Of a DNA stretch of 64,000 nucleotides, positions 1-64,000 are shown piece by piece. Origin of the DNA: Polytrichum commune (Eukaryota > Streptophyta > Polytrichopsida > Polytrichales > Polytrichaceae). A model generated the notes under the pieces. It was not told the DNA's origin. It searched no databases and was given only the letters and a program-made list of their open reading frames with translations. The DNA lies in assembly GCA_950295325.1 (NCBI GenBank), contig OX485808.1:1922501-1986500 (forward strand). Direction: 5' to 3'. How positions within the stretch are numbered: position 1 is the first letter of the stretch; each line of letters starts with the position of its first letter. Both the position numbers and the translations under genes were made by a program.

Positions 1-525
1 ATTTGCTCTACCCCCGGGCTTAGGGTTAATTGTGGGTATATTCTCTAAAATTCCTCTAAAATGATGGGTAATGCTCCTGAAGTCTTCAACTTTGACCCGT
101 TATTTCTCAAACTGCAGCAAAGCATTTGTGACTAGCCGTTGCTTCTTGCCATTCAATGGGCCAGATTTGAAACTTTAGCCAAAAAAAAAACAAACCCACC
201 GTAATCTTAGATCAGAGCTAATTAATAGTCCACCTTGGGATACATCCCGGCCCACCCCTTTTAATCCGGGGTTTCCCGCCTCCTCCCATATGGCCGCCAC
301 ATTCATTAATTAATTATAAAGCTTCATCCGGCCATTAATAAACTTGGGATCCTTTCAATTTTGAAAACATTGGGTCTAGAAAGCATATCAAGTACGCTTA
401 TAATAAACCTATGGATACTTTATGTGACATAGAGTGGAATAAAGGCCCATGTTCCATGTGGTTCCCTTTTTGTTCTCCCATGTTCCCTCCCACGTTCCCA
501 TGATATCAACAAGTGGTGAATTCAC
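1..525. other. Left-edge sequence without recognised gene
   Basis: No open frame or family is recognised. The stretch is AT-rich with short homopurine runs. If the GTAAGT at 530-525 on the minus strand is used as a 5' splice site, this stretch would be intron of the acidic-protein gene described next. Confidence 0.4.
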
Positions 526-900
526 TTACAACGAATGAGTGCAAGGATCAAAGATTGTCCACTTTACCATGCTTGCACCCTCTTCATCCCCGTCAAACGT
601 ATCCTTATATCCAAGCCCCTCTTCATCCTCATCTTGACCTTCATTAGAACTGTCAAGATCAATTGCAGTTTCTCTTGAAGCTTGAGTCGCTGCCGGTGAG
701 TCCTGGGGGGTGGGGCACTCTACCTACAAAACACAGGTATGTATTTAAGACACAAAGCTGCATGGCATAAGGTACAACTAATTCACACATTATTTAACTA
801 CGTGAGAACTTACCTCTTCCCCAACATTCTGCACATCATGGTCCATTACGCCTTCAATAGCATCTGAAACGTAAGTGTCAAGATCGGTAGCTCCCAACCT
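526..900 (-). CDS. Two C-terminal exons of an acidic protein (partial)
   Basis: Two short minus-strand exons. Exon 900-814 (29 codons) is preceded by CCGCAG and followed by GTAAGT. Exon 723-526 is preceded by TTTTGTAG. Both are phase 0, so they join cleanly. The product reads DLDTYVSDAIEGVMDHDVQN, then a Ser/Thr segment, then an acidic stretch with NEGQDEDEEGLG, and ends at TAA 528-526. A strong alternative donor (GTAAGT at 530-525) overlaps that stop, so the gene may continue to the left. No domain is recognised. Upstream exons are not visible because the sequence to the right turns into dispersed repeat. The acidic, low-complexity character suggests a disordered tail. Splice consensus and phase are seen; function is unknown. 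Confidence 0.5.
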
Positions 901-1042
901 CTGCGGAAAATCCAAAGCTTAATTTTTCAATTTTGATTTCAGGCCTAATCACAACCTTCCCAACAACTAACCCAAACTAAATTCAAAGTCAAATAATATG
1001 TTTTGGTGTAATCAACATCTTGGCATATAAACTAAATTCACA
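901..1042. repeat. Dispersed repeat fragment
   Basis: Contains the phrase TTTCAGGCCTAATCACAACC, shared with 1828-2710 and 59490-60657. It lies between the acidic-protein exon and the truncated LTR-like copy, probably in the intron of that gene. Confidence 0.55.
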
Positions 1043-1827
1043 CTCTACCATCCAACCTACCTCTACAAAAGAAGGAATAATTTTGTTGGTGTGTTAATAA
1101 ACACACATTCTAACTAGGAAAGAAAGTAGAGGAGTTTCTCCAACCTTTCTTTTAGGCCATTGAGAATGCATGCTAAAGGAATTTTTCCTAACTACATTGA
1201 AGCAGGGCTTCGCCCAAGCATTAGAGGAAGAGAGAGAGCTACAAGGTGGAAGGAGGGTTTTTAAACTCTCTCACAAAAGGGTTGGACCCTTCCTCCACCG
1301 GATCCATTTTTCAAACTCTTTCCCAAAATTTTGGCTCGGGGGTTTTCCCGGTTGAAGTTGTCACCCTCTCACCGAGGTGGCTCCGACGGGTACCTTAGAA
1401 ATCTTTCTAATTTTTCCGCCATCGAGTTGGCAAGGGGGCAAGTGGTCAAGTAGCCCCCTTGCTCTCTTTCTAATTTTCTTCAAAAGTCTTCAAGCCGATT
1501 TCGTCTTCTTACGCAAAACACCTCCAACATTTTTGTGTGCCTCACACTAACTAATAAACTAACACTTGCTTAGCTAGCATCTATTAACATTTGCTTAATA
1601 GCTAGCATCTACTAATATTTGCTTAGCTAGTTGTTTTTACTAGCTAGCATATTTTTTCTACTTTGCTATCTTCTAGCACTACTTAGTTTCATTTTGACCT
1701 TCCTTCTTCTAGGCTAAATGCTAAATGAACTAATTTTCCCTAAATTCCCTATCAATTCTAACTTTCAATGCTAACATTCTAACTAAAAGTGATCCTGCGG
1801 AGTGGTGGACCACTCAAAGGGTTCACA
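1043..1827 (+). mobile_element. Truncated copy of the 2.86-kb TG...CA element
   Basis: From CTACCATCCAACCTACC to the terminus GGGTTCACA this is colinear with about the last 0.8 kb of the element at 19643-22507, with scattered point differences and small indels. The left 2 kb is missing, so no target-site duplication can be tested. It is flanked on both sides by the same dispersed repeat, so the insertion was into that repeat family. It is more diverged than the copies at 19643 and 60658, and therefore older. Confidence 0.75.
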
Positions 1828-2710
1828 GGGACCGAGACACACTATTTTGAACAAATGTGACTCTCATAAATTTGATTTCAGGCGTACTAAACAACTTACC
1901 AACTTACCAACTTTACACTTAAATCAGATTTCAGGCCTAATCACAACCTAAGCAACATATAACCCAAACTCACTTCACACTAAAATCAGATTCAAGCCTA
2001 ATCACAACCATAGCAACATCTAACCCAACTGATTTCACACTCACATCAAATTCAGGCGTAATCACAACCTTCCCAAATTCTAACCTTCACTCACTTCACA
2101 TTGAAATCAGCTTTCGGGCATAATCACAAGCTAAGCAATATATATCCCAAACTCACTTCACACTTAAATTAGATTCAAGCCTAATCACAACCATAGCAAC
2201 ATCTAACCCAATTGATTTTACACTTAATTCAGCCCACTTAAGACCCTTGTCTAGGGTGTCTCGGGACCGAGACACCCCTTTTTGACCAAATCTGCCTCTC
2301 AGAAATTTGATTTCAGGCCTACTAAACACCTTACCAACTTCACACTTAAATCAGATTTCAGGCATAATCACAAGCTAAGCAACATATATCCCAAACTCAG
2401 TTCACACTTAATTCAGATTCAAGCCTAATAACAACCATAGCAACATCTAACATTAACTCATTTCACACTCACATCAGATTCAGGCCTAATCACAACCAGC
2501 CCAAATTGTAACCTAACTCACTTCACTCTCAATTCAGCCCACTTTAGACCCCCCCCCTTTAGGGTATCTCGGTACCGAGACACACTGATGAGAATAATGC
2601 TGAGTTTCATAAATCTTATTTCAGGCCTAATCACAACCTAATCAACATATATGCCAAACTCACTTCACACTTAAATCATATTCAAGCCTACTCACAACCA
2701 CAAGAATGCT
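1828..2710. repeat. Dispersed repeat with CTCGGTACCGAG palindromes
   Basis: Irregular units of about 70-80 bp built on phrases such as TCAGATTCAAGCCTAATCAC and AACTCACTTCACACT. They are interspersed with longer units containing a short palindrome of the form TCTCGG-NN-CCGAGA (near 2255 and 2565), followed by ACACTGATGAGAATAATG. The same family recurs at 59490-60657. No coding potential is seen. Confidence 0.7.
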
Positions 2711-3539
2711 ACGATGTGAGCGGTGAGCGGTGAGCGGTGAGCAGATCTCGTGAGCAGAAAATCAAAATTTAAAACTCCATTTAACTAAAGTTAGGACCCC
2801 TATGACCGTGGATTTAGGACATATTTGAAGTTTAATTTTGGAATTATGAGGCCGATATTTATGGAGTGCCTAATTTTTAGGACCAAAAGTTTCTTAAAAT
2901 TACCAACAAGTCCCTATGGCCGTGGGAAAATTCAGTGTGGTTGAGAAGATGGTGGACCTATGGGAAGAGGCCTCGGATCCGAGGCCTCTTAGTTGTGGGT
3001 AGCTTATGCTTCAAAATCAAAATGTTATGTATATTTGAGTTGGCTACTTGTTTTCGCATTTGGCCATTTCTTGTATGTTCTAGCATGAGGAGGAGGTTTG
3101 GAAAGAGGCCTCGGATCCGAGGCCTCTTTCTTGTGGATAGGATATGCTTGAGAAATCAAAATGTTAGGTGTATTTGGTTTGGCTACTTGTCTTTAGATTG
3201 TCTACTAGTTGACGACCACAATAGTGTAGTGTTATTTGAGAACAACGACAAGATGCATTCAACAAGACAATTGGAATATTAAAAACCACACCACACTTTA
3301 TAAATCCAAACACTCAAACATTAACAAGTAACCAAGTGGTGTTAGAAAATATTTTGAACAATATAAAAAAAAACGAAGTCAAAAGTTAACTTAAATATGC
3401 AATTTCATATATGCAATCCCAAAAACTCCGAAAGTGATACACATACAATGAATTCCATGCGGAATGAGTGCACAAACTGAAAAACCAACGGAAGAAAAAA
3501 TGGTATATTAGATAGTACACTGACATTCACATGAAGCTA
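2711..3539. repeat. Non-coding stretch with a duplicated unit and two long perfect palindromes
   Basis: Starts with a short GGTGAGC tandem run (2717-2745). A unit of about 138 bp is present twice (about 2955-3085 and 3093-3225). Each copy carries a perfect palindrome with arms of AGAGGCCTCGGA type: 26 bp at 2965-2990 and 30 bp at 3101-3130. The ORF at 2935-3282 only tracks this duplication and is not considered a gene. The remainder, to 3539, is the AT-rich 3' flank of gene A. Confidence 0.65.
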
Positions 3540-5023
3540 TTACATCAGATCCGAATCACTGTGATCACCTGATGATGAAGACATTCTAGAATCAGTAATA
3601 TATGCATCAGAGGAGGCCTGACCATCAGATTCTAAAGCTTCTATATCCAAAAACTCTAAAACTCTTCCCGGACGATATTTAGATGTAAAAATCTGATAAG
3701 AACCTCCAGCTAGTTGATTAGCAATATCATTTGCATATGTAGGAAGTTGCCAAGACTTTGGAGGGCTGGGATAGAATTTAGGGTCACAAAAAAAAGGCCG
3801 GTGAATAGGATAGCTCAATTTATCGCATCTGCAAATGCCAATGGTACCATGTTCATAACTCAACTTTATAAGAAATGACAGCAAAAAACATAACACAGGT
3901 AAGAGAATTTGTGGACCTTACTCACTTAGTAAACCGAGATCTTTTCACAATCCTCTCTACGGGGATATCTTCACCCTCAGGATCCTCTAAACTGGTGACA
4001 CGGTCTTCAAGAGTGACTTCAGAGGCTGCTCTAGAGATAATCAATGGAGCAAGTAAGGCCTCAAAAATATCAACATCAGCCTCTAATGCCACAATGTGAC
4101 GGTGCAAATTGCGGCATGCATGAATGGAAGATCCTGCAAATAAAGAAGTTGGAAAAAACTTAGTACAAAAATAACTATGAATTTTGTAGACCAAAACAAT
4201 ATTAACGATTAACCAACTGAAATGGAAGATTACAAAGACATACCGGTCACTGCCGTGCAGTCTAGAATAATATCCCATGGGGAGCTACATGCTTCAATTA
4301 GCATTTGCATTAGAAGCACGGATTTTTCACGAGGCCCTCGCCATGGTGTGGATCCATTAGTTAGCTGGTCCTCACGAGAGACCAAGTTCTGGAGAATATC
4401 ATCCCGTGCAACATCCACCCCATAAGGATCCAATGCAGGGACAAGGCGAAATGAAGACTTCGATGCAGGTGACCCCGGCACGTTCCTGACCGCCAATGAA
4501 ATACCGAACCTCATGGTCTACAATGTACCAGACATAAAGAACAACATTAGTTTACAAAGTAAACAACACAACTGCATGAGTATAATACTTAGGTGGGTCT
4601 ATACTCAGAACTACCTCAAGGATTAAATTGAAACTGAATGCGGTGATCAGCAAGAAGACATAAGGTTTATCTTACAATTGATGCTGGATTTAATGGGGAT
4701 GTGAGATGAAGGCGGTTCATTCCCCACCACTCTTTCCGAATTGCAAAACCATACGATTTGCAATATCCAAGAATATTGGACTTCGTACTCATGCGAAAAG
4801 GGTGAAACAAAATAATTGCCCCGTCGTCGTGCAGATGTTCGTCGGCAAAGTCAAAGAGTGGTTGTAACCACTCTTTCGATTCTTGATTCCAAGCGGGAAT
4901 GGACGACGGTGGGTCTGATATGCCAGGAACAGGAAGACCTTCCGGTATATCTGCAAGAATCAAGTCCAAACAGGGATGGTCCTCCGGAGAACCCTTGTAG
5001 TGCCGGATTTTGTCTTTTGAGTG
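3540..5023 (-). CDS. Gene A, C-terminal half: N6/N4 DNA methyltransferase-like exons
   Basis: Four minus-strand exons with consensus borders and matching phases: 5023-4676, 4517-4244, 4133-3926 and 3828-3540 (stop). The first exon reads LDLILADIPEG and then WLQPLFDFADEHLHDDGAII, the layout of motif IV (normally DPPY) and the following strand in PF01555-type beta-class methyltransferases. The second gives REKSVLLMQMLIEACS (motif X-like) and DIILDCTAVTG. The third continues GSSIHACRNLHRHIVALEAD, matching motif I plus the post-I region (normally FxGSGTT...R..IG.E). DPPY is replaced by DIPE and FxGxG by TAVTG, so catalysis is doubtful. The last exon is a Ser-rich tail. The first exon begins in phase 0 and fits the phase-0 end of the exon at 42619, so this should be the C-terminal half of the ParB-like gene 37 kb away. 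The call rests on motif order; no alignment was run. Confidence 0.62.
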
Positions 5024-5370
5024 CTGCACCCAGCTCAACCCCCAGCTACCCTTAGACTCAAATCAAATTCAGTCACATATCAACTCCTAACCCCTAACCA
5101 GATTCCCTCAACCCACAGTCAAGCTCAAATTCATATCAAAATCACTAACATATTAGACCCTAAACAGAGTGTGTCGGGGCCGAGAGACCTCTTACGAGTC
5201 CTACATTTCAATTTCAGAGTCTTAGAAAAATCAAAACTTTATACATTTACCCCCTACCAGAATCCCCTCTTCCCTCACCCACCCTTAGACTCAAATCATA
5301 ATCAGTCAAATATCAACTCCTAACCCCCAAACCAGATTCCCTCAACCCACAGTCAAGCTCAAATTCATAT
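5024..5370. repeat. Intron remnant with two copies of a 240-bp repeat
   Basis: Two copies of a unit containing CCCTTAGACTCAAATCA and CAACCCACAGTCAAGCTC (about 5049-5150 and 5285-5370). The first copy continues ...TTCATATCAAAATC, while the second is cut at TTCATAT by the CACTA-like terminus. The first copy therefore approximates the pre-insertion site. Confidence 0.55.
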
Positions 5371-5770
5371 ATCACTATATTCGTTAAATTGAGACTTTTT
5401 GGGCATTTTGAGACATTCACATAAATAAGAACAAGGATAAATGGAACACATATTGGAGAAAGTTGTAAGATGCGAACACTTTGAAGCGGGTGTTTAGAAC
5501 AAGAACCCCGCTAATAACTCAATATTTGGGATTGTTTAGGGTGGGCAATCCAAACCTTAGGCCAAGTTGAAGGGGAAATCTTAAAACATTCATATTATCG
5601 CACAAAAACTTGTATGAATATGGTTTAGGTAGGGCAATCCAAACCATAGATCATATTGAAGGGGAAATATGTGAACCAATATAATATAACATACAAAATA
5701 TTCCAAACTCATATTTGTGATGGTTTAGGTAGGGCAATCCAAACCTTAGACCATATGGAAGGGGAAATCA
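5371..5770 (+). mobile_element. CACTA-like transposon left end with subterminal repeats
   Basis: The terminus CACTATATTCGTTAAATTG (from 5373) recurs exactly, in reverse complement, at 40091-40112. Inside it are three subterminal units about 90-100 bp apart. Each carries a 22-bp near-inverted motif of the form GTTTAGG...CCAAAC (5534, 5623, 5723) followed by ...GAAGGGGAAAT. About 180 bp of this end also aligns with the degenerate element at 32987 (shared phrases TTGTAAGATGC and TTTGAAGCGGGTGTT). Inverted termini plus repeated subterminal motifs are typical of CACTA/EnSpm elements. A possible 4-bp duplication ATAT (5367-5370 and 40115-40118) is weak because the site is AT-rich. Confidence 0.6.
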
Positions 5771-5932
5771 TGTGACACTTATATTATTGCAAAAAAAAAA
5801 CATACAAAGTGTGGCATGTAAAATGCATAGCATGCTAACACAACACATCCATTGGATAGTGCGACCCCAAATGTTCTTGCCTATGGCCCAAAACCCTACG
5901 CCTACTATGGCCTATCTAGCCTCGGAGACTAC

Positions 5933-6735
5933 CTATTTTTCTTTTGCTTCATTTTCTTTTGCTTTTTTTTCTTTTGCCTCTTTTTCTTTTGCCTCTTTTT
6001 CTTTTGCTGCGGCTTCTTTTGCTCGCATTGCTTCAACATTCCTGAAAATCTCCGCCCCGCGACTATAGCCATTCTTGGGGTGACCGCCATCAATAACACA
6101 TTTTGGATTCTGTCGGCCGCCCGAATTATACGACGAAGAATTCGAATACGATGAAGTGGATTGTCTTGCATTTCTGGTCATGGAGTAGAAACGCTCCAAC
6201 TCGACGGACGCACTAGCCCGCATAGGTCTACGGGTGGGAGCAACCTGCAACGCGTGAATGCAAGAACACACGTGTTAGTTTAGGGAGGAAGACCCAAACG
6301 TGTCACACGTTCATTTTTTAAGTGCCGGATGATTGTAATGCGCGGTTAACCATGTTTTGGGGGGGGGGGGGGGGGGTTCACCTTGTCACCGGGGGCGTTC
6401 CCGTCGGAGTCGGCGAGGAGGGGCAATGCGTCCCGCAAAGGAATAGGAAGGGTGCCACTCTTCGTAGGCCGAGCGTCCATCCGCAGCCGCCGTTGAGGTG
6501 TACTACTGCCGCCGGGCCGAGAGGGGGACGTCCGGACGCATTTGCGATTTATGCCCTTGAGCGGCGACGGGGACGGAGATCGCCAGAAGATTTGCTTGGG
6601 TGGGGGGCTATCGACGACGCCGGCATCAAGAGGCTCCTTGGAGTAGTCGATGGTGGACGCGGCATCGTAGACGGTCTCGTAGAAGAAGCTCCCCAAGTTT
6701 GATTCGCTGACGATCTCAATCGAGGGCTCCAAACG
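5933..6735 (-). CDS. Hypothetical protein with Lys/Glu-rich coiled-coil tail
   Basis: Two minus-strand exons in phase 0. Exon 6735-6382 follows an excellent pyrimidine tract and CATCAG, and ends at AAG|GTGAAC. Exon 6244-5933 follows GCGTTGCAG and ends at TAG. The product begins LEPSIEIVSESNLGSFFYET, passes through a Pro/Ser-rich middle, and ends in a repeated KEKEAKEKEAKEK tract, encoded by the TTTTGCCTC-type microsatellite on the plus strand. No domain is recognised. The strong acceptor at 6735 means there is at least one more upstream exon. The HAD-like gene just upstream on the same strand is the obvious candidate, but no phase-compatible donor is visible before its stop. The donor lies beside an 18-G run (6359-6376) that may be prone to sequencing error. 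Confidence 0.45.
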
Positions 6736-6854
6736 CTGATGGCAAAATTAAAACAAACAAAACCCAAGGGGAGGGGGGCAGGGGGGGAGCATGAGAAAAT
6801 CGATATACAATTGAGGCATACTATATCACACACAATGGCACACCATGTAGTATC

Positions 6855-7488
6855 TCAAATGAGTTTATTATATTTCGCGTGAGCGTACAACTCTCTGTAC
6901 ATATAGTCCTTCGGATCCATGTATCTTTCGCCTATCGGATTACAACTAAGGAACCGGGGCACGGGTAGTCCGCTCCCCACGAGCGTTTGAATGTACTTAA
7001 GTAGGTCTAACAAAAAGCGGTCTCGGACCTTCTCGACCGTCCACGTGGGGCAAACGATGAAGTTGGAGGTCGGGTTCAAAATGTTTTTGGAAGCACTGTC
7101 GTCCACCATCAACGTGTTGTCACGGGTGGGGCGAACGTCGTAGGGACAGCCGACCATGGTCGGACGCTGGTCCCATACGACTGGCTTCAAGACCTTAAGA
7201 AATTGGTTTACGGCGGGGTTGTTGGGCTTCTTCACAACCCTGCCCTCGGGGGTGTACAATGTTTTACAAGAATCCTGTCCTAGAACCAAGCACGGGGGTT
7301 GGAGTCCCTTGAAGATGAACTCCACGACGGCCTGGGTATTCTCGGACTTCATGGAGCTCCAAATGATCACCCACCATTTGGATAGGGCGACCTGTAGGAA
7401 GCGCCGAAGCCACGGGCGGAGGTACACTAGCTTGCTTTTGATGTACGCGGGGGGTCCATCGTAGTTGGCGTCCTCGGGCTTGCAGAAA
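6855..7488 (-). pseudogene. FCP1/NIF-like HAD phosphatase, C-terminal part (split by retrotransposon)
   Basis: The minus-strand frame reads KSKLVYLRPWLRRFLQVALS, then WWVIIWSSM (HAD motif II region, WSS), LVLGQDSCKTL, and NTLMVDDSASKNILNP (motif III/IV, the acidic DD pair), then the stop at 6855. This is the order of the FCP1/NLI-interacting-factor domain (PF03031), which dephosphorylates phosphoproteins such as the RNA polymerase II tail. The fragment begins exactly at the left end of an 18.2-kb LTR element. The missing N-terminus with motif I lies at 25676-25859. Removing the element and one AGAAA duplication joins the two parts in frame (PF|CKPEDANYDG). The domain is intact apart from the insertion, so the gene was probably functional before it. 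Confidence 0.8.
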
Positions 7489-8540
7489 TGTCGCAACCCT
7501 TGCTAGCCCCCCCTTGACCATCTTGCCAATTTTCAATTCTAGCAAAGGTTACGAGTGGCTAACTGTCGCAACCCTTGCTATCCCCCCCCCTTGACCATCT
7601 TGCCAATTTTCAATTCTAGCAAAGGTTACGAGTGGCTAACCCTTCGCATACCGCCATGCTAATGGTTAGCTCCTCTAACCCCGGACCAATAGTTCATAGG
7701 AGGGAACCAACCCTCCTACTTTGCTTTCGGAACTCACCCCTTAATCGGTAACCCATTTCCCCAATGTGGACTTCCATCCATGGAAGTCCACTCCTATGTT
7801 GATCATCGCGTTGCCGGAGCAACACTACAACAACCCGAACCATACTAGGCAACTATGGCCTCACAATAGGCCAAAGCCCATGGAGGCCTTGCCGTTCGGC
7901 CTCGGGTGGGTGAGGCCACACCACCTCACCCATATAAGCCTCTAGGACTTCACGCGGGGCCCCTACCCCACCGTCAACCAACCTCTTGTCTCTCTACCAA
8001 GAGTTGGGGCCAAGTGGACATTTTCCTTTAGCTGCTGGGCCTAGAACCCCCCAGCAGCTTCAGACCATCATAACTTCCTGGTATGATGTCTGATCATAAC
8101 AACCAACCACGCCATCCTCATCTACGCTTCACGTAGATGCCGATGGACTCCTCACTTGCTCCATTCGAGCAAGTCTTGAGGAAGTTATGCCTGTTTGAAC
8201 CTTGGCAGTCCTGGGAATCACTCCCAGGCACTGCTGTACCAGGGCGCTGTCCCGGGACAGCGCCCCACTCAAATGGCCATAACTCCTAGCTCACACCTCC
8301 GATTGAGGTGATCTTGAGCATTCTAGAATCACCACGCCATGAGCTACGCATAGCTCATGGCCTTACCCTCATGCCTCCTAGTCTCCGTGGGTGGGAGGCG
8401 TTCCCAACGCCCGGGGCCCTCACCCACACTAGGATCACTTGGGCCCTCTCACCAATGGCGCCACAAGTCCCGGGTGTCACTCCGGGGTCCCCCTTGTGCC
8501 CATGGTGTTTCGGGCACTCCTCATGGAGAGGTGCGCGACA
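7489..8540 (-). repeat. LTR 1 (3' LTR in element orientation)
   Basis: Begins TGTCGCAACCC and ends GGTGCGCGACA on the plus strand. It has a 75-bp tandem duplication of its first segment (7489-7563 and 7564-7638) that the other two LTRs lack. It ends directly against CTCACCCCCACCAAAC, the complement of a purine tract. The ORFs at 8308-8646 and 8355-8573 lie across its end and are not genes. Confidence 0.9.
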
Positions 8541-8556
8541 CTCACCCCCACCAAAC
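8541..8556 (-). other. Polypurine tract, internal region 1
   Basis: On the minus strand GTTTGGTGGGGGTGAG directly precedes the LTR start TGTCGC. The equivalent in copy 2 is at 14548-14563. Confidence 0.75.
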
Positions 8557-9340
8557 GGAGTCGATGCCCTCATCGACTATACTCGTAGTCGGCACACCAA
8601 TTCTCAAGTTGCCATCCTCTATGGTGCGGCATTGTGTTTACCTTAGGGCGCGACCCCCACAATGCATCTTCAAATTTGGCATAGTCCCAAAGGTGTCGTT
8701 CCTAGGTGGTCCGTTAGCGACCTTGGATCTCTCCTCCAAGGACCTAACCTACACTAGACCCACCTACTTTGAGACTCACTTGGGTTGCCCCTCCTTTGGG
8801 GCCTCCCCCGTTAGGCTCCACTAGCCTAACGTGACACATCTAGGCGAGACCTCAACGCTTCCACTAAGTTGTCTCGGTTGCAACTCCGAGATGGCTTTCC
8901 ATTGTTAAGCCACGCCTCGATCGCACGGGGGTGATGCCAAGTCCCGCCCGACTCGGTTCCCACTTTGCTCTTTCGAGACATGGGTTCATGACTCCCATGC
9001 GCCAACTCTCGTTAGCTCGCGGGTAGCACTTTTATGAGCACGCGCCATCACCTTGCCCCTGCCCGGACAAGCCCACAACTAAGAAGTTTCTTGGTTTTAT
9101 CCAAGGCCCCTCCAAGCCATGGCCCCCAATTACTCGGCTTACCCAACCTAGTTTGGCATATCTATTCCCCCTCTTCCATTAACCAAGCACAAGTACAAGA
9201 CTAGGACCTCATCTCATACTTTTCTCTTTGCACCACTAAAGTTTGGACTTTATTCCCTCAAGCCAAAGAACAAGTTCATGTTGTGGAGTAATTAACCTCG
9301 AAGCTAAGTGTGCTACTAGCGTCTCTCCCCCACTAAAGGA
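8557..9340. other. Retroelement 3' non-coding region, copy 1
   Basis: Between the polypurine tract and the end of the integrase region. No conserved frame. It is nearly identical to 14564-15207 plus 17310-17456, the same region in copy 2 interrupted by another element. The uninterrupted CAAGA target is at 9196-9200. Confidence 0.7.
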
Positions 9341-10870
9341 GATTGATGTCCTCATCAATGCCTACGCTTCATTTTATTGGAATCCTTAGCCTTAGTTTCT
9401 TCAAAGTGCTTCACCAATTCATTGGTGTTCACCATGTCTCTTGCCGCCACCCAAGCGGTTTCTTTCTCATGGTATCCTCACCATTTCACCAAGTACTCCT
9501 TTGTACATTTTCTTTCATTTTCACTTGGGCTTCCTACACTTGAGGATGCCCTCTTACCTGATGTTCCAAATGACCTCCACAAGGTTGGGACGTGGCCTAA
9601 TCACTTGCTTGTGATCGGGCCACAAGGTGTTGTCCTAAAATGACTTTCATAATGAGACATGAAATGTCGGATGCACTTTGATCTCCGGCGGTAATTCCAA
9701 CTTATACATGTCCTTGAACACTTGTTCCACAATGGAAAACGAAGCTCCAATTTTGGACATGAACTTTTGGAGTAAGGCCTTTGGGCAAGGTGAAGTTGTC
9801 CACATTCAACAACACCTTATTGGCCCACCTCATACTCCACTTCGCGTCTTCCGGCATTGATTTGCACTCCGTAGCACCTTCGGGCTTTCTCCACCAACAA
9901 CTTGGTCATCTCCAAGACTTGTTTACCATCCTTGGCCAAATCCTCACCATCTTGGTTGAACTCTAGTGTTGAATGTGCCCCCTCGAGAGATAGGTTAATA
10001 GGTTGGAGCGCATCCACTCCATAAGCCACCACGAAAGACCACCCCTTGGTAGCCAAGTGCGTGGCTACATTGCAATTACACTCCGCTCGACCCACATAGT
10101 CCGCCCAATCTCCTTGGTCCGCCCCCACCAAGTTCCTCAAGTATTGCTTCAAGACTCCATTCACATGCTCCGCTTTCCCATTCATTTGGGAATGCAAGGC
10201 CGTGCTAAACCTTAGTTTTATTCCGACCTCCTTAGAGAAATGCATTGAAAATGCACTTGTGAACTTTGGATCTTGATCCCACACAATCACTTGTGGCAAC
10301 CCGTGATGCCTCAACCATCCTTTGAGAAAAGGCTATGCGGTCTCCAACGCGGTGGCGGTTCCCACAATCGGCACCATGTGTGCCAACTTGGCAAACCGCT
10401 CTACCATCAACAAGATGGCATCATACCCATGTGACTCCGGCAAACTTGTGATCAAGTCCATGCACATACTATGCCATGGCGCCGACGGGATAGGCAACGG
10501 TTGCAAGAAACCGCCTTGCTTTTTGTAAGAGGCTCAGTTCACTTGGCACTTTGATTCAAGCCTTCACAAAGTGGGCTATATCTTCCTTTATGCACCGCCA
10601 ATGGTACCTCCATGATACCATTCTATGGCGATTTTTTCCTTTCTCCTCTAAGGCCGGCAATAGGACTATCAAATTCCTCCTTCAAAACCGATAGCCTCTA
10701 CTTGCCTTGTGGCACATACACCCAACTTTGCTTGCACTTGAACAATCCGTCCACCAACTTAACTTCTTTGAGCACCTTGCTCTTGCGAAGCTCACCTAAA
10801 AGCTTTTGTGCTTTGGGATAGTTAATTTATCCCTCCCGTATCTTGCATCACAAGTTTCCTTTGCCGGCAC
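9341..10870 (-). pseudogene. Integrase region of gypsy copy 1 (degraded)
   Basis: The minus-strand frame 10314-9817 reads MRHHGLPQVIVWDQDPKFTS, then LHSQMNGKAEHVNGVLKQYL and DQGDWADYVGRAECNCNVAT. These are the second catalytic Asp region (WDQDPKF), the Q.NG..E glutamate helix and the start of the C-terminal domain of a Ty3/gypsy integrase (rve, PF00665). Upstream, 10870-10330 carries broken pieces of the zinc-binding HHCC part and the first Asp region. Several frameshifts separate the parts. Confidence 0.85.
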
Positions 10871-12640
10871 ACATTAGCCACAAGGTTTGGATGGTTCTCA
10901 TTGCTTGGAACTCTTCCTGTCTACTTAGCGCATCCGGCACCACATTTCCACGGTCCGGTTTGTGGACCAAATCCACCTTCGTAAGCGCCAAACTATCATG
11001 CCACCGCAATGAGTTGGCGCTCACTTGCGCTTGTACATGTTAAAATACTTTTAGGACACATTGTCCATGTAGACCTTTGCTTTGTGCAACCCCAAATAAT
11101 GTCGCCACATCTTCAAGCAATGCACTACGGCAAAGAAATTCTTTGTCATGAGTTGGTTGTCTTCTTTGACAACCATCGAGCCTCAAGCCCCCATATGCAA
11201 AGGCCATCCATCTTACATTAACAATCCATCATTGGCAAAGTTAATCACCCCCGTAAGCACCTCAAAAGGTTTGTCAAGCTCCACGAACTTGAGCACGGGC
11301 GGCGAAGAGAACTTGGTGTTAAGCTCCCCAAAGACTTGGTGACAGGGCTAGTCCCACTCTTGGGATAGCCATTTCTTTCACAAGTCGGACAACCATCGAG
11401 CTTCATGCTCCCATATGCAATGGCCATTTTTTTTTTACATCAACATCCGCCAAATAAAGTCCCTCGCCCCTGTATGCACCTCAAAAGGTATGTCAAACTC
11501 CGCGAACTTGAGCACGGGCGGCGAAGAGAACTTCGTCTTAAGCTCCCCAATGGCTTGGTGGCACGACTCATCCCACTCTTGGGATAGCCATTTCTTGTAC
11601 AAGCCGGACAAGGTTCGACAACCATGAAGCTTAATGCTCTCATAAGCAATGGTCATCCATCTTGGATCAACATCCGCCAATGATAAAGTCCTTCGTCTCC
11701 ATGTGCACCTCAAAATGCTTATGAAAACCCGGAAACTTAACCACATCTTGTGAAGGGAACTTGCTCTTGAGCTTCCCAAAGGCTTGGTGACAAGGCTCAT
11801 CCCACTCTTGGGATAGCCATTTTTTCAACAAATTGCCTAAGATCCTAGCAACCTTAGAAAAACCTCGAATGAAGTGGTGGTAGTAGTTGGCTAGGCCAAC
11901 AAATGACCTAAGCCATTTTCTTGAGTCAAGGACCAATTCTCCTTTTGGATGGCCTTGATATTCTTCATGTTTGTCACCAACTTCCTTTGTCACCACATAC
12001 CTCTAGAACTCAATATCTTGTTGAGCAAAGTTATTTTCATTTCTTGGCGGTAACTTTTGGGCAACACATTGGTGAATACATCATTGTATCTCCCCAACAT
12101 CCCACCAAAGTGGTTTAGGGGAGGCCCATCTTTCCTAGCCTCCCCATAAGTTCTATCGAGTTGCTCCAATTGAACCACGACTATTATGTTGGCCATTTTT
12201 CATTTGGTCCATTAAGACCAAATTCAACTTGGGTCCTCCTACCATAGGAGTCCTTATCAATTTGAACTTCATCTCTTTGTCATTATGACACATCATAATG
12301 CACCGCAAGCACACCGGCTTGCACCTCACATCTCTCATGTGAGTTTCAAAGAAGGTGACCTTTCAAATGACATGCACCTCATTTATTTCACATAGAGTGA
12401 AATGTTGACAAAAATCTAGTGTCCCACATCAAAAGGTTACATGCATCGCCGCCTCCTTTGCTTCATGCGGTTCGCCCTTTGCAAACCGTACTTTGGTGGG
12501 CTTGCCGGCTCTACCCGTCCGCGAACCCCAACCCCCTTGTGAGCTTTCGGCTCATGAAAGAGTCCGTTGCCTCTTTGACAACTCATGAGACATATCTCCC
12601 ATTCATTTGAGCCTCAAGGTATACATGACTTGGCCTTGGC
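10871..12640 (-). pseudogene. Reverse transcriptase / RNase H relics of gypsy copy 1
   Basis: Frame 11996-11667 reads WLRSFVGLANYYHHFIRGFS and then FPGFHKHFEVHMETKDFIIGG, the RT thumb to RNase H transition of gypsy elements. A segment of about 220 bp encoding this RNase H start is tandemly repeated roughly three times (about 11230-11830), which itself destroys the frame. Further upstream, 12338-12153 has MRDVRCKPVCL, matching the protease-RT linker. No intact YxDD catalytic box was found. Confidence 0.75.
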
Positions 12641-13625
12641 TTAAGGCTACTAGCCTTGGCCACAAAGCCACCATCTAATTCTCCGTCCACCGCAACAATA
12701 TGTTTTGGCTCGGTCCGCAAAGCCAACTTTTAACATTTCGTCCGTGGGACGAATTCGTTTAGTGCCACAAAAGCAATTTCCAATAATTTGTCCACAAAAC
12801 AAACATGTTTTCCCTTGATAGCACAAAGCCACCTTCCCACACTCTGTATGCGGCACGAACATGAATTGCCTTGGTAGGACAAACCCACCTTCCAACATTC
12901 CGTCCGCGGCATGAGTATGATTCGCCTTGGAAGCATAAAGCCACCTTTCAACATTCCGTTAGCGGCACCAACATATTTTGCCTAAGTAAAATGAACCAAA
13001 CAATTTGCACTCATTTCTTTGGGACCAACTTTGGCTAAAGCCACTTGTGGTGATGCGCCGCCAAACTTTTCTTCGGGACCATCGGATTCAATGATCTTGC
13101 AAACTTGATGATCCCCACCATGTCCTCAAGAAGCCTTGGGGACTTAAACAAGGCATCCACCACCCGCTTTTAAAACCCCACCTAAAACGATGCATTTCTT
13201 AGAAAGCTCGTCCGTTTTAGGTGTATCCTTCATTTGTGCGTTTGAATAGCGCACATAGGCCTTAAGAGGCCCCGGGTGCCTCATTAGCACCAAGTTCATT
13301 TCAACATCCGAACCTTCGAAGCATTTCGAATTGAAATTTCAATCCAACATTAACACCCTCCAAGGTTTTGGGTGCATTCGGTATTCTAGGCCCCAAATGC
13401 TTTTTTGAGGTGTGCGGGAGCCCTTTCAAAGGACTCCACCAATTTCCTTACCGAATCCACCATCATGCCCACCATTGTCATTAGAACCAATGGTATGGTC
13501 AAATTCCCTTTACACATGATCTTTGTTCCAATTTGAGCCTCACAACCTTTTGGAAACCCCGGGCTAACCATAATAACCCTCACGTTTGATAGCCATGTCT
13601 CCCTCAAAGTGCTAGCTCAAATATT
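12641..13625 (-). pseudogene. Gag/protease-side relic of gypsy copy 1
   Basis: Fragmented minus-strand frames, with no intact gag domain. The stretch 12660-12960 has repeated phrases (CCGCGGCA/CATTCCGTCC-type) encoding Cys-rich shards and seems internally duplicated. The last part, 13607-13386, matches copy 2 at 24635-24360 and includes MVSPGF and GCEAQIGT; it should be the beginning of gag. Confidence 0.5.
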
Positions 13626-13645
13626 GGAACCCTGCTCTGATACCA
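13626..13645 (-). other. Primer-binding site, copy 1 (initiator tRNA-Met)
   Basis: On the minus strand TGGTATCAGAGCAGGGTTCC begins two bases after the LTR end. TGGTATCAGAGC is the standard plant primer-binding site complementary to the 3' end of initiator tRNA-Met. It fixes the element orientation as minus. Confidence 0.9.
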
Positions 13646-13647
13646 AG

Positions 13648-14547
13648 TGTCGCATACCGCCATGCTAATGGTTAGCTCCTCTAACCCCGGACCAATAGTT
13701 CATAGGAGGGAACCAACCCTCCTACTTTGCTTTCGGGACTCACCCCTTAATCGGTAACCCATTTCCCCAATGTGGACTTCCATCCATGGAAGTCCAATCC
13801 TATGTTGATCATTGCGTTGCCGGAGCAACACTACAACAACCCGAAGCATACTAGGCAACTATGGCCTCACAATAGGCCAAAGCCCATGGAGGCCTTGCCG
13901 TTCGGCCTCGGGTGGGTGAGGCCACACCACCTCACCCATATAAGCCTCTAGGACTCTACGCGGGGCCCCTACCCCACCGTCAACCAACCTCTTGTCTCTC
14001 TACCAAGAGTTGGGGCCAAGTGGACATTTTCCTTTAGCTGCTGGGCCTAGAACCCCCCCAGCAGCTTCAGACCATCATAACTTCCTTGTATGATGTCTGA
14101 TCATAACAACCAACCACTTCATCTTCATCTACACTTCATGTAGATGCCGATGGAATCCTCACTTGCCCCATTCGGGCAAGTCTTGACGAAGTTATGCCTG
14201 TTTGAACCTTGGCAGTCCTGGGAATCACTCCCAGGCACTGCTGTACCAGGGCGCTGTCCCGGGACAGCGCCCCACTCAAATGGCCATAACTCCTAGCTCA
14301 CACCTCCGATTGAGGTGATCTTGAGCTTTCTAGAATCACCACGCCATGAGCTACGCATAGCTCATGGCCTAACCCTTGTGCCTCCTAGTCTCCGTGGGTG
14401 GGAGGCGTTCCCAACGCCCGGGGCCCTCACCCACACTAGGATCACTTGGGCCCTCTCACCAACGGCGCCACAAGTCCCGGGTGTCACTCCGGGGTCCCCC
14501 TTGTGCCCATGGTGTTTCGGGCACTCCTCATGGAGAGGTGCGCGACA
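13648..14547 (-). repeat. LTR 2 (central, shared)
   Basis: Same sequence as LTR 1 and LTR 3 but about 75 bp shorter: the first segment is deleted, so it begins TGTCGCATACCGCC. A primer-binding site lies on its left side and a polypurine-tract complement on its right (14548-14563). It therefore serves as 5' LTR of copy 1 and 3' LTR of copy 2. Confidence 0.9.
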
Positions 14548-15207
14548 CTCACCTCCACCAAACGGAGTCGATGCCCTCATCGACTATACTCGTAGTCGGC
14601 ACACCAATTCTCAAGTTGCCATCCTCTATGGTGCCGCATTGTGTTTACCTTAGGGCGCGACCCCCACAATGCATCTTCAAATTTGGCATAGTCCCAAAGG
14701 TGTCGTTCCTAGGTGGTCCGTTAGCGACCTTGGATCTCCCATCCAAGGACCTAACCTATACTAGACCCACCTACTTTGGGACTCACTTGGGTTGCCCCTC
14801 CTTTGGGGCCTCCCCCGTTAGGCTCCACTAGCCTAACGTGACACATCTAGGCGAGACCTCAACGCTTCCACTAAGTTGTCTCGGTTGCAACTCCGAGATG
14901 GCTTTCCATTGTTAAGCCACGCCTCGATCGCACGGGGGTGATGCCAAGTCCCGCCCGACTCGGTTCCCACTTTGCTCTTTCGAGACATGGGTTCATGACT
15001 CCCATGCGCCAACTCTTGTTAGCTCGCGGGTAGCACTTTTATGAGCACGCGCCATCACCTTGTCCCCGCCCGGACAAGCCCACAACTAAGAAGTTTCTTG
15101 GTTTTATCCAAGGCCCCTCCAAGCCATGGCCCCCAATTACTCGGCTTACCCAACCTAGTTTGGCATGTCTATTCCCCCTCTTCCATTAACCAAGCACAAG
15201 TACAAGA
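14548..15207. other. Polypurine tract and 3' non-coding region of gypsy copy 2
   Basis: The polypurine tract (minus) is GTTTGGTGGAGGTGAG at 14563-14548. The rest parallels 8557-9200 and stops at the CAAGA target (15203-15207) of the next element. Confidence 0.7.
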
Positions 15208-17309
15208 TGTGAGCCCAAAAGGGTGCCCACATTTAGTCTTAGACCCTTGAAACGTTAGTTGATGCACTTTGAAGTAGCATGTTACTTCACAAAAATATAA
15301 AAAGAGTGAAATGTTAGTCTTAGAAGTACCATGTTGTAAGAGGCTAGGATGTGAGTTGTTATTGTGTTTTTACCTTCGGAAGGATTTGAGTGAATGAGGA
15401 TAGGTAAGGAGAACTTGGATTGAGTAGTTAGTGAGTAGGCTAGTACAAATGGATGGAGACAACCAAAGTGACTCAAGAGGCAAGTGCATTCGAATTGGGA
15501 TGAATGGAGGATCACATGGAGCGCACAAGTGGACCACCTCATCATGGCCACTTAATGGGGAAGGCCCAAGGAAGAATGCAAGGTGGAGGATAAGCAAATT
15601 CTCAAAGCACCAATCAAATCACGAGTTAAGCATCGTGGTTTGAATTAAGTGGTGAGCGACGATTTGGGAAAGTAAGGGGAGAAAGTTATGGCGGCGGAAA
15701 GCGAAGGAGGCTAAGTTTGGGTTGAAGCATCCCAAGTTTGGTAAAGTGTGGTAGGTAGAAAGCCAAGGCTAGTTAAATGTTCGAATTATGATCCTTGTTG
15801 ATCATTTGAGGGAGGAAGACTTAGAAGATAGGATTGGCGCCTACTAAGTAGGAGGAAATCTCAAGGGCTTATCGTGAGCCTTGAGGGTGCTCACCCCCTC
15901 AAGCTTACTATATAATCCCTCATTCTTCCCTCACTCATCCTCTCTTTCCTTTGTGCTCCAAGGCACCCCACGAGTTATAAGTGTGGGTGTGGGAAGCCAT
16001 ATTGGAGCACATGTGTGTGCTTAGTTTTTAGTTTGAGAGCCAAGGCTTGTTAGCCTTGAAGAGGGCTTGACCTCTTGGTAGAATTAGTGTTGACGTGAAG
16101 GATTTTAAAGTTAATTCATGATTCCAATTTGTGGTACTTAAAGTTCATGTTTTGAATACACGTGGTTGCAAGTTCCATGTTTAAGAGTTGAGCACTTGAT
16201 GTTGTGATGAGTGCAAAAATATACTTGTGTGGATTAGTTAGTCTTAGTGAAGTTAGGAAATTCTCTCTCCCCCTCTCCTCTCTAGGATTTTAGGATTTTA
16301 GGATTAGAGAAGAATTGTGTGATTAGAAAGGGGTTGTTAGTAGAATTAGGGAAATTAGGTAGGAAGATTAGTTAAGGGCTTGAATAATTAGTGAGGTAGT
16401 TGGGGATTACAACTACAAAGTTGTGGGTTCATGAAGGAGCTGGGTTTATGAAGGAGCTGGGTTTGTTTAGTTAGAAAGTAAAGAGCTGGGTTTATGAAGG
16501 ACCTGGGTTTGTTTAGTTAGAAGCTAAGGAGCTGGGTTCATGAAGGAGCTGGGTTTATGAAGGAGCTAGGTTTATGTAATTAAAAAGTAAAGAGATGGGT
16601 TCATGAAGGAGCTTAGTAGATAGCATACCTAATTAGCTCATAGACAAGTAGTTAGTTACATTATGCTAGTTAGTGTTATGTGTGGCTTTCACAAGTAAAT
16701 GTATTTGAGATTGACTATAGAGAATAGTGTTTTTTTTAACACTTGCATCCTCTCTTTAAAAATAAACCACGTGCACAAATTAATGGAGAATGTGGAGCAC
16801 TCTCGCGATGGCAAGACAAATGAAGCAAAGACCAAAGGTGCGAGGGAGAGATTGACATAAGTCACATAAGTATTTCTTAATACTTAAAGGCTTATGTACG
16901 GTATGGAGACACCAAGTGAGACCTCTTATAGTAGCGATACGGAATACACAAGTGATAGTTCAAGTGGTAGTATAGAGTCAACGGCACGGACTCCATTTAG
17001 GAGAGGGATATCCTTAAGGGCTTGTGTAGCTAAAGCGGCCGGATGGATGTTAGAAGCAAACAAAGACAAAATAGCACCCGAGCATAAGGAGGTTAAAATA
17101 ACATAGTTAACTTGTGCATTCTCCACATATGTATTGAAATCGTACATTGAGTTGTTAAAAGTGAAATTCCAGTTAAATCCAAGACCATTTGAAGGGTGAA
17201 CATTGCACTATGGACTCATCCAAGTCCAAATCCAATACCGCGGAGGAATGTGAGCCCAAACCCACTACTCGGACTACGGACGCTTAAGGGTGGGGGGTTT
17301 GGCCTCACA
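15208..17309 (+). mobile_element. TG...CA element with 5-bp duplication (solo-LTR-like), copy 1
   Basis: A 2,102-bp insertion with the perfect 5-bp duplication CAAGA (15203-15207 and 17310-17314). It begins TGTGAGCCCAAAAGGG and ends GGTTTGGCCTCACA, so the termini form a 12-bp inverted repeat with one mismatch. A TATA-like CTATATAATCCC lies at about 15908. About 175 bp of GAGCTGGGTTTATGAAGGA tandem repeats occupies 16436-16615. A short frame at 16894-17106 ends SLRACVAKAAGWM, conserved in the second copy (57024-58620). The last 65 bp form an imperfect hairpin. The size, promoter-like TATA and TG/CA with 5-bp duplication fit a solo LTR; a short-inverted-repeat DNA element is the alternative. 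The empty site is preserved in gypsy copy 1 at 9196-9200. Confidence 0.85.
16894..17106 (+). CDS. Short conserved frame inside the TG...CA element
   Basis: 70 codons, Ser/Thr-rich at the start (SDTEYTSDSSSGSIES), ending GISLRACVAKAAGWMLEANK and a few more residues. The second copy has the corresponding SLRACAAKAAGWTLEKA near 58400-58450. Conservation of the peptide between two otherwise diverged copies suggests a translated or once-translated peptide. No known domain. Confidence 0.35.
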   Translation: MYGMETPSETSYSSDTEYTSDSSSGSIESTARTPFRRGISLRACVAKAAGWMLEANKDKIAPEHKEVKIT

Positions 17310-18930
17310 CAAGACTAGGACCTCATCTCATACTTTTCTCTTTGCACCACTAAAGTTTGGACTTTATTCCCTCAAGCCAAAGAACAAGTGCATGTTGTGG
17401 AGTAATTAACCTCAAAGCTATGTTTGCTACTAGAGTCTCTCCCCCACTAAAGGAGATTGATGTCCTCATCAATGCCTACGCTTCTTTTTATTGGAATGTC
17501 TAGCCTTAATTTCTTCAAAGTGCTTCACCAATTCATTGGTGTTGACCATGTCTCTTGCCGCCACCCAAGTGGTTTCTTTCTCATGGTATCCTCACCATTT
17601 CACCAAGTATTCCTTTGTATTTTTTCTTTCCTTTTCACTTGGGCTTCCTACACTTGAGGATGCCCTCTTACCTCATGTTCCAAATGACGTCCACAAGGTC
17701 GGGAGGTGGCCTAATCACTTGCTTGTGATCGGGCCACAAGGTGTCGTCCTAAACTGACTTTCGTAATGAGACATGAAATGTTGGATGCACTTTGATCTCC
17801 GGCGGTAATTCCAACTTATATATGTCCTTGACCACTTGTTCCACAATGGGAAACGGAGCTCCAATTTTGGACATGAGCTTTGGAGTAAGGCCTTCCGGCT
17901 AAATGAAGTTGTTCACATTCAACAACGCCTTTTGGCCCACCTCATTCTCCACTTCGCGTCTTCCGGCATTGACTTGCACTCCGTAGCACCTTCGGGCTTT
18001 CTCCACCAACAACTTGGTCATCTCCAAGACTTGTTCACGCTTCTTGGCCAAGTCCTCACCATCTTGGTTGAACTCTAGTGTTGAATGTGCCCCCTCGAGA
18101 GCTAGGTTAATAGGTTGGAGCGCATCCACTCCATAAGCCACCACCAAAGACCACCCGTTGGTAGCCAAGTGCGTGGCTACATTGCAATTACACTCCGCTC
18201 GACCCACATAGTCCGCCCAATCTCCTTGGTCCGCCCCCACCAAGTTCCTCAAGTATTGCTTCAAGACTCCATTCACACGCTCCGATTTCCCATTCATTTG
18301 GGAATGCAAGGTCGTGCTAAACCTTAGTTTCATTCCGACCTCCTTAGAGAAATGCATTGAAAATGCACTTGTGAACTTTGGATCTTGATCCCACACAATC
18401 ACTCTTGGCAACCCGTGGTGCCTCAACCATCCTTTGAGAAAAGGCTATGCGATCTCCAACGCGGTGGCGGTTCTCACAATGGGCACCATGTGTGCCCACT
18501 TGGCAAACCACTCTACCATCAACAAGATGGCATCATACCCATGTGACTCTGGCAAACTTGTGATCAAGTCCATGCACATACTATGCCATGGCCCCGACGG
18601 GATAGGCAACGGTTGCAAGAAACCGCCTTGCTTTTGGTAAGAGGCTCGGTTCACTTGGCACTTTGATTCAAGCCTTCACAAAGTGGGCTATATCTTCCTT
18701 TATGCACCGCCAATGGTACCCCTTTGACACCATTCTATGGCGGCTTTTTCTTTCTCCTCTATGGCCGGCAATAGGACTATCATATTCCTCCTTCAAAACC
18801 GATAGCCTCAACTTGCCTTGTGGCACATATACCCGACTTTGTTTGCACTTGAATAATCCGTCCACCAACTTAACCTCTTTGAGCACCTTGCTCTTGCGAA
18901 GCTCACCTAAAAGCTTTTGTGCTTTGGGGT
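17310..18930 (-). pseudogene. Integrase region of gypsy copy 2 (degraded)
   Basis: 18886-18668 carries HRGERKSRHRMVSKGYHW, matching the zinc-binding region. 18654-18445 has SLPESHGYDAILLMVEWFAK, the first catalytic Asp strand. 18426-17899 has MRHHGLPRVIVWDQDPKFTS and HSQMNGKSERVNGVLKQYL. All the main integrase landmarks are present but split over frames by one-base shifts. It is closely similar to copy 1. Confidence 0.85.
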
Positions 18931-19642
18931 AGTTAATTTACCCCTCCCGTATCTTGCATCACAAGTTTCCTTTGCCGGCACACATTAGCCACAAGGTTTG
19001 GATGGTTCTCATTGCTTGGAACTCTTCCGGTCTACTTCGCGCATCCGGCACCACATTTCCACGGTCCGGTTTGCCTCCGCAATGACTTGGCGTTCACTTA
19101 CGCTTGTATATCAAAATACTTTTAGGACACATTGTCCATGTAGACCTTTGCTTTGTGCGACCCCATATAATGTCGCCACATCTTCAAGCAATGCACTACG
19201 GCAAAGAAGTTCTTTGTCATGAGTTGGTTGTCTTCTTTGACAACCATCGAGCTTTATGCTTCCATATGCAATGGCCATCCATCTTACACATAATCCACCA
19301 TTGGCAAAGGCACTCACCCCCGTATGCACCTCAAAAGGTTTGTCAAGGTCCGCGAACTTGAGCACGGGCGGCGAAGAGAACTTGGTGTTAAGCTCCCCAA
19401 AGACTCGTGACAAACATCATCCCACTCTTGGGATAGCCATTTCTTCCACAAGTCGCACAAGGTGGGACAACCATCGAGCTTCATGCTCTCATATGCCATG
19501 GCCATCCATCTTGCCTCAACATCCGCCAATGGTAAAGTCACTGGCCCCGTATTTACCTCAAAAGGTTTGTCAACGTACCTCCGCGAACTTGAGCACGGGC
19601 GGCGAAGAGAACTTGCTCTTAAGCTTCTCAAAGACTTGGTGG
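18931..19642 (-). pseudogene. RNase H repeat region of gypsy copy 2, left of the nested insertion
   Basis: Contains two of the roughly 220-bp RNase H-start units (KFSSPPVLKFA, PFEVHTG). It ends at the GGTGG duplication (19638-19642) of the nested 2.86-kb element and continues at 22513. Confidence 0.7.
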
Positions 19643-22507
19643 TGTGGTACTTTTGGGCCACCCCCTTTCGAGGGAGCCTAAAAGTATCACACAAGCCCTT
19701 CGGTGAAGGTGGCCTGCATTTGCAGGCGCCCAAGCCGAACCCGGATGATAGGTGTATAACGTGAGTAGTTAGATTTTTAAGGGAGATTAAATATGCGTCG
19801 TAATACCTCCGGAGGTTAGGCCTTAGTTTTTTACTAGTGTGGCTTTAAACTCCACTAACCAATTTCATATCTAGTTCTAACCTTAACCTACAACCTATTC
19901 TACGCGCAGACGCACCAGCCTTGAAACCAAGGCAATCCTAATTTGTGAATTGGGATGGTTCTGATACACCCAACCGGATGTGACTCATACCACCCTAACT
20001 CAACGAACGGAATAACGACAATTTGATGGACCATTCAATTCTTCCTATTTCTTTATTTAGTTCTATTTAGTTTTCTAAGCGGGGGAACTTGGCCTAAGTC
20101 CCACCCTTCACACAAATTCCTTCTTAATTACTTACTTTTGTTTGCACGTCCTAACTTACTACATTAACATATTAGGCATCACCCCTTACCTCGGGTCTCT
20201 TGCCAACAAGGGTTTACGATTTATTTGGTATGTTTTGATTGTTAAATGTGTTTACACTGGATAGACCACGAAATGCAACTCAATGGGACCAGGGTGACGG
20301 GCGACCTGTAGGTTCAACCTGTTGCGCAATCTTCATAAATTGGGGCCATTACTCCCAATCTATGGGGCCAACAACATAATAGTGGATTCGCGGGTCATTA
20401 ACCCCACCTTTCCACCAACAACATTCAGAGTGGTCGTGTCGGTGATTAATCCGACTTACCACACACGAAACTTGCTAATAAATGAAGCTACTACCACAAA
20501 ACATACCAAGGGCCCCGAAAACAATGGAATTGGGTACTCCCTTGGCGGTCAAGTGGTCAAGCCACTTGACCTTACGAGATAGGTGAGTGGGTTTAGAGAT
20601 GCGTACCTTAGCCGTGCTCCCTCCAATCCTAAATGGAAGGCTTAAGGTTAGTTAATTTACCTCAATTTTCCTCGGTTGATTTGGGCTTGATGTAGGCCGA
20701 GCCGCTACCTCCTTCCTTGCTCCACTTTCCGAGCGTCGACCTTGCCTCCTTCTTTGTAACTAGTTTGGTAGTAAGCGTACCTTAGTTAACAATTAAAATA
20801 TAAAGTGTTATTCTGCCCTGTAATTTAATCCTAAGCATAATATTTATACTTAGTGCACCAAATTATCTTTCCAATGATCTAAAAATCACTCTAATCGGAT
20901 AAGAAATGCAAAAGTTATGAGGGTTGGAAGTGTGAGGTCGATTCAACCGACCCTTCCAACCCACCTATCTACCTTCTAACTTCAAAAATTCATAGCACAT
21001 TCTTTACTACTTGGATCTAGGCTTTCCTTATACCATTGGAAAGCTATGAACAAGCTCTAACTAGAAAAATTATGACATCAGCAGGTTAAGCTAATAGAAA
21101 TTCAGCGGACTCCTTGTAACACAGCAGTCAATCAAGAAGGCTTGAACTATGTATCTCGCCTTCAACAATTCATATCTAATTCAAATCTTAGTCAAATCAA
21201 ACGTTCTATATGACCCTGGAGAGATATTAAAAAGATGTATTTGATAAAAATATGTGATTAGAAAGGTAAGCCGAAGTGAACCCAGCAGGTCCTCTGTAAT
21301 GCAGCAGTCAACCAAAAGTTCTCAAACTATGTGTCCCATCTTGCACAATTCATATCTAATTCAAATCATGCTCAAATCAAATGTTCTAAGCCATTTTGGA
21401 AAGCTACACAAAAGTTCTACTTGGGAAAAATATAATTTCTTGGAATTAAAATTCCTATTGGGCTCGCAGGTCTGATCCAGCAGCCGCTACCCACAAGACC
21501 ACCCAGTTTTTCTACTCCATCTTTGAAAATCCATAACTAATTGTCATCTCAACCAAATCACAAATGGGAAACGGCTATGGATGGCTATATGAAATCTCTC
21601 TAAGAGAAAAATGATAAGTATCTTGTTATAGCTTTTGAACTAAGCCTTCAGGGCATTGGCAGATGAGGTCTATAATGCCTCTACTCAAAATTCTACCATC
21701 CAACCTACCTCTACAAAAGAAGGAATAATTTTGTTGGTGTGTTAATAAACACACAATCTAACTAGGAGAGAGAGAGTAGAGGAGGTTCTCAAGCCTTTCT
21801 TTTAGACCATTGAGAATACATGCTAAAGGATTTTTTCCTAACTACATTGAAGCAGGGCTTCGCCCAAAAACTAGAGAAAGAGAGAGAGCTACAAGGTGGA
21901 AGGAGGGGTTTTTAAACCCTCTCACAAAAGGGTTGGACCCCTCCTCCACCGGATCCATTTTTCAAACCCTTTCCCGAAATTTTGGCTCGGGGGTTTTCCC
22001 GGTTGAGGTTGCCACCCTCTGCCGAGGTGGCTCCGACAAAAAACCTTTAGAAATCTTTCTAATTTTTCCGCCATCGAGTTGGCAAGGGGGCAAGTGGGCA
22101 AGTATCCCCCTTGCTCTCTTTCTTTTTTTCTTCAAAATTCTTCACGCCGATTTTATCTTCTTACGTAAAACACCTCCAATAGTCTTGTGTGCCTCACACT
22201 AACTAATAAACTAACACTTGCTTAGCTAGCATCTACTAACATTTGCTTAATAACTAGCATCTACTAATATTTGCTTAATAGCTAGCATCTACTAATATTT
22301 GCTTAGCTAGTTGTTTTTACTAGCTAGCATATTTTTTCTACTTTGCTATCTTCTAGCACTATTTAGTTTCATTTTGACCTTCCTTCTTCTAGGCTAAATG
22401 CTAAATGAACTAATTTTCCCTAAATTCCCTATCAATTCTAACTTTTAATGCTAACATTCTAACTAAAAGTGATCCCGCAGAGTGGTGGACCACTCAAAGG
22501 GTTCACA
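19643..22507 (+). mobile_element. 2.86-kb TG...CA element nested in gypsy copy 2
   Basis: A 2,865-bp insertion with 5-bp duplication GGTGG (19638-19642 and 22508-22512). It begins TGTGGTACTTTTGGGCC and ends AAAGGGTTCACA. Its first 50 bp fold back on themselves (TGTGGTACTTTTGGG against CCTAAAAGTATCACA). It contains no pol gene; the ORFs at 20322, 21254 and 21810 are preserved unchanged in the copy at 60658-63495 because the two copies are almost identical, not because coding is evident. Interpretation: a very long solo LTR or a large non-autonomous LTR unit. A third, truncated copy is at 1043-1827. The near identity of two copies implies recent activity. Confidence 0.85.
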
Positions 22508-22512
22508 GGTGG

Positions 22513-24677
22513 CAAGGCTCATCCCACTCTTGGGATAGCCATTTCTTTCACAAGTCGCACAAGGTTTGACAACCTTTAAGCTTAATGCTCCCATATGCAA
22601 TGGGCATCCATCTTGGATCAACATCCGCCAATGGTAAAGTTACTCGTCCCCGTATGCACCTCCAAAGGTTTGTCAAATTTCGCAAACTTGAGCACGGGCG
22701 GCGAAGAAAACTTGGTCTTAAGCTCCTTAAAGACTTGGTGGCAAAGCTCGTCCCACTTTTGGGATAGCCATTTCTTGCATAAGTTGGACAAGGTCGGACA
22801 ACCATCGAGATTCATGCTCTTATATGCAATGGCCATCCATTTTGCCTCAACATCCGCCAATGCTAAAGTCACTCGCCCCCGTATGCACCTCAAAAGGTTT
22901 GTCAAAGTCCGCAAACTTAAGCACGGGCGGCGAAGAGAACTTGTTTTTGAGCCCCCCAAAGGCTTGGTGACAAGGCTCATCCCACTCTTGGGATAGCCAT
23001 TTTCCTCAATAAGTTGAATAAGGTCCTAGCAACCTTAGAAAACTCTCGAATGAAGTTGTGGTACTAATTGGCTAGGCCAACAAATGACCTAAGCCCTTTT
23101 GAATCAAGGGCCAATTCTCCTTTTGGATTGCCTTGACATTCTTCATGTTTGTCCACCAACTTCCTTTGTCACCACATACCTCAAGAACTCAATCTCTCGT
23201 TGAGCAAAGTTATTTTTCACTCCTTGGCGGTAATTTTTTTGGGCAACACATTGGTGAATACATCCTTGTATCTCACCAACATCACACCAATGTTGTTTGG
23301 GGGAGGCCCATCTTTCCTAGCCTCCCCATGAGTTCCTTGGAGTTGCTCCAATTGAACCACGACCATTATGTTTTTTATTTTTCATTTGGTCCATTAAGAC
23401 CAAATTCAACTTGGGTCCTCCTACCATAGGAGTCCTTGTCAATTTGAACCTCAATTCTTTGCCATTATGACACATCATAATGCACAGCAAGCACACCGGC
23501 TTGCACCTCACATCTATCATGTGAGTTTCAAAGAAGGCGGCCTTCACAATGATATGCATTTCATCTATTTCACATGGTATGAAAGTTTGATAAAAATCTA
23601 ATGTCCCACATTGAAAGGTTACATGCATCGCGGCCTCCTTTGTTTCATGCGGTTCGCCCTTTCCAAACTGCACCTTGGTGGGCTTGCCCGCTCTATCAAT
23701 CGGCAAGCCCCAACTCCCTTGTGAGTTTTGGGCTCAAGAAGGAATGGCTTGCCTCTTTGTCAACACATGAGACTTGGCCACAAAGCCATCGTCCAACATT
23801 CTGTCCTCGGCAACTTGGCTTGGCTCGGTCCGCAAACCCAACTTTAAACATTCCGTCCGCGGGACAAATTGGTTTGGTGCCACAAAACCAATTTCTAATA
23901 GTTTGTCCGCGGAACAAACATGATTTGCCTTGGTAGCACAAAGCCACCTTTCACACTTTGTCCGCGGCACGAACATGAATTGCCTTGGTAGGATCAACCC
24001 ACCTCCCAACATTCCGTCCGCGGCACGACTATGTTTTGCCTTGGTATAATGGGCCAAACTACTTTCGCCCATTTCTTTGGGACCAATATCGGCTAAAACC
24101 CACTTTGTGGTAATGCGCCGCCCAACTTCTTTTCGGGACCATCGGCTTCAATGTTCTTCAAATCTTAAAGATTCCCGATACGTCCTCAAGAAGCTTTGGG
24201 GAGTTGAACATGGTATTCACCACCCGCTTCTGAAACCCCATTTAAAACGATGTGTTTCTTAGCCAACTAGTCAATCTTAGTTGTGCCATTCATTATGGTA
24301 TTTAAATCGCAGACATAGGCCTAAAAGCCTTGAGTGCCACATTTGCATCCATTCCAACTTCACCACATTCTAAGCAATTTGGATTGGACTTTCAATCCAA
24401 TATTACCACCGTCCAAGCTTTCGGATGCATTCGGTATTCTAGCCCCCGAATACTTTTCGAGGTTTGCGGGAGCCCTTTCAAAGCACTCCTCCATTTTCCT
24501 CACCGGATCCACCCTCATGCCCACCATTGTCATTAGAATCAATGGTATGGTCACAATCCACTTGCACATGATCCTTGTTCCAATTTGAGCCTCACAACCT
24601 TTTAGAAACCCCGGGCTCACCATCATAACCCACATTTTTGATAGCCATGCCTACCTCAAAGTGCTAGCTCAAATATT
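22513..24677 (-). pseudogene. Protease / RT / RNase H and gag-side relics of gypsy copy 2
   Basis: 22980-22618 repeats the RNase H-start unit (KFSSPPVLKFAKFDKPLEVH). 23706-23317 reads AAFFETHMIDVRCKPVCLLC, KFKLTRTPMVGGPKLNLVLM-type sequence of the protease-RT linker. 24635-24360 matches the gag start of copy 1. The parts are colinear with copy 1 once the nested insertion is removed. No intact catalytic RT box. Confidence 0.75.
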
Positions 24678-24697
24678 GGAACCCTGCTCTGATACCA
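24678..24697 (-). other. Primer-binding site, copy 2 (initiator tRNA-Met)
   Basis: On the minus strand TGGTATCAGAGCAGGGTTCC lies two bases from the end of LTR 3. It is identical to the site at 13626-13645. Confidence 0.9.
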
Positions 24698-24699
24698 CG

Positions 24700-25675
24700 T
24701 GTCGCAACCCTTGCTAGCCCCCCCTTGACCATCTTGCCAATTTTCAATTCTAGCAAAGGTTACGAGTGGCTAACCCTTCGCATACCGCCATGCTAATGGT
24801 TAGCTCCTCTAACCCCAGACCAATAGTTCATAGGAGGGAACCAACCCTCCTACTTTGCTTTCGGGACTCACCCCTTAATCGGTAACCCATTTCCCCAATG
24901 TGGACTTCCATCCATGGAAGTCCAATCCTATGTTGATCATTGCGTTGCCGGAGCAACACTACAACAACCCGAAGCATACTAGGCAACTATGGCCTCACAA
25001 TAGGCCAAAGCCCATGGAGGCCTTGCCGTTCGGCCTCGGGTGGGTGAGGCCACACCACCTCACCCATATAAGCCTCTAGGACTCTACGCGGGGCCCCTAC
25101 CCCACCGTCAACCAACCTCTTGTCTCTCTACCAAGAGTTGGGGCCAAGTGGACATTTTCCTTTAGCTGCTGGGCCTAGAACCCCCCCAGCAGCTTCAGAC
25201 CATCATAACTTCCTTGTATGATGTCTGATCATAACAACCAACCACTTCATCTTCATCTACACTTCATGTAGATGCCGATGGAATCCTCACTTGCCCCATT
25301 CGGGCAAGTCTTGACGAAGTTATGCCTGTTTGAACCTTGGCAGTCCTGGGAATCACTCCCAGGCACTGCTGTACCAGGGCGCTGTCCCGGGACAGCGCCC
25401 CACTCAAATGGCCATAACTCCTAGCTCACACCTCCGATTGAGGTGATCTTGAGCTTTCTAGAATCACCACGCCATGAGCTACGCATAGCTCATGGCCTAA
25501 CCCTTGTGCCTCCTAGTCTCCGTGGGTGGGAGGCGTTCCCAACGCCCGGGGCCCTCACCCACACTAGGATCACTTGGGCCCTCTCACCAACGGCGCCACA
25601 AGTCCCGGGTGTCACTCCGGGGTCCCCCTTGTGCCCACGGTGTTTCGGGCACTCCTCATGGAGAGGTGCGCGACA
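24700..25675 (-). repeat. LTR 3 (5' LTR in element orientation)
   Basis: 976 bp, TGTCGCAACCC...GGTGCGCGACA, followed by the outer target duplication AGAAA (25676-25680). Confidence 0.92.
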
Positions 25676-25859
25676 AGAAAGGCACCGTTGGGACCCTCGG
25701 ACAATGCACGCACTGGACAAGGACCCCGTTGAGGTCTAGCACCAGGAACCGGGTCTTGGGAGGCGAAGGTGGCGAGGGCAAAATCGGGGGGACCACCGCG
25801 CTGTCCTCCACACTCCTCGGAGAGGATCGGTGGGGAGCCGCGACGCTATGCTCCGAACC
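25676..25859 (-). pseudogene. FCP1/NIF-like HAD phosphatase, N-terminal exon (split)
   Basis: The minus-strand exon starts after TTGCCGCAG (25860) and reads GSEHSVAAPHRSSPRS, a Pro-rich linker, then RFLVLDLNGVLVQC before running into the retroelement. LVLDLNGVL is HAD motif I. The second Asp of the classical DxDGT is Asn here, as in the plant subfamily of FCP1-like HAD proteins. It continues in frame at 7488 once the 18.2-kb insertion and one AGAAA copy are removed. Upstream exons to the right were not identified. Confidence 0.8.
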
Positions 25860-26475
25860 CTGCGGCAACGAGTGAGAGAAGGCGGCGAGGACTATGTTAT
25901 ACTATGTCCATCTCAAGCAGAACGGAAATTTTGTGCAAACACAAGAAGAATTGGACCATTGGTGGCAACAAAAACATACAAGGGAAAAACATACATTGGG
26001 ACACGGATGCAAACATATGGGCGCCAAAAATAATAATTTTATTTTTACAAATCTCTATGTACAATTTGATTCGGGGGGGGGGGGTGCGGTGAACGAGGGC
26101 ATTCACACTATCCTAATTCTACATCTACAAAATTGGTTGCGCGCCGCCAAGGTCGAGCGTAGTCGAATGCAGGTGAGACGAAGGGGATCGCGGGGGGGCA
26201 CGTTGGGGGGAGGGGGAGCAAGTGTAGACCAGGGGGGGCAGGGGGTGTGCATTTCCTCCTAGCAAGGGGGACACGACCACGCCAACAAGACAGTGACCCA
26301 GGAAGTTTGGGTCGGTCGACCCAAACTGGGAGGGCTCAGTGTATTACCTCGCCCTGGTCATGTCTCGACGATATGGAAGCCTCCACCGTCCCCGTTGCCC
26401 CGCCTCTCTCGCCACCGCCTTCTCCGACGACGTCAGGAACCTTCTCCTGCAAACGATCGGCATCAGGCCCTTGTC
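25860..26475. other. Spacer between HAD-like gene and gene B
   Basis: No supported gene. It holds G-rich low-complexity tracts (for example a run of G near 26074 and GGGGGG blocks at 26190-26245). One copy of the 22-bp palindromic motif lies at 26305-26326 with core GT. Confidence 0.5.
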
Positions 26476-29400
26476 CTAAACCAATCTCCGCATGTGCATC
26501 ATGCATGGGTTCATCGATTTGGTTAGGAGTAGAGTATCACCAGGCCCTTGCAGGCCTTCAACATCTAGCATGGCCGTGTCTAGTTGACACCCATGTTGGT
26601 CAAGGGAGGACTGCGCTGCAACGGGGTTTGGGTCGCCCGACCCAAACTGTCCTGCATCTGGAGAGGGCCCTTCGGACACTACAGTGGATGGTGGGTTTGG
26701 GTCGGTCGACCCAAACATCCTGGGGTCGTCCGATTGGTGGGGTGGCGCCATGACTATGGGGGGCCGAAGTGGTGGAGGGCCCAAAGGGGAGGAGGCTCCA
26801 GAGACGCGCCAGATGTTGGGGTCATCCACTTGCTGGACCGGCGCGTACGGAACTTGGTGGGGCCGCATCAAGTGTTGGAAGCTGAAAGACGATTGCGGCA
26901 CAGGCTGCTGAGGGATGCTCTGCGGAGGGAAGCCGGGGGGCAAGTGCGGGAAGGAGCTGGAGGGAGCCACCACCAAACCTTGCGCCCACATTCCTTATAT
27001 CACTTGTGATATCAAGTCGGCGTGGGACGGAGGTTGGGCCATCGCCCTTTGACGCTCCTGCTCCAACAGGAGAGCCCTCAGCTCTGCGACCTCGTTCCGC
27101 ATTGAGGGTTCTTCCGCGGCAGCCTTCTGCAGGCAGACTCGCTGCTCCTCGTCCCTCCTCATCTTCTCGTTCGCCTCCTCCACAGTCAGGACCTCGGGCT
27201 TCACCCTAACCATGCCAGCGAACGCTGTCGGGGACGGGGGATCTGATCTTAGCCGTTTGGCGAGCTCAATGTCATCGTCGTCCTCGCTACTTATGGCAAT
27301 GGTCTCCTCCACGGAGTAGTCGCCATACAGCTTCTTCCCCTTTAACTTCCTCCTCTCCCTGAACGTCGCGGTGGCGTCCCTGGAGTACATGTCCCGTGCA
27401 TCGTCCACAGTCAGGACGGGCACGAGCTTACTCTGCGGGGTTGCCGCCCGCATCGCCTTCTTCCGTTGAGGGGCTTCGGATTGTTGCGTGAAGCCCGTTG
27501 CCCCTTCCTCGACGTCGCCTTCCTTCTCCGCCTCCTCGTGTTCCTCTTCTTCCTCCTCCTCCTCCTCAACCTCGCCACCTTCTGTGCGGGACGGATTGCC
27601 CGGATGCAACCCGACCAGAGGTTCGGGAACTTGGGTCGTGGCCCTCATGGCCATTTCCTCCGGGTTGATGCGCCTCACCCTATCAAGAGGGTTTTCGCCA
27701 CCCTGAACAACCTCGTCGACGTAGCTACCCGGGATCCAATCGAGGATGTCCATCTTCTTCGCCAGCGATTTCTGCACCCTGTAAAATGGCAGATCGCCAT
27801 CCTCTATGTAGGAGTATATATTCAGCCCCGACATCTACACAATCCAAGTTATAGGGAAATTAGAATTTGTCGAGGCAATCACATAAACAAGACTAAGTAC
27901 AATGTGTAGTTTGGGTCGGTCGACCCAAACCTGCAAAGAGCCTAGTTTGGGTCGATCGACCCAAACTGCTTACGAGCTATAGAAAGTCACTTACCATAGC
28001 AGCATAGACAGGTTTTGAGCCTCCGAAGACGTTGAAGATGCAGTCCCCTCTCCTCGTCAGCGTCCTCAACATTCTCACGTAAAATTCCATCCGCAGCTCA
28101 TCTGCAGGATAGTTCGCGTATTTAGCCTCGTCGTAGAGGCACTTGTTCGCACCCAACCCTTCTGGAACTTGGAAGAGTTTGTCCATCCAGGATATAGGGT
28201 GGTTTGGCACCTTCAGCAACTCCGCTTTGTACACGAAGTACAAACACAAGACGTTGACGAACTTGGTCTTCTTGTCCTTCAACGTCGTGTAAGCCCCCTC
28301 CGCCGGTGCGGCGATGTAGTGAGACTTGGACACTGCATACTCTGGCTGCAGTTTCCGGACAAGCTCGTACACCTGCTCCGCCCTTCTATCCTCGACTATC
28401 CAAAGCCAGATATCTACCTCCTTGAACTTAGGGCTTGCATAATCGACGAACTTAGTTAAGAAGGGGTCGTAGAAGAGGGTGCTCATCGTGCCCTCAAATG
28501 AGCTTCCAGGAATATTTCTAAAATCAATCATCCCAAAAGGAAAGCGGTCCCTTGCTTTCGTCCTTATCGCCATTCTGGCGTCTTGACTTGGCCAGCCCTG
28601 AATTTTCAAAGGCTCGAAGGCTCGAAGGTTGAAGTAAGCGTCCCCTTCAAACTGGACAATCTTCTTCTTCTTGATGAAGTTCGAGAACGCACGCGCTGTG
28701 TGATCCGGAAGCGCCCGGTTCTTCCCACCCTTCACCATCTTGGCCCGCAAGAAGTCGTCCCCCGCTTCCCTTATTAGAGCCGCCATGGAGGCACTGGTGA
28801 ACTTATATTCATCTTTGAATGCTCTCCAGTTAGCCTCATGAACCTCGCCGTCCACGACAATATTCCTCTCTGGCACCAATTTATGCAGCTCCTGCACGAT
28901 AGTCGTCTTCTTTTTCCTGTTCTCCGTCCATTCCTTCATGGTGTAGCATGAAGGAACGAAGGATTTGGGCTTTACGAAGACAATCTTCGGGTGCACCCAA
29001 CACCTCTTGGCCGTGGGTGCCACGTGCAGGATGTGCGATGCCGCCTTCTCCACCTCCGTCTCTGACAGCCCTTGAAGAGTTCTAAAGAACTCTCTCACGA
29101 GAGGCTTCATCTGCTTGAAGCGCGAGGCCAGGCTGAAGAAAGCGCCAGTGTCAGGGTCGATCAAATCCCCCGTCTCGTGCTTTTCAAACACGGTTTTCCA
29201 CTTCCTCCAAACTGAGTCCGATGCTGTAATTAAGTAAATCTCCCCCTTCAGGTCGCTGTATTTCTTCTGCTTGTGGCTCGAATTATCAATGGAGGAGAAT
29301 TTGTTGATCATTTGGTATTTGAAATCCTGCACGTCCACAAAACAGAACATTTGAATGCGTGTTAGTTAAGTACATGTGATTTCCAAACCATATCATGACC

Positions 29401-30864
29401 AACATCTACAACAAGAGTTTGTGTCGGTCGACCCAAACTGAAAAAAAACACAAGACTGCAACAGTTGTTTGGGTCGATCGACCCAAACTAAAAAAAACAC
29501 AAGACTGCACCAGGAGTTTGAGTCGGTCGACCCAAACAATACTCACCTCCCACTTGGGATTCTTGTCCTTCGCATTCTCCCTCTCCTTGGGAGGCCTACC
29601 ATAGAACTCCCACACCTCCCACGAGGCCATGATATTCCTTATCCAGGAAGGTTGGTAGGCCCTCTTCTTGTTTCCCATATTGAAGTACCGGGAGATGTCG
29701 CTGAGCTTGGTCTCGTCGTCAGACCACACCACCAGTGCCTTCCAAACCTTCAGTTTTTCCTTCTGATTGTTGGGAACGTCCCACTCATTCATGAGTTGGA
29801 TTTTCTTGGATGCCTCCACACTGTGTTGGCCGTCTATCAGCCAAAAATCGCCCTTTTGAATTGTTGGCCACATTTCAGGTGTAGGCATTTTCTTGAGACC
29901 CTGTGGCATCACTACAATTGTTTGCCTGTCGTCTTTAAACTGCTCGCGAACGATCTGCGCGATTATCCAGTCAACGTAGGCGTCCTCCTTTGCCCGGACA
30001 CACTTCTCCGGTGGCGCTAGATGGCACTGGCTGATGTTCACGTCGAACTTGAAATCCCTGCCCATGAAAAAACAGTGGGAGCATTTCGTCGTGAAATTGT
30101 TCACGATTTTCTGCAGCTCCCCTGCATCCACCTCTTCGCCGGGCTTCGGCATGCGCAACTCCGGTGAGACTGGCTCGTCAGTCATCATAGATGACTCTCT
30201 CGCCCTCTTGGATGGAGTTGTTTGACGGCTCCCAGAAGGTGTAGGGGTCTCACTATTCGTAGGTGTTTGGGAGGGAGTGGTCCTACGCGAGTCAGCCGGT
30301 ACTGGTAGCAGCATCCTCACCGATTGAGGTCTTGACGACCCTGCTCCTTCCTCTGTGGGAGCTTTCCGCCTCACAGGTTGCTGTGATTTGGTTTTGCTTT
30401 GCAGGCCCCTGTTCAGCACGGTTATTGCATGTTTTAGTTTTGTGAACCGGCTTGAGACCTTGGTATTCGATGTACTCCCATCGATAAATATTGTCTCCGG
30501 CTTGATAACTTCCGGTTCGACACAGGACTCTCTTGCATAGAGTGCGTCGAAAGGCTCGGTATATGAACATATGCGCGTTCTGCACAGCCGAGTTCTCGAG
30601 GATGACGTCGGTATAGTCTCCAAGAGACTGTACCGATGCGACCTCCCATCCCGTAAAAGTCGCCCAGGTGTGTTTCTCCACGATTCCCACCTTGACAACA
30701 AAAATCATTTTGTATGTTGAGGCTTTGACTACTTGAATAGACCAAGCGAGGACAAGCCCGTCCTTAGGGGAATAGGAGTCATCCTGCGGGGTTTCGTGCT
30801 CCTGCCACAACATGTCCGGCGCAGGCATGAACCACCTTTCGCCGGGTCTTTTCTTTGGAGCCAT
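26476..30864 (-). CDS. Gene B: ParB/DGQH-like plus methyltransferase-like protein
   Basis: Three phase-0 exons: 30864-29547, 29326-27995 and 27834-26476. The start is MAPKKRPGERWFMPAP, right after the acceptor TTTCTTACAG. About residue 344, GDFWLIDGQHSVEASKK matches the DGQHR/ParB-Srx signature, where prokaryotic proteins use a G-x-HR loop. Exon 2 ends LRTLTRRGDCIFNVFGGS followed by KPVYAAM, like motif I (DxFxGSGTT..AA) of N6/N4 methyltransferases. Exon 3 opens GLNIYSYIEDGDLPFYRV, the expected post-motif-I helix, then has acidic, coiled-coil and Pro-rich parts. No clear DPPY box was seen. Lesions are a one-base insertion near 30549 and an in-frame TAA at 26995-26997; the frame stays open to 26476. 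Every intron, and the Pro-rich coding tail, contains the 22-bp motif. Likely nuclear; substrate unknown. Confidence 0.6.
27835..27994 (-). repeat. Gene B intron 2 with two 22-bp motifs
   Basis: A 160-bp intron (GTAAGT...TTGTGTAG). Motif copies are at 27909-27930 (core GT) and 27945-27966 (core AT, hence a perfect palindrome). Confidence 0.75.
29327..29546 (-). repeat. Gene B intron 1 with three 22-bp motifs
   Basis: A 220-bp intron (GTGAGT...ACGTGCAG). Motif copies are at 29417-29438, 29467-29488 and 29516-29537, spaced about 50 bp and separated by a repeated AAAAAACACAAGACTGCA phrase. Confidence 0.75.
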
Positions 30865-31445
30865 CTGTAAGAAAATAATGCGCAAAGTTAGTTTCGGTCG
30901 TTCGACCCAAACATCTACGACATGAATAGGTTTAGGTGGATTGTGTATTTATATATTTCAGCATCATTTGTAATGATAATAAGAATGTTGTGATTATTGG
31001 GTGGATTTGTATTTTATATTGTTTGTGACATGCAGGATTCCTTGATACTTTTCCTTGATGCATTCCTTGATTATTATTTTGGGTTGATGTGAATTTTATA
31101 TTGATGCAAAAATCATGGATTTCTTTATGAGTTTATAATTAGAAGACTTAGTTTGGGTCGTTCGACCCAAACATGATGCTTTGTGTTATATTTTGGTCGT
31201 TCGGCCCAAACATGATGCTTTGTTTTGTGTTTGGGTCGAGCGACCCAAACAAGGGGCTGTGTTTGGGGCTGTGTTTGGGTCGGTCGACCCAAACAAGAGG
31301 CTGTGTTTGGGTCGTCTCCCCAAACAGTATTATTTTAATGTATTTTTTAAACTTGGCATCTAGCATATACAATGCTTATGCATTGTGTATGCTACAAAAC
31401 CGTGAATATACAAACACATAGTGGTTAAAATAAAACACAATACCT
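30865..31445 (-). repeat. Gene B leader intron with palindromic motifs
   Basis: The acceptor TTTCTTACAG abuts the ATG. A plausible donor GAAAG|GTATTG lies at about 31444. Motif copies: 30891-30912 (core TT), 31151-31172 (TT), 31191-31211 (degenerate), 31229-31250 (AG), 31273-31294 (GT) and a partial one at 31305. The core dinucleotide is variable but the arms are conserved. Confidence 0.6.
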
Positions 31446-31570
31446 TTCAAAGATGTTGTGCAGACAATTTGGAGTAGAGCAGGTTGTTCTTCCAATAATT
31501 CTCAATATCAAACAAACTGTGAGAAAGTTCAATGAGAAACTTTCAAACAAGTATCAACTCTCTCAAATAG
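31446..31570 (-). promoter_or_regulatory. Probable upstream region of gene B
   Basis: This is where the first, non-coding exon and promoter of gene B should lie if the donor at 31444 is right. No unambiguous TATA box was found. Confidence 0.25.
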
Positions 31571-32009
31571 CTCTTGGATCTCTCAACCAACTCCTGAATC
31601 TCACACAGAACTACTGAATCTCTCAAAAGACTTCGAAATGTCTAAACCAACTCCTGAATCTCACACACAACTACTAAACCTCTCAAAAGCCTTCGAAATG
31701 TCCAAACCAACTCCTGAATCTCACACACAACTACTAAACCTCTCAAAAGACTTCGAAATGTCTAAACCCACTCCTGAATCCCTCACAAAACTATTGAATC
31801 TCTCAAACGACTTCGAAAACTCTCAAACAACTCTTGATACTCTTAAAGAACTCTTGAATTTCACAAGCACTCCTAAAACTTCCAGTACAAACACCTGGAC
31901 CTCCCAAACCGAAGCTTTATCTACTACCCAATGTTCTACTAACTTCCTTCAGCACTTTCCAATACTCTTCAACACTCTTTTGCTAACTTCCTTCACTCTC
32001 ACGCTCTAA
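31571..32009 (+). repeat. 60-bp tandem repeat, open as a 20-residue repeat
   Basis: Four to five copies of a 60-bp unit (31571-31860), decaying at both edges. Because 60 is a multiple of 3, the plus frame 31638-32009 reads a 20-residue unit MSKPTPESHTQLLNLSKAFE three times and then degenerate copies. No start context, splice sites or partner exon support a gene, so a translated product is only a possibility. Confidence 0.55.
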
Positions 32010-32986
32010 AACCTTCCTTCGTATGTTTCTGTTTCTTTCAAAACTCTTCCTAACTTCTAAGATTGCACAAGGGCTATTCTATTGAAGAGCAAAAGAAAGG
32101 AGGGAAATGAAGATGCAGAAGAAAGCAATGAACGCGGGAGAATGAAGGGTTAACCTACACCAAGCCTGATTCGCCGCGGCGCTTTGCGAAAGCGGCGCTT
32201 CCAAGCGAGGCGCGGAGAGAGAGAGAAAGAAAGAAATGAGAAATGCGACGGTTGGGGTTTTGTTTACCTCGGGCATTGGCCCCCAACCGCATGAATAGGG
32301 TGCCCACAGGATTAGGGCACCCACGGAAACAGGGTTACATGGAACCCTAAAACCTAAATCATAACGCTTGACTCTAAACCCTTAGCGGGCCTACCTCTTT
32401 AAGAGTACATAGGCTATTTGCCTCATAGCATAGGTTGCATTCTACAATATCAACTTTTTGTAAGTTGAAAACCTTTTGAGTTTGTAAGTTCCTCGCCAAT
32501 TGCCTCAAAACTAAATTTTAGTAGGTTAAAATCCTTCATATCTTTTAATGTTGTAGGTTTTAAAATCAAAATTTGAGTACTAAGTGGGATCCTTGGCAGG
32601 AATTGAACCTGGCTAAGCCTTTCACCACGTTTGAAGGCCAAGGATTAACCAAGTCTTTTTTAAAGAGTTGATTATAAGTTTTGAAAGGTTGCTAAAATTC
32701 AAATGAGTTTAAGGGTGAAAGTTCTCACCATGTTCTCATTCAACCTCTACTCTTCCTGCAAGATATAGCCTAAAGATATGTACTTAGGCCAACTAATTTC
32801 CCAATTTGAAGAAGGATGAATGGCTAAAATCCTTTTTTTTTTTTTAAATTTAGGCAAAATTTCCTAAATGTTTTTATCACATAGGTTGATATCCTATGTT
32901 TTTAAATTGTCCATAGGCTCTTTGTCCTACACTTTCAAAATTTTATAGACTAAGTCACTAATTTTGTAGGCTGCATTTGTTTTAAT
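32010..32986. other. Gene-free stretch
   Basis: AT-rich sequence with no supported gene, RNA or transposon terminus. The minus frames at 32079-32324 and 32450-32641 lack splice or domain support. Confidence 0.5.
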
Positions 32987-33239
32987 CGGTATATTCGTTA
33001 ATTTGGGATTTTTTCGGCATTTTGAGAAAGTTACAAATATAAGAACATGGATAAAATCGCACGTACATTGGAGAATGTTGTAAGATGCAAATACTTTGAA
33101 GCGGGTGTTCATATCAAGAACGCAATTAAGATCTCATATGAAGATGGTTTAGGTAGGACGACCCAAACATTACACTATGTTGTTGTAGTCCATATATTAA
33201 TTTGAGAGAAGAGAAAATCTCAAATTAGCGAATTTTAGG
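32987..33239 (+). mobile_element. Degenerate 253-bp CACTA-like miniature element
   Basis: The left end (TATATTCGTTAATTTGGGAT) aligns with the left end at 5373 for about 180 bp. The right end (TCCATATATTAATTTGAGAG...TCTCAAATTAGCGAA) aligns with the right end at 40048-40112. It carries one intermediate copy of the 22-bp motif at 33151-33172 (19 of 22 matches to the array form). Terminal bases are eroded and no duplication is seen, so it is old. Confidence 0.65.
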
Positions 33240-33748
33240 GTTTAGGTTCTTTTGGACCCTGCTCTAAACCCTTATTAGTTTTTTCAAAAGAACTATGGAG
33301 TACCCTAAGGTGCTACATAAAATGTGTTATTCTACAAAACTAACCATTTATATAGCCAGCGCATTCTTACAACAAAACTTTATGCTAAACTAATATTTAT
33401 CCCCTACTTACATGACACCATACCCTAAATTTTCCAAAATCATTGAAGGCATTGGTTTCTCTTTTGTTTGAGCATGTTAGAAAATTTAAACCATATAATT
33501 GCGTTATATTTAACGATGTAACCATTCACATTTAGTCCTTACCAATGATGCCAACAATTCACACGATATTGAATGAAAAAAAAAAGATTACCCACACCCC
33601 CCAACATGTGGAACAATTTAGAATAATTGAGTGTGGAGCCTAATAAATGAATACCTTCCCCAACTGCATTTTGCAAGGGTTTTGAAATGCACGATCCTTA
33701 TTTGAAAATGCGAACATGCTCAAGTTTTAAGTACATCCCTTAGATCGT
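33240..33748. other. Gene-free stretch
   Basis: AT-rich; nothing recognised. Confidence 0.4.
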
Positions 33749-34595
33749 GACTTTCACGAATCACATAGTCGCCAATAAATCATGGTTCATGATTTATTTA
33801 ATATACAGATTGTGATATAAGAGTAAATGGGATAAGCACAACATCAAATGAAGCCATTCAAGCAATCATGTTGTTATTCCCTGTTCCTTCCATGTATATT
33901 AGATGATGGCGCAAGATAAAATAGATGTTGTTTGTATATGGGGGCATCAGTGAACTACAACTACATTTGGTGTTTAGGGTTTAGGGTTTAGGAGATAGGA
34001 GATAGGAGATAGGAGATAGGGTTATAACATATTAATCTATCCAATGTCAATGTATAACATTGTCTTACTCGTGAGAAGAGTCTTATAGGAAGGTTATAGT
34101 GAAGACGATGTTGATTATGTTAATTTGTTATTCGAGACGTTTAAACGCGATATATTGATTGGTCGTGTGTTTATTCAAATAACATGAAATATTGTGGATG
34201 TTAATAGGGGCTAGGGGTCCAACTTTGGATGTTTCGCTCACTTTAGGGAATCACATATTAGTTGCTAATAAACCATCGTTCATGATGTATTTAATATATG
34301 GAATGTCATGTAAAAGTAAATCGGAGAAGCACAACATCATGTTGTTATTCATTGTTCTCTCCACGTGTATTAGATAATGGAGGAAGATATAATAGATATT
34401 GTTTGCATAATATGAAGAAGAGTCTAATCGGAAGGTCATAGTAAATACAATCTTGATCATGTTAATATGTTATATGGGACGTTTAAACATGATATCCTAA
34501 TTGGTTTTGTATTTAGTCAATGCGTATTTCATGTTGTGGATGTTATAAGGGTTTAGGGTCCAATCTTGGATGTTTTGCTCTCACACATTAGTAAA
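33749..34595. repeat. Diverged tandem duplication with interstitial TTTAGGG
   Basis: Two related units. Phrases near 33760 (ATGATTTATTTAATATA) and 34275 (ATGATGTATTTAATATA) correspond. So do GTTAATTTGTTATTCGAGACG at about 34116 and GTTAATATGTTATATGGGACG at about 34460. At 33971-34010 the first unit contains about three TTTAGGG repeats, the plant telomere motif, followed by GGAGATA repeats. Confidence 0.6.
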
Positions 34596-35180
34596 CTTGA
34601 AGTGAACTTGAGGATGGATTCAAGTAACATTAAAAGATTGAACTAGAAAGGGACATTGGTAGTTAGTATCCCCTTAACAACGTCCACATACGTTTGTCAT
34701 TGCCACTCTTGCATGCGAGATAATAGAGCAAGGTTCTAGGGTTTAGGATTTAGGGGGGACAAATAAATAATTCTATTCATCATGACAATGGCCTCAAGCC
34801 TTGGAAACTCTCTCATAATTGCAGCCTCCAAATGGCCCAAACCCCACCTAAATAGGTTTACACTTGAAAGCATTGAATGGAGTTGTGTTTGGGTCTACAT
34901 ATTGGTTAAAATATACCTTGATGATACTTGAAAAAATTAATGTGGCCACCACCCTTCCTCCCAATGGCGTATGTCATATCCACACAAAACAAAACAAATA
35001 GATTAAATAACATAGACCTAGTCATATGACGGCTGGGGTATCAGAGGGGCATTGATAGATGCGCATTTTTCTACTATAAACAGAAAACGGGGAATTCTGT
35101 CAGGAGGTTTGAAATAACCTCTGCAAGAGAAGAAGGCGGGGAAGACATCCAATGACTAAGTCTGGGAAGCGGAGGTGGAT
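34596..35180. other. Spacer upstream of gene C
   Basis: No gene or repeat recognised. The last part is the upstream flank of the TATA box at 35183. Confidence 0.4.
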
Positions 35181-35182
35181 AG

Positions 35183-35188
35183 TATAAA
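35183..35188 (+). promoter_or_regulatory. TATA box candidate for gene C
   Basis: TATAAA in the context GGATAGTATAAAGGGGCGCACC, followed about 30 bp later by a pyrimidine-rich start region (CCTTTTTTTCTCTTC). No ATG-initiated frame of note lies between here and the motif array, consistent with a non-coding first exon. A donor such as TTCAAG|GTTCG (about 35278) would splice out the array. Confidence 0.5.
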
Positions 35189-35492
35189 GGGGCGCACCCC
35201 CCAAAAGTCCGTCCTTTTTTTCTCTTCTCCCGCTGTCGAATTCGTAGAGAGAACTCTTAGTAGGAGCTGTACTTCAAGGTTCGTGCATGCTGCCGTTCAT
35301 GAGCACTTATTCATAGCATGCAAGTTCATGAGCACCTATCCACACCATGCAAGCCCACCGTGAACTTTGCAATGAGCTCAAATTCAACACACCACGCAAT
35401 ATCCGCCGCATTATACGCCGGATTTTGTGGTGTACTTGGGCGAACCTTCACCTTTACACTAGTGTTGGCGGGTTTTGAGTGTGACCCTATGA

Positions 35493-36320
35493 GGTTTGGG
35501 TCGACCGACCCAAACCTGTCCACTAGTGTGTTAGGGTTTATGTCTGACCCTTAACATGTTTGGGTCGGTCGACCCAAACCCCAACCCCAGTGTGTTAGGG
35601 TTTTTGTCTGACCTTTATCAGGTTTGGGTCGACCGACCCAAACCTGTCCACTAGTGTGTTAGGGTTTATGTCTGACCCTTGTGAGGTTTGGGTCGGTCGA
35701 CCCAAACCCCTACCCCAGTGTCTTAGGGTTTTTTTCCTGACCCTTATCAGGTTTGGGTCGACCGACCCAAACCACTACATGGTGTGGGTGGATGTACTCT
35801 TGTGAGGTTTGGGTCGGTCGACCCAAACCCCTACCCCCAGTGTGTTAGGGTTTTTTCCTGACCCTTATCAGGTTTGGGTCGATCGACCCAAACCCCTACT
35901 CCAGTGTGTTAGGGTTTTTTTCTGACCCTTGTCAGGTTTGGGTCGACCGACCCAAACCACTACCTGGTGTGGGTGGATGCACCCTTGTGAGGTTTGGGTC
36001 GGTCGACCCAAACCCCTACCCGAGTGTGTTAGGGTTTTTTCCAGACCCTTATCAAGTTTGGGTCGACCGACCCAAATCCCTACCTGGTGTGGGTGGATGT
36101 ACCCTTGTGAGGTTTGGGTCGGTCGACCCAAACCCCTACCCCAGTGTGTTAGGGTTTTTTTTTCTGACCCTTGTCAGGTTTGGGTCGACCGACCCAAACC
36201 CCTACTTGGTGTGGGTGGATGCACCCTTGTGAGGTTTGGGTCGGTCGACCCAAACTCCTACCCCAGTGTGTTAGGGGTTCAGTCCGACCCTTATGAGGTT
36301 TGGGCCGGTCGACCCAAACC
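35493..36320 (+). repeat. Array of 14 palindromic 22/24-bp motifs with alternating core
   Basis: Arms GGTTTGGGTCG and CGACCCAAACC are separated by two bases. Copies start at 35493, 35557, 35621, 35685, 35750, 35806, 35871, 35935, 35991, 36055, 36111, 36177, 36233 and 36297. The cores read AC, GT, AC, GT, AC, GT, AT, AC, GT, AC, GT, AC, GT, GT. Spacers of 32-41 bp are of two kinds, one with AGTGTGTTAGGGTTT and one with GGTGTGGGTGGATG. The array lies in the probable leader intron of gene C. Confidence 0.95.
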
Positions 36321-36495
36321 CGCACCAAAATAATTTCTCGAACTTGTTTTGGACTTGCACACAGTGTTGGGAGTTCACATTGTAGTTGTGTTGGAAATGT
36401 CTTCATCCTCGGTGTCCCCATTGATCATGGTGTCTTGCATTTTCCGATATTTGATTCTTTTGGACCCTTACATTCTTTCCATGTGTGTAGGCGCA

Positions 36496-39400
36496 ATGGA
36501 GGGAGTTGGTGGAAGAGGGGATTCCTTCTCTGACGACATGGGCAACACCCAATCTACGTCTGGGGATGAGCTAGACATTGTTGGGGAGGATAGTTTTGAT
36601 GACAGTGCAGATGAAGGTGACTTGGGGAGTCCTTCGCCATCTGCCCCTTCTTGCCCCACTGTGGAATGTGCTGGGCTTTCACGAGCTTCATGGGTGAATT
36701 TGGATGTAGTACTTGTTAATGACAGTGGAGTTGCTGTGGCGGAGGGTATTTGTCGTAACACACATCCACAAGATTGCATTGATGAAAACCCCCTTGGCAC
36801 CGAGGACGTTGGAGTTGTTATATTGGAATCACTCGTACATTCTGAAGTGAATCCAACTCATAGGTTCTCGTTGCAAAGGTGGCCGTTGAGGAATGTGACA
36901 ATTGATGGGGTTAATTTGCATGAGCATGAGCGACGACACATCCAAATCCAAGAAGAGCTCCAAGCAAACATTCGGCCACGCAAAGGCCTACGGAAGTACG
37001 ATACATTGGCACGTCCTACTCCGTCTGCAAATGAGTGTAAACGTCAAAGGTTGCTTTGTGAGGAGTCCATTAGAGAAGTTGCCACAAAGGATTGTTGTGT
37101 ACATCGTTGTTGCCAATTGTTCCCAATTGTTCCCAATTGTTCCCAAGGGATAAATTGAAGGCCATCCGCGAGGAAATGTGGCTTGGAGATTTCCGTCTAA
37201 GATCCACCAAAAAGCTTGATGTCCATAGGGCGATACATGTGAACGGAGCGGGACGCAAGGTCATCACCCTTGAGAGCATAGACGTGTGTTGTACCGCATG
37301 GTACATCATTCACGGTGTGTCAAAAGCGGAATTTTATAGACAAGCCGCGTATGCCAAGGAAGGCCGCCGGTCCCGTCACCATGGGAATACGGGCTTAAAG
37401 AAACCAAGAGAAGCAACGAGACAAGCAACCGCCACTCTAGCAACCATCATTGTCCCCCTTGCCGATGCAATGCCGCACAAAACACGCACACTCGCAACCG
37501 GTGAAAAGGTTGTGGAGAAGGTTCTTCCTACAGGCACGAAATGGAAAGACATATTGTTGGACGTAAACGCAGTTGGCGAGAAGGCTGGGTTGGACCCTAT
37601 TTCGTTGTCGAAACTGAGTGCAATAAAAAAATCTCACTTTAGCGAATACATCACAAAAAGACGAGGCGACAAATTTGCCCGTTGTTCCAAATGCGAGAAG
37701 TTGAAACGCCTTCGAGATGCACACACGATGGAGACAGAGTCCTATGCCGCACATCAAATGAACTATTTCAAGCATGTGAACATGCAAGAGGCACACCGTA
37801 ATGATTACTACACAAATAGAGCTTTGTCCATCTCTAGGCCTTTGGAGGTCTTTACAATCATCCATGACAAAATGGACCATGCCAAAACAACCTCACCATG
37901 TTTTGCAAATCGAATCAAAGCCACGGACGGCCTTTTTAAGCTTCCTGTATCGGTTACAGGTGATTTCGATAACAATTGCATTGCATTACCTAAACACAAA
38001 TTTGTGCTTTAGGTTTGTACTTGGGGCCATAGATGTACACCATGTGAATTTTTTGGTGTTATAGTTGAATATTAAACCATTGGGTTGGCTTTACAGGGAT
38101 GATTGCACATGGACATGGTGATGTCAAGTATGCTCATTATGCTCTTGATTTGTATCCGGCGGATTCAAACCACACGATAGGGTCATTTGCAAAGCTTTTA
38201 CGTGATTTGGAGAAACCGCCGTCCTATTCATCAAGATTGTTATTTGAAAACTCGGGATCAACACCTCTATATGAAGCGGTCTTGGATGGAAGAGATGTAT
38301 GCGTGCACTCCTTGCCGGAGCCACCAAGTGAAGATGTGATTGCCAAGAATTTGCCCCCAACTCTACGTGTCCAATTGGACAATTGTGCGAAGGACAATAA
38401 AAGTAGATATGTTTTTGCATATTGGTCGTTGTTGGTTGCGAAAGGCATTTTCAAGAAGGTTTTTGTGTCCTTTCTATTGGTAGGCCACACGCACGACGAT
38501 ATCGATGCATCTTTTGGGCGGTGGAGCATGAAGTTGCGCGAGGAGGATTTTCCAACAATCCCATTGTTGATGAAGTCGTACATGGATTTGGAGAACATTC
38601 CCGTCATCCCCCATATGATCGAGGACGTTCCAGACTTCAAGGCATTTATAAAACCGTATATTCGAAGCGGAGCTCACCGATTGATCGGACATACGAAGGC
38701 ACAACAATTTCGGTTCTACGTGCGTGACGATGGTGTCCCCGCCATGCAATACAAGTTGTTGTGCACGTCACAAGACTGGAGCCCGCCGGAGGGTCTCCTT
38801 GTATGGCGTGTTGATGGGGAGGGAAGGACGATGTTGCCTGACGGATAGCCTAAGCCTTGCAAACCAATACCCATGAAGAATTTGGAGGACATTTATAAAG
38901 GCATATCAGGCTTCATACAATATTGGGAGAGTTTGAGGGTAGCGGATGTTGGTGGATCGTGTTGGCTTCATTACGGAAGTTGGATACAATATTGGACACG
39001 TGTTCATGGTGCTTTGGCAAACCTTCATCAAGATACACCCCTTACTTTAAGGCATGGGTTTTGGCCACAAACACGTGTCAATGTACAAGCTTCGGAGGCT
39101 AGTCTTTTGGGAAATGGAGAGGTTCGAGAGGAGTTTGATGTGGACGACCATTACGTGGGGCCTGCTAGTAGTCGTCTGCCACCATCTTTCCGCATTGCAG
39201 TGGATTGTCATGAAGGTTATATGCTCATTTTGCGTCCTGGAGATGAGACATATGCAAAGCCAGTGTGGGTGGCAAGAGCTTTGTCCAAACCAAATTTTGT
39301 AACTTCCAGCCCTCATTTTCGACAAATACAAGTAGAGTACTACCGACCGACAGCACGGAATGAAGATGTTGTTCGGCATTATACAGGTTGGGATACAAAC

Positions 39401-39583
39401 CCTAACTTTCGGTGGAAGGTGGATTCTGAGCACGGTCCATCTTGGGTAGATACAGATTCCATATTCATAGCATGGAAACCACGGAAAAATCATAGTGGAT
39501 CAGTGTCCATCCCTCAAAAGTACATAACTTTTGCAAAAGACAACCTTGCTCGGATCGCAGAAGAAGCAACCCACGTTGAATGA
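36496..39583 (+). CDS. Gene C: DUF7869-like protein, possible transposase (two lesions)
   Basis: The start is MEGVGGRGDSF, just after a good acceptor (TTTCCATGTGTGTAG). The N-terminus is acidic. Exon 1 ends ...LPVSVT at 37959; a 137-bp intron (37960-38096) has perfect GT...ACAG borders and phase, continuing GMIAHGHGDVKYAHY. Exon 2 has LPPTLRVQLDNCAKDNKSRY and FLLVGHTHDDIDASFGRW, the two signature blocks of DUF7869-type proteins (D-N...N and GH(T/S)H..D..F). These look like an RNase H-fold catalytic core, but enzymatic activity is inference. The C-terminal block VEYYRPTARNEDVVRH is a small beta-rich domain. Lesions: three 10-bp units of CCCAATTGTT (37111-37146) shift the frame, and subtracting two units restores it; an in-frame TAG lies at 38846-38848, after which the frame stays open to TGA at 39583. 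Confidence 0.65.
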
Positions 39584-40044
39584 GAAGTTGGTAGGATTGT
39601 GTTAGCATGATTATAGTGTAATATGTAATTCGACGAATATATATTACTCATATGTGTGCTCCTCAAACTTGGGGCAAAGTTTGGGTAGAACTTGCGAATG
39701 CTATATTGTTTGGGGTTGGATGAATATCCATTTACTATATTTCAATACAGTTGTGAAGTTCATTTTTTTATTAAGTTTGGGACTAAATTTTCCATTGAAG
39801 AAAAATGCATTTATTGCATGTACTTTGTATGTTGCAATGTCTATATTTTATTGACCATGCTAATAATAGAAATCATTTTATATGTTTTTTGGGTGAAACT
39901 AGTTTGGAGTGCTCTACCCAAAGTGTTTTTGTTGATGAAGTTGGTGTTGAGTGCTCTACCATATGTGCTTATGTCCACACCCCATAGATTTGGGATATTA
40001 GAACATATAATATATTTGAGATTGTTCGCAATATAGTTTCGGAA
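39584..40044. other. 3' flank of gene C
   Basis: AT-rich, no gene. One degenerate 22-bp motif (GTTTGGAGTG...ACCCAAAG) lies at 39902-39923, the counterpart of the subterminal motifs on the left end. Confidence 0.45.
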
Positions 40045-40114
40045 CACGGAATGTTGTTTGATCCATATATTAATTTGAGACTAGAAAAAATCTCAATTTA
40101 ACGAATATAGTGTT
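40045..40114 (-). mobile_element. CACTA-like transposon right end
   Basis: Reverse complement of CACTATATTCGTTAAATTG plus AGA at 40091-40112, exact over 22 bp with 5373-5394. An inner hairpin (AATTTGAGACTAG...AATCTCAATTT) matches the inner part of the miniature element's right end at 33190-33239. Confidence 0.6.
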
Positions 40115-42540
40115 ATATCAACACTTTGAAGCCTCGGCTCTAAGTTCAGATTTCAAGTGCTCACTTTATATATATCTACGTGGCCTCATTTCAGATCAGA
40201 ATCTAACAATATGAAGCCTCGGCTCTTAATTCATATTTGAAGTGCTCACTTTATATATGTCTACGTGGCCTCATTTCAGGTTAGAATCTAACAATATGAA
40301 GCCTCGGCTCTAAATTCATATTTCAAGTGCTCACTTTATATATGTCTACATGGCCTCATTTCAGGTTAGAATCTAACAATATGAAGCCTCGACTCTAAAT
40401 TCATATTTCGGGTGCTCACTTTATGTTATTTTAGCTGGCCTCATTTCAGGTTAGAATCTAACTCTTTGAAAGTGGCTTTCGGTTTAGATTTCAAGTCCTC
40501 ACATTATGTGGCTGTCCAATATATGGGTTTCGGGACCGAATCCTTCATTTTCAGGTCAAGAGGGTCACACCCTGAAGCCTCGGCTTCAAGGTTCAAATTA
40601 AAGGTGCTCACTTTATATATATCTAGTTAACCTCATTTCAGGTTAGAATCTAACAATTAGAGGCCTCGGCTCTAGGTTCAGATTAAAGGTGCTCACTTTA
40701 TGTTGTTTTAGTTGGCCTCATTTCAGGTTAGAATCTAAGTCTTTGAAAGTGGCCTATAGGCTTAGATATCAGGTTCTCACTTTATGTGGGTGTCCAATAT
40801 ATGGGTTTCGGGACCGAAACCTTCCTTTTGAGGTCTAGAGGGTCACACCTTGAAGCCTCGGCTTCAAGGTTCAAATTACAGGTGCTTACTTTATATATAT
40901 CTAGTTGGCCTCATTTCAGGTTATAATCTAAAGCTTTGAAGCCGAGGCTCTAGGTTCAGATTTCAAGTGCTCTCACTTTATGTTGTTCTAGTTGGCCTCA
41001 TTTCAGGTTAGAATATAACACTTTGAAGCCTCGGCTCTACTTTGAGATTTCAGGTTCTCGCTTTATACATGTATAGTTTGCCTCATTTCAGGTTAGAATC
41101 TAACAATTAGAGGCCTCGGCTCTAGGTTCAGATTTAAGGTGCTCACTTTACGTTGTTTTAGTTGGCCTTATTTCAGGTTAGAATCTAGAATTTGAAGGTT
41201 GGCTATAGGCTAAGATTTCAGGTTCTCACTCTATGTTGTTTTAGTTGGCCTCATTTCAGGTTAGAATCTAAGTCTTTGAAAGTGGCCTATAGGCTTAGAT
41301 ATGAGGTTCTCACATTATGTGGCTGTCCAATATATGGGTTTCGGGACCGAAACCTTCATTTTGAGGTCAAGAGGGTCACATTTTGAAGCCTCGGCTTCAA
41401 GCTTCAAATTACAGAAGCTCACTTTATATATATGTAGTTAGCCTCATTTCAGGTTATAATCTTACAATTGGAAGCCTCAGCTCTAAGCTCATATATCGGG
41501 TGCTCACTTTATATAAGTCTAGTTGGCCACATTTCAGGTCAGAATCAACCAATTTGAAGCCTCGGCTCTAGGTTCAGATTTCAAGTGCTCATTTTATATA
41601 TGTCTAGTTGGCCACATTTCAGGTTAGAATCAAACAATTAGAGGCCTCGGCTCTAGGTTCAGATTTAATGTGCTCACTTTATATAAGTCTAGTTGGCCAC
41701 ATTTCAGGTTAGAATCAACCAATTTGAAGCCTCGGCTCTAGGTTCAGATTTCAAGTGCTCATTTTATATATGTCTAGTTGGCCACATTTCAGGTGAGAAT
41801 CAAACAATTAGAGGCCTCGGCTCTAGGTTCAGATTTAATGTGCTCACTTTATATAAGTCTAGTTGGCCACATCTCAAGTCAGAATCAACCAATTTGAGGC
41901 CTCGGCTCTAGGTTCAGATTTCAAGTGCTCATTTTATATATGTCTAGTTGGCCACATTTCAGGTTAGAATCTAACAATTAGAGGCCTCGGCTCTAGGTTC
42001 AGATTAAAGGTGCTCACTTTATGTTGATTTAGTTGGCCTCATTTCAGGTTAGAATCTAAGTCTTTGAAAGTGGCCTATAGGCTTAGATACGAGGTTCTCA
42101 CATTATGTGGCTGTCCAACATATGGGTTTCGGGACCGAAACCTTCATTTTGAGGTCAAGAGGGTCACATTTTGAAGCCTCGGCTTCAAGCTTCAAATTAC
42201 AGGAGCTCACTTTATATATATGTAGTTGGCCTCATTTCAGGTTATAATCTAACAATTTGAAGCCTCGGTTCTATGTTGAGGTTTCGGGTGCTCACTTTAT
42301 ATAAATCTAGTTGGCCTCATTTCAGGTTAGAATCTAACACTTTGAAGCCTCGGCTTCAAGGTTCAAATTACATGTGCTCGCTTTATATATCTAGTTTGCC
42401 TCATTTCTGGTTATAATCTAACAATTTGAAGCCTCTGCTCTAAGTTCATATATCGGGTGCTCACTTTATATAAGTCTAGTCGGCCTCATTTCAGGTTAGA
42501 ATCAAACATTTTGAAGTCTCGGTTCTAGGTTGAGCAAATA
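40115..42540 (+). repeat. 85-bp satellite, forward-oriented array
   Basis: Units of about 85 bp with GAAGCCTCGGCTCTA, GTGCTCACTTTATATA, GGCCTCATTTCAGGTTAGAA. They are interspersed with a longer variant carrying a palindromic GTTTCGGGACCGAAAC. The array sits in the large gene A intron and has the opposite orientation to the arrays further right. Confidence 0.9.
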
Positions 42541-42618
42541 CTCAAATTTTCTAACTCTACTGGTCACACCATTGGATTGACAAGATTGAAATGCATAAAT
42601 TTAAAGGAAGAGCAGTAC

Positions 42619-45600
42619 CTTGAGCATGAATGTTTTCAAGTCGTTGTAGGAAGGGGTGAATTCATCCGTGTCACCGCCAAGAACGTCGTCCAATGAGGAG
42701 TTGAGAATGAGCTCTTCAATATGGATGTCGAGCTCCTCCCCAGATGTCATAATAGGTATTTGACTCAACTGCTCATAGGACGAGTCGCGTTTTGTGCCTC
42801 TAGAAAATGTTGGAGCATGAGAACCAGATTCATATGTGGGACTTGGAGCAACCGGACTCTTACCTTGTGGCTCCGGAGGGGGGTTCATCTTATTTTTCCC
42901 CTTTCTAGTGGACTTATCCAACGAATTCTGCACCTTCTCCCGCTCTTTTTGGTCAGCTCTCTCCTCAGCGCTTTCTTTCGGTCCTCTTCAATGCGTCGTT
43001 TCATTGCCTTTGCCCTCTCATTTTCATCTTCTATGGCCTGTAAGTCAACCATTTCAATTCCAGACTCACCTACAGCCTCCCTTGATTTCTTGAGCTCAAT
43101 CTCAAAAGAAGGAGTGAAACTTAAAGCACAATCAAGATACCAGGCACCGCCGGTAAGGTGAGAACTTGTCCACGTGCGTTCTTGAAGAGCCGAGAACATG
43201 CACGCTGAGTTTGATCTATCAAGCCATGTGTTCAAGAATACAGGAAGGTCATCTTTGGAAATAGCTCCTTTCGCCAAAAGCTCGTACTTAAAGTACCTGT
43301 GTTACGAAATAGCACATAACATTAACATCAACAACTTCCGAACTAGCAAAACAAAGAATATGGACTGAACCAATTATTGAAATTAATGAAAAGTCCTTAA
43401 AGATTAGAGACGCACCGAAAAAGAACTCGGCGGACAACTAGGTCAGCTCCGTTAAATCCAACAAACTCGTCACCTTTTTTGAAGGAATCTTGTCCTCTGA
43501 AGTAGGTGTTGAAGGCATGGTCCCATAACTTCATGCGACAGTCTTCGATATACGCTGGCAATAACATGGGCTCACTGGCAATACTCATGTTGATATGAAC
43601 TCGGTCTTGACGCATGGTCTCGTCAAAAATGAGACTGGCCTGTTCTGAGATTTGTTAAGCAAGAAAATAAGCATCAGCTGGACCAATTTCTAAATCAAGT
43701 CGATGAAATAAAGAATGATAGTTGTGTAAATTACATGCCAAAGATGAATTCAATGAACTGAAAATTGAATAGAAGCAGTGGACTTACTCCTGCCCAGAAA
43801 CAAGCCTTTGCCAAGAAATTTGCCAATTTATCTTCGTTGATAGGCTTGGGAGGTAGCTTTCGGGCCTCACGAGTGGAAGCAGATGAATTAAAGTACTCTA
43901 GCCATTTTATTTTCATTGCCGGAGACGCCCTTGAAGTTGCAATGAGCTGCAACTTCTCTAAGTTGAGGTCCGGGGAAAGTGAGTTTAACGTGTAATGTCG
44001 CTCAATCTGAAAGACAGAGCTCTTGTGAGTTCCTCAGTCAAACGGATAAGCTTAAAAGATTGATATGGACAAAGGATCAGGGTGCGTACCTCACGTAGCC
44101 AACCGTCGGTAAGCTCCGGGTTCGCCACAGCAACCAATTTTCCCATTTTCATGCGAAGTGCCAGAGATCTCTTCTCAACTGCGGCTTTCATCGCAGCCGC
44201 CTTGTCAGCAGGGGAGACTTCTCCTTCTGATTGCTCCACAAGCTGACGTGCACCCTCGTCGGCAGCGAGACCCAGCTCATGCTGCACAAAGAGAGAACAA
44301 GAACGAGGAAACCAAATTTTGAAATGAAAATGAAATTAATAAGTTGGACAAGATGTTTTGGACAAAAGAACTGAACTAGAGCTAGACAAATGAGAGCACC
44401 CGAAATCTGAACCTAGAGCCGAGGCTTCACATTGTTAGAATCTAACCTGAAATGAGGCCATCAAATCCAAAACATTAAGTGAGACCTGAAATCTGAACCT
44501 ATATCCAGGGCTTCAATGTCTTTGATTTTAACCTGAAATGTGGCCAACTAGACTTATATAAAGTGAGCACCCGAAATCTCAAACTAGAGCCGAGGCTTCA
44601 AAGTGTTAGATTCTAACCTGAAATGAGGCCAACTACATATATATAAAGTGAGCACCTGTAATTCGAACCTTGAAGCCGAGGCTTCAAAATGTGACCCTCT
44701 TGACCTCAAAATGAAGGTTTCGGTCCCGAAACCCATATATTGGACAGCCACATAATGTGAGAACCTCATATCTAAGCTTATAGGCCACTTTCAAAGACTT
44801 AGATTCTAACCTGAAATGAAGCTAACTAAACCAACATAAAGTAAGCATGTGAAAAATCAAACTAGAGCCGAGGCTTCAAAGTGTTAGATTCTAACCTGAA
44901 ATGAGGCCATCCAAACCAAAATAAAGTGAGCACCCGAATTCTCATACTAGAGCCTAGGCTTCAAAATGTTAGATTCTAACTTGAAATGTGGCAACTAGAC
45001 TTATATAAAGTGAGCACCTGAAATCTCAAACTAAAGCGGAGGCTTCAAAGTGTCAGTTTCTAAGTTCAAATGAGGCCACTTAGAGTTAGAGTCTAACCTG
45101 AAATGAGGCCAACTAAAACAACATAAAGTGTTTACCTTAAATCTGAACCTAGAGCCGAGGCCTCTTATTGTTAGATTCTAACCTGAAATGAGGCCAACTA
45201 GATAAATATAAAGTGAGCACCTGTAATGTGAAACTTGAAGCCGAGGCTTCAAAATGTGACCTTCTAGACCTCCAAAGGAAGGTTTCGGTCCCGAAACCCA
45301 TATATTGGACACCCACATAAAATGAGACCCTGAAATCTAAGCCTATAGGCCACTTTCAAAGATTTACATTCTAACCTGAAATGAAGCTAATTAAACCAAC
45401 ATAAAGTGAGCATGTGAAAAATCAAACTAGAGCCGAAGGTTCAAAGTGTTAGATTCTAACCTGAAAAGAGGCCAAACACACATATATAAAGTGAGCACCC
45501 GAAATATCAAACTAGAGCCGAGGCTTCAAAGTGTTAGATTATAACTTGAAATGAGGCCAACTAGATATATATAAAATGAGCACCTTTAATTGAACCTTGA

Positions 45601-47558
45601 AGCCGGGGCTTCAGGGTGTGACCCTCTAGACCTCAAAAGGAAGGTTTCGGTCTCGAAACCCATATATTGGACAGCCACATAATGTGAGAACCTGATATCT
45701 AAGCTTATAGGCCACTTTCAAAGACTTAGATTCTAACCTGAAATGAGGCCAACTAAAACAACTTAAAGTGAGCACCCGAATTCTCATATTAGAGCCTAGG
45801 CTTCAAAGTGTTAGATTCTAACCTGAAATGAGGCCAACTAGACTTATATAAAGTGAGCACCTGAAATCTCAAACAAGAGGCGAGGCTTCAAAGTGTTAGA
45901 TTCTAACCTGAAATGAGGCCATCCAAACCAAAATAAAGTGAGCACCCGAATTCTCATACTAGAGCCTAGGCTTCAAAATGTTAGATTCTAACTTGAAATG
46001 TGGCAACTAGACTTACATAAAGTGAGCACCTGAAATCTCAAACTAGAGCGGAGGCTTCAAAGTGCCAGTTTCTAAGTTCAAATGAGGCCACTTAGAGTTA
46101 GAGTCTAACCTGAAATGAGGCCAACTAAAACAACATAAAGTGTTTACCTTAAATCTGAACTTAGAGCCGAGGCCTCTTATTGTTAGATTCTAATCTGAAA
46201 TGAGGCCAACTAGATAAATATAAAGTGAGCACCTGTAATGTGAAACTTGAAGCCGAGGCTTCAAAATGTGACCTTCTAGACCTCCAAAGGAAGGTTTCGG
46301 TCCCGAAACCCATATATTGGACAACCACATAAAATGAGACCCTGAAATCTAAGCCTATAGGCCATTTTCAAAGATTTACATTCTAACCTGAAATGAAGCT
46401 AACTAAACCAACATAAAATGAGCATGTGAAAAATCAAACTAGAGCCGAGGCTTCAAAGTGTTAGATTCTAACCTGAAATGAGGCTACTTAGGAACCTTCT
46501 AATTGGGGTTGGGTCCCGAACCCCATATATTGGACATTCACAAAATGTGAGAACCTGAAATCTTAACCTATAGCCCACCATCAAAGTTCACATATTTTAG
46601 GACTATTCCGTGACGCACCTGAAATATGAAATTTGTAAATACATGTAATGGTAACGAATACCAAGTCTTCTGAGACTTCTTGCCCTTTTTGAGGTCGGTT
46701 GGACTCAAAATGTCATTGAATTGTTCAATTGACATAAAACCATACTTCTGAACCTTGAAGAGGGTATGGACAATGTTGGTCTTCACATGAGAGTCCTCTG
46801 TATGTCTAAATACAAAAATCAAATGGAAGATATTAGATTATCGTAGTAAGAAAGAAAGTGAAATCATATTGAATTTTCAATGAAAGATTATATATCAAAA
46901 GAGAATGAACATACTTGTTTATGTTGTGCATGACTTGCATAACAAGTCCATTTTTTCCCTTTGTGTCAAGGAGAATTGAATCCACCAAATAATGCCAATC
47001 CTCATCAGTTCGGTGAAGTCTGTCAATGTCATTTAACCAAGCTTGACGCCTATGGTTGCCGTCGCACACAAAAAACATCAAATTTATGAATGGAGCCAAC
47101 GCTGGATCCAAGAGGAGAAATGAGTTGAAAATGGCGTTTTTGGCGTCCCAAATAGGACCCCAAGAAGCTTTATCAGCTTCTGTCACTTTATGGGTATTTC
47201 CGTCTTCATTGGTGATTGTAACATAAAAGACCGAAGCGCCTTCCCTGTATCCGTGCACAAATTCTTGCTCGAGTTTAGCAAGATCGGATGCTAGAGTTGG
47301 CCGTACCATTGGCATTGCCATCAATCTGCACAACGGAATATTAAATCGCGAAGAACTGTTTGGTTGAAATCTCAAGCTTGTAATCGTGGCCACAGAGTTA
47401 ACTTTTTGCCTGGTCCGAATCTCATCCTCATTACCTAGAAAGTGAGCATCATCTCCAAGAGACTCTTCTTCTACCTCATGCTCGTCCTCTAGTATATCCA
47501 TATCTGGAAGTTTTCCCTCCGATACTTGTGTCGAAGGTGGCGAAGATATAGCATGCAC
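42619..47558 (-). CDS. Gene A, N-terminal half: ParB-like DGNHR protein
   Basis: Minus-strand exons with consensus borders and consistent phase: 47558-46915, 46805-46619, 44281-44090, 44006-43788, 43639-43416 and 43296-42619. Exon 1 has an acidic start, then RFNIPLCRLMAMPMVRPTL and VHGYREGASVFYVTI. At about residues 161-174 it has MFFVCDGNHRRQAW, matching the ParB/Srx fold (strand, then DGxHR loop, then helix). Middle exons are helical without a known domain (HELGLAADEGARQ, RYFKYELLAKGAI). Exon 6 has a charged coiled coil (ENERAKAMKRRIEEDRKK) and ends phase 0 at TFMLK. A 2-bp GC insertion near 42970 shifts the frame inside the coiled coil. Exon 1 is preceded by an acceptor (TTTGGTAG), so earlier exons may exist, though MDILEDEHEVEEES could be the start. 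The methyltransferase half is at 3540-5023. Confidence 0.65.
44291..44390. other. Gene A intron 2, unique 3' part
   Basis: A short unique stretch with a strong pyrimidine tract (TTCTTGTTCTCTCTTTGTGCAG on the minus strand, ending at 44282) separates the satellite from exon 3. Confidence 0.5.
44391..46600 (-). repeat. 85-bp satellite array inside gene A intron 2
   Basis: Inverted relative to 40115-42540. A block of about 1 kb is duplicated (about 44910-45440 resembles 45930-46470). The ORF at 44584-44769 is satellite sequence, not a gene. Confidence 0.9.
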
Positions 47559-47599
47559 CTACCAAAGAGTCAACACATTGTAGATCAAAGTAAGTATCA

Positions 47600-48029
47600 T
47601 TTGACCCAAATTGATAATGTTGCTTTGTAATTAACCTCTAACCATTAGAGCCATATAATGTGAGAACCTGAAATCTTAGCCTATAGCCCATCTTCAAGTA
47701 CTACATTCTAACCTGAAATGAGGCCAACTACACACATATAAAGTGAGCATTTGAAATCTCAAAGTATAGCCGAGGCTTGAAAGTGTTAGTTTCTAAGTTG
47801 AAATGAGCCCACATAGGGACCTCCCAAGGAAGGTTTCGGTCCCGAACCCCATATACATTGGACAACCACATAATCTGAGAACGTGAAATCTAAGCCTAGA
47901 GCCCAGCTTCAAATACTACATTCTAACTTGAAATGAGGCCAACTACACATATATAAAGTGAGCACCCGAATTCTCAAAGTAGAGCCAAGGCTTCAAAGTG
48001 TGAGATTCTAACCTGAAATGAGGCTATCT
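47600..48029 (-). repeat. 85-bp satellite, diverged monomers
   Basis: Monomers with CCGAGGCTTGAAAGTG and CTGAAATGAGGCC, less regular than the array that follows. Confidence 0.85.
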
Positions 48030-51000
48030 AGACTTATATAAAATGAGCACCCGAAATCTGAACCTAGAACCGAGGCTTCATTCGTTAGCTTCTAACCTGA
48101 AATGACGCCACTTAGGCACCTCCAAATGAAGGGTTCGGTCCCGAACCCCATATATTGGACAGCCACATAATTATGAGAACTTGAAATCTGAGCCTATAGC
48201 CCTCCTTCAAGGTGTGAGATTCTAACCTGAAATGAGGCCATGTAGACTTATATAAAGTGAGCACCCGAAATCTGAACCTAGAACCGAGGCTTCATTCGTT
48301 AGCTTCTAACCTGAAATGAGGCCACTTAGGCACCTCCAAATGAAGGGTTTGGTCCCGAACCCCATATATTGGACAGCCACATAATGTGAGAACTTGAAAT
48401 CTGAGCCTATAGCCCTCCTTCAAGGTGTGAGATTCTAACCTGAAATGAGGCCAACTAGACATATATAAAGTGAGCACCCGAATTCTCAAAGAAGAGCCGA
48501 GGCTTCAAGGTGTGAGATTCTAACATGAAATGAAGCCATGTAGACTTATATAAAGTGAGCACCCGAAATCTGAACCTAGAACCGAGGCTTCATTCGTTAG
48601 CTTCTAACCTGAAATGACGCCACTTAGGCACCTCCAAATGAAGGGTTCGGTCCCGAACCCCATATATTGGACAGCCACATAATTATGAGAACTTGAAATC
48701 TGAGCCTATAGCCCTCCTTCAAGGTGTGAGATTCTAACCTGAAATGAGGCCATGTAGACTTATATAAAGTGAGCACCCGAAATCTGAACCTAGAACCGAG
48801 GCTTCATTCGTTAGCTTCTAACCTGAAATGAGGCCACTTAGGCACCTCCAAATGAAGGGTTTGGTCCCGAACCCCATATATTGGACAGCCACATAATGTG
48901 AGAACTTGAAATCTGAGCCTATAGCCCTCCTTCAAGGTGTGAGATTCTAACCTGAAATGAGGCCAACTAGACATATATAAAGTGAGCACCCGAATTCTCA
49001 AAGAAGAGCCGAGGCTTCAAGGTGTGAGATTCTAACATGAAATGAAGCCATGTAGACTTATATAAAGTGAGCACCCGAAATCTGAACCTAGAACCGAGGC
49101 TTCATTCGTTAGCTTCTAACCTGAAATGACGCCACTTAGGCACCTCCAAATGAAGGGTTCGGTCCCGAACCCCATATATTGGACAGCCACATAATTATGA
49201 GAACTTGAAATCTGAGCCTATAGCCCTCCTTCAAGGTGTGAGATTCTAACCTGAAATGAGGCCATGTAGACTTATATAAAGTGAGCACCCGAAATCTGAA
49301 CCTAGAACCGAGGCTTCATTCGTTAGCTTCTAACCTGAAATGAGGCCACTTAGGCACCTCCAAATGAAGGGTTTGGTCCCGAACCCCATATATTGGACAG
49401 CCACATAATGTGAGAACTTGAAATCTGAGCCTATAGCCCTCCTTCAAGGTGTGAGATTCTAACCTGAAATGAGGCCAACTAGACATATATAAAGTGAGCA
49501 CCCGAATTCTCAAAGAAGAGCCGAGGCTTCAAGGTGTGAGATTCTAACATGAAATGAAGCCATGTAGACTTATATAAAGTGAGCACCCGAAATCTGAACC
49601 TAGAACCGAGGCTTCATTCGTTAGCTTCTAACCTGAAATGACGCCACTTAGGCACCTCCAAATGAAGGGTTCGGTCCCGAACCCCATATATTGGACAGCC
49701 ACATAATTATGAGAACTTGAAATCTGAGCCTATAGCCCTCCTTCAAGGTGTGAGATTCTAACCTGAAATGAGGCCATGTAGACTTATATAAAGTGAGCAC
49801 CCGAAATCTGAACCTAGAACCGAGGCTTCATTCGTTAGCTTCTAACCTGAAATGAGGCCACTTAGGCACCTCCAAATGAAGGGTTTGGTCCCGAACCCCA
49901 TATATTGGACAGCCACATAATGTGAGAACTTGAAATCTGAGCCTATAGCCCTCCTTCAAGGTGTGAGATTCTAACCTGAAATGAGGCCAACTAGACATAT
50001 ATAAAGTGAGCACCCGAATTCTCAAAGAAGAGCCGAGGCTTCAAGGTGTGAGATTCTAACATGAAATGAAGCCATGTAGACTTATATAAAGTGAGCACCC
50101 GAAATCTGAACCTAGAACCGAGGCTTCATTCGTTAGCTTCTAACCTGAAATGACGCCACTTAGGCACCTCCAAATGAAGGGTTCGGTCCCGAACCCCATA
50201 TATTGGACAGCCACATAATTATGAGAACTTGAAATCTGAGCCTATAGCCCTCCTTCAAGGTGTGAGATTCTAACCTGAAATGAGGCCATGTAGACTTATA
50301 TAAAGTGAGCACCCGAAATCTGAACCTAGAACCGAGGCTTCATTCGTTAGCTTCTAACCTGAAATGAGGCCACTTAGGCACCTCCAAATGAAGGGTTTGG
50401 TCCCGAACCCCATATATTGGACAGCCACATAATGTGAGAACTTGAAATCTGAGCCTATAGCCCTCCTTCAAGGTGTGAGATTCTAACCTGAAATGAGGCC
50501 AACTAGACATATATAAAGTGAGCACCCGAATTCTCAAAGAAGAGCCGAGGCTTCAAGGTGTGAGATTCTAACATGAAATGAAGCCATGTAGACTTATATA
50601 AAGTGAGCACCCGAAATCTGAACCTAGAACCGAGGCTTCATTCGTTAGCTTCTAACCTGAAATGACGCCACTTAGGCACCTCCAAATGAAGGGTTCGGTC
50701 CCGAACCCCATATATTGGACAGCCACATAATTATGAGAACTTGAAATCTGAGCCTATAGCCCTCCTTCAAGGTGTGAGATTCTAACCTGAAATGAGGCCA
50801 TGTAGACTTATATAAAGTGAGCACCCGAAATCTGAACCTAGAACCGAGGCTTCATTCGTTAGCTTCTAACCTGAAATGAGGCCACTTAGGCACCTCCAAA
50901 TGAAGGGTTTGGTCCCGAACCCCATATATTGGACAGCCACATAATGTGAGAACTTGAAATCTGAGCCTATAGCCCTCCTTCAAGGTGTGAGATTCTAACC

Positions 51001-51570
51001 TGAAATGAGGCCAACTAGACATATATAAAGTGAGCACCCGAATTCTCAAAGAAGAGCCGAGGCTTCAAGGTGTGAGATTCTAACATGAAATGAAGCCATG
51101 TAGACTTATATAAAGTGAGCACCCGAAATCTGAACCTAGAACCGAGGCTTCATTCGTTAGCTTCTAACCTGAAATGACGCCACTTAGGCACCTCCAAATG
51201 AAGGGTTCGGTCCCGAACCCCATATATTGGACAGCCACATAATTATGAGAACTTGAAATCTGAGCCTATAGCCCTCCTTCAAGGTGTGAGATTCTAACCT
51301 GAAATGAGGCCATGTAGACTTATATAAAGTGAGCACCCGAAATCTGAACCTAGAACCGAGGCTTCATTCGTTAGCTTCTAACCTGAAATGACGCCACTTA
51401 GGCACCTCCAAATGAAGGGTTCGGTCCCGAACCCCATATATTGGACAGCCACATAATGTGAGAACTTGAAATATGAGCCTATAGCCCTCCTTCAAGGTGT
51501 GAGATTCTAACCTGAAATGAGGCCAACTAGACATATATAAAGTGAGCACCCGAATTCTCAAAGTAAAGCC
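48030..51570 (-). repeat. 512-bp higher-order repeat, about seven copies
   Basis: Exact 512-bp periodicity: the phrase CGTTAGCTTCTAACCTGAAATGAGG recurs near 48297, 48809, 49321, 49833, 50345 and 50857, with a variant near 51369. Each block contains several 85-bp-type monomers and two palindromes of the GGGTTCGGTCCCGAACCC type, one copy changed to GGGTTTGGTCCC. The first six copies translate identically, so they have been homogenised very recently. Confidence 0.95.
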
Positions 51571-54331
51571 GAGGCTTGAAAGTGTTAGTTTCTAACTTGA
51601 AATGAGGCCATTTAGGGACCTCCAAAAAAGGTTTCGGTCCCGAACCCCATATATTGGATAACCACATAATATGAGAACCTGAAATCTAAGCCTAGAGCCC
51701 ATCCTCAAATTCTACATTCTAACTTGAAATATGGCCAACTACACACATATAAAGTGAGCACTTGAAATCTCAAAGTAGAGCCGAGGCTTGAAAGTGTTAG
51801 TCTCTAAATTCAAATGAGCCCACCTAGGGACCTCCAAAGAAGGTTTCGGTCCCGAACCCCATATATTGGACAGCCTAGGGACCGCCAAAGGAAGGTTTCG
51901 GTCCCGAACCCCATATATTGGACAGCCTAGGGACCTCCAAATGAAGGTTTCGGTCCCGAACCCCATATATTGGACAGCCACATAATCTGAGAACATGAAA
52001 TCTAAGCTTAGAGCCCATCCTCAAAGCTTCAAAGCTTAAGACTCTAACCTGAAATGAGGCCAACTAGACTTATATAAAGTGAGTACCTGTAATTTGAACC
52101 TTGACGCCGAGATCTCAGCGTCTGACCCTCTAGACCTCAAAAGGAAGGTTTTGGTCCCGAAACCCTTATATTGGACATCCACATAAAGTGATAACATGAA
52201 ATCTAAGCCTATAGGCCACTTTCAAAGAGTTAGATTCTAACTAGAAATGAGGCCAACTAAAACAACATAGAGTGAGAACCTGAAATCTTAGCCTATAGCC
52301 CACCTTCAAATTCAAGATTCTAACCTGAAATGAGGCCAACAAGACATATATAAAGTGAGCACCCGAAATCTCAAAGTAGAGCCGAGGCCTCTAATTGTTA
52401 GATTCTAAGTTGAAATGAGGCCACCCAGGGACATCCAAAGGAAGGTTTCGGTCCCGAAACCCATATATTGGACTTCCACATAAAGTGATAACCTGATGTC
52501 TAAGCCTATATGCCACTTTCAAAAACTTAGATTCTAACCCGAAATAAGGCCAACTAAGACAACATAGATTGATCACCTAAAATCTGAACCTAGAGAGGAG
52601 GCCTCTAATTGTAAGATTCCAACCTGAAATGAGGCCAACTAGACATATATAAAGTGAGCACACGAATTCTCAAAGTAGAGCCGAGCCTTCAAAGTGTTAG
52701 ATTCTAACCTGAAATGAGGCCAATTAGACATATATAAAGTGAGCACCCGAAATCTCAATGTAGAGCCGAGGCTTCAAAGTGTTAGATTCTAACCTGAAAT
52801 AAGGGCAACTAGACATATATAAAGTGAGCATCCGAAATCTCAATGTAGAGCCGAGGCTTCAAAGTGTTAGATTCTAACCTGAAATGAGGCCATTTAGGGA
52901 CCTCAAAAGGAAGGTTTCGGTCCCGAAACCCATATATTAGACACCCACATAAAGTGACTACCAGAGATCTAAGCCTATAGGCCACTTTCAAAGAGTTAGA
53001 TTCTAACCTTAAATGAGGCGAACTAAATCAACATAGAGTGAGAACCTGAAATCTTAGCCTATAGCCCACCTTCAAATTCAAGATTCTAACCTGAAATGAG
53101 GCCAACAAGACATACATAAAGTGAGCACCCGAAATCTCAATGTAGAGACGAGGCTTCAAAGTGTTAGATTCTAACCTGAAATGAGGCCAACTAGACATAT
53201 ATAAAGTGAGCACCCGAAATCTCAATGTAGAGCCGAGGCTTCAAAGTGTTAGATTCTAACCTGAAATGAGGCCATCTAGACTTATATAAAGTGAGCATCC
53301 GAAATCTCAACCTAGAACCGAGGCTTCATTCGTTAGCTTCCAACCTGAAATGAGGCCACTTATGCACCTCCAAATGAAGGGTTCGGTCCCGAACCCCATA
53401 TATTGGACAGCCTCATAATGCGAGAACCTGAAATATGAGCCTATAGCCTTCCTTCAAGGTGTTAGATTCTAACCTGAATTGAGGCCAACTACACATATAT
53501 AAAGTGAGCAACCGAAATCTCAATGTAGAGCCGAGGCTTCAAAGTGTTAGATTCTAACCTGAAATGAGGCCAACTAGACATATATAAAGTGAGCACCCGA
53601 AATCTCAATGTAGAGCCGAGGCTTGAAAGTGTTAGATTCTAACCTGAAATGAGGCCAACTAGACATATATAAAGTGAGCATCCAAAATCTCAATGTAGAA
53701 CCGTGGCTTCAAAGTGTTAGATTCTAACATGAAATGAGGCCAACTAGACATATATAAAGTGAGCACCCGAAATCTCAATGTAGAGCCGAGGCTTCAAAGT
53801 GTTAGATTCTAACATGAAATGAGGCCAACTAGACATATATAAAGTGAGCACCCGAAATCTCAATGTAGAGCCGAGGCTTCAAAGTGTTAGATTCTAACCT
53901 AAAATGAGGCCATTTAGGGACCTCAAAAGGAAGGTTTCGGTCCCGAAACCCATATATTAGACACCCACATAAAGTGACTACCAGAGATCTAAGCCTATAG
54001 GCCACTTTCAAAGAGTTAGATTCTAACCTTAAATGGGGCGAACTAAATCAACATAGAGTGAGAACCTGAAATCTTAGCCTATAGCCCACCTTCAAATTCA
54101 AGATTCTAACCTGAAATGAGGCCAACAAGACATACATAAAGTGAGCACCCGAAATCTCAAAGTGGAGCCGAGGCTTCAAAGTGTTCGTTTCTAAGTTGAA
54201 ATGAGGCCACCCAAGGACCTCCAAAGGAAGGTTTCGGTCCCGAAACCCATATATTGGACTTCCACATAAAGTGATAACCTGATGTCTAAGCCTATATGCC
54301 ACTTTCAAAAACTTAGATTCTAACCCGAAAT
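51571..54331 (-). repeat. 85-bp satellite, mixed monomers and partial blocks
   Basis: Regular 85-bp monomers (for example between 53530 and 53880), together with a block of about 330 bp carrying GGTTTCGGTCCCGAAACCC. Part of the array (52860-53100) is duplicated at 53880-54120. Near 51840-51980 a 65-bp unit with the palindrome is triplicated. Confidence 0.9.
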
Positions 54332-57023
54332 GATGCTCCCCATTCCCATGCTAGACTCATGTTCGGAATGGACAAGCGTTTCGACGGTCATGCTTGGTGT
54401 AGGACAAAGACCTCTAACATTACTAATGATCTCGGCTTGACCTTCCGGTTTTCATCTTGTGTTGGCCATCTCTGCTGTCATAACGAGGGATGTGATTATC
54501 TCAACCGCCCCAATCGAGCCACTGACGTCAACGAGACCGAATGGGAAGGCTGTACCCCCTCACCCTTCACCGCAGATGCTGATCCCCCAGCTGGGTCATC
54601 TCTCGTTTGTAAGGTCTGTAAGACACCACCCTATTGTCTTGATACTTGCCAGGCTAAGATGTACTATGTTCTTGGCAGAGGTGACATGACTCGTGCATGC
54701 ATCCATATGGGTCATCACCATCACCCCGTTTCGCAAGGTGTCTGTAGAGAGTCTAAGGTCGAAATTCATGATCTCATTGGTAGAGAGGTTGAGCGGACTC
54801 CCACCGCCACCAACTCTGCCATTGCATTGGCTGCAAGTAAAGAGTTCCTGGCCAAGTATCTTCTACGCACGGGATCTGATCCCAATAAAGTTATGGACCT
54901 CGAGTCCATGAAGTTTGTCATGGACAGGTACCAACACCTCAGCACCCCGAGTATTCGAAACACTGTCACTTCCTTCAAGCGCATTGGCCGAGGGGGGATC
55001 ATTGACAGCATCACCGGACTTAGAGGTCATAGCAGTTGGCCCTATGTGCAAGAAAATAAATGCCCAGGCCAAGGAAAGCTGTTGGAGAAAGTCTACGTCT
55101 TCAAGATGTCCGAGGTGGGCCCTGGGTCTGGAGTGGACCTTGTCAGGAGAATGCAACCACACGGTGATTTGCAGGATGCTTGGGTCATGTTTGACCATGT
55201 CAAGCGTGTCAAGGGGTGGACGACCATGGCTTGCCATGTCTATGACTCGGCCTACTGCCGGGTTATGACTATTGCAGTTTGTGATATTCAGTCTGAGGAT
55301 GTCGCGGCGCAGAGCCTTCTTTGGCATGGGCTCAATGAAGTTATGCTCAAACATGGCATTGCTAAAGTTAACTTCAAAGGGTTCATGGCGGACAGTGCAC
55401 AAGCCAATTGGAATGCAGTTAGGATTATCTATGGCAACGGTGATCCCAAGGTTCCTATGGAGTCTCGCGAGAGGACATGTCTATTGCATTGGACAGTGTC
55501 TATGGAGCGCCACACCGCCACCCATATCAAGCCCGACCTCCAACAGCAACACAAGTTGTTATGCAAGCAGTACAAGGATGCCAAGACTCCCGAGCAGTCC
55601 GAGTCCCGTTATCTTGCCATCCGGGCTTGGTGGCTATCCTCTTGAGCTGCATCCGAGGAAGGAATCAAAGACCTTGATACATGGCTTGCATTCTGGCACT
55701 TTCGTTACCGTCAATGGGGTGGTTTCATGCAACTAGTGAGTACCCACCCACAGTGTGTGTTTCGCTTTTTGGTCCGAATTTTTTTTTGGATTTTGTTTTG
55801 TTTTTGTGGGTTTTTTGGTTTGTGGGTGTCAGTTTAGGATTTTAGCCTGTTTTTGTACAAAGCGTTCTCACTACATTTTATTGATTTCTCTCAGAATTTC
55901 ACAGATTTTGAGTTGGCAGAGATGCCATCTTGCAACCTCTCCGAGACAGTCCATAACAAATGGCTTCAGCAGTCTGGAAACCGTGGCTTTGATCTGTATG
56001 TTGCGACCGTCGATGATTTTGTGAGGGCGTTCATGCAATGTACGAACTACTACGCCTACTTGAAGGGTGATCGCTCTGGTACTGGCCCAGGAAAGGAAGA
56101 ACTCCGCCTTCGTGCTGCACAACGATCCGGTGACGCCAAGAGAATTGTTGCAGCACTCGAGCACATGCCTGGAGCAGAGCATTGGTGCACCCGCAAACCC
56201 CAACTCGAAGGAGAGGAGGTCTTTGGCACCACCAAGCGCAAACTTGATATGCCCCCTGGTTCTGATCATGATTCACATAGACCCGACAAGGTTAGCTTCT
56301 CTCATCCACGAGTGAGCACTAGGTCAACCAAGGCACGTATGGATTCCTCCACACCATCAGACCTGCCCCTAGCACAATCACTCGAGAAATCGATTCCACA
56401 ACGGGTCACCCACGTCAATAACATTCAGGAGACCCACTGCGATGTCTCCAAGTGGCACATTTCTAGACTGCCCAAGACTTCCGCCAAGGCCTGCTTCGCC
56501 ATGCAAGCTCGCACAAAGACCAAGTGCACCCAGAAGATCGTTCGGCATGGTAAAAGTACTCCAGCTCCTACGTACACCGGCTACATGCGCGACTACAAGA
56601 AGAACAAGGAATTCTTGACACAATTCTTCTTCTGCAACGACGACATTGAAAGATGTGTCAAAGGCACCAGGAGGAAGTGGGTGCAGCACCGTCCGGATGT
56701 CCCGGACGTCTGGCCTATCCTCACTGGGACAAACCTCACTCTCCAGGAGGTTCTGGCCCTTGAAGAAGGGGGATTCCAACTTCAGCAGCGTCAAGATGTG
56801 TCACCCAGAAGACTCTTCGGCGACTCCTCCAATGTTGCCTCATCCATGGCCGAACTCCCTACCCCGGCCCAAGCCGATCAATACCCTACGCTGAGGTTTG
56901 GAAAGAAGATCCGACGCAGTAACAACGGACCATGCGTCCAACAACGCAACAAGTGGGAGTCAGCCCTCAACGTCGACGGACAAATCACCTCCGTCACAAT
57001 GATACCTCACCCAGGGATCGGGT

Positions 57024-58620
57024 TGTGAGCCCAAAATGGTGCCCACATGTGGTGATTAAGTCTTCGAAACCAATTTTAGTGTGACTTTGATGTGCTATGA
57101 TTATTCACAAAACATAAAAAGAGTGAAGTGTGGTATGGATTTAAGTTTAGGCATTAGAATGTGTTGTGTAGTAATTTCAAGGTTTAACTTCAATAAGAGG
57201 ATGCCTTGATTAGGTGAGTGGGGGGTAAGGTGAAGCAAGGTGAGCTCCGCGAGTTAAATGCCCACTTTTGGATCCACCTTGGTAGTTTGGGAAGAAGGAA
57301 GCTTGGTGGATGGGGATTAGTCCCTACTTTGGAGGAGAGGGTTAAAGGATTGTGATTGGAGGTGCCAATCCTCTCACCCTATCCTCACCTCTTTCCCCCT
57401 CTCTCCCTCTCTCCCTCTTTGCTACTTAAGGTGTTTTTTCTCTCATTTCTCTCTCTCTTCATCAAGCGCTCTCAAGGGAGCAAGCTCTTAAAAGCTTGAG
57501 CTACGCGTGTAGGACATTAGTTTTTAGTGAATTTAATTAGTTACGTTCTCTCTCTCAATTCCTCTCAAGTGGAGTGAGCTCTTAGAGCTTGAGACAACAT
57601 GTGGGGATTAGGTAGTTATTTAGTGGAATTAGTGGGTTAGATTAATTCATTAGTAAAGGATCGAAAACAAAGACTTAGGGAAATGCTCGATTAGCGGCTA
57701 GGGGAGACTATATCAAGAGGCAACTGGTTAACTGCGGCTGCGACTGCATCGGAGGCAGCTGGTTAGCTGTGGTTGCGACTGCATTGGAGGCAGCTGGTTA
57801 GCTGTGGTTGTGATTGCATTGGAGGCAGCTGGTTAGCTGTGGTTGTGAGTGCATTGGAGGCAGCTGGTTAGCTATGGCCGGGACTGTATCAAGAGGCAAC
57901 TGGTTAACTGCGGCTGCGACTGCATCGGAGGCAGCTGGTTAGCTGTGGTTGCGACTGCATTGGAGGCAGCTGGTTAGCTGTGGTTGTGATTGCATTGGAG
58001 GCAGCTGGTTAGCTGTGGCCGGGACTGTATCAAGAGGCAACTGGTTAACTGCGGCTGCGACTGCATCGGATGCAGCTGGTTAGCTGTGGTTGCGACTGCA
58101 TTGGAGGCAGCTGGTTAGCTGTGGTTGTGACTGATTAGTTTATATTATTACATTAGTTTATAGACTATATTAGACTATATTAGTTTATAGATAAGTAGTT
58201 GGCCACATTAGGTTAGGTGGAGGCACGTGTGGGTTTCATAAGTAATTGCACTTAGGATTGATTATGGGAAATAGCGTTTTTTAACGCTTGTATCCTCTCT
58301 ATTAAATAAATCAAGTGCACAAGTAATGGAGAAGGTGGAGGACTTCCGCGAGGGGAAGACAAAGGAGGTTGGGTCAAAGTATGCAAGGGGAAAATCATTG
58401 AGGGCATGTGCGGCTAAGGCCGCGGGTTGGACTCTTGAGAAAGCCAACTCTAGCACAAGCCAAGAGGCCAACATTAATAAAGTACAATGAGTGAGACAAT
58501 GCATGTTCATTTAAACATGAAAATCACCTTGCATATGGTTCCATGTTGTGATAGATAAATGTGATTCTCAAAGTCATCACCCGGACTAGGACGCTTAAGG
58601 GTGGTGGATTTGGTCTCACA
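57024..58620 (+). mobile_element. TG...CA element with 5-bp duplication (solo-LTR-like), copy 2
   Basis: 1,597 bp with the perfect duplication CGGGT (57019-57023 and 58621-58625). It begins TGTGAGCCCAAAATGG and ends GATTTGGTCTCACA. The first 100 bp and the last 250 bp align with the copy at 15208-17309, including CATAAAAAGAGTGAA and the SLRACAAKAAGW peptide. The middle differs: it has pyrimidine-rich runs (57395-57480) and a 35-bp tandem repeat. Inserted in the MULE transposase coding sequence. Confidence 0.88.
57716..58135 (+). repeat. 35-bp tandem repeat inside the LTR-like element
   Basis: About 12 copies of a 35-36 bp unit with GGCAGCTGGTTAGCTGTGG. A variant unit (GGCAACTGGTTAACTGCGG) starts each subarray of three to five, giving a small higher-order pattern. 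Confidence 0.85.
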
Positions 58621-58906
58621 CGGGTGCATCATTCTCTTCCAGTCCCGAAAGAAGGCTAAGGTTGAAGAGTACCGTATCACTATCAGCACCTTCCCGTCGT
58701 GCACCTGCCCGGATTTCGTGGAGATGTCAGCAAGAGCACTTGGAAAGCGGCGCACTTGGGTGAACTGCAAGCACTTGTACTTCATCTTCCGTGTGACCTG
58801 CAACTTGGATCAATACGAAGACACTTTCATCCATGCTCCGAGTCTTAGTTTCAAAGAAGTGAAGCACCTCCTCGAAAGTGGCATCATGAAGCATGTGGGA
58901 CCTTAG

Positions 58907-59489
58907 CGTGGATACCTATAGGAGCTAGGCTGCCCCCCCCTTATTTATAATTTGTCGCTAAGTATTATTGCGTTGAGTATACTATAGTATGAGTGCACGT
59001 TTTCCGAAAATATCGCTGATATTTCAGACCTATCATTATCTACATGATGTGAATTGTAATCGTTTTTAAATATCTATAAAGGTTTCTAAATATTTATGGG
59101 TCACTCCTTCCAACAGTAGTTTTAGATGTTATTGAATGGTATGAGTTTTGCTACTTTGCTTGAATGCTTTAATGCTTTAATTTTATGACTTAGAATTTTC
59201 TCTGACGTTGTGACCATAGCCTATGATTAAGCGGCTCTCACCATAATATGGACAGTCAAAAGTTCCCTGGTTTAAGTAAATCATGTGAATTAGTCTCTCT
59301 GAAAGGTACCCTAAAACCAAGTCTCTGTCCTTAAATCCCTCAAAATTTCCACGGAAATGGGTCCATCATTTTTACTAAAAAAAAGAGGTCCCACGATTTT
59401 TTCTATTTATGGATTCTAAATTTGGAATTTTATTACTATAATTGGAAAGCGTTGACTTTTTTCTGCTCACCGCTCACACGGTAGCGTCG
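58907..59489. other. Gene-free stretch
   Basis: AT-rich 3' flank of the MULE gene. No gene or repeat recognised except GCTCACCGCTCAC near 59465, the complement of the GGTGAGCGGTGAGC run at 2717. Confidence 0.45.
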
Positions 59490-60657
59490 TTGCTCACAAC
59501 CATAGCAACATATAACCCAAACTCACTTCACACTTAATTCAGATTCAAGCTTAATAACAACCATAGCAACATATAACCCAAACTCACTTCACACTTAATT
59601 CAGATTCAAGCCTAATAACAACCATAGCAACATCTAACATTAACTCACTTCACACTCACATCAGATTCAGGCCTAACCACAACCAACCCAAATTGTAACC
59701 TAACTCACTTCACTCTCAATTCAGCCCACTTTAGACCCCCCTCTAGGGTATCTGGGTACCGAGACACACTGATGAGAATAATGTTGAGTTTCATAAATCT
59801 TATTTCAGGCCCAATCACAACCTAAGCAACATATATGCCAAACTCACTTCACACTTAAATCAGATTCAAGCCTACTCACAACCTAAGCAACATATAACCC
59901 AAACTCACTTCCCACTTAATTCAGATTCAAGCCTAATAACAACCATAGCAACATCTAACATTAACTCACTTCACACTCACATCAGATTCAAGCCTAATCA
60001 CAACCATTATAGCAACATCTAACATTAATTCACTTCACACTCACATCAGATTCAGGCCTAATCACAATCTAAGCAACGTCCAACCTTACCTCACTTCACA
60101 CTCACATTAGATTCAGGCCTAATCACAACCTAAGCAACGTCTAATCTTACCTCACTTCACACTCACATCAGATTCAGGCCTAATCACAACCTAAGCAACG
60201 TCTAACCTTACCTCACTTCACACTCAATTCATCCCACTTTAGACCCCCCTCTAGGGTATCTCGGTGCCAAGACACACTGATGAGAATAATGCTGAGTTTC
60301 AGAAATCTTATTTCAGGCGTAATCACAACCTTATCAACTTCTAACCTTACCTCACTTCACACTCACATCAGATTCAGGCCTAATCACAGCCTCCCCAATT
60401 TGTAACCTAACTCAATTCAGCCACTTTTTACCCCCCCAAAGGGTATCTCAGTACCGAGACACACTGATGAGAATAATGCTGAGTTTCATAAATCTTATTT
60501 CCGGCCTAATCACAACCTTATCAACTTCTAACCTTACCTCACTACACACTCACATCAGATTTCGGGCCTAAGCAACATCTAACCAACACTGAATTCACAC
60601 TCACCTCAGATTCAAGCCTAATCACAACCTTATCAACTTCTAACCTTACCTCACTTC
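59490..60657. repeat. Dispersed repeat, second block
   Basis: Same family as 1828-2710 (AACTCACTTCACACT, TCAGATTCAAGCCTAAT, TCTCGGTACCGAGACACAC). Interrupted by the inverted element at 60658. Confidence 0.75.
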
Positions 60658-63495
60658 TGTGAACCCTTTGAGTGGTCCACCACTCTGCGGGATCACTTTT
60701 AGTTAGAATGTTAGCATTAAAAGTTAGAATTGATAGGGAATTTAGGGAAAATTAGTTCATTTAGCATTTAGCCTAGAAGAAGGAAGGTCAAAATGAAACT
60801 AAGTAGTGCTAGAAGATAGCAAAGTAGAAAAAATATGCTAGCTAGTAAAAACAACTAGCTAAGCAAATATTAGTAGATGCTGGCTATTAAGCAAATGTTA
60901 GTAGATGCTAGCTAAGCAAGTGTTAGTTTATTAGTTAGTGTGAGGCACACAAGACTATTGGAGGTGTTTTACGTAAGAAGATAAAATCGGCTTGAAGACT
61001 TTTGAAGACAAAAAAGAAAGAGAGCAAGGGGGATACTTGCCCACTTGCCCCCTTGCCAACTCGATGGCGGAAAAATTAGAAAGATTTCTAAAGGTTTTTT
61101 GTCGGAGCCACCTCGGCAGAGGGTGGCAACCTCAACCGGGAAAACCCCCGAGCCAAAATTTCGGGAAAGGGTTTGAAAAATGGATCCGGTGGAGGAGGGG
61201 TCCAACCCTTTTGTGAGAGGGTTTAAAAACCCCTCCTTCCACCTTGTAGCTCTCTCTCTTTCTCTAGTTTTTGGGCGAAGCCCTGCTTCAATGTAGTTAG
61301 GAAAAAATCCTTTAGCATGTATTCTCAATGGTCTAAAAGAAAGGCTTGAGAACCTCCTCTACTCTCTCTCTCCTAGTTAGATTGTGTGTTTATTAACACA
61401 CCAACAAAATTATTCCTTCTTTTGTAGAGGTAGGTTGGATGGTAGAATTTTGAGTAGAGGCATTATAGACCTCATCTGCCAATGCCCTGAAGGCTTAGTT
61501 CAAAAGCTATAACAAGATACTTATCATTTTTCTCTTAGAGAGATTTCATATAGCCATCCATAGCCGTTTCCCATTTGTGATTTGGTTGAGATGACAATTA
61601 GTTATGGATTTTCAAAGATGGAGTAGAAAAACTGGGTGGTCTTGTGGGTAGCGGCTGCTGGATCAGACCTGCGAGCCCAATAGGAATTTTAATTCCAAGA
61701 AATTATATTTTTCCCAAGTAGAACTTTTGTGTAGCTTTCCAAAATGGCTTAGAACATTTGATTTGAGCATGATTTGAATTAGATATGAATTGTGCAAGAT
61801 GGGACACATAGTTTGAGAACTTTTGGTTGACTGCTGCATTACAGAGGACCTGCTGGGTTCACTTCGGCTTACCTTTCTAATCACATATTTTTATCAAATA
61901 CATCTTTTTAATATCTCTCCAGGGTCATATAGAACGTTTGATTTGACTAAGATTTGAATTAGATATGAATTGTTGAAGGCGAGATACATAGTTCAAGCCT
62001 TCTTGATTGACTGCTGTGTTACAAGGAGTCCGCTGAATTTCTATTAGCTTAACCTGCTGATGTCATAATTTTTCTAGTTAGAGCTTGTTCATAGCTTTCC
62101 AATGGTATAAGGAAAGCCTAGATCCAAGTAGTAAAGAATGTGCTATGAATTTTTGAAGTTAGAAGGTAGATAGGTGGGTTGGAAGGGTCGGTTGAATCGA
62201 CCTCACACTTCCAACCCTCATAACTTTTGCATTTCTTATCCGATTAGAGTGATTTTTAGATCATTGGAAAGATAATTTGGTGCACTAAGTATAAATATTA
62301 TGCTTAGGATTAAATTACAGGGCAGAATAACACTTTATATTTTAATTGTTAACTAAGGTACGCTTACTACCAAACTAGTTACAAAGAAGGAGGCAAGGTC
62401 GACGCTCGGAAAGTGGAGCAAGGAAGGAGGTAGCGGCTCGGCCTACATCAAGCCCAAATCAACCGAGGAAAATTGAGGTAAATTAACTAACCTTAAGCCT
62501 TCCATTTAGGATTGGAGGGAGCACGGCTAAGGTACGCATCTCTAAACCCACTCACCTATCTCGTAAGGTCAAGTGGCTTGACCACTTGACCGCCAAGGGA
62601 GTACCCAATTCCATTGTTTTCGGGGCCCTTGGTATGTTTTGTGGTAGTAGCTTCATTTATTAGCAAGTTTCGTGTGTGGTAAGTCGGATTAATCACCGAC
62701 ACGACCACTCTGAATGTTGTTGGTGGAAAGGTGGGGTTAATGACCCGCGAATCCACTATTATGTTGTTGGCCCCATAGATTGGGAGTAATGGCCCCAATT
62801 TATGAAGATTGCGCAACAGGTTGAACCTACAGGTCGCCCGTCACCCTGGTCCCATTGAGTTGCATTTCGTGGTCTATCCAGTGTAAACACATTTAACAAT
62901 CAAAACATACCAAATAAATCGTAAACCCTTGTTGGCAAGAGACCCGAGGTAAGGGGTGATGCCTAATATGTTAATGTAGTAAGTTAGGACGTGCAAACAA
63001 AAGTAAGTAATTAAGAAGGAATTTGTGTGAAGGGTGGGACTTAGGCCAAGTTCCCCCGCTTAGAAAACTAAATAGAACTAAATAAAGAAATAGGAAGAAT
63101 TGAATGGTCCATCAAATTGTCGTTATTCCGTTCGTTGAGTTAGGGTGGTATGAGTCACATCCGGTTGGGTGTATCAGAACCATCCCAATTCACAAATTAG
63201 GATTGCCTTGGTTTCAAGGCTGGTGCGTCTGCGCGTAGAATAGGTTGTAGGTTAAGGTTAGAACTAGATATGAAATTGGTTAGTGGAGTTTAAAGCCACA
63301 CTAGTAAAAAACTAAGGCCTAACCTCCGGAGGTATTACGACGCATATTTAATCTCCCTTAAAAATCTAACTACTCACGTTATACACCTATCATCCGGGTT
63401 CGGCTTGGGCGCCTGCAAATGCAGGCCACCTTCACCGAAGGGCTTGTGTGATACTTTTAGGCTCCCTCGAAAGGGGGTGGCCCAAAAGTACCACA
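60658..63495 (-). mobile_element. 2.84-kb TG...CA element, inverted near-identical copy
   Basis: Reverse complement of 19643-22507, almost identical throughout; the frames at 20322, 21254 and most of 21810 translate identically here. It begins TGTGAACCCTTTGAG and ends CCCAAAAGTACCACA. The flanking 5-mers ACTTC and GACCG do not match, so this is either a recombined end or the LTR of a larger element continuing past 63495. No primer-binding site or purine tract was recognised next to it. Confidence 0.85.
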
Positions 63496-64000
63496 GACCG
63501 TCGTCCTGCACCGCATCAAAGACTGAGACATCACCCTCTTGTTTCCAATACTATGCTATGACTAGGGAATTACCCTCTACAACGGATAACGACAAAAACG
63601 AATACTAAAATCATTCTTTAATTCATTAACAATTCACTTTGAAGAAGTCGTTGTACCTTAAGCATTCGCATCCCCCTGCAAGTTAGCACTCCTCTCGACC
63701 ATGACTCAATGTGATAATAACAACAAAATTTCTTAACTAACAATCTAATATAATGCATCAAATGTCAACTCCCAAGACTGAGAGACTCACCCCGAGGTGA
63801 GTGTCAAAGTCTAATCTTCCTAATATTAATTACCCCTCTAATGTCTTAGTGAACTAATCGATCATAAGGTTTTTTTTATGTTTTTAGAAAATCCCCAAAA
63901 ATGTTGAGGACATACCTTCGCCGCGCTCCCTCCTCAAAACAAAATGCATAAAAGAAATATGCAATTCAATCCAAGGAAATAATTAAAATGAACTAAACTA
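63496..64000. other. Right-edge sequence without recognised gene
   Basis: No family recognised. It may be internal sequence of the element ending at 63495, or host DNA. Confidence 0.4.

Follow-up and report, generated by a model that had tools for sequence, protein, structure and literature searches.

A ParB- and methyltransferase-like accessory gene of a high-copy, probably Mutator-like DNA transposon in the moss Polytrichum commune

Described relatives in architecture and the moss locus

The DNA transposon Sola1-1_Ec32 of the brown alga Ectocarpus carries an accessory gene for a 1,104-aa protein with a ParB-like domain and a DNA methyltransferase (Dinatale et al. 2025, PMC12477816). For similar proteins of green and red algal transposons, the same paper cites Iyer et al. 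2011 and Petroll et al. 2025, and the parts of it available to us report no test of function. In bacteria, Bce_0392 fuses a ParB domain to an adenine methylase, and its ParB part was reported to nick DNA non-specifically (PMC5512222). N4CMT of bdelloid rotifers is a transposon-linked, permuted amino-methyltransferase of the PF01555 type in a eukaryote, in which changing the Ser and Tyr of its SPPY motif to Ala abolished activity (PMC8885841). A different precedent is the anti-silencing system VANC/VANDAL of Arabidopsis, a plant Mutator-like element with an extra gene; VANC targets are family-specific tandem-repeat motifs in introns and upstream of the transposase (PMC5735166).

We analysed a 64,000-nucleotide stretch of the moss genome (the window), which contains a gene, gene A, inside a transposon, element A. 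Like the Sola1-1_Ec32 gene, gene A unites a ParB-like part and an N4C/N6A-type methyltransferase-like part in a single protein some 1,100 aa long, lies on the strand opposite the transposase and belongs to a DNA transposon some 21 kb in length, a likeness of description. The hosts differ (moss versus brown alga), as do the transposases: Sola1 in the alga, a SWIM-like one with 10-bp duplications in element A, and DUF7869 in element B, a second transposon nested in the first. The repeat arrays found in both moss elements go unmentioned in the available account of Sola1-1_Ec32 (PMC12477816). The original prediction was right about a ParB plus methyltransferase-like architecture in one gene but incomplete, as such genes have already been reported from algal transposons. 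Gene A joins a ParB-like to a methyltransferase-like part much as Bce_0392 does, in a eukaryote instead of a prokaryote. N4CMT differs in being a host gene that helps to silence transposons, with SPPY intact and a chromodomain where gene A has ParB (PMC8885841). The description of VANC names DUF1985 and DUF287 and neither ParB nor methyltransferase, and gene A resembles it at most in how it may work (PMC5735166). Other transposons pair a transposase with methyltransferases of the Methyltransf_26 and C5-cytosine types, and ParB is unmentioned in the accounts available. Our literature search turned up no description of a gene of this kind from mosses or any other land plant, a weak absence with Iyer et al. 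2011 and Petroll et al. 2025 outside the search. We did not find described a moss host, two unrelated transposon carriers, a conserved DxPE motif or family-private dyad arrays in non-coding DNA.

Gene A and its carrier transposon

The features of gene A and the two transposons are as follows.

2691..2700: element A target-site duplication, left, 10 bp, CTCACAACCA
2701..59492: element A, outer DNA transposon; the window and copies c1 (C5) and c2 (C7) are homologous up to these ends and no further
3538..3828, minus strand: gene A exon 10, acidic C-terminus and stop
3926..4133, minus strand: exon 9, remainder of motif I (AdoMet-site region)
4244..4517, minus strand: exon 8, motif X and start of motif I
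4676..5023, minus strand: exon 7, methyltransferase motif IV region (DIPE)
5371..40114: element B, nested DNA transposon of 34.7 kb with its own ends, in gene A intron 6
42619..43296, minus strand: exon 6, lacking 16 bp that ten other copies have; frame break between about 42987 and 42885
43416..43639, minus strand: exon 5, same exon in other copies
43788..44006, minus strand: exon 4, same exon in other copies
44090..44281, minus strand: exon 3, same exon in other copies
46619..46805, minus strand: exon 2, same exon in other copies
46915..47558, minus strand: exon 1, ParB/Srx-like domain with DGNHR
54317..57028, plus strand: element A transposase-like gene, divergent from gene A; first part, with frames 54317-55645 and 55838-57028 open
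57022..58620: insertion of about 1.6 kb with a 35-bp minisatellite, not present in c1 or c2; interrupts the second transposase-like frame
58565..58906, plus strand: transposase-like gene, SWIM-like zinc finger (CxC..CxH); the frame start is insertion sequence
59493..59502: element A target-site duplication, right, 10 bp, CTCACAACCA

Gene A is one spliced gene. Its ten predicted minus-strand exons were found between 47558 and 3538, and we compared them with those of ten further copies in this genome (L009, L010, L012-L018, L020). The exon order is kept in these copies for every exon within the fetched stretch, and the exon borders are AG|GT, with single changes in L009, L015, L017 and L020. All ten exons are present in six copies; the other four are ended by the fetched stretch or are without exons 1 and 2. 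None of the copies examined had the two halves as separate genes. In two sister copies the reading frame stays open for 1,092 residues, which is the portion read; an upstream 5' exon was sought and not found.

The predicted join of donor 42618 to acceptor 5024 proved real, with exons 6 and 7 lying 2.4-3.2 kb apart in nine of the ten copies (intron of 2,443-3,172 bp). The intron measures 3,827 bp in L009, where exon 6 is apparently interrupted, and the distance is about 1.2-2.2 kb in the diverged copies L021, L023, L024, L025 and L027. The 37.6-kb intron of the window is instead a 2.9-kb intron plus the 34.7-kb element B, whose insertion point is an uninterrupted site in the five gene A copies compared there. 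Element B ends in ATCACTATATTCGTTAAATTGAGA and its complement, with a duplication no longer than 4 bp (ATAT).

The window copy of gene A is dead. Reading phase, which had been taken to hold across the exons, is lost in exon 6, which is without 16 bp carried by all ten compared copies. Many GT-AG pairs in exon 6 would bridge the break as a small intron, but the additional 16 bp in all those copies makes a deletion in the window copy the simpler cause, and the small intron was rejected.

Element A has terminal inverted repeats (CAACGA..GCTAC..TGTGAGCGG and complement) and a 10-bp target-site duplication in all three copies, c1 and c2 each having its own, differing sequence. It is about 21 kb long in c1 and c2, and the window copy was enlarged through nested insertions. 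Mutator-like elements make target-site duplications of 8-11 bp (PMC6446971), a range that includes the 10 bp seen here. The transposase-like gene is collinear in c1 and c2, where its frames are 755/752 and 488 aa. Its SWIM-like finger scored 13.1 bits against PF04434, below the cut-off of 19.6, and a D..C..H pattern was read by eye; a Pfam search with the 718- and 488-aa stretches of c2 gave no transposase match. Exon 7 of gene A has at least 150 scored copies in the genome. Gene A is an accessory gene of this high-copy, probably Mutator-like DNA transposon; the reading as a unique plant gene stretched across 44 kb does not hold. A single nuclear host gene with a genuine 37.6-kb intron, as first proposed, is refuted by the exon 7 copy number, the transposon ends that flank gene A and the uninterrupted intron site elsewhere, and the frame break in exon 6 also speaks against it, although the exons and their borders do exist.

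Profile searches with each half found relatives of gene A in Ceratodon purpureus and many other contigs, while a search with the full-length protein found none among 7,995 scored candidates at E 0.01. Pattern scans of contigs from viruses and prokaryotes gave 73, 22 and 76 matches, of which none was confirmed; with two short patterns each, these scans are a weak test. Pack-MULEs carry pieces of host genes, and by that precedent gene A could be a host gene that transposons fragmented and copied, functionless for the element. This is very improbable, given that all ten exons are complete in six of ten copies, that dN/dS is low against diverged copies, that the transposase-like neighbour is the same in c1, c2 and the window, and that relatives occur in Ceratodon and many contigs.

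The two halves of the gene A protein

The N-terminal part of gene A has a ParB/Srx-like fold. The predicted DGNHR module is present in exon 1, and this part gave a fold match to ParB/Noc/KorB. An acidic residue followed by G-x-H-R is the pocket motif of ParB/Srx proteins, and DGNHR or EGNHR occurs in 118 of the 120 gene A homologues listed. In sequence searches, 50 gene A family members gave no match to any ParB family in Pfam, PF06245 appeared in 7 of the 50 (best E 0.053), and phrog_1033 matched two of four members (best E 0.0051). Of the PDB sequence searches with the ParB half, one was empty and another returned two chance matches.

By its motifs, the C-terminal part resembles an amino-methyltransferase of the permuted beta class, and it retains the AdoMet-side motif region. 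Spliced exons 7-9 of sister copy L012 matched PF01555 with 32.2 bits (cut-off 26.7, E 1.3e-7), which bears out the predicted methyltransferase likeness at the level of sequence; a diverged piece, L028, gave no match to PF01555. The matched part covers motifs X to I, and the AdoMet-side motif region is significant. The motif order is IV, X, I, with motif IV placed by inspection and by a weak alignment to CcrM (E 0.041). The two motif changes noted in the original prediction fared differently: DIPE in place of DPPY is part of a family-wide DxPE (65 of 83 anchored homologues), but TAVTG is a copy variant, other copies having TAATG. Among the 120 listed homologues there was no DPPY, NPPY or SPPY and one NPPH, of unchecked position; the gene A family lacks the catalytic [DNS]PP[YFW] of the PF01555 class. 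Because motif IV is DxPE, we filed gene A as methyltransferase-like and not as a proven enzyme, and the usual catalytic motif seems to have been lost. Exons 7-9 are under purifying selection, with dN/dS of 0.110 against diverged copies.

These data bear on whether gene A encodes an active enzyme that binds its own element and adds 6mA or 4mC, identifying or protecting transposon DNA. Dinatale et al. suggest a self-marking role for the Ectocarpus protein (PMC12477816), which is alike in architecture, size (1,092 residues read versus 1,104 aa) and opposite-strand position, and the significant AdoMet-side region and low dN/dS would fit. The prevalent DxPE and the missing DPPY, NPPY and SPPY argue against it, as does the loss of activity in the SPPY mutants of N4CMT (PMC8885841), and we consider such an enzyme doubtful.

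Repeat arrays, the proposed role of gene A and element B

Both elements contain arrays with dyad symmetry.

26306..36318: 20-bp palindrome TTTGGGTCGNNCGACCCAAA, 28 copies in element B, 0 expected
40120..42531: 85-bp repeat array, gene A intron 6, also at the equivalent position in c1
44394..46613: 85-bp repeat array, gene A intron 2, also at the equivalent position in c1
47705..54337: 85-bp repeat array, spacer from gene A to the transposase-like gene, dyad GTTAGANTCTAAC

The 85-bp arrays occupy the two longest introns of gene A and the space between the two genes. Their dyad GTTAGANTCTAAC has 84 sites in the window at up to one mismatch (0.22 expected), all confined to 40280-54324. The palindrome TTTGGGTCGNNCGACCCAAA has 30 copies in b1, another copy of element B, and none in c1 and c2; no copy lies within the exons of gene B, the ParB-like gene of element B, or its DUF7869 frames. 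Judged from sequence, the arrays are family-private, in non-coding DNA and positioned like VANC targets. The likeness of element A to VANDAL in array placement (introns and upstream of the transposase) is one of position only.

We predict, with a probability of roughly 45%, that the gene A protein is a self-targeting DNA-binding factor with which the Mutator-like element counters host silencing. It would recognise its element's own arrays, by means of the ParB-like part or of the unassigned middle region, and load on them as ParB does on parS clusters. The protein probably does not carry out the usual DNA N-methylation, since the aromatic residue of motif IV is gone. The AdoMet-binding fold would more likely serve for structure, sensing or competition, keeping host silencing away from element A, as VANC does for VANDAL elements. 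Gene A might instead assist transposition, binding the internal repeats as a help to the transposase in pairing or compacting so long an element, and take no part in silencing. Large arrays lie inside the element, gene A is divergent from the transposase-like gene, and ParB proteins, in the sources available, gather and compact DNA around their own sites; the location of the arrays in introns and between genes, and not at the element ends, makes such assistance rather improbable. The anti-silencing role would make gene A a land-plant parallel to VANC, which may be of separate origin. With candidate sites inside the element, the effect of ParB-methyltransferases on transposon DNA becomes directly testable. 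To the algal cases, the moss adds high copy number, a conserved motif change, candidate target sites and, in the unrelated transposon element B, a second gene with ParB likeness.

26998..30864, minus strand: gene B, parts 30864-29547, 29326-27995 and 27834-26998
36334..39583, plus strand: element B DUF7869 gene, frames 36334-37158, 37074-38012, 38069-38848 and 38849-39583

Gene B part 30864-29547 is ParB-like with DGQHS, its frame broken in the window and open in b1, and the C-terminus of gene B resembles motif I. The ParB likeness is weak and the methyltransferase likeness not significant. Aligned by hhalign with the gene A families, gene B fell in the correct registers (DGQH on DGNH, FNVFGGS on motif I) at E 0.076 and 0.097, values equalled in two of 20 shuffles each. 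Because shuffled sequences match these values, gene B is ParB- and methyltransferase-like only through motif order and weak matches, and its kinship with gene A is not established. A single-sequence AF2 model of its methyltransferase-like exon had a pLDDT of 34.7 and was set aside, and a PDB sequence search with gene B gave one chance match. It is an unlikely but conceivable extension that two unrelated DNA transposons each carry a ParB-fold and methyltransferase-like pseudo-enzyme with a private parS-like dyad array, site recognition of a prokaryotic kind having been converted to VANC-like, element-specific self-targeting, and DxPE being a conserved new chemistry or an AdoMet-sensing variant.

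Frame 38069-38848 of element B matched PF25273 with E 4.4e-43, and the DUF7869 gene is a candidate transposase of this element. The gene is collinear in b1, and the DUF7869-side end of element B recurs in another copy.

Exon structure and copies of gene A

The ten minus-strand exons of the original prediction (47558-3540), a ParB-like plus methyltransferase-like gene referred to here as gene A, are present with donor and acceptor sites as claimed.

Exons of gene A (window coordinates)
47558-46915, minus strand, exon 1
46805-46619, minus strand, exon 2
44281-44090, minus strand, exon 3
44006-43788, minus strand, exon 4
43639-43416, minus strand, exon 5
43296-42619, minus strand, exon 6
5023-4676, minus strand, exon 7
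4517-4244, minus strand, exon 8
4133-3926, minus strand, exon 9
3828-3538, minus strand, exon 10

Exon 1 starts at an acceptor, with its first methionine at residue 20; no exon further upstream was found. Exon 6 of the window copy has no single continuous frame, and 16 extra bp relative to this copy were found in exon 6 of all ten close copies.

A search of the genome that holds the window (407.8 Mb, 64 contigs; the window is C6:1922501-1986500) using the exon 7 protein revealed 1,127 candidates, with at least 150 scored copies of 72-100% identity, all counts being lower bounds. Gene A is thus a high-copy repeat. Twenty stretches of 10 kb were fetched, 19 of them around exon 7 copies; the twentieth, L028, adjoins its intended target and contains a different, diverged copy. 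The predicted join of exons 6 and 7 proved to be real, as the exons stand in order in ten close copies (L009, L010, L012-L018 and L020). In nine of them, exons 6 and 7 are separated by an intron of 2,443-3,172 bp; L009 has 3,827 bp there, with the intron homology setting in 980 bp further on and exon 6 seemingly interrupted. The two exons lie about 1.2-2.2 kb apart in five diverged copies, and no exon 6 match was found inside the fetched stretches L011, L019, L022 and L026. By eye, the homologous protein P0031 joins the regions of exons 6 and 7 in a single open frame through a short linker that looks like an unspliced intron, and P0082 reads through both regions with no linker. Six close copies hold all ten exons within the fetched stretch: in L012 and L017, 1,092 residues can be read before the final stop, one acceptor being altered in L017; L016 and L018 each contain two internal stops; and L014 and L020 have a one-base shift in exon 1.

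L028 (C4:41966801-41976800) carries at 3224-7997 a compact, degraded and diverged copy of the gene A family with EGNHR and 31-60% identity per matched exon; P0016, P0235 and P0237 among the listed homologues resemble this lineage. In L021, L022 and L023, exons 7-10 are about 89-97% identical to the window subfamily and exons 1-6 63-83%; these are mosaic elements, perhaps produced through recombination within the repeat-rich intron 6.

Two nested transposons

Gene A lies in an outer DNA transposon, element A. Two other copies, c1 (C5:36096101-36123600) and c2 (C7:4759001-4786500), have about 21 kb in common with the window, and all three diverge from one another at the same ends. The 10-bp flanking duplication differs per copy (window CTCACAACCA, c1 GTCCCGCTTG, c2 GCGGTGGGAC), and the inverted ends have in common CAA, GA, GCTAC and TGTGAGCGG. 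The opposite strand encodes two long frames (755/752 and 488 aa in c1/c2). A CxC..CxH motif terminates the second frame; the piece of the window bearing it matched SWIM at 13.1 bits, below the cut-off, and Pfam found no transposase domain in the long frames. Because the duplication fits the 8-11 bp given for Mutator-like elements in PMC6446971, we call element A Mutator-like, with reserve. The window copy carries within the second frame an insertion that c1 and c2 lack, and is therefore broken in both genes.

57022-58620, insertion of 1.6 kb that contains a 35-bp minisatellite and interrupts the transposase-like frame

In the BLAST alignment the two edges of this insertion share 3 bp, as a duplication of 3 bp would produce. 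Since a 61-bp tandem repeat flanks element A on both sides (1910-2537 and 59494-60231), the element was seemingly inserted into a minisatellite.

The predicted 37.6-kb intron has that length between exons 6 and 7, but it includes a 34.7-kb insertion, element B (5371-40114). Intron 6 of other copies aligns to 42618-40115 and then to 5370-5024, and the site is uninterrupted in all five copies compared at that point. The insertion ends form a near-perfect inverted repeat (ATCACTATATTCGTTAAATTGAGA versus AACACTATATTCGTTAAATTGAGA), and the flanking duplication is no longer than 4 bp (ATAT). A DUF7869 protein is encoded at 36.3-39.6 kb (PF25273, E 4.4e-43), as is a second ParB-like gene, gene B, at 30.9-27.0 kb.

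26998-30864, minus strand, gene B, ParB-like, nested in a gene A intron

Another copy of element B, b1 (C3:36407301-36423000), has the DUF7869 gene, repeats and gene B in the window's order, and its homology on the DUF7869 side stops at the inverted terminus (window 40115, L042:435). This places the two genes in a single element, whose other end was observed in the window copy only. The ParB-like exon of gene B (924 candidates, at least 150 scored matches) has 474 open codons in b1 and a frame break in the window, with a dN/dS of 0.27 over 443 codons between the two. The first part of gene B contains DGQH, and FNVFGGS..YIEDGD lies towards its C-terminus. Its ParB part matched phrog_1033 at E 0.018; in a set of four ParB pieces, two matched that family (best E 0.0051). 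Its apparent methyltransferase likeness is one of motif order only: neither Pfam nor PHROG gave a match, and the hhalign E of 0.097 was equalled by shuffles. The C-terminal exon, located after the motif I-like stretch, is acidic.

Near-identical open-frame stretches (LTPPIEVILS.. plus an overlapping frame) occur at 8290-8824, 14297-14831 and 25425-25875, and integrase-like frames were seen by eye at 9817-10332 and 17899-18444; they probably represent fragments of retrotransposons nested within element B. A 2,486-bp inverted pair, 100% complementary, at 19643-22128 (element B) and 61010-63495 (beyond element A) is a very recent repeat.

Motifs and selection

The methyltransferase profile matched 284 proteins at E 0.001 (best 120 listed). 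The ParB profile matched 673 (best 120 listed). Among the listed methyltransferase-profile matches, the proteins with an informative name are KC19_5G032000, M758_UG251900 and KC19_N032100 of the moss Ceratodon purpureus, which makes a moss the probable host of the window too. Scanning viral and prokaryotic contigs with short patterns, a weak test, yielded no confirmed gene A relative. A simple pattern anchored motif IV in 83 of the 120 listed methyltransferase relatives, leaving 37 without an anchor. DxPE was found in 65 of the 83 (DIPE 24, DMPE 14, DVPE 14, DLPE 7, DQPE 6), the other 18 being near variants or mis-anchored, so the DIPE noted in place of DPPY is borne out as a family trait. The 120 yielded no DPPY, NPPY or SPPY; one has NPPH, at an unchecked place. 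The TAVTG motif is present in this copy, but it is a copy variant: motif I was pattern-readable in 36 relatives and reads DCTAATG in 20, with DIGAGTG in one Ceratodon protein. Since motif IV is DxPE, a non-catalytic or altered role appears more likely for the methyltransferase-like half than ordinary amino-methylation. In N4CMT, replacement of the SPPY Ser and Tyr abolished activity (PMC8885841).

Compared with the diverged copies L022, L023 and L027 combined, gene A has a dN/dS of 0.108 over 964 codons (dS 1.47): 0.062 in exon 1, 0.118 in exon 6, 0.110 in exons 7-9 and 0.314 in exon 10, with silent sites saturated in exons 3-5. Two close copies gave 0.75 over 1,022 codons with only 40 differences, all these values being rough because of saturation and the small sample. 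A gene that selection maintains while its element moves, and that decays once inserted, would be expected to show such a contrast.

Private repeat arrays and a proposed function

According to Dinatale et al. 2025 (PMC12477816), a 21.5-kb Sola1 element carries, on the strand opposite to its transposase, a 1,104-aa ParB-like plus N4C/N6A methyltransferase gene, and similar proteins occur in green and red algal transposons; transposon ParB-methyltransferase genes were thus already known. In the literature searched, we found no description of such a gene in a moss-type host, of carriage by a SWIM-like or a DUF7869 element, of the conserved DxPE or of matching private arrays.

An 85-bp repeat fills element A; its core AACCTGAAATGAGGCC (at most 2 mismatches) was counted 100 times in the window, 78 in c1, 71 in c2 and once in b1. 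In the window, 99 of 100 cores lie in element A's own sequence, with one stray at 29866; all 78 in c1 lie outside gene A exons (47 intergenic, 11 in intron 2, 20 in intron 6). The dyad GTTAGANTCTAAC (at most 1 mismatch) adjoins and overlaps the core and occurs 84 times in the window, all at 40280-54324, against 0.22 expected, although tandem repetition inflates these repeat and palindrome counts. Conservation of the core is in part a product of how the repeats were selected; the conservation seen in the left half of the dyad does not arise in this way.

ParB is described as recognizing short palindromic sites and then spreading from them. VANC of Arabidopsis MULEs binds motifs that vary by family and form tandem arrays, situated upstream of the transposase as well as inside introns (PMC5735166). 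The arrays of gene A's element have the same layout, from which we infer that the gene A product would bind the arrays of its own element and act on that element's chromatin state.

In element B, the 20-bp palindrome TTTGGGTCGNNCGACCCAAA occurs 28 times (3 mismatches allowed; 22 exact; none expected), always within the element and never in its gene exons; b1 has 30, c1 and c2 none. Of the copies examined, only those of element B carry this parS-like cluster. The palindromes lie at 26306-36318, also in gene B introns, with a spacing of about 56-66 bp at 35495-36318.
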